DNA of 29,229 bases from the IMG/VR virus record IMGVR_UViG_3300025070_000160, positions 1 to 29,229 of that record. One strand, given 5' to 3'. Shown here piece by piece: positions 1 through 29,229 of the stretch. The stretch comes from a virus. The notes under the pieces are model-generated. The model saw only the letters and a program-made list of their open reading frames with translations. It made no database searches and had not been told where the DNA came from. Numbering within the stretch: the first letter of the stretch is position 1; each line of letters starts with the position of its first letter. The translations under genes were made by a program, and so were the position numbers.

Positions 1-1
1 A

Positions 2-109
2 GACAAGCTCGTAAGAGAAACTATTATGAATACTGGTAAAAAAGTAGAAGAGAACTCAGATGCGTTAAAGAAAATAGACGATAAGTTATTTGAAATAATT
101 AGTAAATGA
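2..109 (+). CDS. C-terminal part of a small gene that wraps round the window ends
   Basis: Open from the first in-frame base to TGA at 107-109, giving 35 residues that end in a charged, probably helical tail (SDALKKIDDKLFEIISK). No start codon lies at the window edge. The reading frame at the far end (29162-29229) runs off with two spare bases, and joining those to base 1 gives AAA followed by this frame. The joined protein is 58 aa, acidic and basic in alternation, with no Cys and no membrane segment, and looks like one amphipathic helix or coiled coil. Its stop overlaps the next start (ATGA), so it is probably the first gene of the lysis-type operon. The function is not recognised. Confidence 0.75.
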   Translation, partial: DKLVRETIMNTGKKVEENSDALKKIDDKLFEIISK

Positions 110-447
110 AAAAATTAATATTATGTGTGATATGTGTATTGGTTGCGGGCTTTGTATATAGTCAAGACGTAACAGTTCTGCAAATAAATGCAGAATGGAA
201 TAAAAAGAATAATTACGATTTAAGTGATATTACAGGTGCTACTGTAAAGTTTAGTTACTTAAAAGACCAACCTAAAGATATTCAAAATAAAATTATGGCT
301 GTACCTGTAATTGTTATTATGGATAAATCAGGTAGGGTTAGAATGCAATATGTAGCAGATATATCTTTGCAAATTAAAGCTACTAGATTAGAAATACAGA
401 ATACTATAAATAGAATTAATAGACCTAGAAGGGCAAGTACTAACTAA
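106..447 (+). CDS. exported thioredoxin-fold-like small protein
   Basis: The 113-aa product begins with a clear signal peptide: MKK, then a hydrophobic run to about residue 17, then VYSQ, so cleavage near residue 20 is likely. The rest has a thioredoxin-like rhythm: a strand with a Trp (INAEW, residues 27-31), a strand near 45-50, then a cis-Pro-like VPV (66-68) leading into a strand and a turn (VIVIMDKSGRV). The CxxC redox pair is missing, so disulphide chemistry is unlikely. It lies directly ahead of the endolysin gene, overlapping by one base (TAATG), and could act in the periplasm during lysis or in superinfection control. The fold is inferred from pattern only and the role is unknown. 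Confidence 0.7.
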   Translation: MKKLILCVICVLVAGFVYSQDVTVLQINAEWNKKNNYDLSDITGATVKFSYLKDQPKDIQNKIMAVPVIVIMDKSGRVRMQYVADISLQIKATRLEIQNTINRINRPRRASTN

Positions 448-929
448 TGAATAAGATAAGTAAACATATAAGCTACAAAGAAGCTACTAGAAGTGCTACA
501 GCTTTACGTTTAGGTATAGATAATATTCCTGGAGAGTATGAGCTTCAGAATATGGAAATGGTAGCTAAGAAAGTATTTGAACCATTAAGAGAAGCAGTTG
601 ATGCTCCTATAAAAATAAACTCATTCTATAGATGTGAAGAACTTAATAAAGCTATTGGAGGCAGCAGTAAAAGTCAACATTGTCAAGGCAGAGCTATTGA
701 TATTGATGATGTTTATGGTAATGTTAGTAATGCTTTTATGTATTATTATATTAAAGATAATCTCGACTTTGACCAAATTATTTGGGAGTTTGGTACAGAT
801 CATAATCCCGATTGGGTTCACGTCAGCTATGTAGATGAAGATTCTAATAGAAAAAGATGTTTAAGAGCTATAAGAGAAAATGGTAAAACTAAATACATAG
901 ATATAACAAATGAGCAAAATACTAAGTAA
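447..929 (+). CDS. endolysin, zinc D-Ala-D-Ala carboxypeptidase type (peptidase M15)
   Basis: The 160-aa protein carries the M15 zinc-peptidase signature: SKSQHCQGRAIDID (H78 and D85, H-x6-D) and WVHVSY (H125), the three expected zinc ligands, with E114 or D122 nearby as possible catalytic acids. SFYRCEELN (59-67) matches the motif that precedes the zinc site in this family. It should cut the peptide part of peptidoglycan at the end of infection. There is no signal peptide, so it would need the holin encoded by the next gene, which it overlaps by 20 nt. Its length is normal for a single-domain phage M15 enzyme. A virion-associated role is possible but less likely, given the holin neighbour. 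Confidence 0.88.
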   Translation: MNKISKHISYKEATRSATALRLGIDNIPGEYELQNMEMVAKKVFEPLREAVDAPIKINSFYRCEELNKAIGGSSKSQHCQGRAIDIDDVYGNVSNAFMYYYIKDNLDFDQIIWEFGTDHNPDWVHVSYVDEDSNRKRCLRAIRENGKTKYIDITNEQNTK

Positions 930-1305
930 ATTATTTGGAGCTGCAGGTGGAAACATAGCAGAAAAGATTTCAGGCATTATAGACAAACATACTTTTAGTA
1001 AAGTAGAGAAGGCTCAATTTGAAAAAGAAATGGAGCAGATCTGGATTGATGCAGAAGCTGACATACAAAAGAATGTTACTGAGAGATGGAAAGTAGATAT
1101 GGCTTCTGATAGTTGGCTTAGTAAGAATGTTAGACCTTTAGTTCTTATATTTTTAGTAGTGTCTACAGTTCTTATGGTATTTATTGATGCAGGAGTTATA
1201 TCATTTGAAGTAAAAGCAAACTGGATAGATTTATTACAGTTAGTTCTTATAACAGTCATAGGAGCTTATTTTGGAGGTCGTAGTGCAGAGAAATTCAAAA
1301 AGTAA
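910..1305 (+). CDS. holin, three-TM type
   Basis: The 131-aa protein has a soluble amphipathic N-terminal half (charged helix at residues 20-65) and then the pattern of the GTA/3-TM holin group: DSWLSKNVRPLVLIFLVV (start of the first membrane segment near residue 75), a second hydrophobic stretch around 90-100, and a C-terminal one ending GAYFGGRSAEKFKK. The Trp/Arg-Pro entry and the GGRS-type exit are typical of this family. It should form lesions in the inner membrane that release the M15 endolysin encoded just upstream. The start lies 20 nt inside the endolysin gene. The final TAA overlaps the next ATG by one base. Confidence 0.85.
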   Translation: MSKILSKLFGAAGGNIAEKISGIIDKHTFSKVEKAQFEKEMEQIWIDAEADIQKNVTERWKVDMASDSWLSKNVRPLVLIFLVVSTVLMVFIDAGVISFEVKANWIDLLQLVLITVIGAYFGGRSAEKFKK

Positions 1306-1430
1306 TGGCAAAGCTAACTACAAGTAATTATCGTGCTTCTAAACGCACAAAAAGACCTGGTGTTCATTCTAAGAACGCTAGTAAAGGTCAAGTGAAATTC
1401 AAAAAGAAATATAAGGGTCAAGGCAGATAA
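1305..1430 (+). CDS. very small basic protein, 41 aa
   Basis: ATG overlaps the holin stop (TAATG) and the frame runs to TAA at 1428-1430. The product starts MAKLTTSNYRASKRTKR, ends KKKYKGQGR, and is almost entirely Lys, Arg, Ser, Gly and Thr with no acidic residue, so it should bind nucleic acid or be disordered. From general knowledge of marine phage genomes, short basic proteins of this look recur beside lysis and late genes, but no function is established. Translational coupling to the holin and a protein-like composition support it as real. Confidence 0.68.
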   Translation: MAKLTTSNYRASKRTKRPGVHSKNASKGQVKFKKKYKGQGR

Positions 1431-1604
1431 ATATTTTTTTATATATTTGTTCTTGCTCATAGCTAAACTTGCACAACCTAATAAAGTTGGACGGTGCTTG
1501 GAACAGGTATTACTTTCTTTCTTTTTTACTAGGTTTTTTCTTTCTTTTTCTTTTTACTCTTTTTCTTTTTCTTTCTTTTAATTATAATTTATATCTTAGT
1601 GTGT
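1431..1604 (+). other. intergenic region with polypyrimidine tract and possible promoter box
   Basis: This is 174 nt without a convincing gene. It holds a perfect TAnnTTTG box (1442-1449), though no TTG at the usual distance upstream. A weak imperfect stem, GCACAAC pairing with GTT and GTGC, lies across about 1471-1497. Then comes a long T/C tract: from 1513 to 1579 only five or so bases are purines, and 1534-1579 has a single A. An open frame from TTG at 1469 exists only because the tract reads as Phe/Leu; it is not credited. The tract could be a leader for the NinG-like gene, an origin-type element, or a protein-binding site. Confidence 0.5.
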
Positions 1605-2018
1605 ATGAGAAAGGTATCACGCAAAAGTCTTGTAAAGAAATTAGATGCAATATTCTCTGAATATATAAGACTTAGAAAAGCTAATAAGAAAGGCATAGTA
1701 TCGTGTTATACTTGTGGCAAAAAAGCATATTGGAAAGGTGCAGGAATGCAAAATGGACATTTTATGTCTAGAAAATCATATTCTACAAGATGGGAGGAGC
1801 TTAACTGCCAGGTACAATGCTATTCCTGTAATGTGATGAGATATGGTGAACAATACAAGTATGGCTTAGAACTCCAAAAAGAATATGGTAAAGACTTACC
1901 AGAACAACTTCTTATACAATCTAAACAGATCAAAAAGTTCTCTAATATAGACTTAGAGGATATGATAAATAAATACAAAGACTTAGTGGATAAAAGGAAA
2001 AAAGAATTATCTTTGTGA
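1605..2018 (+). CDS. ninG: NinG-like recombination protein (zinc/HNH-like nuclease fold)
   Basis: The 137-aa product has CYTCG (C34, C37), then NGHFMSR (H52), then NCQVQCYSCN (C68, C72, C75) followed by RYGEQYKYGLELQKEYG. This is the order seen in lambda NinG (Rap): two Cys pairs around a central His-Phe, with QCxxCN before G...Y. NinG processes branched recombination intermediates. The N-terminal 30 residues are strongly basic. I start at ATG 1605; a GTG two codons upstream (1599) is in frame but less likely. It stands alone between the polypyrimidine tract and a strong terminator, so it may be the last gene of the lysis-side transcript or its own unit. Confidence 0.82.
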   Translation: MRKVSRKSLVKKLDAIFSEYIRLRKANKKGIVSCYTCGKKAYWKGAGMQNGHFMSRKSYSTRWEELNCQVQCYSCNVMRYGEQYKYGLELQKEYGKDLPEQLLIQSKQIKKFSNIDLEDMINKYKDLVDKRKKELSL

Positions 2019-2057
2019 GCATAATCTGTTTCTCGCAGGTCTTATAGTTTTGTTTTG

Positions 2058-2089
2058 AAGGGAGGGATTAATTTTCCTCCTTTTTTTTT
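2058..2089 (+). terminator. Rho-independent terminator after the NinG-like gene
   Basis: GGAGG (2061-2065) pairs with CCTCC (2076-2080). The stem can extend outward through a G:T and two A:T pairs and inward by one G:T, leaving an AT-rich loop, and nine T residues follow directly. It closes the unit before the early block starting at 2168. Confidence 0.85.
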
Positions 2090-2131
2090 ATGCACTTGTT
2101 TTATTAACATTTTTTAATTAACTTGCTAAAG

Positions 2132-2149
2132 TATTGCAATGAAGCAATA
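2132..2149. promoter_or_regulatory. inverted repeat, possible operator or leader hairpin of the early block
   Basis: TATTGC (2132-2137) and GCAATA (2144-2149) form a perfect 6-bp inverted repeat around AATGAA, 19 nt before the first early gene. It follows a TTAATTAACTTG stretch that could hold the promoter. It may bind a regulator or form a 5' hairpin in the mRNA. No repressor gene was recognised in the window, so the partner is unknown. Confidence 0.4.
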
Positions 2150-2167
2150 TATTAAAAACAATTATAT

Positions 2168-2398
2168 ATGACTTATAAAGCAGATTTAGAAAGAATCAGA
2201 AATTCAGTAAATTGGATATTTACAGAAGCTGATCAATTAAGAGAAAAATTAAATCAAGAGATTGAAAAAAATGCTATCTTACAAAAACAAATAGAAGAAA
2301 GAGATAGTGAAATTAATCAATTAAATCAAGAGATTGATAAACAAGAATTTAGAAATGCACAGTTAGAAGTAGACATAGTAGACGAATATATTAAATAA
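2168..2398 (+). CDS. small coiled-coil protein, first gene of the early block
   Basis: The 76-aa product is strongly helical. From about residue 20 it reads as a continuous coiled coil (QLREKLNQEIEKNAILQKQ and onward) with regular Leu/Ile spacing. A 17-nt stretch, ttaaatcaagagattga, occurs twice within it (encoding LNQEI twice), which suggests internal duplication. It opens the early transcription unit, lies 6 nt ahead of the next gene, and could be an oligomerising adaptor or an early host-takeover protein. The function is not recognised. Confidence 0.7.
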   Translation: MTYKADLERIRNSVNWIFTEADQLREKLNQEIEKNAILQKQIEERDSEINQLNQEIDKQEFRNAQLEVDIVDEYIK

Positions 2399-2403
2399 GA
2401 ATT

Positions 2404-2796
2404 ATGAATTATACAGCACAAGTAAAAGAGATAAGTAAAATTGATAAACCACCTTTTGGTGATGGTATTTTAACTTATAAAATGAAAACTTCTAAACACG
2501 AAGGATTTTTATATACTCCAAAATTAAATTTAGAAGTAGGAGATGAAATTTCTTATGAATATTTACCCTTACCAAAATCTTCAGGATATAAGTTTTATAA
2601 ACCAAAAAAAGTAGGTATGTACAATAATTATAAAAAAGATACTAGTACACAGTCTGTATCTAAACCTTTAGACACTCACAATAGTATATTAAGACAAGTA
2701 GCATTTAAAGGAGCTATAGAACTTGCTTCTTCTGGCAAGATAAACATTCAAGAGATAGAAGAATTTACAAATACATTTAATCAAATATTAAAATAA
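2404..2796 (+). CDS. probable DNA-binding early protein, OB-like N-terminus
   Basis: 130 aa. Residues 1-70 look like a small beta-barrel (YTAQVKEISKI, then GFLYTPKLNLEVGDEISYEY, then SGYKFYKPKKV), with the 'grow to a limit, then VGD, then a beta strand' rhythm of OB-fold proteins. After a Ser/Thr/Lys linker, residues 90-130 form a helical tail (HNSILRQVAFKGAIELAS and IQEIEEFTNTFNQIL). That tail resembles the short helical domain ending many phage ssDNA-interaction proteins. It sits directly before the DUF3127-like SSB gene, 5 nt apart, so a joint role on single-stranded DNA is plausible. An annealing protein is another option, and the window otherwise lacks one next to its RecE-like exonuclease. 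Confidence 0.65.
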   Translation: MNYTAQVKEISKIDKPPFGDGILTYKMKTSKHEGFLYTPKLNLEVGDEISYEYLPLPKSSGYKFYKPKKVGMYNNYKKDTSTQSVSKPLDTHNSILRQVAFKGAIELASSGKINIQEIEEFTNTFNQILK

Positions 2797-2801
2797 TAAT
2801 T

Positions 2802-3152
2802 ATGGAAATTACAGGTAGAATTAAAAAAATCAACAGTACACAAACTAGAGGAGCTAATAACTTTAGAACTAGAAGTATGTGGCTTGTAACTAGTGGCAAG
2901 TATCCTCAAACGTTACAGGTAGAGTTTACACAAGATAAAGTCAATCTATTAAATAGCTTTACAGAAGGTTCTTTTGTTAGAACAGCTATTAACCTAAGAG
3001 GTAGAGAATGGCAGAATCCAAAGACAAATGAGGTGAAAGTATTTAATACTATTGAAGGATGGAAGTTAGAAGATGATGTAGAACAAGTAAGTGCTTCACA
3101 ACAAAGTCCTGATAGAAATGAGAAAGTTTATGAGGGTGGTAATCCTTTCTAA
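2802..3152 (+). CDS. DUF3127-like single-stranded DNA-binding protein
   Basis: 116 aa. The opening MEITGRIKKI, the strand KYPQTLQVEF, the DKVNLLN helix, and REWQNPKTNEVKVFNTIEGWKLE match the order of DUF3127, an OB-fold family of Bacteroidetes and their phages regarded as an SSB analogue. The C-terminal 25 residues are disordered and end in GGNPF, close to the hydrophobic SSB tail ending in PF that recruits partner proteins, though less acidic. It should coat ssDNA during replication and recombination. It is followed immediately, with no gap, by the diphosphohydrolase-like gene. Confidence 0.78.
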   Translation: MEITGRIKKINSTQTRGANNFRTRSMWLVTSGKYPQTLQVEFTQDKVNLLNSFTEGSFVRTAINLRGREWQNPKTNEVKVFNTIEGWKLEDDVEQVSASQQSPDRNEKVYEGGNPF

Positions 3153-3452
3153 ATGAATGCAGAAGAAAGAAAAAAGACCCCTGTTTATTCGGGGGTTTTA
3201 AATTATTTTCCTGATGCTATTTTAGAAGTGGCAAAAGTTTCTTATATTGGTAATAAACAACACAATCCTAATTTGCCTTTGCATTGGGATAGAAGTAAAT
3301 CAGGAGATGAATTAGATGCTCTATGTAGACATCTTATTGAAGCAGGTAAGATTGATAGTGATGGAATGAGGCATAGCGCAAAGGTTGCGTGGCGCGCACT
3401 CTCTAACTTGCAAAAAGAAATAGAAAAAGACAATAACAAAAACAAAAACTAA
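3153..3452 (+). CDS. dATP/dGTP diphosphohydrolase-like nucleotide enzyme
   Basis: 99 aa. The arrangement PDAILEVAKVSYIGNKQHNP, then LHWDRSKSGDELDALCRHLIEAG, then DSDGMRHSAKVAWRALSNLQ is that of the MazG-related dATP/dGTP diphosphohydrolase domain of phages (PF18909 group, which includes MazZ). Its conserved features are the E-x-A-K-V helix, H-W, the D-A-x-x-R-H helix and the final D-x-G-x-x-H-x-A-x-V-A-W helix. It would trim purine deoxynucleotides for the phage dNTP pool. No PurZ-like synthetase is present, so a role in base-substituted (Z) DNA is not supported. Its start abuts the stop of the SSB-like gene. Confidence 0.7.
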   Translation: MNAEERKKTPVYSGVLNYFPDAILEVAKVSYIGNKQHNPNLPLHWDRSKSGDELDALCRHLIEAGKIDSDGMRHSAKVAWRALSNLQKEIEKDNNKNKN

Positions 3453-3453
3453 G

Positions 3454-4368
3454 ATGCTAATAAACTTTGACCAACAGATTGATAAACTACAACAAATCAG
3501 GTCAGGGAAGATAATAGAAGGTTTAGCATTAGGATTTCCAGAAATAGACGAATACTTTAGATTTAAACAAGGTAACTTTTTAGTATGCTTAGGTCACGCT
3601 AATGTAGGTAAGACTACTGTGATCTTATATATGATGTTATTATATTCTATAAAGCATAATATTAGATGGCTTGTATTTTCTAGTGAGAATGAAGCACATA
3701 GTATTATTAGAAAACTAATAGAATTCCTGGCAGCAAAACCTATAAACAAAATACCTGAAGAAGAATTTGAGAAGCACAAGAGCTTTGTGTTTAATCAGTT
3801 TAAAATAATAGATTCTAATGAGCTTCATACTTATAAGACCTTATTAGAATTAGCTACAAGTATTAAAAAGGCTTGGAACTATCACGGATTTCTTATAGAC
3901 CCTTACAACTCTTTAATGAAAGATAGAGAGATGCTAAAAGGTATTAACTCTCACGATTATGACTATGAAGCAACATCTGAAATAAGATTATTCTGCAAGA
4001 CTCATAATGTATCAGTATGGTTAAATACTCACGCAGCTACAGAATCATTAAGAAAGAAACATTCTAATTCTGATGAGTATGCAGGACATCCTATTCCTCC
4101 TATGGCAAGTGATGTAGAAGGTGGAGGTAAGTTTGTTAATAGAAGTGATGAGTTTCTAGTAATTCATAGATATACTCAACACCCTACAGATTGGATGTAT
4201 AACCATATACACGTTAGAAAAGTAAAAGACATTGATACAGGAGGAAGACCTACTCCATTGACAGAACCTATCAAACTTAAATCAATACTTAACAATGTAG
4301 GTTTCCAAATAAATGGTAATAATATTATAACACCAACTTTAACAGAACAAATAAACTTACCATTTTGA
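3454..4368 (+). CDS. DnaB-type replicative helicase core (RecA-fold ATPase)
   Basis: 304 aa. Walker A is GHANVGKTT (residues 47-55), the expected catalytic acid lies in FSSENE (75-80), Walker B is HGFLIDP (144-150, D149), and an LNTHAATE stretch (about 190-197) corresponds to the sensor-like strand. LALGFPEIDEYFRFKQGNFLVCLG is the usual lead-in of DnaB-family C-terminal domains. The N-terminal primase-interaction domain of full-length DnaB (about 450 aa) is absent, so this is a core-only helicase as in several small phages. It should unwind the fork or load with the host machinery. It overlaps the sigma-like gene by 4 nt. Confidence 0.82.
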   Translation: MLINFDQQIDKLQQIRSGKIIEGLALGFPEIDEYFRFKQGNFLVCLGHANVGKTTVILYMMLLYSIKHNIRWLVFSSENEAHSIIRKLIEFLAAKPINKIPEEEFEKHKSFVFNQFKIIDSNELHTYKTLLELATSIKKAWNYHGFLIDPYNSLMKDREMLKGINSHDYDYEATSEIRLFCKTHNVSVWLNTHAATESLRKKHSNSDEYAGHPIPPMASDVEGGGKFVNRSDEFLVIHRYTQHPTDWMYNHIHVRKVKDIDTGGRPTPLTEPIKLKSILNNVGFQINGNNIITPTLTEQINLPF

Positions 4369-4844
4369 AAACACCTGTAGAATTAGCATATGAAAAACAT
4401 AACCAATGGGTAGAGATAGTACAAACCTTTGGTGGTTTAAATAAAGAGGAGTGTGAAGATTTGGTACAAACTATGTATATTCTGCTAATAAAGAATACAC
4501 AAAAAGGAATAGACTATCTATATAAAGATGAGATAAACTATTACTATGTTTTTAAAATACTTAGAGGGTTGTATGTAGATTTGATTAGAAAGAAAAGTAA
4601 AGTAAAACTAATCAGCTTAGAAAACATAGAACCTGTTACAGAAATAGATCACAACAATTATGATGAGGTTTATAACAAGCTCCAGGATATTTTAAAAGAT
4701 ATGTACTGGTACGATAAAAAAGTATTTGAAATTATAGAAGATGGTACTAACATAAGTGAACTATCAAGAAAAAGTAAAATAAGTTATTACAGCTTATACA
4801 ATACTTATAAGAAAGTTAAACAGAAACTAAAAGAAAATTTATGA
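4365..4844 (+). CDS. phage sigma-70-like factor (candidate late-promoter reader)
   Basis: 159 aa. Residues 25-80 fit sigma region 2: GLNKEECEDLVQTMYILLIKN is the acidic helix, and YYYVFKILRGLYVDLIRKKSK resembles the -10-recognition helix ending in Arg/Lys. Residues 112-155 fit region 4: KKVFEIIEDGTNISELSRKS, then a second helix ending YNTYKKVKQKLKE, a helix-turn-helix. The start is TTG at 4365, overlapping the helicase stop (TTGA); no in-frame ATG occurs until deep in region 2, so TTG is well supported and implies termination-reinitiation. Placement in the early block fits a middle or late transcription switch. It could be a non-sigma HTH regulator, but the two-domain layout argues for sigma. 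Confidence 0.72.
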   Translation: MKTPVELAYEKHNQWVEIVQTFGGLNKEECEDLVQTMYILLIKNTQKGIDYLYKDEINYYYVFKILRGLYVDLIRKKSKVKLISLENIEPVTEIDHNNYDEVYNKLQDILKDMYWYDKKVFEIIEDGTNISELSRKSKISYYSLYNTYKKVKQKLKENL

Positions 4845-5266
4845 AACAAACTTTTGATAGAGATTTAAAGATAGGTAAGAAATATGAGCAGGTGGTTTTA
4901 GATTCTGTAAAAGAAAAATATCCTCAAGCATATATTGAAGATGGTTATTGTAAAGATTGGGATATATATATTCCTGAATTAAAATTAGGTGTAGAAGTTA
5001 AATCTGATAAAAAAAGTATGCACACAGGAAATATAGTTATAGAAATACAATTTAATAATAAACCATCTGCTCTATCAACTACAAAAGCTAAATACTGGGT
5101 TATATATGATGGTTATCATTATAATTGGTTTTTAGTAAATGACATTAAAAAATGTATTGAAGATAATCAATTAAGATATGCTACATTTACAGGTAAAGGA
5201 GATATTCATAGTAAAAAAGCATATTTAATAAAAAAAGAATTATTGTATAAATATAAAATATTATGA
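4841..5266 (+). CDS. PD-(D/E)XK nuclease-like protein
   Basis: 141 aa. The active-site pattern is visible: E16 in KKYEQVVLDSV, D41 in KDWDIYIPE, and VEVKSD (E52-x-K54), followed by IVIEIQFNNKPSAL, the strand and loop typical of small single-domain nucleases of this fold that resemble Holliday-junction resolvases. A role in resolving recombination intermediates or degrading host DNA is plausible. It overlaps the sigma-like gene by 4 nt (ATGA) and the next microgene by 4 nt, so all are translated together. Confidence 0.7.
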   Translation: MKQTFDRDLKIGKKYEQVVLDSVKEKYPQAYIEDGYCKDWDIYIPELKLGVEVKSDKKSMHTGNIVIEIQFNNKPSALSTTKAKYWVIYDGYHYNWFLVNDIKKCIEDNQLRYATFTGKGDIHSKKAYLIKKELLYKYKIL

Positions 5267-5424
5267 AACTAGGAAACTTAGTAGAACTTATAACGACATA
5301 CACAGGAATAAAATACTTAGTAGATACTTACCATAGTATAAGAGGAACTAAGTGCAACTGTGATGAAAGAAAAGATGCTTTAAATAAATTTAAAATAGAT
5401 AGAAATGGGATTACAAAAGTTTAG
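5263..5424 (+). CDS. small CxC-containing protein, 53 aa
   Basis: The ATG overlaps the previous stop (ATGA) and the frame ends at TAG 5422-5424, overlapping the next gene by 20 nt. The product has an N-terminal helix (LGNLVELITTYTGIKYLVD) and then GTKCNCDERKDALNKF. The G-x-x-C-x-C-x-x-R-K-x-x-L-N element is familiar from small Bacteroidetes phage proteins of unknown role. The Cys pair could bind metal if the protein dimerises. Confidence 0.7.
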   Translation: MKLGNLVELITTYTGIKYLVDTYHSIRGTKCNCDERKDALNKFKIDRNGITKV

Positions 5425-5623
5425 TCAGGAAGATTACGATAAATGGACAGAGTTTAAATCTGCTAATGGTAAAAGCATTGATAGAAAAGAACAGGAGTTA
5501 ATTGCTCGACTACATTCCGTCTATTATAAGCATAGCTATTATTTACCCTGCTCCTGTACTCCTAAGACATATATAGCGTGGATAAAACAATTAAATGACA
5601 TTTACGCTAATGGGACTCAGTAA
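5405..5623 (+). CDS. hypothetical early protein with CSC motif, 72 aa
   Basis: The product opens with MGLQKFSQEDYDKWTEF and a helical middle (KEQELIARLHSVYYKH), then PCSCTPKTYIAWIKQLNDIY. The PCSC-x-P-K-T-Y-x-x-W element is the second CxC motif in two successive genes, so these two products may share a ligand or act together. It overlaps both neighbours. The function is not recognised. Confidence 0.7.
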   Translation: MGLQKFSQEDYDKWTEFKSANGKSIDRKEQELIARLHSVYYKHSYYLPCSCTPKTYIAWIKQLNDIYANGTQ

Positions 5624-6029
5624 GATACATCTATACGAACAAGCAGTAGTTCAGATACTTAATATGGACGGATGGGATTTGAAATGGGCAGGTAATGGCT
5701 TTGAGCATTATGATGCTATAGGTAAAACTCCTAAGGGTCACGATTGTGTAATAGAAATGAAGTTCAGGAATAAATACTATAAAGAAAAGATGCTAGAGGT
5801 TTATAAGTATGAACAGTTAATTAGTATGGATTCCGAAATAGTAAAGCTCTACTTTGTATCAGACCCTAAAGGTAACTATCTATATTGGTTAAACTATTTA
5901 GAAATGCCAGAACCTGTAGAGATGTATTGTCCTGACACTACTATATGGACTAAGAAACGATTACTCAAACCTGTATATCTTCTAACAGAAGAACAAGCAA
6001 GTATTATAAATAGGGAGTCATATAATTAA
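5610..6029 (+). CDS. second PD-(D/E)XK nuclease-like protein
   Basis: 139 aa from ATG 5610 (MGLSKIHLYEQAVVQ); an ATG five codons earlier at 5595 is also in frame. E11 lies in the first helix, FEHYDAIGK gives the candidate metal-binding Asp, and CVIEMKFRNKYY gives the E-x-K pair on the next strand, followed by a long helix with YKYEQLIS. This is the nuclease fold in a form different from 4841-5266, so the two are not recent duplicates. The middle Asp assignment is uncertain. It is the last gene before the promoter at 6031. Confidence 0.6.
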   Translation: MGLSKIHLYEQAVVQILNMDGWDLKWAGNGFEHYDAIGKTPKGHDCVIEMKFRNKYYKEKMLEVYKYEQLISMDSEIVKLYFVSDPKGNYLYWLNYLEMPEPVEMYCPDTTIWTKKRLLKPVYLLTEEQASIINRESYN

Positions 6030-6030
6030 A

Positions 6031-6062
6031 TTTTGTTAATAACTTAGAAAGAGTTATATTAG
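6031..6062 (+). promoter_or_regulatory. host-type promoter before 6090
   Basis: TTTTG (6031-6035) is followed after 19 nt by TATATTAG (6055-6062), one mismatch from the Bacteroidetes -7 element TAnnTTTG. The predicted start near 6069 gives a leader of about 20 nt. A related element at 10270 shares TTGTTAATAA and ATTAGC. Confidence 0.6.
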
Positions 6063-6089
6063 CCTGTATAACTTTAAAAAAACAAAATT

Positions 6090-6296
6090 ATGAGTGAACC
6101 AATAAGTAATGAAATTTTTGAAACATTTAGAATCCAGGAAAGAGCAGCAGAACAGAATAGAGCTGTAAAACTTTTAGCTGAACAAGGCTATACTATCTTA
6201 GATTTAGAAGGTAATATAATTAATAGACAAACTATTAAGTTACATCAAAGTAATCGACCTAGATACGATTATAAAAGAAAGCCTAAAAACAATTAA
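6090..6296 (+). CDS. small early protein, 68 aa
   Basis: The first gene after the promoter at 6031-6062, with an A-rich leader ending aaaacaaaattATG. The N-terminal half is helical and polar (EIFETFRIQERAAEQNRAV), the middle TILDLEGNIINRQ is one beta-hairpin, and the tail is basic (RPRYDYKRKPKNN). It has no Cys and no membrane segment. The position suggests an early host-takeover or regulatory role, but the function is not recognised. Confidence 0.7.
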   Translation: MSEPISNEIFETFRIQERAAEQNRAVKLLAEQGYTILDLEGNIINRQTIKLHQSNRPRYDYKRKPKNN

Positions 6297-6297
6297 G

Positions 6298-6627
6298 ATG
6301 AATACAAAAAACAAATTAATATGCCCACATTGTGAAAACAAAATTGATTCATTTGATTTACAATATAGTAGATTTAAAAGACAGCTATATAAAATACATC
6401 GTGAATCTAATAATAAATGGTATGTATCGAGAAGGGTAATTTCTTTAAGATACAATTTAGCACCTACTACAATTAAAAAATATGATAAATTAGGAATACC
6501 TAATATGGGTCTTGGTTCTACTAAAATATATAACATTGAAGAATGTGATAAATGGATGAAAGAGAATAAAATTCAATATTTTAGAATAAAAAATAAAACT
6601 AATTTAGAACTAATATCAGAACATTAA
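6298..6627 (+). CDS. zinc-ribbon plus helix-turn-helix DNA-binding protein
   Basis: 109 aa. Residues 8-13 are ICPHCE, a single CxxC knuckle. Residues 40-92 read as a winged or excisionase-type HTH: KWYVSRRVISLRYNLAPTT, IKKYDKLGIPN, then GSTKIYNIEECDKWMKE, the usual order of helix, turn, recognition helix, wing and closing helix in MerR/Xis-like phage proteins. It could regulate the early promoters or organise DNA. No integrase is present to make it a true excisionase. It follows 6090-6296 by one nucleotide. Confidence 0.6.
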   Translation: MNTKNKLICPHCENKIDSFDLQYSRFKRQLYKIHRESNNKWYVSRRVISLRYNLAPTTIKKYDKLGIPNMGLGSTKIYNIEECDKWMKENKIQYFRIKNKTNLELISEH

Positions 6628-6631
6628 GATT

Positions 6632-6760
6632 ATGAAAAAAAGACAATATAGATCAAATCAAGGTAGAAGTCCTGAAAAAGAAGAACAGATATTTAATGTT
6701 CTAAAAGTAGGATTCATAGCATTAATCGTAGCTACTATTAGTTGCATAATACTTAACTAA
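6632..6760 (+). CDS. single-pass membrane microprotein, 42 aa
   Basis: From an attATGAAAAAAAG start to TAA 6758-6760, overlapping the next ATG by one base. The N-terminus is basic (MKKRQYRSNQGRSPEKEEQ), followed by one strongly hydrophobic segment (VGFIALIVATISCIIL), so it should sit in the inner membrane with the charged end inside. Early membrane microproteins are often superinfection or host-modulation factors; here that is inference only. Confidence 0.65.
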   Translation: MKKRQYRSNQGRSPEKEEQIFNVLKVGFIALIVATISCIILN

Positions 6761-7053
6761 TGACATTATTCCAAAATCAAGTCTATGAAGCTAACTTTAA
6801 TTATATAGGTCAAGCTCTTATTAAAGCATATGATACCAAAAAAGAAAATAATGAATCTACTACAGAATTATCTAATCTTATTAAATGTGTTAATGAGATG
6901 CATATGTTTGTAGTTGGTCTTAAAAACGAGGTACAAGTATTAGACTTTAAATTAAAGATAGCAGAAGGAGATAAACTAAGAGCAATAGAGAGAGCAAGAA
7001 AATCAGAAAAATTATTAGAAAATGATACAACTATTAGACGGAAAGAATTATAA
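6760..7053 (+). CDS. hypothetical helical protein, 97 aa
   Basis: Translationally coupled (TAATG) to the membrane microprotein. The product is mostly helical, with a heptad-like C-terminal half (LKNEVQVLDFKLKIAEGDKL and RAIERARKSEKLLEN). It overlaps the exonuclease gene by 32 nt. It may be a small partner of the exonuclease, judged only from coupling. The function is not recognised. Confidence 0.65.
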   Translation: MTLFQNQVYEANFNYIGQALIKAYDTKKENNESTTELSNLIKCVNEMHMFVVGLKNEVQVLDFKLKIAEGDKLRAIERARKSEKLLENDTTIRRKEL

Positions 7054-7789
7054 TCATAAAGAGCTATTATCTAAAATGGATGATGACTCTTTTTATTATG
7101 GAGAACTAAACAAATTAGCTTTAAGCAGTTCTTCACTTAAACTATTATTATCAAGTCCTAAGACTTATAAGCACGTCACTAAGTATGGTAATCCTGAAAC
7201 ACAACCTCTAAGAGATGGATGGTTATTTCATACAGCTATATTAGAACCACACGTTTTTAATGCACAGATATTTGTAGATGTAGCAAGTAAGAATACTAAA
7301 GCATTTAAGTTAGCTAAGGAAGAACACGGTAGAGTATTTACAATGTCAGAAAAGAATAAAGCTGAGAAACTAGCAGATGCATTCTTTAGAAATGAACACG
7401 CACTTAGATTGATAACAGATTGCGAGTTTGAAGTTCCTGCAATAGGAAATGTATGTGGTTATCCTTTTAGAGGTAAAGCAGATGTTCTTGGAAAAGATAG
7501 AATAGTAGACTTAAAAACTACAACAGACATAAAAGGATTTCCTTATGCTGCTAAGAAATATGGATATGATGTTCAATGTTATTTATATTGTTCTCTCTTT
7601 AATGTGGGATATGAACAATTCAAATTCTTAGTAATGGACAAAGGAAGTTTAGATATAGGTGTATGGGATTGTTCTGAAGAATTTTACTTAGAAGGTAAAA
7701 GAAAAGTAGAGAAGGCAGTAGACATCTTTGAAACCTTCTTTATTAATGGAGCTGCATTAGATGATTATGTATTGACAGGTACTTTATGA
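7022..7789 (+). CDS. RecE/YqaJ-type exonuclease (PD-(D/E)XK)
   Basis: 255 aa. The full motif set is visible: WLFHTAILEP (H70), CEFEVP (E135/E137), FRGKADVLG (D154), IVDLKTTTD (D163-x-K165) and VQCYLYC (Q185-x-x-Y188), in the order H, G-x-x-D, D-x-K-T, Q-x-x-x-Y seen in RecE, exonuclease VIII and YqaJ-like phage exonucleases. It should resect double-stranded ends for single-strand annealing recombination. The expected annealase partner is not evident; the OB-like protein at 2404 or the DUF3127-like protein at 2802 are candidates. Confidence 0.85.
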   Translation: MIQLLDGKNYNHKELLSKMDDDSFYYGELNKLALSSSSLKLLLSSPKTYKHVTKYGNPETQPLRDGWLFHTAILEPHVFNAQIFVDVASKNTKAFKLAKEEHGRVFTMSEKNKAEKLADAFFRNEHALRLITDCEFEVPAIGNVCGYPFRGKADVLGKDRIVDLKTTTDIKGFPYAAKKYGYDVQCYLYCSLFNVGYEQFKFLVMDKGSLDIGVWDCSEEFYLEGKRKVEKAVDIFETFFINGAALDDYVLTGTL

Positions 7790-7911
7790 AAGAATTAATA
7801 CAAGACATAGACATCATAATAGATGCTATAGATATGGGAGATAATGAAGATGCCATTAAAATGCTCCAGGAGATACAAAGAGAATTAAAAATTAAATTAT
7901 TATTATTATGA
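7786..7911 (+). CDS. small acidic helical protein, 41 aa
   Basis: Overlaps the exonuclease stop and the next start (ATGA at both ends). The product is a helix-turn-helix-like acidic peptide: MKELIQDIDIIIDAIDMGDN followed by EDAIKMLQEIQRELK, ending in five leucine or isoleucine codons, a repeat of tta. The tight double coupling and regular amphipathic pattern support it. The role is unknown; it may modulate one of its neighbours. Confidence 0.62.
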   Translation: MKELIQDIDIIIDAIDMGDNEDAIKMLQEIQRELKIKLLLL

Positions 7912-8330
7912 AAAAGAGAGCTTTAGATATAGCAAGACAAGTAAGTAACCTTGCAGAGTTAAATCCATTTGACAATACAAGACAAAGAGAATATGTAGAG
8001 GTAAGAGCTTTGATCTGCTTAATACTAAACAAGTATCTAGGAGTAGGATTAACAAGAATAGCAAACTTCTTCAAGGAGAATGGAAAGAATATGCATCACG
8101 CAAATGTATTGCACTTAGTAAGGAGTTTTGATACTTACAAGTTCTACAATAAAAACCTTGACAAGTGGTTAGACATAGTTATCAATGATATTGATGATGT
8201 GGGAAATGAAAACAAAAGAACACTTATAAGACATCGTATTAAATATCTTACTAATAAAGACATAGATGAATTAGCTCTTTACACAGAGGATATGTATAAT
8301 AAAGTTTTACAAAAAGAAGAAAGTCACTAA
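7908..8330 (+). CDS. DnaA C-terminal-domain-like replication protein
   Basis: 140 aa. Residues 20-80 fit the DnaA DNA-binding domain: REYVEVRALICLILNKYLG (first helix with the conserved Arg), then GLTRIANFFKENGKNMHHANVLHLVRSF, matching the 'I-x-x-x-F, then H-x-x-V-L-H' recognition element of DnaA (classic DHTTVLHA). No AAA+ domain is present, so it is DNA-binding only and may mark the phage origin for host DnaA/DnaB or for the phage helicase core. It is the last gene before the first CGATATAT promoter, so it ends the early block. Confidence 0.68.
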   Translation: MKKRALDIARQVSNLAELNPFDNTRQREYVEVRALICLILNKYLGVGLTRIANFFKENGKNMHHANVLHLVRSFDTYKFYNKNLDKWLDIVINDIDDVGNENKRTLIRHRIKYLTNKDIDELALYTEDMYNKVLQKEESH

Positions 8331-8341
8331 AATTTAATTTA

Positions 8342-8361
8342 TTTTTCGATATATAGATATA
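8342..8361 (+). promoter_or_regulatory. CGATATAT-type promoter ahead of the terminase genes
   Basis: TTTTTCGATATATAGATATA, with the C at 8347. The same core as the four copies that touch an ATG, but here the downstream position reads ATA instead of ATG, and the gene starts 48 nt after the C. If transcription starts 12 nt after the C, the leader is about 36 nt. The leader contains aattaattaatt and no other gene. Confidence 0.6.
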
Positions 8362-8394
8362 CAAAAGATTAATTAATTAATTTATATTAATTCT

Positions 8395-8643
8395 ATGGAT
8401 GGTAGAAAAAACAATGGTGGACATTCAACAAAAGGTAGAGCAGGTAGAAAACCTAAGCAAGAGGAAGTACAACTAATAGAGAAACTTACTCCCTTAGAAC
8501 CTTTAGCATTTGAAGCTCTAAAAGATGGCTTAGAGAAAAAGGACTTTAAGTTTGTTCAGCTTTACTATAATTACTTTGCAGGTAAACCAAAAGAAACAAA
8601 GGATATAACTATAAACGAAGATGTACCTTTATTCATTGATTAA
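8395..8643 (+). CDS. terS: terminase small subunit (short form)
   Basis: 82 aa. The product starts with a Gly/Lys-rich segment (NNGGHSTKGRAGRKPKQEE) whose GR-x-G-R-K-P element is the AT-hook-like start common to small terminase subunits. KLTPLEPLAFEALKDGLEK and FVQLYYNYFAGKPKE then form the helical core, and an acidic tail follows. It is shorter than typical (120-180 aa), but the immediately following gene is the large subunit with TAATG overlap. It should recognise phage DNA and recruit the large subunit. Confidence 0.8.
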   Translation: MDGRKNNGGHSTKGRAGRKPKQEEVQLIEKLTPLEPLAFEALKDGLEKKDFKFVQLYYNYFAGKPKETKDITINEDVPLFID

Positions 8644-9812
8644 TGTTTACAAAAACAGAAGCAGTAATAAAACTTAGAGAATTAGGTAGTAGAATAAGAA
8701 TAGTAAGAGGAGGTTCTTCTGCAGGTAAGACTGTAGCTATTCTAATGATACTTATTGACTATGCTATTAAAAACAATAACAAAGAAATTAGTGTAGTAGC
8801 AGAATCTGTCCCACACTTGCGTAGAGGAGCTTTAAAGGACTTTCTTAATATACTTAAACAAACCAATAGGTATGATGAGAGAAAGTTCAACAAGTCAACT
8901 CTAAAGTACCAATTCAGCACAGGTTCTTATATAGAGTTTTTCTCCACAGATCAACCTGACAAATTAAGAGGAGCAAGAAGAACAGACTTGTTTATTAATG
9001 AGTGTAATAACATTCCTAGCTTTGAGGTGTATCAACAACTTGCAGTAAGAACATCAGGAACGGTGTGGTTAGATTACAATCCAAGTAACATCTTCTGGGT
9101 AGATAAAGAACTAATAGGACAAGAAGATACTGACTTCCTAACATTAACATATAAAGACAATGACAGCTTACCATCTTCAATAGTAAAAGAAATAGAGAAA
9201 GCTAAAGTAAAAGCTAAGACATCTACTTACTGGGCTAATTGGTGGAAAGTATATGGACTAGGAGAGATAGGTAGCTTAGAGGGAGTATGTATTCCTGATT
9301 GGAAGTACATTGATAGTATTCCTTATGAAGCTAGGTTATTATGTGGAGGATTAGATTTTGGATATAGCATAGACCCTAGTACGATTATATTATTATACAA
9401 ATGGAACAATGCTTACATTTATGATGAGATACTATATCAAAAAGGAATGCTTAATAGAGACATAAGTAGATTTCTAAAAGACAATAGTATAACTACTCAT
9501 CTATGGGCAGACTCAGCAGAACCTAAGAGTATTAGTGAGATCAGAGCTTATGGTCATAAAATATCAGGAGTAACTAAAGGGAGAGATTCAGTAGTCTATG
9601 GTATTAACCTAATAAATCAAAATGAAATCTATGTAACCTCCAGGTCTAAGAATCTAATCAAAGAACTACAAGGATATATATGGGCAAAGGATAAAGAAGG
9701 TAATAACATACAGAAACCTACAGGAACTCATCCTGACTGTATAGATGCAGCTCGATATTGTTTAATGATGCAGTTAGAGAATCCTAATAGAGGTAGATAT
9801 ACTATTCAGTAG
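8643..9812 (+). CDS. terL: terminase large subunit (ATPase-nuclease packaging motor)
   Basis: 389 aa. Walker A is GGSSAGKT (residues 23-30). The Walker B region is LFINECNN, with the catalytic Glu. LDYNPSN is the coupling motif. The C-terminal RNase H-like nuclease has LDFGYSIDP (first Asp), WADSAEPKS (second Asp) and HPDCIDAARY (third Asp). The lead-in RIRIVRGGSSAGKT is typical of phages that begin directly with the ATPase. The length is compact (usual 420-550 aa), but all motor and nuclease residues are present. It drives DNA translocation into the prohead and cuts concatemers. The start overlaps the small subunit stop by one base. Confidence 0.93.
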   Translation: MFTKTEAVIKLRELGSRIRIVRGGSSAGKTVAILMILIDYAIKNNNKEISVVAESVPHLRRGALKDFLNILKQTNRYDERKFNKSTLKYQFSTGSYIEFFSTDQPDKLRGARRTDLFINECNNIPSFEVYQQLAVRTSGTVWLDYNPSNIFWVDKELIGQEDTDFLTLTYKDNDSLPSSIVKEIEKAKVKAKTSTYWANWWKVYGLGEIGSLEGVCIPDWKYIDSIPYEARLLCGGLDFGYSIDPSTIILLYKWNNAYIYDEILYQKGMLNRDISRFLKDNSITTHLWADSAEPKSISEIRAYGHKISGVTKGRDSVVYGINLINQNEIYVTSRSKNLIKELQGYIWAKDKEGNNIQKPTGTHPDCIDAARYCLMMQLENPNRGRYTIQ

Positions 9813-9826
9813 ATAAAGCGAATTTA

Positions 9827-9852
9827 TTGTTCGTATTGCGATTCTATGTTTG
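9827..9852 (+). promoter_or_regulatory. host-type promoter candidate after the terminase
   Basis: TATGTTTG (9845-9852) matches TAnnTTTG exactly. A TTG (9827-9829) lies 15 nt upstream, somewhat short of the usual 17-23. It would start RNA near 9858, about 18 nt before the ATA-initiated frame at 9876. Confidence 0.45.
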
Positions 9853-9875
9853 TGTTATAATAAGCCATAAGGCAC

Positions 9876-10169
9876 ATAACTAAAAAACTAGAAACTTTCG
9901 AAACATTAATCCAAGATTACACAGAACAAGGAAAAGCTGATTTAATAGATTTTATTATGTCAGACAAAGAAGCATTATCTCACTTAAAATTATTATTAAT
10001 AGAAACTGATAATGACTTACTAGAATACAGATATAATTGGTTTGCTAATTATATTGAATATCAAAACGACTTAAATGGGAATCAAGATGAAATACTTTTT
10101 TATAATCTTAAAAGGTTTTTATTTGAATTTGTAGAAGCTAAGAAGTTATTAGATAAAAACTTAGATTAA
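9876..10169 (+). CDS. hypothetical acidic helical protein, probable ATA start
   Basis: The ATG at 9957 gives 70 aa, but the same frame is open back to the TAA at 9861-9863 and codes for protein-like sequence with no ATG, GTG or TTG. From ATA 9876 it reads ITKKLETFETLIQDYTEQ, then GKADLIDFIM, joining smoothly to SDKEALSHLKLLLIETDND. I therefore list 97 aa with a non-canonical ATA start. The product is rich in Leu, Asp, Glu and aromatic residues (YRYNWFANYIEYQND) and looks like a helical bundle. It heads the block containing the tRNA. The function is not recognised; ATG 9957 remains the conservative start. Confidence 0.6.
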   Translation: MTKKLETFETLIQDYTEQGKADLIDFIMSDKEALSHLKLLLIETDNDLLEYRYNWFANYIEYQNDLNGNQDEILFYNLKRFLFEFVEAKKLLDKNLD

Positions 10170-10176
10170 ATTAAAT

Positions 10177-10249
10177 GCGAGATAGAGCAGTTGGTCAGCT
10201 CGTTAGGCTCATAACCTAAAGGTCGGAGGTTCGAATCCTCCTCTCGCAA
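10177..10249 (+). tRNA. tRNA with CAT anticodon (Met, possibly Ile2)
   Basis: A 73-nt cloverleaf. The acceptor TGCGAGA pairs with TCTCGCA (all seven pairs, T1:A72 at the end), the D arm is GAGC/GCTC, the anticodon stem is TTAGG/CCTAA with loop CTCATAA (anticodon CAT), the variable loop is AGGTC, and the T arm is GGAGG/CCTCC with TTCGAAT. The discriminator is A and CCA is not encoded (CTA follows). The stem lacks the three G:C pairs of initiator tRNA, so it is an elongator Met, or Ile2 if the host TilS modifies the anticodon. It lies inside an all-plus block of small genes. Confidence 0.93.
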
Positions 10250-10269
10250 CTAAAAATATTTATTAAAAA

Positions 10270-10302
10270 TTGTTAATAATATAAATAATTGTTGTAGATT
10301 AG
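10270..10302 (+). promoter_or_regulatory. promoter-like element between tRNA and 10307
   Basis: TTGTTAATAA (10270-10279), with TAGATTAG at 10295-10302 (spacer 22). It resembles the promoter at 6031 in both parts. The second box ends only 4 nt before the ATG, so a transcript from it would have almost no leader. Confidence 0.45.
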
Positions 10303-10306
10303 CTGT

Positions 10307-10474
10307 ATGAAACAAAACGATATAACAAATTTACCTAATCAACAAACATTCAATACTTGGAGTAATGATGAGCTTTTTAATTATTACTATAATTTATTAA
10401 ATGAACCTAACAATGTTAATAATGCAATTTCTAAAATAGTAAGAAAAGTTTTAGATGCAAGAAATTATAAGTAA
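10307..10474 (+). CDS. hypothetical protein, 55 aa
   Basis: From ATG just after the promoter-like element to TAA 10472-10474. The product is Asn-rich in the N-terminal half (MKQNDITNLPNQQTFNTW), then SNDELFNYYYNLLNEP and a short basic helix (AISKIVRKVLDARNYK). It is polar, without Cys or a membrane segment, and followed closely by further microgenes. The function is not recognised. Confidence 0.6.
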   Translation: MKQNDITNLPNQQTFNTWSNDELFNYYYNLLNEPNNVNNAISKIVRKVLDARNYK

Positions 10475-10475
10475 A

Positions 10476-10589
10476 ATGAAACAAGCTGATAAAAAACTAA
10501 TAAAGACATTACTAAAGCTCCACAACAAAAAAGAAATATCTGCTAAGACTTGTGCAGATACAATCTTCAGAATCATAAAGAATCAATGA
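10476..10589 (+). CDS. small basic protein, 37 aa
   Basis: Starts one base after the previous stop and ends TGA 10587-10589, overlapping the next ATG. The product is lysine-rich and helical (MKQADKKLIKTLLKLHNKKE, then ISAKTCADTIFRIIKNQ). Tight coupling on both sides supports it. The function is not recognised; its charge suggests nucleic-acid contact. Confidence 0.55.
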   Translation: MKQADKKLIKTLLKLHNKKEISAKTCADTIFRIIKNQ

Positions 10590-10693
10590 AAGATATATAT
10601 GTAAAAAAGATAACTGCAAGTGCTTTAGAAATGCCTGTAGAAAAAAGAAAACAATTAATAATAGAATTAACTAAATCATTACTAAAGAAATAA
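10586..10693 (+). CDS. small helical protein, 35 aa
   Basis: Coupled by ATGA to the preceding microgene. The product MKDIYVKKITASALEMPVEK continues with a Lys/Leu/Ile-rich amphipathic helix ending SLLKK. It is a regular helix with a proline break near residue 17. The role is unknown. Confidence 0.52.
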   Translation: MKDIYVKKITASALEMPVEKRKQLIIELTKSLLKK

Positions 10694-10695
10694 TT

Positions 10696-10800
10696 ATGTA
10701 TAAGAAATTCCTAAAACAAGACCCAAACAATTGGAAATGGCTAATAGCTATCCACGTTTTTTTATTTACAATATGTTTAATCTTAATGATTGATTTATAA
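10696..10800 (+). CDS. single-pass membrane microprotein, 34 aa
   Basis: ATG two bases after the previous stop; TAA overlaps the next ATG (TAATG). A polar N-terminus (MYKKFLKQDPNNWKW) leads into one hydrophobic segment (LIAIHVFLFTICLILMI), so it is an inner-membrane peptide with the N-terminus inside. It is a second early-type membrane microprotein besides 6632-6760, without clear similarity to it. Confidence 0.6.
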   Translation: MYKKFLKQDPNNWKWLIAIHVFLFTICLILMIDL

Positions 10801-11057
10801 TGAAAAGAATAACAAATATAATAGAAGTTGAATGTGAGAACTTTATGTTAGATGTAAAATATTGGTATAAAAAACTTAATGAACAAGAAGATGAAGTGGA
10901 CATTAAAAGAGTTTATATTAAGACTTATACAACAGAAGACAATGATGTTATTGTTATAAATAAAAGGCTATTACCTGCATCTGGTAATGAACTTCCTTCA
11001 TCTTGGGAAGAAATAATAGTACAAGAAATATCTAATGATATAGAAAATTTTATTTAA
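10800..11057 (+). CDS. hypothetical acidic protein, 85 aa
   Basis: Coupled by TAATG to the membrane microprotein. The product alternates beta-like stretches (RITNIIEVECENFMLDV; IKRVYIKTYTTEDNDVIVIN) with an acidic C-terminal helix (SSWEEIIVQEISNDIENFI). It is the last gene of the tRNA block, followed by a strong terminator. The function is not recognised. Confidence 0.68.
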   Translation: MKRITNIIEVECENFMLDVKYWYKKLNEQEDEVDIKRVYIKTYTTEDNDVIVINKRLLPASGNELPSSWEEIIVQEISNDIENFI

Positions 11058-11089
11058 TAATTAAGTAAAGGTTGTTTTGTTTGGAAAGG

Positions 11090-11117
11090 GGGTAGCAGAA
11101 ATGTTACCCTTTTTTTT
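11090..11117 (+). terminator. Rho-independent terminator after the tRNA block
   Basis: GGGTAGC (11090-11096) pairs with GTTACCC (11103-11109) through one G:T, loop AGAAAT, followed by eight T. It separates the accessory block from the tail module; the CGATATAT promoter begins 31 nt after the T run. Confidence 0.9.
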
Positions 11118-11147
11118 GTGTATATGTCAAAAATGCTTCTAAAATTT

Positions 11148-11159
11148 CGATATATATAT
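11148..11159 (+). promoter_or_regulatory. CGATATAT-type promoter of the tail module
   Basis: CGATATATATAT directly before ATG 11160, preceded by AAATTT. One of four copies with exactly 12 nt from C to A of ATG. An AT-rich box ending about 4 nt before the start codon predicts RNA beginning at or within a few bases of the ATG. Confidence 0.65.
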
Positions 11160-11810
11160 ATGAAAGTAGAAATAAACGTGCCTAATGATTTAAAAGAAAT
11201 CAAGCTGCACCAATATCAGAAGTTCCTAAAGCTCCAAGAAAAGAGTGTAGATGAAAAGTTCTTAGCTTCTAAGATGATAGAAGTCTTCTGTGGTTTAAAG
11301 CTAACAGATGCTCTTAAAATGAAAGTAGCAGATGTCTATGCTATTACAGGAATACTTGGAGATATGTTCAATCAGAAACCTAAGCTAGTAAAGAAGTTCA
11401 AAATGAATGGGGTAGAATATGGATTCATACCAGACTTAGATCAGATGAGTTTAGGAGAATACATTGACCTGGACACTTACTTAGGGGATTGGGAAAATAT
11501 CCATAGAGCTATGAATGTTCTATATAGACCTATCAAACATAAGTATTCAGAAAAATACAATATAGAGGAGTATAACATAGACCATCCAGAGAAGATGCAA
11601 AATATGCCAATGGATGCAGTATTGAGTTCTGTGCTTTTTTTTTATCATTTAGGAATCGACTTGTCGAAAGCTATGATGAATTATTTGGAGGACAAACAGG
11701 AAACGAATTTAGTGCAATATCTCAATTCGGAACTAAATGGGGATGGTATCAATCAATTTACGGACTCGCTCAGGGAGATATTAGACGATTTGAAGATATC
11801 ACTAAGTTAA
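11160..11810 (+). CDS. tail assembly chaperone, zero-frame (G-like) product
   Basis: 216 aa from ATG 11160. ATG or GTG codons upstream in frame would lie inside or before the promoter, so they are rejected. The product begins MKVEINVPNDLKEIKLHQYQ, has a helical body (SKMIEVFCGLKLTDALKM, then VADVYAITGILGDMF), a beta-hairpin (FKMNGVEYGFIPDLDQM), and ends FTDSLREILDDLKISLS. It is the first gene of the tail module and precedes tail completion and tape-measure genes, as expected for a chaperone that coats the tape measure. A second frame overlaps its last 55 codons and can only be reached by a -1 shift. Confidence 0.72.
   Translation: MKVEINVPNDLKEIKLHQYQKFLKLQEKSVDEKFLASKMIEVFCGLKLTDALKMKVADVYAITGILGDMFNQKPKLVKKFKMNGVEYGFIPDLDQMSLGEYIDLDTYLGDWENIHRAMNVLYRPIKHKYSEKYNIEEYNIDHPEKMQNMPMDAVLSSVLFFYHLGIDLSKAMMNYLEDKQETNLVQYLNSELNGDGINQFTDSLREILDDLKISLS
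11636..11642 (+). promoter_or_regulatory. slippery heptamer for -1 frameshift (T7 within a T9 run)
   Basis: The run C-T9-A at 11634-11644 contains the zero-frame codons TTT TTT preceded by T, a perfect X-XXY-YYZ heptamer. A -1 slip puts ribosomes in the frame coding the conserved-looking GT-like segment. RNA polymerase slippage on the nine T is an alternative route. No obvious strong downstream stem was seen by eye. Confidence 0.7.
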
Positions 11811-11896
11811 AGTTGCACGAGTGCTTTATGATGTTATCATTTATGAAAGACAAAGCAGAAGCAGAAGCTAAACAATTAAAAAGTAAAATAAAATGA
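11642..11896 (+). CDS. tail assembly chaperone, -1 frame (GT-like) extension
   Basis: 84 codons in the -1 frame, open from 11576 to TGA 11894-11896 but with no ATG, GTG or TTG before its last 30 codons, so it needs the frameshift. Read after the slip it gives VLFF then LSFRNRLVESYDELFGGQTG, continuing FGTKWGWYQSIYGLAQGDIR and RFEDITKLKLHECFMMLSFM, ending in a charged helix. The W-G-W-Y, L-A-x-G-D and E-x-x-x-K elements are those of the T part of lambda-type G-T chaperones. The fused product would be 245 aa (161 + 84). The stop overlaps the next start (ATGA). Confidence 0.75.
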   Translation, partial: LSFRNRLVESYDELFGGQTGNEFSAISQFGTKWGWYQSIYGLAQGDIRRFEDITKLKLHECFMMLSFMKDKAEAEAKQLKSKIK

Positions 11897-12366
11897 GTCA
11901 ACAAGGAATAAGAGGTTTTTATCAATTAACAGAAACAATTAAAACACAGTTGTTAGATGATGCAAACGTCAATATTGTAACTACTGGAGATATAACAGAA
12001 ATAGATTTATCTAAGCAAACTATATTTCCTCTATGTCATATTATGGTTAATAGTGTAAGTACACAAGAACAGGTACTAGCATTTAATATAACTGTTATGG
12101 CTATGGATATAGTAGATGTAGAGAAAGAAGCTACTACAGATTTATTTAGAGGTAATGATAACCAACACGATATACTAAACACTCAACTAGCAGTTTTAAA
12201 TAAACTTGTTATGGTTCTTAGAAAAGGAGACTTATATACGACTAAATACCAATTAGAAGGAGACCCTACCTGTGAACCTTTCTTTGATAGATTTGAGAAT
12301 CAGTTAGCAGGGTGGGCTTGTACTATGGATATTCTTATAGAAAACGATATCACTATATGCAACTAA
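11893..12366 (+). CDS. tail completion / tail terminator-like protein
   Basis: 157 aa. The opening GIRGFYQLTETIKTQLLDD, then beta strands (NIVTTGDITEIDL; LCHIMVNSVSTQEQVLAFNI), a helix (LNTQLAVLNKLVMVL) and a final beta part (AGWACTMDILIEND) fit the alpha/beta layout of tail terminator (gpU-like) proteins. The position after the chaperone and before an HK97 gp10-like protein supports a tail-end role. Coupled by ATGA upstream. The family assignment rests on layout, not motifs. Confidence 0.55.
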   Translation: MSQQGIRGFYQLTETIKTQLLDDANVNIVTTGDITEIDLSKQTIFPLCHIMVNSVSTQEQVLAFNITVMAMDIVDVEKEATTDLFRGNDNQHDILNTQLAVLNKLVMVLRKGDLYTTKYQLEGDPTCEPFFDRFENQLAGWACTMDILIENDITICN

Positions 12367-12845
12367 AAGAAACTAAAAACATATTGAATAAGTTTGCTAA
12401 GTATGTGATACAACAATCTCGTAGTAATCTTACAAAGAATAAAAAGAATAGTACTAAAGCACTTTACAATAGTTTAGATTTTAAGTATAAGACAGTTAAT
12501 GGAGGAATAGGCATACAGTTTCTTATGGATGAGTATGGCTTGTATCAAGACAAAGGGGTTAGTGGAAAGAAAAAGAAATATAATACTCCTTTTAGTTATA
12601 AAGATAAAATGCCTCCTAGTTCTGCATTAGATAAATGGAGTGTTAGAAAAGGTATAGCTCCAAGAGACAAGAGTGGAAAGTTCATACCTAGAAAATCTAT
12701 AAACTTCTTAATAGCAAGAAGCATATACAATAAAGGAATCAAACCAAGTCTATTTTTTACTAAACCATTTGAAAAGGCTTATAAAGATTTACCAAAAGAT
12801 TTAGTTAAAGGATTTATAAACGATATAGAAATAACAATAGAATGA
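12357..12845 (+). CDS. HK97 gp10-like head-tail / tail completion protein
   Basis: 162 aa from ATG 12357 (MQLKETKNILNKFAKYVIQQ); an ATG at 12312 is in frame but lies deep in the preceding gene. YGLYQDKGVSGKKKKYNTPF, then MPPSSALDKWSVRKGIAPRD, IPRKSINFLIARSIYNKGI and KPSLFFTKPF resemble gp10-type proteins, which have a helical start, a long basic loop and a closing 'I-a-r-s-I-y-x-k-G-i-x-p-x-x-F-f' motif. The preferred start is preceded by CGATATCACTAT, a degenerate copy of the late promoter at the same spacing, though this codes within the upstream gene. Confidence 0.62.
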   Translation: MQLKETKNILNKFAKYVIQQSRSNLTKNKKNSTKALYNSLDFKYKTVNGGIGIQFLMDEYGLYQDKGVSGKKKKYNTPFSYKDKMPPSSALDKWSVRKGIAPRDKSGKFIPRKSINFLIARSIYNKGIKPSLFFTKPFEKAYKDLPKDLVKGFINDIEITIE

Positions 12846-14203
12846 GTACAATAATAAATGCAAGAAGTCCATATTATATAAAAGTAGAACCTGCTTCAGG
12901 TACACTTAGTTCTGCATCAATGCAACTATTTATATATTCAGGAACTTTTACAACAGACAAACCTGGAACTCCACAATACACTATAAGCAAAGATATTATA
13001 GGTTCTAACAATTATGTTATATATGAGATCACAGAGCTTATTAGAGATTATCTAAACACAGAGTATGCTAGTTTTGCTACAGATGGAGTATGGGTAGAAG
13101 CAGATATCACATTAACTAAAACATCAGGAAGTGAAACACAAAACTTAGATTATCTTTCTTTTGATGGTTATGGATATTTTGAAGATGGAGTAAATCCAAG
13201 AACTTTAATAGACCCAGTAAACACTTTAGTAGATTCAACAACTACAGGTACGACTACAGCTTATAAACTAATAGATAGTGGTCAAACATTCTTAACAAGT
13301 GTAGCAATAGGAGATACAGTTTACAATGATACAGATACAACAGAAACAACAATAACAGCTATAGATAGTAACACACAACTTTCTATAAAGAATGATATAA
13401 TGGCTACAGGAGAAGATTATAGAATAGTAGGAACTCCTAACTATACTCCACAATATCTGCAATCAAATAATAAGATATATTTTAAACAAGGTACTGATAT
13501 AGTGTTTCCTGTATTTGCTGAAGTTGCACCATTAATAGAATTTACAACAGGTGGAGGAGCTAATGTATTTTGGGAAGAAGTAGAAAACTTTTGGAACTTA
13601 TATGATGTAAGTTGGGGAAGCACACTAAATGACATACAGGTAAGCGATTCTACAAACTCTACACAAAAGATAGTCTATATTAGAGTAACTCCTACTGACT
13701 CTTTAATAACAGGAGATACAATTACTATAACAAGCTCAGTAGGTACTTCACAAGTAACAACAATTACACTAGAAGCAGTATGTGAACCTAAGTATCAAGA
13801 ATTACAAGTTATATTTTATAATAAGTTTGGAGCATTACAGATTATGCCTTTCTATAAAAAGTCAGTAGATAGTATAAACACAAATTCAGATAGTTATAAA
13901 AGAAACCTAATGGAGTTTGCTACTGACCCTACATACAATACTGAGAAACATCAAATAAGACAGTTTCACGTTACAGGTAAAGAAGCAATAACAATGAATA
14001 CAGGCTTTATACAAGAGAGTTTTAACGAGGTTATAAAACAAATGATGCTAAGTGAACAAGTGTGGGTAGATAATGGCACAGAGGTTCTCCCAATCACTTT
14101 AAACACTAAGAGTTTACAATTTAAGAAATCAGTAAATGACAAGCTCATAAATTACACAGTAGATTTCGAGTATGCGTTTAATAAAATAAATGACATTAGA
14201 TAA
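12842..14203 (+). CDS. tail structural protein with inserted beta module
   Basis: 453 aa. The N-terminal 120 residues (IINARSPYYIKVEPASGTLS and onward) and residues from about 300 (YQELQVIFYNKFGALQIMPF) form the body. The C-terminal 100 residues contain FHVTGKEAITMNTGFIQESF and the closing SLQFKKSVNDKLINYTVDFE. Residues about 129-195 (LIDSGQTFLTSVAIGDTVYN; NDIMATGEDYRIVG) are a Thr/Asp/Ala-rich beta module of a type that recurs in phage surface proteins and looks inserted. It lies between tail completion genes and the larger hub-like gene, so it is probably part of the distal tail. Which part is uncertain. Confidence 0.7.
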   Translation: MSTIINARSPYYIKVEPASGTLSSASMQLFIYSGTFTTDKPGTPQYTISKDIIGSNNYVIYEITELIRDYLNTEYASFATDGVWVEADITLTKTSGSETQNLDYLSFDGYGYFEDGVNPRTLIDPVNTLVDSTTTGTTTAYKLIDSGQTFLTSVAIGDTVYNDTDTTETTITAIDSNTQLSIKNDIMATGEDYRIVGTPNYTPQYLQSNNKIYFKQGTDIVFPVFAEVAPLIEFTTGGGANVFWEEVENFWNLYDVSWGSTLNDIQVSDSTNSTQKIVYIRVTPTDSLITGDTITITSSVGTSQVTTITLEAVCEPKYQELQVIFYNKFGALQIMPFYKKSVDSINTNSDSYKRNLMEFATDPTYNTEKHQIRQFHVTGKEAITMNTGFIQESFNEVIKQMMLSEQVWVDNGTEVLPITLNTKSLQFKKSVNDKLINYTVDFEYAFNKINDIR

Positions 14204-16278
14204 TGCAGAATATTCAGTTATATATTGAGGGAAATAGAATGGATATGTTTAAGGATGAGTCAGTATCTCTAACTCAAACTATTCAGAATGTAAAAGACAT
14301 AGCTAAGGTATTTACAAACTTTACTAAGACCTTCTCACTACCTGCATCTAAAGGAAATAACAAAGTATTTGAACACTATTATAATTATGATATAGTAGAT
14401 GGCTTTGATGCAAGAGTAAAAAAGGACTCTACTATTGAATTAAACTATCTGCCTTTTGAAAAAGGTAAGATCAAGTTAGAGGGGGTAGATATGAAGAACA
14501 ATAAACCTTATGCTTATAGAATTACATTCTTTGGAAGTATAGTAGATTTAAAAGATGTTCTTGGAGATGATACACTACAAGCATTAGGGTGGTTAGATAA
14601 CTTTAAAAAACCTTATAGTTCCTCAGGCATATATACAGGTCTAACAAGTGGTTATGATATAACAGTAGATTCAGTTTCATATACTAAGGCTATGATAACT
14701 CCTTTAATATCACATACTACTAGACTATTCTATGATAGTACAAATCATACTGCAGAATATCCTGACCCTAATGGTGGTAATTTATTTGCACACGGTTCTG
14801 GTCAAGGACATCATCACGGTGTTTATTATGGAGAGCTTAAATATGCTATTAGATTACATTTAATTATTAAAGCAATAGAGGAGCAATATCCTGAAATAGA
14901 ATTTACTACAGATTTCTTTAATACAAGTAATGATGCTTATTATGGTTTATATATGTGGCTACATAGAAAGAAAGGAGATGTCAATGACCCTAATCAAGTT
15001 TTACAATATGAAGAATATGTAGACTTTGGCTTAGATTCGACTATGACAAATGTGGTAGCAGTTGGAGAAGAAATAACAGTAACTGGACATACTATAGGAA
15101 ATAAACTACCTACTACATTGATTATAAGACCTAATTCTGCAGAGACAAGTAGATATGAAGTAGAAGTGACTAGAGATGGTTCTACATTTGCTACAGGTAG
15201 TGCTGAAAACTCAGACTTGCAATTAAATATGCAATTACCAAATGGAACATATAAAGTTCTATTAAAAGTAACTGAAGAATTTGTATTTGGAGAAGAAGAA
15301 GTAGAGAATGCAGTTGATTGGGAGTTTTCTGATTTATTAGTTGCTGAATCACATACTTTTGAAGTAACACAATTTGAAGTTCCTGCTGAGTTTGAGTTTT
15401 TACCTACTAAGCAAATACCTACAATGAAAGTAATAGACTTTCTAACAGGTGTATTTAAACTCTTTAATTTAACTGCTTTTGTCCAGGATGATGGTAAGAT
15501 CAAAGTTCAAACATTAGATAGTTTTTATAGTGGAGGTACGAGTTATGATATAAGCGAATATGTAGATATTGATTCTAGTCAAGTAGATATAGCTCTACCT
15601 TATAGAGAAATACAATTTGAATATAAAGGACTAGGAACTAAGTTAGCATTACAACACGAACAACTAAGTAATTCTGGCATAGGGTGGGGAACATTAGAAT
15701 ACAATGCAAATAGTGGAGAAAACTTAGATGGAGGTATATATACAGTAGAAGCTCCTTTTGAACATATGAAGTTTGAAAGACTTAGAGATGGTAATTCAAC
15801 AACAACAACTACAATACAAGTAGGGTGGTGCGTAGATGATAATGATGATGCTTATATTGGAGAACCTATTTTGTTTTATCCTATATATCAACAAAATGAA
15901 GATGAGATTAGATTTCTAACAGGACAAGATACAGGACAGACTGATACAAATGATTATTATATTCCAAGTAATAGTTTTGCTTTATCTTCTTCTACAAGTG
16001 CAATAAACATAAACTTCAATGCAGAATTAAATGAGTATACAAGTGATGGTACATTTACTGATACTTTATTTGATGATTATTACACTACTTACATAACAGA
16101 TGTATTTGATGTTAAAAGAAGATTATCAAAGTATAAAGCATTTCTTCCATTAAAGATATTAAGAAATTACACATTAGCAGATAGGTTTGTAGTAAACAAT
16201 AGAAGTTATAAGATTAATAGCATAAATACTAATCTAGGAACAGGAGAAAGTGACATTGAATTATTAAACGAGGTATGA
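14203..16278 (+). CDS. large tail tip / baseplate hub-like structural protein
   Basis: 691 aa, the longest tail protein besides the fibre. The opening reads MQNIQLYIEGNRMDMFKDES and VKDIAKVFTNFTKTFSLPAS, a distal-tail-type beta domain found at the start of flavophage hub proteins. The middle (about 290-400) is acidic and Val/Glu-rich with an Ig-like look (LIIRPNSAETSRYEVEVTRD). The C-terminal part (KVQTLDSFYSGGTSYDISEY; YTLADRFVVNNRSYKINSIN) resembles a hub that closes the tail tip. GHGSGQGHHHG-type His/Gly clustering near residue 200 is unusual and may bind metal. It overlaps the next microgene by 4 nt. Confidence 0.7.
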   Translation: MQNIQLYIEGNRMDMFKDESVSLTQTIQNVKDIAKVFTNFTKTFSLPASKGNNKVFEHYYNYDIVDGFDARVKKDSTIELNYLPFEKGKIKLEGVDMKNNKPYAYRITFFGSIVDLKDVLGDDTLQALGWLDNFKKPYSSSGIYTGLTSGYDITVDSVSYTKAMITPLISHTTRLFYDSTNHTAEYPDPNGGNLFAHGSGQGHHHGVYYGELKYAIRLHLIIKAIEEQYPEIEFTTDFFNTSNDAYYGLYMWLHRKKGDVNDPNQVLQYEEYVDFGLDSTMTNVVAVGEEITVTGHTIGNKLPTTLIIRPNSAETSRYEVEVTRDGSTFATGSAENSDLQLNMQLPNGTYKVLLKVTEEFVFGEEEVENAVDWEFSDLLVAESHTFEVTQFEVPAEFEFLPTKQIPTMKVIDFLTGVFKLFNLTAFVQDDGKIKVQTLDSFYSGGTSYDISEYVDIDSSQVDIALPYREIQFEYKGLGTKLALQHEQLSNSGIGWGTLEYNANSGENLDGGIYTVEAPFEHMKFERLRDGNSTTTTTIQVGWCVDDNDDAYIGEPILFYPIYQQNEDEIRFLTGQDTGQTDTNDYYIPSNSFALSSSTSAININFNAELNEYTSDGTFTDTLFDDYYTTYITDVFDVKRRLSKYKAFLPLKILRNYTLADRFVVNNRSYKINSINTNLGTGESDIELLNEV

Positions 16279-16421
16279 TACAAAACATTTTAGAATTACT
16301 CCAAATAGTAAAAGGAGATACAGAAAATATAAAAATAGCTCAAGGTAAGTATAAACTTCCTGAAACATTTAGTGAAACATTTAAACAAATAAAAACAGAA
16401 ATAAAATGGCTCAAAAAGTAA
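16275..16421 (+). CDS. small helical protein upstream of the tape measure, 48 aa
   Basis: ATG overlaps the hub-like stop (ATGA) and TAA 16419-16421 lies inside the tape-measure start (16-nt overlap). The product is MIQNILELLQIVKGDTENIK, then IAQGKYKLPETFSETFKQIK and a basic end. The double overlap and a coherent amphipathic pattern support it. It may assist tape-measure folding or tail-tip assembly, inferred from position only. Confidence 0.62.
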   Translation: MIQNILELLQIVKGDTENIKIAQGKYKLPETFSETFKQIKTEIKWLKK

Positions 16422-18190
16422 TAATAGATTTAGAAGCTAAAACAGATGCAGCAGTCAAAGAGATTGCTGACTTAAAGAAAGAAATAGAGAAACTAAATCA
16501 AGAAGTAGCATCAGGTAATAAAGATACTAAAGAAGGTTTAAAGGATGTAGAGAAAGCATCTGACAAAACTGCAGGGGGTATTAGAAAAATAGGAGGAGCA
16601 TTAAAAGCTGCAGGTATTGGTTTAGCTGTTGCTGCATTTGCTAAGTTTACTGAAATATTAAATCAGAACCAGAAAGTAGCAGATTTCTTCAATACTACAT
16701 TTGAAACTTTATCTATAGCATTTAATGACTTCTTTAATTTTATAGATAGTAATGCAGGAGTTATTATAGATTATTTTAAAGGTATATTTGAAGACCCAAT
16801 AGGTTCTTTAAAAGATTTTGGACAAGCAATTTTTGATAATGTAATAGAAAGAATAAAATCTTCTATAGATGCTTTAGGTTTCTTAGCAAGTGCAGTAGTA
16901 AAAGTTTTTCAAGGAGATTTTTCTGGAGCTATGGAATCTGCAAAGAGTGCAGGTAAAGAACTAATAGATGTAGTTACAGGAGTTGACAATACTTTTGAAA
17001 AAACAAATGAAGTTGTTTCAGAATATGTTAAGACAACTATAAAAGCTGCAAAGTCAAATGTAGAATTAGAAAAAAGTGCAAGACGTGCAGAAGCAGCTAA
17101 TCAAGGATTAATTGAAAAGTACGATAGACAGGCAGAGCAGTTAAGACAAATAAGAGACGATGAAAGTAAGAGTTTTGAAGAAAGAATAAAAGCTAATGAC
17201 GATTTGGGTATATTACTTGATGAGCAAGAAAAAACAATGAAAGAAAATGCTCAGGCAAGAGTAAATCAAGCTGCAGTTGAACTTGCTAAAAATAAAGAAA
17301 ATATTGATTTGCAAGTAGCATACCAAGAAGCATTAAATGAACAAGCTGCAATAGAAGCACAAATCACAGGGTTCAGAAGTGAACAACAAACAAATGTAAA
17401 TTCACTATTGCGAGAACAAAAAGACTTACAAAATGAATTAGCTCTTATTGGTAAAACAGAAAGAGAAATAGAACGAACAGAATTACAGCAAGACTATGAT
17501 GCTAAGAAGGCTTTGATAGAAAGAGAAATTTCAGATGAAGCAACAAAAAAAGAAATGTTAGCTAATCTTGAAAGTGATTATAATTCTAAAATAGCTGAAA
17601 TAGATGATGAGGCTTTTCAAGAGAAATTAGTAAAAGCAGAAAAAGAAAGAAACTTAGAGAAACAAAAGATTAGAGATAAGCAAATGGTAGTAGATGCCAT
17701 TAGTCAGTTTGCTGATGCAGAGTCAGGAATAGGTAAAGCATTACTTATAGCTAAACAAGCATTAGCATTACAAGAAACTTTATTAGATGTAAAAAGAATA
17801 ACTTTTAAAGGTTCACAGGCAATAGGAGAAGCAGGTGTTAATGCATCACAAAACGTTTCTGAAAGTAGTAAAATAGGATTTCCTCAAAACATTATTACTA
17901 TAGCAGCAGCTATTGCACAAGGTGTATCAATTATTAGAAGTGTTAAAAGTGCAGTAGGTAAAACAAAAGCACAGGCTTCATCAATGGCTTCATCATTTAC
18001 TCCAAGTGTAGATTCTCCTTCTTCAGCTCCACCTGCATTTAACGTAGTAGGAACTTCAGGAGCTAATCAATTAGCAGGTGCAATTGCATCACAACAACAA
18101 CAACCTGTTAAAGCATTTGTAGTAAGTAATGATGTAACAACTGCACAAGAGTTAGATAGAAATATTGTAAGTGGTGCAACTATAGGGTAA
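16406..18190 (+). CDS. tail tape measure protein
   Basis: 594 aa. The N-terminal coiled coil (AVKEIADLKKEIEKLNQEVA), a Gly/Ala hydrophobic segment at about 57-81 (IRKIGGALKAAGIGLAVAAF), a second hydrophobic region near 150-180, then a long charged coiled coil (about 225-430) and another hydrophobic helix near 494-510 (IITIAAAIAQGVSIIRSV) give the expected alternation of helix and membrane-active parts. The last 80 residues are Ser/Pro/Gln-rich and disordered. It sets tail length; by the usual rule of about 0.15 nm per residue this suggests a tail near 90 nm, an estimate only. It is last in the tail module. Confidence 0.88.
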   Translation: MAQKVIIDLEAKTDAAVKEIADLKKEIEKLNQEVASGNKDTKEGLKDVEKASDKTAGGIRKIGGALKAAGIGLAVAAFAKFTEILNQNQKVADFFNTTFETLSIAFNDFFNFIDSNAGVIIDYFKGIFEDPIGSLKDFGQAIFDNVIERIKSSIDALGFLASAVVKVFQGDFSGAMESAKSAGKELIDVVTGVDNTFEKTNEVVSEYVKTTIKAAKSNVELEKSARRAEAANQGLIEKYDRQAEQLRQIRDDESKSFEERIKANDDLGILLDEQEKTMKENAQARVNQAAVELAKNKENIDLQVAYQEALNEQAAIEAQITGFRSEQQTNVNSLLREQKDLQNELALIGKTEREIERTELQQDYDAKKALIEREISDEATKKEMLANLESDYNSKIAEIDDEAFQEKLVKAEKERNLEKQKIRDKQMVVDAISQFADAESGIGKALLIAKQALALQETLLDVKRITFKGSQAIGEAGVNASQNVSESSKIGFPQNIITIAAAIAQGVSIIRSVKSAVGKTKAQASSMASSFTPSVDSPSSAPPAFNVVGTSGANQLAGAIASQQQQPVKAFVVSNDVTTAQELDRNIVSGATIG

Positions 18191-18213
18191 AATACAAAAT
18201 ATTAATTTAAAAA

Positions 18214-18225
18214 CGATATATAAAT
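18214..18225 (+). promoter_or_regulatory. CGATATAT-type promoter of the capsid module
   Basis: CGATATATAAAT directly before ATG 18226; C-to-ATG spacing 12. The only full-consensus copy that also contains TATAAATA, which recalls T4 late promoters (no upstream box). Confidence 0.65.
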
Positions 18226-19416
18226 ATGAAAATAGTAGAACTTATTTTAGATGAAAATGAGGAGCTAAATGGAATTGAAGCAATAAGTATTGTAGAGAAT
18301 CCTGCAATAGAAGAAGACTTTGTTGCTTTAAAAAGTGATGAAATAAAACTAGCAGAGGTTAGCGAAGAAAAAAGAATCTTAATGGGAGCTTTATTAATCC
18401 CTAACAAACCTATATACAGAAGGAGTGGAGAGGATGAATATTATATATACTTCTCCAAAGATACGGTTTTAAAAGCATCCCAAATGTATTTAATGAAAGG
18501 CAACCAAAACAATTCAACTTTAGAGCATCAATATTCTCTAAATGGTTTGTCTTTAGTAGAAAGTTGGATAGTAGAAGATACTGTTCACGATAAATCCAGG
18601 AAGTATGATATGGAAGTTCCTGTAGGGACTTGGATGGGTACTGTTAAAGTAAACAATGAAGATGTTTGGAATGATTATGTAAAAACAGGTAAGGTTAAAG
18701 GATTTTCTATAGAAGGCTACTTTGTAGATAAAATGGAAAGACCTAAAGATGCTACTATAAACGACTTAGCTCAAATAGAGGAAGAAGAAGCTAAAGAATT
18801 GTTATCTACTATTAGGGGTATTATAAAAGGAGACAAAAGAACTAAAACTGGAAAGAAGATGGTAATGGAGTCTTATACAGACTATCCTGATGCAGTTAAG
18901 AATAATGCTAAAAAAGGCTTAGAACTCAATAAGAAAGTAAACAACAAATGTGCAACACAAGTTGGTAAGATCAGAGCAACACAACTTGCACAAGGAAAAC
19001 CAATAAGCAAAGAAACTATAAAGCGTATGTATTCTTATTTGTCAAGAGCAGAGGAATACTTTGAACCAAGTGATAATACTAAATGTGGGACTATAAGTTT
19101 CTACTTGTGGGGAGGACTAGCAGCAAAGAGATGGAGTGAGTCTAAATTAAAAGAATTAGAATTAGCTTCTATGAAAATAAATGAGGACTATGCTATAATA
19201 GATGATAGACTTGCATACTCTACAAAAGAGAAAGCTATAGAAGTATCTAAGGACATAGGGTGTAACTCTTACCACGAACACGAATACGAGGGTAAAGTAT
19301 GGTTTATGCCTTGTGAACAACACGAGCTTAAAAAACCTTGTCAAGCAGGATATGAGCAATATGGAATGAAAAGAAAGAATGGAAGATTAGTACCTAACTG
19401 TATACCAATCAAATAA
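18226..19416 (+). CDS. XkdF-like prohead protease with C-terminal extensions
   Basis: 396 aa. Residues 48-170 are the XkdF-type serine protease: RILMGALLIPNKPIYRRSGE, STLEHQYS with H101, ESWIVEDTVHDKSRKY, PVGTWMGTVKVNNEDVW, and GFSIEGYF with S161; H and S are the expected catalytic pair. Two extensions follow. Residues about 205-305 (ESYTDYPDAVKNNAKKGLEL, then RMYSYLSRAEEYFE) form an independent helical domain. The last 85 residues contain conserved Cys and His and end CQAGYEQYGMKRKNGRLVPN-CIPIK. It should mature the prohead during assembly. ALKSDEIKLAEV near residue 34 recurs in two later genes. Confidence 0.82.
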   Translation: MKIVELILDENEELNGIEAISIVENPAIEEDFVALKSDEIKLAEVSEEKRILMGALLIPNKPIYRRSGEDEYYIYFSKDTVLKASQMYLMKGNQNNSTLEHQYSLNGLSLVESWIVEDTVHDKSRKYDMEVPVGTWMGTVKVNNEDVWNDYVKTGKVKGFSIEGYFVDKMERPKDATINDLAQIEEEEAKELLSTIRGIIKGDKRTKTGKKMVMESYTDYPDAVKNNAKKGLELNKKVNNKCATQVGKIRATQLAQGKPISKETIKRMYSYLSRAEEYFEPSDNTKCGTISFYLWGGLAAKRWSESKLKELELASMKINEDYAIIDDRLAYSTKEKAIEVSKDIGCNSYHEHEYEGKVWFMPCEQHELKKPCQAGYEQYGMKRKNGRLVPNCIPIK

Positions 19417-19418
19417 AT

Positions 19419-19559
19419 ATGGAAGATACTACTCACAATGTAAGTCCACAAGGAGGAAACAGAGCTTGTCTTTGTTGGGATAAAGAAACTTATAGTATTA
19501 AATGCTGTGATGGTTCATTACACGCACAAGGAATAGGAAGTATAAATAGAAACTCATAA
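19419..19559 (+). CDS. small Cys-rich protein (CLC...CC), 46 aa
   Basis: From ATG two bases after the protease stop to TAA 19557-19559. GGNRACLCWDKETYSIKCC, then DGSLHAQGIGSI gives C-x-C and C-C groups with a His, a likely small metal-binding or disulphide knot. Small proteins with this C-x-C...CCDG-x-L-x-A-Q-G-I-G look recur in structural modules of marine Bacteroidetes phages, by my recollection, without known role. Its place between protease and scaffold suggests a capsid part. Confidence 0.7.
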   Translation: MEDTTHNVSPQGGNRACLCWDKETYSIKCCDGSLHAQGIGSINRNS

Positions 19560-19570
19560 AATATATAAAA

Positions 19571-19963
19571 ATGAATCCAATAAGTAAAAAAATTATTAAC
19601 AAATTATCTCAAGAAGATAAAACAGAATTAAAGTCAGAAAAAGTTGAACTCGCAATTTTAGATAATTTAAAAAAATATGCAAGTGGATTAAATAAATATC
19701 AAAATGAAGGAGATGGTTTAGTTAAAAGAGCAGACAGACTTAAAACTGAATTAGATGAAACACAGAAAGCAATTTATAAATGGTCAGATGTAGGCGAAAG
19801 TATAGCAAACGATATTGTAAAAGATTTATCTAAATTTGAAAAATCAGCAAAAGAATTAGGTATATCTCCAGGTTCAGTAAAAGAATATATTAATGCAGAA
19901 AAAGCATTCAAAGAATTTTCCAAATTAGAACAGAAATATCAAAAAATTGCAAAAGAATTATAA
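19571..19963 (+). CDS. coiled-coil capsid-module protein A (paralogue of 19978)
   Basis: 130 aa. The opening MNPISKKIINKLSQED, then ELKSEKVELAILDNL, is shared in form with the next gene. The rest is mainly helical coiled coil (VKRADRLKTELDETQKAI; KAFKEFSKLEQKYQKIAKEL), with one hydrophobic-poor Gly-Ile-Ser-Pro break near residue 95. It has no Cys. The position between protease and scaffold suggests a capsid-internal or assembly helper; the N-terminal peptide may target it to the prohead or be cut by the protease. A leader with ATATATAAAA precedes it, lacking the CG of the late motif. Confidence 0.65.
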   Translation: MNPISKKIINKLSQEDKTELKSEKVELAILDNLKKYASGLNKYQNEGDGLVKRADRLKTELDETQKAIYKWSDVGESIANDIVKDLSKFEKSAKELGISPGSVKEYINAEKAFKEFSKLEQKYQKIAKEL

Positions 19964-19977
19964 ATAATTATAAAACT

Positions 19978-20346
19978 ATGAATCCAAGAACATTAAAATC
20001 AGTTTATAATAAGATAAACAAACAAGAACTAAAATCTGAGAAGATTGAGTTAAATAAAATAGAAGATTTATTAAGCTCTTTGAGAAGAAGTGGAGAATAT
20101 GACGCGTTTGATGAATTAGCACAATTAAACAAATTTGCTCAAAGGATAGAAAATGGTATCAGAAAAAAGCAACAAAAATTAGATGAAGTAGAAAAAGAAG
20201 CATCACGATTAAGACAAAGCGTTAAAGAATTAGGACTTGACAGAGAATTAAAAGTATTAAACGATATTGATAACGATATAAAAGTAAACAGAAGCAATAT
20301 TAATAAAGTTTTAAAAATAGTTCAACAAGCTCAAATGAATGTTTAA
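19978..20346 (+). CDS. coiled-coil capsid-module protein B (paralogue of 19571)
   Basis: 122 aa. MNPRTLKSVYNKINKQ and ELKSEKIELNKIEDLL repeat the opening of the preceding gene, with the same order of N-terminal helix, ELKSEK-[VI]-EL, and long coiled coil (IRKKQQKLDEVEKEASRLRQ). SVKELGLD matches SAKELGIS in the paralogue. Total sequence similarity beyond these anchors is low, so the duplication is old. Same possible role as its neighbour. Confidence 0.65.
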   Translation: MNPRTLKSVYNKINKQELKSEKIELNKIEDLLSSLRRSGEYDAFDELAQLNKFAQRIENGIRKKQQKLDEVEKEASRLRQSVKELGLDRELKVLNDIDNDIKVNRSNINKVLKIVQQAQMNV

Positions 20347-20370
20347 AAATGCAAAATAATTAAATAAACT

Positions 20371-20382
20371 CGATATATTAAT
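20371..20382 (+). promoter_or_regulatory. CGATATAT-type promoter before the scaffold-capsid pair
   Basis: CGATATATTAAT directly before ATG 20383; C-to-ATG spacing 12. It gives the scaffold and major capsid genes their own start, besides any read-through from 18214. Confidence 0.65.
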
Positions 20383-21009
20383 ATGAAACCTATGGAAATG
20401 TTAAATCAAATCAAAAGCGTCTTGGGTGTAGAATTATCTACTGAAGAAATAGTAGAACTTGCTCAAGCTAAATTAGAAAATGGTACTGTTTTAGAAGCAG
20501 AATCATTCGAATCAGGAAAAGAAGTATTTATCTTAACTGATGATGACAAAGTAGCTTTACCTATTGGAGAGTACGAAATGGAAGATGGTAAAATCTTAGT
20601 AATAGCAGAAGATGGTATTATTTCAGAAATCAAAGAGGGTGGAGAAGAAGAAGTTGTGGAAGAAGAAGTAGTAGAGCAAGTAGAAGAAGAAGAACTAAAT
20701 GAAGAAGACAAATACGCAACTAAACAAGAACTTCAAGAAATCAAATCTATGGTAGAAGAAATCAAAGAATTGATGAAAGAAGGTAAGAAAGAAGAAATGC
20801 AAAAGGAAGAAGAATTAATGTCACAGAAAATGACAGAACTTGCTTGTCAAGAAGATGAAGTATTAAAAGAAGAATTATCTAAACCTGCTTCTGAACCTAT
20901 CAAGCATTCTCCTGAATCAAAGCAGGAATTAAATAAAGTTGTTTACTCTCAAAAGAGAAACTTAACAACAAAGGATATAGTATATAATAAAATAGCAAAT
21001 TTCAAATAA
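20383..21009 (+). CDS. probable capsid scaffold protein
   Basis: 208 aa. N-terminal MEMLNQIKSVLGVELSTEEI leads to a beta-rich acidic middle (FILTDDDKVALPIGEYEMED; KILVIAEDGIISEIKEGGEE), then an extended Glu stretch (about 85-105) and a coiled coil (KQELQEIKSMVEEIKELMKE), and ends in a basic tail (SQKRNLTTKDIVYNKIANFK). An acidic N-terminal two-thirds, a helical centre and a basic C-terminus directly before the capsid gene fit a scaffold that binds capsid subunits through its positive tail. No protease motif is present, so it is not a fused protease-scaffold. Confidence 0.72.
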   Translation: MKPMEMLNQIKSVLGVELSTEEIVELAQAKLENGTVLEAESFESGKEVFILTDDDKVALPIGEYEMEDGKILVIAEDGIISEIKEGGEEEVVEEEVVEQVEEEELNEEDKYATKQELQEIKSMVEEIKELMKEGKKEEMQKEEELMSQKMTELACQEDEVLKEELSKPASEPIKHSPESKQELNKVVYSQKRNLTTKDIVYNKIANFK

Positions 21010-21029
21010 AAATTAAATTAAATTAAATT
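21009..21029 (+). repeat. AAATT tandem repeat in the capsid leader
   Basis: Four consecutive aaatt-like units run up to the capsid ATG. The leader is A/T only and should be unstructured, which suits strong translation without a Shine-Dalgarno in Bacteroidetes. It may also be simple low complexity. Confidence 0.55.
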
Positions 21030-21980
21030 ATGGCAACTACAGTTTCAATTACAAGTACATATGCAGGTGAGTTTTCAGGGAAGTATATTTCTGCTGCTCT
21101 ATTAAGTTCTCCTACATTAGAAAAAGGTAACATCGAAATTAAACCTAACGTAAAGTTTAAAGATGTAATCAAAAAAGTAGCAACAGATGCTAACGTAATA
21201 AAAGATGCTTCGTGTGACTTTTCTGACACGGCAACGGTCACGTTGACAGAACGTATTCTACAACCAGAGCAATTTCAAGTAAACCTTGAGCTTTGTAAGC
21301 AAGACTTTATCTCAGATTGGGAGGCGATCTCAATGGGATATAGTTCTTTAAATGACCAATTACCTCCAAAGTTTTCTGATTTCTTAATCGGACACGTTGC
21401 AGGATTGGTAGCAGAAAAGAATGAGCAAAACATTTGGGGTGGTGTTAATGGTAACGCAGGAGAGTTTGATGGAATCACAGTATTAGCAGCAGCAGACGGA
21501 GATGTTAACGATGCAGCTAATGGTGGTGAAACTGCTTTCAGTTCAACTAACATTATCAGTTTATTAGAAAACGTAGTAGATTCACTTCCATCAGCAGTAT
21601 ATGGAAAAGAAGATTTAAAAATCTACGTTCCAACTATCGCTTGGCAATCATACATCAGACAATTAGGAGGATATGCTGCTAATGGTGTTGGTGGTTCAGG
21701 TGTTGATAACAGAGGTGGTTTATGGTACAATCAAGGTAATGCACTTTCTTTCGATGGAATCGAAGTTGTATTAGCTCCAGGTATGCCATCTAATCACATC
21801 GTAGCAGGACAAAAATCTAACATTTACTTTGGTACAGGTCTTTTATCTGACCACAACGAAGTTAAGTTATTAGATATGGCTGACCTAGATGGTTCTCAGA
21901 ACGTAAGAGTAGTAATGAGATTTTCAGCAGGTGTACAATATGGAATAGGAAGTGACCTATCTTTATTGACATTAGCATAA
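21030..21980 (+). CDS. major capsid protein, HK97 fold
   Basis: 316 aa. ATTVSITSTYAGEFSGKYIS opens the protein, then LSSPTLEKGNIEIKPNVKFK and DTATVTLTERILQPEQFQVN, QDFISDWEAISMGYSSLNDQ, a spine helix (NIISLLENVVDSLPSAVYGK), VPTIAWQSYIRQLGG, FDGIEVVLAPGMPSNHIVAG and the closing RVVMRFSAGVQYGIGSDL give the E-loop, spine helix and A-domain order of HK97-type capsids. Codon use includes more C-ending codons (aac, atc) than neighbouring genes, as expected for the most highly expressed protein. It follows the scaffold gene and precedes a hairpin terminator. Confidence 0.9.
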   Translation: MATTVSITSTYAGEFSGKYISAALLSSPTLEKGNIEIKPNVKFKDVIKKVATDANVIKDASCDFSDTATVTLTERILQPEQFQVNLELCKQDFISDWEAISMGYSSLNDQLPPKFSDFLIGHVAGLVAEKNEQNIWGGVNGNAGEFDGITVLAAADGDVNDAANGGETAFSSTNIISLLENVVDSLPSAVYGKEDLKIYVPTIAWQSYIRQLGGYAANGVGGSGVDNRGGLWYNQGNALSFDGIEVVLAPGMPSNHIVAGQKSNIYFGTGLLSDHNEVKLLDMADLDGSQNVRVVMRFSAGVQYGIGSDLSLLTLA

Positions 21981-21999
21981 TAAATTGTTTAACATAGAG

Positions 22000-22026
22000 G
22001 GGTAGGTGGGTTAAGCCTACTTACCC
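22000..22026 (+). terminator. hairpin after the capsid gene (partial terminator)
   Basis: An 11-bp stem, g22000-c22026 to g22010-c22016, with two G:T pairs and a 5-nt loop, followed by only TTTCTT. The poor T run suggests leaky termination, or an mRNA 3' stabiliser that favours capsid message over the tail tube gene, which starts 23 nt later and has no late promoter of its own. Confidence 0.75.
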
Positions 22027-22049
22027 TTTCTTATAAAAATTATAATAAT

Positions 22050-22592
22050 ATGGCTTGTACATTAACAACAGGAAGAAACATACCTTGTAAATCTTCTGTC
22101 GGTGGACTTAAAACAGTTTACTTTGCAGATTATGGTCTTACTGTTACTGACAATTCATCAGATGCAGAAAAAGTAGATATAGGAGGAACTCCTGACTTTT
22201 TTCAATACGACCTTAAAGGTAGTTCATCTATGGAGACAGCAGTAAACAGCTCAAGAGAAAATGGTACTACTTTCTTTGAATCAACTTTAAATATTTCGTT
22301 ACAATTATTAGATAGTAAAACACAAGAAGAATTAAAGATTATAGCTTTAGGACGTCCACAAATCGTAATAGAGGATTATAATGGTAATTTCTTTTTAATG
22401 GGTAGAGAACACGGATGTGAAGTATCTGGTGGCTCTTTCACAACAGGTGCAGCTATGGGAGATGCTTCGTCATTCTCTTTAACATTAACAGCTCAAGAAG
22501 TATCAGCTCCTGCATTCCTTGCAGATTCAACTGATGTAACTGATAATGTAAATGCAGCTAAGATTTCACCTGCTACTCCTAATAATGGATAA
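22050..22592 (+). CDS. major tail tube protein-like
   Basis: 180 aa. MACTLTTGRNIPCKSSVGGL, KTVYFADYGLTV, a long middle with FFQYDLKGSSSMETAVNSSR, then LGRPQIVIEDYNGNFFLMGR and GGSFTTGAAMGDASSFSLTL are consistent with the beta-barrel, N-arm and loop layout of tail tube proteins. It lies with the capsid genes rather than beside the tape measure, which is unusual. It could be another abundant structural protein, but the pattern and isolation between two terminator hairpins favour tube. Confidence 0.7.
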   Translation: MACTLTTGRNIPCKSSVGGLKTVYFADYGLTVTDNSSDAEKVDIGGTPDFFQYDLKGSSSMETAVNSSRENGTTFFESTLNISLQLLDSKTQEELKIIALGRPQIVIEDYNGNFFLMGREHGCEVSGGSFTTGAAMGDASSFSLTLTAQEVSAPAFLADSTDVTDNVNAAKISPATPNNG

Positions 22593-22614
22593 TAAATTAT
22601 TAAGTTAGAAAATT

Positions 22615-22642
22615 AAGGGGACTATATGTCCTCTTTTTTTTT
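22615..22642 (+). terminator. Rho-independent terminator after the tail tube gene
   Basis: GGGGAC (22617-22622) pairs with GTCCTC (22628-22633), one G:T, loop TATAT, then nine T, with extra A:T pairs at the base. The stem end lies 51 nt from the next ATG, the same as for the terminator at 11090. Confidence 0.88.
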
Positions 22643-22671
22643 GCATTTAACACAAAATATAGTTTTTTTTT

Positions 22672-22683
22672 CGATATATAAGT
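22672..22683 (+). promoter_or_regulatory. CGATATAT-type promoter of the portal module
   Basis: CGATATATAAGT directly before ATG 22684, preceded by nine T. C-to-ATG spacing 12. It restarts transcription right after the strong terminator at 22615-22642. Confidence 0.68.
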
Positions 22684-23064
22684 ATGAAGAAACTTACTAC
22701 AAGTGCATCATCTCAGACTATAAAGATTATACCAAGAAGTTATGTTACTTCTTCTACTACTTTAAAAGTAAGAGACGATTCATTAAATGAAGAATTTAGC
22801 TTTACAGTAACTCCATCTGTTGATGGTAATTATCTAAGTATTTCTAATGAATATACATCTTCAGGAAATTCAATATTAAAAGAGGGTAGAACTTATGACA
22901 TAGAGTTATTAGATACATCTTCTAATATAATATACAAAGACAAAGTATTTTGTACTGACCAAACTGTAGATCAATCAAGTAATGACTATTATTCAATCAA
23001 TGATGGTCAATATACATTTGATACTACAGCAGGTTCTCACGATAACGATTACATAATAATATGA
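22684..23064 (+). CDS. small beta-rich structural protein, 126 aa
   Basis: SSQTIKIIPRSYVTSSTTLK, NEEFSFTVTPSVDGNYLSIS, ILKEGRTYDIELLDTSSNII and YKDKVFCTDQTVDQSSNDYY alternate strands and turns in the way of small Ig-like or head-decoration and connector proteins. It is the first gene after the late promoter and overlaps the portal start by 4 nt. Its single Cys is in the VFCTDQT element. Decoration, head-completion or tail-associated roles are possible. Confidence 0.62.
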   Translation: MKKLTTSASSQTIKIIPRSYVTSSTTLKVRDDSLNEEFSFTVTPSVDGNYLSISNEYTSSGNSILKEGRTYDIELLDTSSNIIYKDKVFCTDQTVDQSSNDYYSINDGQYTFDTTAGSHDNDYIII

Positions 23065-24875
23065 ACGATTTAAGAATAGTAAATTTAAGCACTTACACGA
23101 GTCCTAAAATAAAAGAAGTTAGTAATAGAGATTGGATTTCTTATGGGGAGGACAACAACTACTTTCAATATCTAATAGACAGATATAATGGAAGTCCAAC
23201 TAACAATGCCATAATAAATGCTGTATCTTCTATGATATATGGTAAAGGATTAGATGCTACTAATTCCAATAAAAAACCAGATCAATATGCACAAATGATT
23301 TCATTATTTGATAATGATAGTGTAAGAAGATTAGCATACGACTTAAAATTAATGGGACAATGTGCTATACAGGTAATTTATTCTAAAGACAGAACTAAGA
23401 TTGCTCAGATAGAGCATATGCCTGTAGAAACACTTAGAGCAGAGAAGTGTAATGAGAAAGGAGATATTGAAGCATATTACTATTGGAAAGATTGGGAAAA
23501 GATTAGACCTTCTGACAAGCCTTTGAGAATACCTGCATTTGGTACAAGCAAAGAAGCTATAGAAATACTTTATGTAAAACCATACAGATCTGGATATTAT
23601 TATTATAGTCCTGTAGATTATCAAGGTGGTTTACAATATGCAGAGCTTGAAGAAGAAGTATCTAACTTTCACTTAAACAACATACTTAATGGTATGAGTC
23701 CTTCAATGTTAATTAACTTTAACAATGGTACTCCTAATGCAGAGGAAAGAAGACTTATAGAACAAAGAATATACAACAAATTTAGTGGGTCAAGTAATGC
23801 AGGTAAGTTCATATTAGCTTTTAATGATAATGCAGAGAGTGCTGCAAGTATAGAACCTGTTCAACTTAGTGATGCACATAATCAGTATCAATTTTTGTCT
23901 GAAGAATCTACTAAAAAGATAATGGTAGCTCATAGGGTCGTTTCTCCGATGCTTTTAGGTATTAAAGATAACTCAGGTCTAGGAAACAATGCAGATGAGC
24001 TTAAAACAGCCTCTACGCTAATGGATAATACTGTTATCAGACCTTTTCAACATCTTTTAATAGATGCCTTTAATCAAATCTTAGCTTATAATGGTATCTC
24101 ACTTAAATTATACTTTAAAACTTTACAACCTTTAGAATTTACAGAATTAGATAATGTAGAGGATGAGGAAACTAAAGAAGAAGAAACTGGTGTGAAGTTA
24201 TCAGAGCAAGAAATATATTTATCTAAAGAAGAAATAAATAAAAATTTACAAGAGTTTATATCATTAGGAGAAAATGAAAAAGATATATTGAATGATTATG
24301 ACTTAATAGATGAATTTGAAGTAGATTATGACCTTGAAGATGAGTTAGATAATAAAATAAAAGAGTTGAATGAAAAGACTGCATTAGTTTCTACTGGTCG
24401 TGCAAACAAAACAAAAAAGAGTGAGCAAGATGTTAAAAGTAAACAAGAAGAATATAAAGATGTTACTTTTTTAGTAAGATATGTTTACACTACAAGAACT
24501 CCTGCTTATAAAACAAGAAAAAATAAATCAAGAGAGTTTTGTTATCAAATGATGAAAGCTAAAAAGGTTTATAGAAAGGAAGATATAGTAGCTATGGGTA
24601 GTAAAGCTGTTAATCCTGATTTTGCAGGTGCAGGTAAAACAACCTATTCGATATGGCTTTATAAAGGAGGAGCAAGATGTCATCATAAATGGTTTAGAAA
24701 AATATATGCAAAAAAAGAAGGTGATAAAATGGGAGATCAAATAAGTACAACAAAAGCAAGGTCAAGAGGTGCAAAATTAAAACCTAATGCACAAAAAGTA
24801 CCTGTAGCTCCAGTAGATATGCCATATAAAGGATATACAGCAGCATATTGGAAAAAAATGGGATTTAAAAATTAA
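23061..24875 (+). CDS. portal protein with a C-terminal extra domain
   Basis: 604 aa. Residues about 1-370 are the portal: NRDWISYGEDNNYFQYLIDR, SPTNNAIINAVSSMIYGKGL, LKLMGQCAIQVIY, a stem region (NPEERR-like SPSMLINFNNGTPNAEERR), SAASIEPVQLSDAHNQYQFL and RVVSPMLLGIKDNSGLGNNA. The middle 370-460 is acidic. From about 464 a separate domain begins (FLVRYVYTTRTPAYKTRKNK; REFCYQMMKAKKVYRKEDIV; RCHHKWFRKIYAKKEG), Cys/His/Lys-rich, then a disordered basic tail. The portal is the dodecameric DNA gate. The extra domain, known to me from other marine phage structural proteins, is of unknown role. Confidence 0.84.
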   Translation: MNDLRIVNLSTYTSPKIKEVSNRDWISYGEDNNYFQYLIDRYNGSPTNNAIINAVSSMIYGKGLDATNSNKKPDQYAQMISLFDNDSVRRLAYDLKLMGQCAIQVIYSKDRTKIAQIEHMPVETLRAEKCNEKGDIEAYYYWKDWEKIRPSDKPLRIPAFGTSKEAIEILYVKPYRSGYYYYSPVDYQGGLQYAELEEEVSNFHLNNILNGMSPSMLINFNNGTPNAEERRLIEQRIYNKFSGSSNAGKFILAFNDNAESAASIEPVQLSDAHNQYQFLSEESTKKIMVAHRVVSPMLLGIKDNSGLGNNADELKTASTLMDNTVIRPFQHLLIDAFNQILAYNGISLKLYFKTLQPLEFTELDNVEDEETKEEETGVKLSEQEIYLSKEEINKNLQEFISLGENEKDILNDYDLIDEFEVDYDLEDELDNKIKELNEKTALVSTGRANKTKKSEQDVKSKQEEYKDVTFLVRYVYTTRTPAYKTRKNKSREFCYQMMKAKKVYRKEDIVAMGSKAVNPDFAGAGKTTYSIWLYKGGARCHHKWFRKIYAKKEGDKMGDQISTTKARSRGAKLKPNAQKVPVAPVDMPYKGYTAAYWKKMGFKN

Positions 24876-24878
24876 CAG

Positions 24879-25379
24879 ATGGCAACAGCATTATTCATAA
24901 AACCAATAGACATTAAAAGAAATACCATAATAGATGGTAATGTCGATGTAGATAAATTTATTCAGTTTATTAAAATAGCTCAACAGATTCACGTTAGGAA
25001 TTATCTTGGAAGTGATTTATATAATAAGATCAGTAGTGATATTATAGCAGATTCATTGACAGGAGACTATTTAAGTTTAGTAAATACTTATATCCAACCT
25101 ATGCTTATTCATTTTGCAATGGTAGATTATTTACCATTTGCAGCTTACCAGGTTAAGAATGGAGGAGTATTTAAACACTCATCTGAAAATAGTGAGACAG
25201 TATCTAAGAATGAAGTAGATTATTTAGTAAATAAAGAAAGAGAGTTTGCAGAATACTATACAAGAAGATTTATAGATTATATGGCTAACAATCAAAACTT
25301 ATTTCCTGAATACACAAGTAATACAAATGAGGACATAAATCCTGATAAAGATGCAACATTTAACGGATGGGTATTATAA
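24879..25379 (+). CDS. head-tail connector, DUF6712-like
   Basis: 166 aa. ALFIKPIDIKRNTIIDGNVD, VDKFIQFIKIAQQIHVRNYL, DLYNKISSDIIAD and LSLVNTYIQPMLIHFAMVDY match the helical adaptor that follows the portal in Bacteroidetes phages (DUF6712 group): two opening strands, then 'I-k-x-A-Q-x-x-h-i-x-x-x-L-G-s-x-L-y'. The C-terminus (QNLFPEYTSNTNEDINPDKD) is disordered. Placed three bases after the portal gene, it should plug the portal below the vertex. Confidence 0.82.
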   Translation: MATALFIKPIDIKRNTIIDGNVDVDKFIQFIKIAQQIHVRNYLGSDLYNKISSDIIADSLTGDYLSLVNTYIQPMLIHFAMVDYLPFAAYQVKNGGVFKHSSENSETVSKNEVDYLVNKEREFAEYYTRRFIDYMANNQNLFPEYTSNTNEDINPDKDATFNGWVL

Positions 25380-25483
25380 AGAAGATTTACAAACCTAAAG
25401 AGGGGAACGTAAAAAAATTATTAACTTATTTAAAAAGCAATAATGGCTACATTAACAAGCACGAAAATAAAAAATACTTATGA
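25367..25483 (+). CDS. overlapping basic microprotein, 38 aa
   Basis: ATG 25367 lies inside the connector gene (13-nt overlap) and TGA 25481-25483 lies inside the fibre gene (41-nt overlap), filling the 63-nt gap otherwise without coding. The product is MGIIKKIYKPKEGNVKKLLT, then YLKSNNGYINKHENKKYL: basic, with a helix-turn-strand look and no rare-codon oddity. It is positioned as a connector or fibre-attachment accessory. It is real only if conserved; the gap fit and composition are the evidence. Confidence 0.5.
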   Translation: MGIIKKIYKPKEGNVKKLLTYLKSNNGYINKHENKKYL

Positions 25484-28400
25484 TGCGTTATTAAAGTCAA
25501 TAGACAATGATGCAATAGGAACAACAGCAAAACAGATTACTGACGGACTTGGAAACCTTACTCCATTATATATATCAACAACACAAATAGGAATAGGAGT
25601 AACACCTGAATCAGGATTAAACCTTCACGTTTTTGGAGATGCTAAAATAGGTAGCAATCTAACAATAATCGGAAATTTAGTAGTTGAAGGAAGCACTACA
25701 ACAGTAGGAACAGACACATTAACAGTAAAAGACCCTTTAATTGTACTGGCAAACAATAACACCTCTACAGATGCAGTTGACATAGGGTTTTATGGTAAAT
25801 ACACTCCTTCAGGCACTACACTATACTCAGGGCTGTTTAGAGAAGCTCTAACAGGTAAATATAGATTATTTAAAGACTTACAAGTTGAACCTACTACAAC
25901 AGTAAATACAAGTGGAACAGGATATGCTAAAGCACATTTAGTTATTGGTGAATTAGAAGCAACTACAGGAAGATTTAGCGGTTATGTAAATATAGATGGA
26001 GTTTTAGATGTAGATGATGCAATCTCTGTAGAAGGTTCTGCTTTTGGTAGAATAGAAATAGGTGGAGCTTCAGGTGGTTATATAGATTTAAAAGCACCTA
26101 ACTCTGATGATTATGATTTTAGAATTATTACAAGTTCTGGTGGTAATGAAATAACTACAGCTACAGGTGATTTAATATTTAATACAGCAGAAACATTAGC
26201 ATTAACAATAGACACTTCACAAGATGCCACATTTGAAGGAAATATAATACTTTCAGGAACAGTTGATGGTAGAGATGTTGCAGCAGACGGAACAAAATTA
26301 GATGGTATTGAAGCAGGAGCAGATGTAACAGATGCTGCTAATGTGTTGGCAGCAGGAGCAGTAATGACTACTGGAAATCAATCTATTGCTGGAGAAAAAA
26401 CATTTAGTGATGATTTTACTGTTACCAGCGATGCAGTTTTTAATGGTAATATAAATTTAGACGACGATGAAGCATTAAACTTTGGTACTTCTAATGCTTT
26501 TAATTTAAGATGGAGTACAACTGCTGCTTCAGGACAAGGTGCTTCAATAATAGATTCAGGTAGAATATTTATTGAAACTAACTTTTTTCAATTAAATTCC
26601 AGAACTGGAGAAAGTATGATAAGGGCTACAAGTAATTCGGATGTAGAGCTTTATTATAATGACTCAAAAAAACTAGAAACAACAAGTACAGGTGTTTATG
26701 TTACAGGGAGTGGAGTTTTTACACAAGATTTATGGATTAATACTGGACAGAAATTATTTTTTGATAATGGAAGTGATTGTTATATTTCTGAAGACACAAC
26801 TGGTAGATTAAAATTTGTCGTTGATGGTTCTGAATTTATGAGATTAGGAGATGGTATTCCTGACACTATAACTTTTTACAAAGATTCAACTTTTACAGGT
26901 GATTTAATAGTAGATACAGATACTTTATTTGTAGATGCTTCAGAAGATTCTGTTGGTATTAATACAGCAAATCCTAGTTCTTATAGTAAACACGAATTAG
27001 TAATAACTGCTCCAGATGATGGAGGTGTTACAATAGCTAGTGCTACAGATGAGGCTGCGTTTTTAGACTTTTCAGATGGTTCTGGTGTAAAAAACTTTAT
27101 TCGTGTTGACCACGATGGAGATACATTTGGTTATAATTCTTGGGGTTCACACTTATTCACACTTGGTGAAGGAGTTCCTTCTTTGACTTTAGAAAGTAGT
27201 GGTGCAACTTTTGCAGATAACGCAACTTTTGAAGGAAACATAAGAATATCTAAAACTGATGCAACATTAGAAATTAATAATTCATTAGCAAGTTTAACAA
27301 ATGCTGATTTGTATATTTCAGTTGAAGATACTGGACAGGCAGATGTTAGACAATATGGTGCATACCCTTTAGCGTTCTGGACTAATAATGTAGAAAGATT
27401 AACAATAGACAGTTCTGGAAACGCAACTTTTGGAGGGAACGTTAATACAGGCAGATTATTTGTTGAGCAATCAGGTGCAGATATGATTGATATGACACGA
27501 ACAGGAATTGGAACTTACAGGTTTGCAATATCTGGTAGTGATGCATTTAGTTTATTTGATGTTGGTGCAAATGCAGATAGGTTAATTATAGACAGTTCTG
27601 GAAACGTAGGAATAGGAACGACTTCACCTGATGGTAATTTGGAAGTAGTAGGCACAACAGTAATCAGCACCGTATCTGATGGTGTTAACGCAGTGCTTAT
27701 AGGTTTAGCAGGTTCAAATAGAACTACTATTCAGTTTGATACCGCAGATACCACTCATACAAATAGACAATGGGGATTAACAAATATTGCAGGAGATTTT
27801 TACATAGGTAGACACGGATTAAATGTGATGTTTCTAGATAATAATGGAAACGTAGGAATTGGAACTGGTTCTCCTAGCCATTTATTAAGTATTGGTACAG
27901 AAAGTAATTCAAGCGGTAGGAAAATATCTTTATATTTAGGAGGTGGAGATGAAGATTTTGCAGGTATTGGAGCACAAAGAGGTGAAAGTAATTTATTCTG
28001 TCAATCTGAAATAAGATTTATCAATGAAAGTAATTCAAGTGGATTAGGTGCATTTGCAATAGCAACTGGGGGTAATAGTTTAACTGAAAGAATGCGTATA
28101 ACATCTGGGGGGGAAGTTTGTATAGGCACAGAAAGTAGTGCACCATCTGCTCAATTAACAATAGGACTTAATGATAGTGTTGGTGGTAGATTAGCTTTAA
28201 GTAATTTAAGAACTGCATTATTTGATGGAGATGAATTTGGTAGATTATCATTTGTTAGTAATGATACATCACAAACAGGAGATAGAGCAAGAATTTCAGC
28301 AGTATGTAGAAATACAGCAGCAGCAACAGATTTAGTTTTTTATACAGGAAAGACTTCTGCATCAGTATCAGAAAGAATGCGTATAACATCTGCGGGGGAA

Positions 28401-29129
28401 TTATTAAAGGGAATACAAACTGCAGCAGGTCAAGGAACTTTAGCAGATTTTAATAGTTCTGAAATGGGTAATGGTTATATAAATTTATGTCGTGATGATA
28501 CTGCTACTATAAAACAAATAAGATTTGGTAAAAATGGTAGTGAAGTTGGTTCAATCTCAACAACTGGTTCTACAACTGCATATAACACATCTTCAGATTA
28601 TAGATTAAAAGAAAATGTAGTAGAAATGACTGGTGCTTTAGATAGAGTAAGTCAATTAAAACCAAGTAGATTTAATTTCATATCAGATGCAGATAAAACA
28701 GTAGATGGGTTCTTAGCTCACGAAGTACAAGAAATAGTGCCTGAAGCTATCACAGGAGAAAAAGATGGTATGCAAGATGAGGAATACGAAATAAGTCCTG
28801 CTGTTTATGAAGATGTTGTTCATCCTGCTGAAGAAGCAGTTTATGAAACTATAGAGCATCCTGCTGTTGAAGAAGAATTAGATGATGAAGGAAACATAAT
28901 TGTAGAGGGCAAAGAAGCATATACTGAAGAAGTCCTTGTAACAGAGGCTAAAGAAGAATGGACTGAAAAGGTATTAGTATCTGAAAAGGTAATAGGTACA
29001 AGAGAACTGCCAGATTATCAAGGTATCGACCAATCAAAGTTAGTGCCATTATTAGTAGGAGCTATACAAGAACAACAACAACTAATCAATGATTTAAAAA
29101 GTAGAATAGAAACACTTGAGAATAATTAA
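25443..29129 (+). CDS. tail fibre with C-terminal peptidase S74 chaperone
   Basis: 1228 aa, the longest gene. The N-terminus (ATLTSTKIKNTYDALLKSID) would anchor to the tail. The shaft is built of repeated beta units, including DSSGNATFGGNV, DSSGNVGIGTTSPDGNLEV, DNNGNVGIGTGSPSHLLSIG and two ERMRITS-[GA]-GE units. The last 180 residues form an S74 intramolecular chaperone: TSSDYRLKENV, with S1051 and K1056 spaced as the Ser/Lys dyad of endosialidase-type self-cleavage, and L-A-H-E-V-Q-E-I-V-P-E-A. Cleavage before S1051 would leave a 1050-residue fibre. An acidic repeat (about 1115-1190) interrupts the S74 domain. It binds the host surface receptor. Confidence 0.9.
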   Translation: MATLTSTKIKNTYDALLKSIDNDAIGTTAKQITDGLGNLTPLYISTTQIGIGVTPESGLNLHVFGDAKIGSNLTIIGNLVVEGSTTTVGTDTLTVKDPLIVLANNNTSTDAVDIGFYGKYTPSGTTLYSGLFREALTGKYRLFKDLQVEPTTTVNTSGTGYAKAHLVIGELEATTGRFSGYVNIDGVLDVDDAISVEGSAFGRIEIGGASGGYIDLKAPNSDDYDFRIITSSGGNEITTATGDLIFNTAETLALTIDTSQDATFEGNIILSGTVDGRDVAADGTKLDGIEAGADVTDAANVLAAGAVMTTGNQSIAGEKTFSDDFTVTSDAVFNGNINLDDDEALNFGTSNAFNLRWSTTAASGQGASIIDSGRIFIETNFFQLNSRTGESMIRATSNSDVELYYNDSKKLETTSTGVYVTGSGVFTQDLWINTGQKLFFDNGSDCYISEDTTGRLKFVVDGSEFMRLGDGIPDTITFYKDSTFTGDLIVDTDTLFVDASEDSVGINTANPSSYSKHELVITAPDDGGVTIASATDEAAFLDFSDGSGVKNFIRVDHDGDTFGYNSWGSHLFTLGEGVPSLTLESSGATFADNATFEGNIRISKTDATLEINNSLASLTNADLYISVEDTGQADVRQYGAYPLAFWTNNVERLTIDSSGNATFGGNVNTGRLFVEQSGADMIDMTRTGIGTYRFAISGSDAFSLFDVGANADRLIIDSSGNVGIGTTSPDGNLEVVGTTVISTVSDGVNAVLIGLAGSNRTTIQFDTADTTHTNRQWGLTNIAGDFYIGRHGLNVMFLDNNGNVGIGTGSPSHLLSIGTESNSSGRKISLYLGGGDEDFAGIGAQRGESNLFCQSEIRFINESNSSGLGAFAIATGGNSLTERMRITSGGEVCIGTESSAPSAQLTIGLNDSVGGRLALSNLRTALFDGDEFGRLSFVSNDTSQTGDRARISAVCRNTAAATDLVFYTGKTSASVSERMRITSAGELLKGIQTAAGQGTLADFNSSEMGNGYINLCRDDTATIKQIRFGKNGSEVGSISTTGSTTAYNTSSDYRLKENVVEMTGALDRVSQLKPSRFNFISDADKTVDGFLAHEVQEIVPEAITGEKDGMQDEEYEISPAVYEDVVHPAEEAVYETIEHPAVEEELDDEGNIIVEGKEAYTEEVLVTEAKEEWTEKVLVSEKVIGTRELPDYQGIDQSKLVPLLVGAIQEQQQLINDLKSRIETLENN

Positions 29130-29137
29130 TATATTTG
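29130..29137 (+). promoter_or_regulatory. host-type -7 box before the lysis cassette
   Basis: TATATTTG is an exact TAnnTTTG match, 24 nt before the next ATG. The nearest TTG upstream is only 11 nt away, so the -33 part is doubtful. It is the only promoter candidate for the lysis cassette that wraps to base 1. Confidence 0.4.
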
Positions 29138-29161
29138 TAATATAACTATAAATTTAATAAA

Positions 29162-29229
29162 ATGTCAAAAATTAGTAAAGAAGAATTAGAATCATTGTTA
29201 GAGTCAGAAAAGAAAGTTTCTGCTATTAA
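29162..29229 (+). CDS. N-terminal part of the small gene that wraps to base 1
   Basis: Starts ATG after the leader atttaataaa and runs open to the last base. The 22 visible residues (SKISKEELESLLESEKKVSA and I) continue, through AA plus A of base 1 (Lys), into the frame at 2-109. The whole is 58 aa, amphipathic and helical. See the entry at 2-109 for the rest and for its place as head gene of the lysis cassette. Confidence 0.75.
   Translation, partial: MSKISKEELESLLESEKKVSAI

Follow-up and report, generated by a model that had tools for sequence, protein, structure and literature searches.

An ECF-type sigma factor encoded in the early replication block of this phage very probably directs the core RNA polymerase of the host to a set of late promoters with the bipartite sequence AAAAT-N13-CGATATAT. 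The stretch of DNA analysed here (the window) is a virus record of 29,229 bases, a linear contig that is possibly incomplete. The computed support consists of the sigma fold, the bipartite element, the mutual co-occurrence of gene and promoter, and the coevolution of sigma region 2 with the -10 sequence; from these we infer the binding of the sigma to the host core, the exact start site and the early-then-late timing. In the proposed mechanism, the sigma would be made from the early replication block and would join the host core polymerase, after which its region 4 would read AAAAT (about -30 to -26) and its region 2 CGATATAT (about -12 to -5). The packaging and structural units would then be transcribed from about 12 nt past the C, a position that in four of the five units is the A of the start codon. 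Probably, bacterial transcription is redirected in this way to the start sites of particle-building genes.

The sigma gene is an open reading frame which begins with TTG in a four-base overlap with the TGA of the DnaB-like helicase gene, just as the initial annotation had it, and the TTG start is common to all 21 distinct CGATATAT-type relatives. Its neighbours code for a single-strand binding protein (2802), the helicase (3454) and nuclease-like proteins, and it is located 5′ of the terminase and structural genes. No anti-sigma gene, a common though not universal neighbour of ECF sigmas, was recognised beside it, where the next genes code for nuclease-like and small proteins, the short ones being partly covered by the searches. 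No other RNA polymerase or sigma gene was found among the scanned ORFs of this 29 kb linear, possibly incomplete record. Relatives of the sigma are common in viral contigs: one scan found 217, and another, for which a diverged member served as query, found 226.

By sequence, the similarity of the protein to sigma factors is low. Pfam Sigma70_r2 matches with E 0.03, which is below the cut-off, Sigma70_r4 gives no Pfam match in the window protein, and a profile search against PDB sequences returned weak matches to SigE only (E 0.03). The family phrog_1740, 'RNA polymerase sigma factor', is matched with E 0.0005-0.001, and among the relatives Sigma70_r2 reaches E < 0.01 in 5 of 19 (best 3e-5). 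A structure model (AlphaFold2), built from 19 diverse relatives, has a mean pLDDT of 85 and consists of two helical domains, which are connected by a loose linker of low confidence (residues 81-95). Foldseek placed ECF sigmas on top (SigE, SigL, AlgU, SigH). With a second structural aligner, residues 1-81 superpose on region 2 of RpoE (2.5 Å over 76 residues) and residues 95-159 on region 4 of SigL (1.9 Å over 65 residues), and all 50 structural matches listed are sigma factors. On these two-domain matches, the model identifies the product as an ECF-type sigma made up solely of region 2 and region 4, joined by a linker as is typical for this class (group 4). The gene had initially been annotated as sigma-70-like, with region-2-like and region-4-like parts. 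Its sigma identity is borne out by the model and its structural matches, in which both parts are clear (region 2 being weak by sequence), while the class has to be corrected to ECF.

The motif CGATATAT, which had been taken to be the promoter of the structural genes, occurs five times in the window (Table 1), always on the plus strand and always in the structural half, compared to an expectation of 0.54; none of 100 shuffles reaches five. At all five sites AAAAT is found exactly 13 nt further 5′. There is no further AAAAT-N13-CG pair on the plus strand of the window, and the full element did not occur in any of 400 simulated sequences. The motif is thus real but constitutes one half of the promoter, the complete element being AAAAT-N13-CGATATAT. 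A rigid spacing between -35 and -10 is an ECF trait, and it is seen here in all five copies. In four of these, the C is located exactly 12 nt 5′ of a late-gene ATG, while the fifth is positioned 48 nt 5′ of the first gene of the terminase unit. A G+C stem followed by a T run (approximately 11089-11117), which was read directly from the sequence, lies just 5′ of the 11148 promoter, and a stem resembling an intrinsic terminator (22615-22635) just 5′ of the 22672 promoter.

Table 1. Predicted sigma gene, late promoters and late transcription units in the window.
Feature	Position	Strand	Remarks
Predicted ECF-type sigma factor gene, 159 aa	4365-4844	+	open ORF, relatives, structure model
Predicted layout of the sigma protein: region 2, residues ~1-81; flexible linker, ~81-95; region 4, ~95-159			structure model
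-35-like AAAAT, terminase-unit promoter	8329-8333	+	
-10-like CGATATAT	8347-8354	+	predicted start ~8359, leader ~36 nt to ATG 8395
Packaging unit: small gene (8395-8643) and large terminase (8643-9812)	8395-9812	+	
-35-like AAAAT	11130-11134	+	
-10-like CGATATAT	11148-11155	+	12 nt 5′ of ATG 11160
First gene of late unit, 216 aa, phrog_32199 (function unknown)	11160-11810	+	
-35-like AAAAT	18196-18200	+	
-10-like CGATATAT	18214-18221	+	12 nt 5′ of ATG 18226
Late gene, XkdF-like head protease (Peptidase_S78_2)	18226-19416	+	
-35-like AAAAT	20353-20357	+	
-10-like CGATATAT	20371-20378	+	12 nt 5′ of ATG 20383
Late gene 5′ of likely major capsid gene (21030-21980)	20383-21009	+	
-35-like AAAAT	22654-22658	+	
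-10-like CGATATAT	22672-22679	+	12 nt 5′ of ATG 22684
Late unit: 126-aa gene and portal protein (23061-24875)	22684-24875	+	

Several other features of the window were annotated. The likely assignment of the major capsid gene is based on a match to phrog_1623 (E 1e-4) and on its position. At the left end, beside small membrane-type genes, there is a Peptidase M15 endolysin (447-929; Pfam E 3e-17, phrog_894), and the lysis block is apparently cut by the left border of the record. A scan for E. coli-type promoters was uninformative, with 80 found against 88 expected. Two intergenic stretches (6033-6062 and 10270-10302) resemble the housekeeping promoter of Bacteroidota (TTGTTAATAA, then TATATTAG / TAGATTAG) and are candidates for host-type early promoters; a comparable site occurs 5′ of an intergenic gene in one related record (L047). 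Directly 5′ of the first late promoter, a protein of 140 aa is encoded (7908-8330), which shows a weak match to the C-terminal helix-turn-helix of DnaA (E 0.002) and is possibly a replication initiator or regulator.

This DnaA-domain-like protein would be the candidate partner if the sigma were only half of a split late factor of the T4 type, for which a second phage protein is needed. T4 late transcription requires gp55, gp33 and the clamp (PMC2988020), and the position of the 7908 gene just before the first late promoter would suit such a role. However, the sigma has a region 4 of its own and the promoter a -35 element, which makes a gp33-like part unnecessary, and we consider a split factor highly improbable. 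We thus continue with a single ECF sigma that reads both halves of the element.

The link between sigma and promoter had originally been proposed from their co-occurrence, and we followed it in both directions. Viral contigs were scanned blindly for the pattern AAAAT-N13-CGATATAT-NNNTATG and for its CGTTATAT version. Each version was found in at least 120 stretches, while a control scan with a spacing of 16 (a shift by 3 nt) found 7, so that this spacing is nearly missing from the collection. Among the matches listed, the site precedes a relative of one of the same four window genes in 166 of 173 cases for CGATATAT and in 126 of 133 for CGTTATAT, and relatives of the 11160 gene head 88 of the 306 late units listed from the two blind scans. 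The sigma gene is present in 19 of 29 promoter-selected records of at least 20 kb, again among the matches listed. Of the ten records without it, four have chance sites in unrelated contigs, five end short of the place of the sigma, and one is uncertain, which leaves the gene present in 19 of 20 testable records. The absence of the sigma from seven records of 20-33 kb was considered as a possible refutation and rejected, as five of them end short, one (L172) is outside the group and one (G022) is uncertain.

In the opposite direction, the sigma-bearing loci with 5 kb or more of downstream sequence numbered 54, most of them from the sigma scan and some from the promoter scans. The promoter was found in 53 of these, the exception being phage P12024S, which has its own version (see below). 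When the structural gene at 11160 was used as sole query, CG[A/T]TATAT was found directly 5′ in 67 of the 79 loci with upstream DNA (57 with T, 10 with A), and the sigma in 11 of the 13 loci with at least 8.5 kb upstream. Phages selected solely by the motif thus carry the gene where the contig reaches it, and those selected by the gene carry the motif, so that the initially claimed link is supported, and it is strengthened by the covariation described below. A search for the sigma in 84,980 genomes of bacteria and archaea returned one MAG contig (L350, CAJQLJ010000094.1) and no prophage hosts. This contig, binned as a Campylobacterales MAG, codes for a sigma relative (39%) and, because other window-like genes are present on it too, is probably a mis-binned phage contig.

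The promoter type could be read for 124 sigma-bearing loci: 50 have CGTTATA, 25 have CGATATAT, and 49 have TATTATAT or CATTATAT. Mixed types within one genome do not occur in any of the 124. Judged from alignments, sigma region 2 and the -10 sequence change together. In 93 distinct sigmas, residue 68 is Gly in all 20 of the CGATATAT type, and Ser or Thr in 35 of 36 of the CGTTATAT type and in all 37 of the TATTATAT type. The exception (L247) has Asn67-Gly68 with CGTTATAT, and therefore Gly68 is insufficient for the CGATATAT type. Asp72 is found in all 56 CG-type sigmas and Arg75 in 54 of them, whereas neither occurs in any of the 37 TATTATAT-type sigmas, which have Gln or Lys at position 72 and Asn or Lys at position 75. 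Residue 74 (hydrophobic versus Lys), which separated the first two clades without exception, was also considered as a determinant but was dropped, since there are CGTTATAT sigmas with Cys74 and a CGATATAT sigma with His74.

The 49 TATTATAT loci (class C) contain 100 AAAA-N14-TATTATAT sites on the strand of the sigma gene and none on the opposite strand, while controls with shifted spacing gave 1 and 2 sites. There is no CG-type site on the sigma strand of these loci and one chance match on the opposite strand. In the sigma tree, the TATTATAT class forms one clade (100/100). The CGATATAT type requires only two gains on this tree, one of them in a phage (L378) that is otherwise placed among CGTTATAT phages, although the support for this placement is moderate (85/56). 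Nearly all of these loci retain AAAA at the -35 position, and with it the stretch SLYNT in the recognition helix of the sigma; the few loci with TAAA or CAAA are a subgroup with a spacing of 12 nt. In five loci (L360, L378, L380, L387, L396) the distance from the -35 element to the CG is 12 rather than 13 nt; their sigmas have a longer linker, and YKNVK replaces YKKVK near the end of region 4. In this subgroup, the spacing may covary with the sigma linker.

Most ECF sigmas from Mycobacterium tuberculosis (at least 8 of 10) prefer a C-G just 5′ of the -10 core. From the SigL structure, it has been suggested that this step may be read by the final helix of region 2 (residues 78-82 in SigL; PMC6372665). 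When aligned to SigE, Asp72 and Arg75 fall into this last helix. Their joint loss with the C-G is as that suggestion predicts and supports it without proving it; since the change to class C is one event on a long branch, it does not single out the decisive residues. In the tree of the 11160 protein, the gene of the window lineage seems to derive from a phage of the CGTTATAT type, its promoter being of the CGATATAT type, which suggests that the promoter follows the sigma; the branches are not strongly supported. We tentatively propose, at somewhat less than even confidence, a readable code in ECF region 2, in which residue 68 would help to set A or T at position -10 and Asp72 and Arg75 would read the C-G at -12/-11, with all late promoters having been rewired at once at least three times while leaderless messages were kept.

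The same covariation bears on whether a host ECF sigma might read the late promoters, with the phage protein in some other role, such as that of an inactive decoy or of a factor directed against the host. In favour of this, seven ECF sigmas are known from Flavobacterium psychrophilum, and one class of promoters in this species contains a CGT box in its -10 region, similar to CGTTATAT (PMC9723704). However, a host factor would give no reason why the late promoters all switch to CGATATAT or TATTATAT exactly as region 2 of the phage protein changes, and TATTATAT lacks any CGT box. A host factor as the reader is thus very improbable, and we retain the phage sigma in this role.

In the numbering established for SigH, where the -10 element is GTT with a T at -9 (PMC6411747), CG[A/T]T corresponds to -12 to -9, which places +1 on the A of the ATG. 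Late messages from four of the five units are therefore predicted to be leaderless. Two related sites (L004:17543 and L005:11628) have two extra bases after CGATATAT (ATATATAT-ATG), for which a leader of 2 nt is predicted. It is scarcely credible that CGATATAT is a translation signal or some other element adjacent to the start codon: four of the five window sites end 4 nt from the ATG, at the position of a ribosome-binding site, and Bacteroidota lack Shine-Dalgarno sites (PMC6847099), but the terminase-unit copy, at 48 nt from the ATG, is unchanged in sequence and has its AAAAT at 13 nt as well, and a fixed partner 13 nt 5′, found at the starts of units and not of every gene, fits sigma regions 4 and 2 rather than a ribosome.

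Among cultured phages, P12024S and P12024L of Nonlabens are closest to the window phage (38% identity of the portal protein over 97%), and its host is therefore probably a marine member of the Flavobacteriia. P12024S was reached via the portal protein search; tblastn with the window protein and a CGTTATAT-type sigma against annotated phages gave chance matches only. Both phages (Inhavirus) code for a distant sigma homologue, gp33 (phmmer 2e-6), after the replication genes and before the terminase. In P12024S it is annotated as a hypothetical protein with Sigma-70 region 2, and it passes the Pfam cut-off for this region (25.2 versus 24 bits). Its promoters differ from those of the window, with CGTTAAT as -10 and AAAACAAA as -35: six CGTTAAT sites are located 11-12 nt 5′ of annotated late starts, and AAAACAAA ends about 14 nt upstream. 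Both elements thus differ where the sigma differs, whereas their distance to the ATG is kept. No reports on P12024S promoters were found in the papers searched. A further very diverged sigma (E 4e-12) is encoded on a 37 kb record (L341, also G026), where AAAAT-N13-CGTTATAT still occurs 5′ of a late gene; it is useful as an outgroup between the sigma family of the window and P12024S.

Descriptions of late transcription in phages of Bacteroidota are scarce; in the present case, a predicted regulator can be read from sequence together with its sites and their matched variants in hundreds of marine phages that are uncultured. Searches of the literature for late promoters of flavophages or sigmas of Bacteroidetes phages, with subscription journals mostly outside their coverage, gave nothing relevant. 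The matched sigma-promoter pairs form an unusually clear natural record of coevolution and are natural swap experiments on how ECF sigmas read the C-G before the -10 core. They would also supply small sigmas that each have their own promoters and for which cross-reaction is predicted to be absent. The predicted leaderless late messages bear on a phylum in which such messages are rare (5.5% in F. psychrophilum; PMC9723704).

With T4 gp55, the window sigma shares the role of a phage factor that would turn the host polymerase to late genes with an AT-rich -10. In T4, however, gp33 replaces region 4 and the sliding clamp is used, and the gp55 family has neither region 4 nor a -35 element, while the window has a region 4 in the model and AAAAT as its -35 element. 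The two-domain build and the rigid spacing of -35 and -10 are shared with bacterial ECF sigmas such as SigE, SigH and SigL from M. tuberculosis and sigma-E from E. coli (PMC6372665, PMC6411747). The bacterial -35 element is GGAAC, whereas that of the window is AAAAT and is 3-4 nt closer to the predicted start.

Closest in kind are the sigmas of phiEco32 (gp36) and of phage 7-11 (Kuravirus-type), which were not found by tblastn of the window protein against annotated phages. They are likewise phage ECF sigmas with a few conserved promoters 5′ of structural genes, a combination that is also found here, and binding of the phiEco32 protein to E. coli polymerase has been shown experimentally (PMC4281155, PMC7881722, PMC4331800). 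Their motif (tAATGTATAtA / TGTGATGTTATA) is, as described, a -10-type element alone (PMC4281155, PMC7881722, PMC4331800). Its core, TGATGT / AATGTATA, does not occur in the promoters described here, which have CGATATAT, CGTTATAT, TATTATAT or CGTTAAT with a -35 partner. Unlike those sites, the window promoters are bipartite with a fixed spacing of 13 nt, abut the ATG, and exist in at least three versions matched to their sigmas. Phage ECF sigmas for late genes were thus already known from phiEco32 and 7-11, whereas the bipartite element abutting the ATG, the setting in marine Bacteroidota phages and the matched natural variants are, as far as the papers searched go, new.

Follow-up and report, generated by a model that had tools for sequence, protein, structure and literature searches.

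Probable bipartite promoter elements abutting late-gene start codons in a flavobacterial phage and their proposed reading by a phage-encoded ECF-type sigma factor

Five short elements in a stretch of virus DNA of 29,229 nt (IMG/VR record IMGVR_UViG_3300025070_000160, positions 1 to 29,229; hereafter the window) very probably serve this flavobacterial phage as late promoters, which, on the evidence of sequence comparison, would be read by its own ECF-type sigma factor and give mostly leaderless mRNAs. Each carries a copy of CGATATAT, and the five copies (at 8347, 11148, 18214, 20371 and 22672) are all on the + strand. In four of them the distance from the C of CGATATAT to the A of an ATG (11160, 18226, 20383 and 22684) is exactly 12 nt. 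The copy at 8347 has ATA at the same offset, and the ATG of the putative small terminase gene (8395) lies 48 nt downstream. This arrangement had been claimed in an earlier reading of the DNA (the original prediction) and was borne out by the positions and by counting: the expected number of copies was 0.54 (SD 0.86), and none of 100 dinucleotide shuffles of the window reached five or more. The elements and the genes concerned are listed here.

4365 to 4844, + strand: gene for a candidate ECF-type sigma factor of the phage (159 aa, with sigma2 and sigma4), which is proposed to recognise all five promoters
8327 to 8333, + strand: upstream (-35-type) box CTAAAAT of the small-terminase promoter (motif and matrix)
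8347 to 8354, + strand: -10-type box CGATATAT of the small-terminase promoter (matrix 23.1 bits); predicted RNA start 8359 (A of ATA), with a 36-nt leader
8359 to 8394, + strand: predicted leader of the small-terminase mRNA, with a conserved palindrome (AATTAATTAATT / TTGATTAATCAA class)
8395 to 8643, + strand: putative small terminase subunit gene (phrog_38011, function unknown; position just upstream of the large terminase)
8643 to 9812: large terminase gene (Pfam match)
11083 to 11116, + strand: terminator-type hairpin (-17.7 kcal/mol, z -4.75) with a T-run, close before the 11148 promoter
11128 to 11134, + strand: upstream box CAAAAAT (motif and matrix)
11148 to 11155, + strand: -10-type box CGATATAT (matrix 22.3 bits); predicted RNA start at the A of ATG 11160
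11160 to 11810, + strand: P216, a 216-aa putative late protein, first gene of the tail/structural block (homologues start at ATG 11160)
18194 to 18200, + strand: upstream box ACAAAAT (motif and matrix)
18214 to 18221, + strand: -10-type box CGATATAT (matrix 26.9 bits); predicted RNA start at the A of ATG 18226
18226 to 19416, + strand: head maturation protease (XkdF-like, Peptidase_S78_2; E 8.2e-14)
20351 to 20357, + strand: upstream box GCAAAAT (motif and matrix)
20371 to 20378, + strand: -10-type box CGATATAT (matrix 23.2 bits); predicted RNA start at the A of ATG 20383
20383 to 21009, + strand: scaffold-like protein, a function suggested by its position before the putative major capsid gene (21030 to 21980)
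22615 to 22643, + strand: terminator-type hairpin and T-run upstream of the 22672 promoter
22652 to 22658, + strand: upstream box ACAAAAT (motif and matrix)
22672 to 22679, + strand: -10-type box CGATATAT (matrix 22.5 bits); predicted RNA start at the A of ATG 22684
22684 to 23064, + strand: 126-aa protein, the gene overlapping the start of the portal gene (23061 to 24875)

The element is bipartite. Its full form is (C/T)AAAAT, a spacer of 12-13 bp (13 bp in the window promoters), CGATATAT, three nucleotides and a T immediately before the ATG, which places the two boxes at -31 to -26 and -12 to -5. The AAAAT box begins 17-18 nt before the C of the downstream box in 83/87 ATG sites and at all five sites of the window, contrary to the original prediction that no upstream box was shared, and the T at -1 was invariant (29/29 sites). 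A matrix built from relatives, after exclusion of sites nearly identical to those of the window, found exactly these five sites in the window and none before the genes inside each block; the five scored 22.3-26.9 bits, compared with 9.7 bits for the next-best window site and a maximum of no more than 17.5 bits over 200 shuffles. A generic sigma-70 scan was uninformative here, as its promoter-like sites (89) were fewer than those in shuffles (104).

The same arrangement was found at hundreds of related IMG/VR sites, and the scan of starts and controls in related flavophages that had been proposed with the original prediction came out in its favour. The pattern AAAATN12-14CGATATATNNNTATG matched at least 120 IMG/VR stretches; in 112 newly fetched loci 149 of the 157 matches opened an ORF, and 35 loci held two to four copies. 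When the CG was swapped to GC, 67 stretches matched in the entire collection, of which 23 opened an ORF and none had more than one copy. Among 159 related loci an ATG stood at exactly +12 for 39 of 105 occurrences of CGATATAT and 44 of 103 of CGTTATAT, other offsets being low except those of the small-terminase orthologues. All 87 CGWTATAT-N4-ATG sites in related loci were on the gene-oriented strand, and in 2.17 Mb of these loci matrix-type sites numbered 211 on that strand versus 3 on the opposite one. The -10 type of matrix-scored sites was coherent within 69 of 71 loci. Enrichment of 6-mers at fixed ATG offsets was dominated by repeated coding sequence when loci were not dereplicated; dereplicated and orthologue-based counts were used.

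The predicted +1 coincides with the A of the ATG at four of the five sites, and the late mRNAs made there would be leaderless. At 63 dereplicated sites, the implied leader was 0 nt in 43 and 1-2 nt in four; in these 47 there was no other in-frame start in 31 and an in-frame stop within 33 nt in 24. Sites picked by the two boxes alone had an ATG at +12 in 19 of 35 cases (next-best offset, 5), compared with 0/5 on the reverse strand, and the register was kept in the orthologues of P126 (69/71) and P208 (42/43). Within the window, the genes at 18226, 20383 and 22684 have in-frame stops close upstream (TAA at 18208, TAA at 20365 and TAG at 22660, respectively) and no alternative start; for 11160, the in-frame ATGs at 11124 and 11133 are possible alternatives that are absent from many homologues. 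In this the elements match the hallmark of leaderless genes, a -10-type box some 12 nt ahead of the start codon that leaves no space for a leader. Small-terminase genes are a leadered exception, with the same bipartite element 31-48 nt upstream of the start. The position of +1 at the ATG is favoured by the register of CGATATAT (-12 to -5), which equals that measured for the flavobacterial -7 element TANNTTTG, an 8-bp box at -12 to -5 followed by 4 nt (PMC6847099). Against a 0-nt leader, RNAs of phages 7-11 and phiEco32 start 6-9 nt from the promoter element (PMC8948821), a rule that, counted from the end of CGATATAT, would put +1 some 2-5 nt inside the gene. Taken with the conservation, the register strongly supports leaderless transcription from these promoters, as had been suggested by the earlier proposal of an RNA start at or near the ATG.

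The candidate reader (4365 to 4844) has the region 2.4 motif VDLIRK and, at the sigma4 position, a conserved C-terminal helix, ISYYSLYNTY. The leading Foldseek PDB matches of its model (pLDDT 75, pTM 0.47) were ECF sigma factors or their complexes (best E 3.4e-5), and the product has sigma2 and sigma4 helices and the two-domain make-up, approximate size (some 160-200 aa) and fold of that family. Eleven of 13 homologues gave a weak Sigma70_r2 match (best E 2e-4), the window member falling below the curated cut-off; the latter matched phrog_1740 (sigma factor) at E 5e-4. The gene was also present in 9 of 10 records longer than 22 kb from the portal set. A tblastn search of annotated phages gave no match with the window sigma and P12024 alone with the sigma of P12024, a homologue annotated as Sigma-70 region 2 (hhalign E 6.5e-11); a search of genome contigs found no relatives.

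Across phage clades the promoters covary with this gene. Promoters of the CGAT type pair with L(Y/W/H)(V/I)DL(I/L/M)RK in region 2.4, those of the CGTT type with (L/M/F)F(I/L)DL(K/C/Y)R(K/R) and those of the TTAT type with I(Y/F)(L/F)N(I/T)(Y/H)KK, the -35 box and region-4 helix being unchanged in the last. The change of CG to TT in the -10 box is accompanied by a change of DLxRK to N(I/T)(Y/H)KK, and the predicted sigma type was found in two further TTAT and three CGTT records examined afterwards. In the isolated Nonlabens phages P12024S/L, the sigma has a different region 4 and the boxes are AAAACAAA (upstream) and CGTTAATA (downstream), the ATG lying 11-12 nt from CGTTAATA at seven sites in each phage. 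This covariation supports the earlier suggestion that the phage sigma gene is involved. The TTAT class has a single origin in the sigma tree (100/100), and five changes are needed to account for the five classes; since the covariation rests on so few events, shared descent alone could link promoter and sigma. It seems probable that throughout this flavobacterial phage clade the late programme is almost wholly leaderless and driven by an ECF-type sigma of the phage. Each of the two regions with which this sigma reads DNA would have evolved together with its box in every late promoter of a genome, and in one clade the -10 box would have switched throughout from CG to TT.

We therefore propose the following scheme. 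The sigma factor would be made early or in mid-infection and, with host core RNA polymerase, would bind the five promoters. In this complex region 4 would recognise the upstream box and region 2 would recognise CGATATAT. Transcription would begin a helical turn farther downstream, and ribosomes would initiate on the 5'-terminal AUG; the small terminase would be expressed from the same type of promoter with its 36-nt leader. At least two promoters are immediately preceded by intrinsic-type terminators, which would shield the late operons from read-through. Their assignment as late is suggested by gene content, register and conservation, all copies standing before packaging or structural genes as originally noted.

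Alternatively, the promoters might be read by a host sigma (ECF or sigma-A), or a different phage activator might direct the host holoenzyme to them, and the phage sigma-like gene would have some other function. This has in its favour that the -12 to -5 register is identical to that of the host -7 element (PMC6847099); we consider it unlikely, as the -10 type tracks region 2.4 of the phage sigma across clades, the upstream box tracks region 4, the gene recurs in nearly all the long portal-set records, and the boxes, (C/T)AAAAT and CGATATAT, differ from the TTTG (-33) and TANNTTTG (-7) of Bacteroidetes sigma-A. A second idea, that CGATATAT-N4 acts in the RNA or in translation, flagging or strengthening the start codon of an mRNA begun farther upstream where the host has no Shine-Dalgarno sites, would fit the position of the element next to most start codons and the use of non-SD start-site features by Bacteroidetes (PMC6847099). 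It was rejected as very improbable: in small-terminase genes this element, with both boxes, lies 31-48 nt before the start, the upstream box keeps a promoter-like fixed distance, terminator hairpins part two of the sites from upstream genes, and the element precedes the first gene of each block and no inner gene. An artefact of chance or composition, conceivable for an A/T-rich motif in a window of about 31% G+C, is contradicted by the shuffles, the CG-to-GC control, the strand asymmetry and the orthologue conservation, and its probability is negligible.

Reading by the phage sigma would resemble the systems of 7-11 (late promoters) and phiEco32 (middle and late promoters), in which a phage-encoded sigma reads the promoters, host core is used, the late-promoter set is small and sigma and promoter diverge jointly between related phages (PMC8948821). 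In the present group, too, the promoters of related phages have diverged along with their sigmas, albeit in few independent events. The motif, host phylum and sigma sequence differ, and the window promoter abuts the start codon, whereas phiEco32 promoters are single-element, those of 7-11 are bipartite (GTAAtg-16-aCTA) and no leaderless arrangement is mentioned in that source (PMC8948821). T4 late promoters likewise have an 8-bp T/A-rich box about one helical turn before the start and a phage-encoded recognition subunit, gp55, but they lack a -35 region and gp55 lacks sigma4 (PMC2988020). In the present phages an upstream box and sigma4 are present and covary, so the T4-like reading was rejected; the single-box form originally suggested does not hold, while the bipartite motif agrees with the accompanying view of a phage late-promoter class separate from that of T4.

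The usual ECF upstream box is of the AAC type; the phage promoters have AAAAT, 12-13 bp from the box end to CG, and TT in place of CG in one clade. As in ECF systems, the sigma is short with two domains, the -10 box opens with CG and the upstream box is separate; the flavobacterial ECF sigma SM6 has CGT in its -10 box (PMC9723704). Unlike in the usual ECF systems, the sigma is phage-encoded and no anti-sigma gene was noticed. Bacteroidetes primary promoters (TTTG/TANNTTTG) have in common with the phage elements the 8-bp downstream box at -12 to -5, followed by 4-5 nt to the start (PMC6847099), and differ in the sequence of both boxes. A host-wide statistical class of leaderless genes has a -10-like signal with the same spacing, about 12 bp from signal to start codon (PMC3160421), whereas here a single dedicated phage regulon would have its own sigma.

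No promoter account for these marine Bacteroidetes phages was found in the literature searched, and the elements now give this abundant group its late promoters, together with a candidate for their reader. Late mRNAs are predicted to begin with AUG in hosts whose transcripts are mostly leadered and where few mRNAs lack a leader (5.5% in F. psychrophilum; PMC9723704). The isolation of P12024S/L on Nonlabens makes the proposal directly testable. The natural sigma/promoter pairs (CGAT, CGTT, TTAT and CGTTAATA) form a specificity series for -10 recognition by ECF-type sigmas, and are candidate orthogonal parts for Bacteroidetes.

The 29,229-base window contains five copies of the motif CGATATAT, all on the + strand (8347, 11148, 18214, 20371 and 22672); in dinucleotide shuffles the mean was 0.54 and five was never reached. 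At four of the five copies an ORF-opening ATG lies exactly 12 nt on (11160, 18226, 20383 and 22684), and at 8347 this offset holds ATA, with the ATG (8395) 48 nt downstream. The original observation of a motif family at a fixed 12 nt from start codons, ahead of packaging and structural genes, was confirmed. The genes behind the sites, in a record that may be incomplete, are:

Site 8347, ATG 8395, + strand: putative small terminase subunit; the large terminase follows directly
Site 11148, ATG 11160, + strand: 216-aa protein, first of the tail block
Site 18214, ATG 18226, + strand: XkdF-type head protease
Site 20371, ATG 20383, + strand: scaffold-like protein ahead of a putative capsid gene
Site 22672, ATG 22684, + strand: 126-aa protein, whose gene overlaps the portal gene

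Relatives were collected using the sigma-like ORF (4365-4844) and the portal as queries. All 87 CGWTATAT-N4-ATG sites among them were on the gene-oriented strand, and in 83 AAAA(T/C) begins 17-18 nt ahead of the C. This box is also present at all five window sites; the element is therefore bipartite, and the earlier statement that there is no shared upstream box was wrong. Profiling 29 dereplicated sites column by column gave an upstream box (A-30 in 24, A-29 and A-28 in all 29, A-27 in 28, T-26 in 18), an A/T-rich spacer of 13 nt and a -10-type box, C-12 G-11 (A or T)-10 T A T A T-5. Position -1, which played no part in selection, was T in 29/29.

A 33-position matrix was trained on the relatives after near-copies of the window sites had been taken out. 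It scored the five sites at 22.3-26.9 bits, with 9.7 bits for the next best position in the window and 17.5 bits for the best over 200 shuffled windows, and in 2.17 Mb of loci it found 211 sites on the gene-oriented strand versus 3 on the opposite one. The pattern AAAATN{12,14}CGATATATNNNTATG was present in at least 120 stretches across all IMG/VR contigs. Among the matches listed, from 112 newly fetched loci, 149/157 open a frame of at least 60 aa or continue past the contig end, 142/157 have a spacer of 13, and 35 of the 112 loci carry 2-4 copies. A control pattern with CG changed to GC gave, in the whole collection, 67 stretches, never two in one, and 23/67 open a frame. The scan of gene starts in relatives against controls came out in favour of the motif.

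Among 63 dereplicated matrix sites the ATG is exactly +12 from the C in 43 and 1-2 nt later in 4; the leadered sites are mostly those of the small terminase (leaders of 19-36 nt), and 8/63 were not assignable. Among the 47 sites with a leader of 0-2 nt, alternative in-frame start codons are lacking at 31, and at 24 the promoter itself contains an in-frame stop (within 33 nt), which leaves the abutting ATG as the sole possible start at such sites. This applies to 18226, 20383 and 22684 in the window; 11160 has further in-frame ATGs at 11124 and 11133, absent in many homologues (e.g. those of the related loci L043, L048 and L206). When sites were picked by the two boxes alone, ignoring the ATG, 19/35 had an ATG at +12 and any other offset accounted for at most 5. 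The promoter was at the exact position in 69/71 orthologues of the 126-aa gene, 42/43 of the 208-aa gene (another late gene), 22/26 of the protease (two of the remaining four being the Nonlabens variant) and 44/56 of the 216-aa gene, where eight of the remaining 12 belong to a Nonlabens-type clade with no promoter at that gene.

The flavobacterial -7 element TANNTTTG covers -12 to -5, followed by 4-5 nt to the start (PMC6847099); CGATATAT plus 4 nt matches this geometry, which supports the A of the ATG as +1. In phages 7-11 and phiEco32 RNA starts 6-9 nt from the promoter element (PMC8948821), and the real +1 here could therefore be a few nt off. Hosts of this kind make few leaderless mRNAs (5.5% in F. 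psychrophilum, PMC9723704; in F. johnsoniae 87% of the leaders are longer than 10 nt, PMC6847099), so a late class predicted to be nearly all leaderless would be unusual for them. Leaderless phage mRNAs as such are already known, phage transcripts having been termed 'often leaderless' (PMC5312081).

The product of ORF 4365-4844, the candidate reader of these promoters, has 159 aa. Its homologues match Pfam Sigma70_r2 weakly, the top PDB matches of its AlphaFold model (pLDDT 75) are ECF sigma factors, and the best match of a profile search against PDB sequences, a weak one, was an ECF SigE (E 0.02). In the alignment of the sigma-like proteins EDxVQxMY marks the sigma2 core, DLxRK region 2.4 and ISYYSLYNTY the sigma4 helix, regions being named by analogy with ECF sigmas. 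CGATATAT promoters accompany sigmas with L(Y/W/H)(V/I)DL(I/L/M)RK, CGTTATA promoters those with (L/M/F)F(I/L)DL(K/C/Y)R(K/R), and TTATATAT promoters those with I(Y/F)(L/F)N(I/T)(Y/H)KK. The TTATATAT clade retains the upstream box CAAAAT as well as the sigma4 helix, so the sole difference lies in the region that would face the altered box. A forward test used the whole records of five portal loci with known promoter type and a previously unseen sigma: the two TTAT records (L094, L112) encode N..KK sigmas, and F(I)DLCRK sigmas are encoded by the CGTT records (L091, L155, L138). The -10 base is identical at all promoters within a genome in 69/71 multi-site loci, and the sigma is also encoded by 9/10 records above 22 kb in the portal-locus set. 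Promoter type covaries with sigma type, a pattern that rests on few events; in the sigma tree the TTAT class arose once (support 100/100) and the five classes need five changes. In one sub-clade (L123, L124, L127, L131, L136, L138, L140) a single promoter of each genome carries a natural C-to-A substitution at -12: AGTTATAGTTAT stands before the 208-aa gene, and other late genes are preceded by CGTTATA(C/G)T.

The isolated Nonlabens phages P12024S and P12024L, with a portal 38% identical to the window's, encode a sigma-region-2 protein that matched the window sigma in profile comparison (hhalign, E 6.5e-11) and has a different sigma4 helix. Each has seven sites of the form AAAACA... - spacer - CGTTA(A/C/T)TA, with ATG at +12 in six and at +11 in one, and further IMG/VR relatives of the P12024-type sigma have the same site form. 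Thus both boxes diverged along with both DNA-reading regions, and the spacing to the ATG did not. No published description of these promoters was found in the open-licence literature searched.

Most likely, early promoters would be read by host sigma-A, the phage sigma would be made, host core with this sigma would open the late promoters, and RNA would begin about 12 nt past the C, at the A of the ATG. The proposed system would operate as the phage-sigma regulons of phiEco32 and 7-11 do. T4 late promoters have no upstream box and gp55 has no sigma4 domain (PMC2988020), whereas the window system has both; the supposed likeness in form was therefore abandoned, as these are not T4-type late promoters. 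Terminator-type hairpins lie immediately ahead of two promoters, those at 11148 and 22672.

Among the late messages, that of the small terminase alone has a predicted leader (8359-8394). This leader contains a conserved palindrome, TTGATTAATCAA or AATTAATTAATT, with a third half-site just ahead of the start codon, and the half-sites change in concert between phages (L002:15285, L021:14286, L043:8321, L048:14592). The palindrome may serve as an operator or a packaging site, or may form competing hairpins across the start codon. Immediately upstream of this promoter, a small protein (7908-8330; no match in Pfam or PHROG) contains the stretch NMHHANVLHLVRSF, which may resemble DnaA domain IV.

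A tRNA-Met (CAT) gene (10176-10250) separates the terminase from the tail block; should this tRNA prove initiator-like, it would merit attention in view of the leaderless AUG mRNAs predicted here. In the early/middle region, candidate promoters of host type, partly found by direct reading, are at 9845-9852, 6055-6062 and 10295-10302; they include TATGTTTG close to the tRNA (TTG lies 18 nt upstream) and, ahead of 6090 and 10307, a TTGTTAATAA...TAnnTTAG pair. A 1228-aa tail fibre-like protein (25443-29129) ends in a C-terminal Peptidase_S74 self-cleaving chaperone domain.
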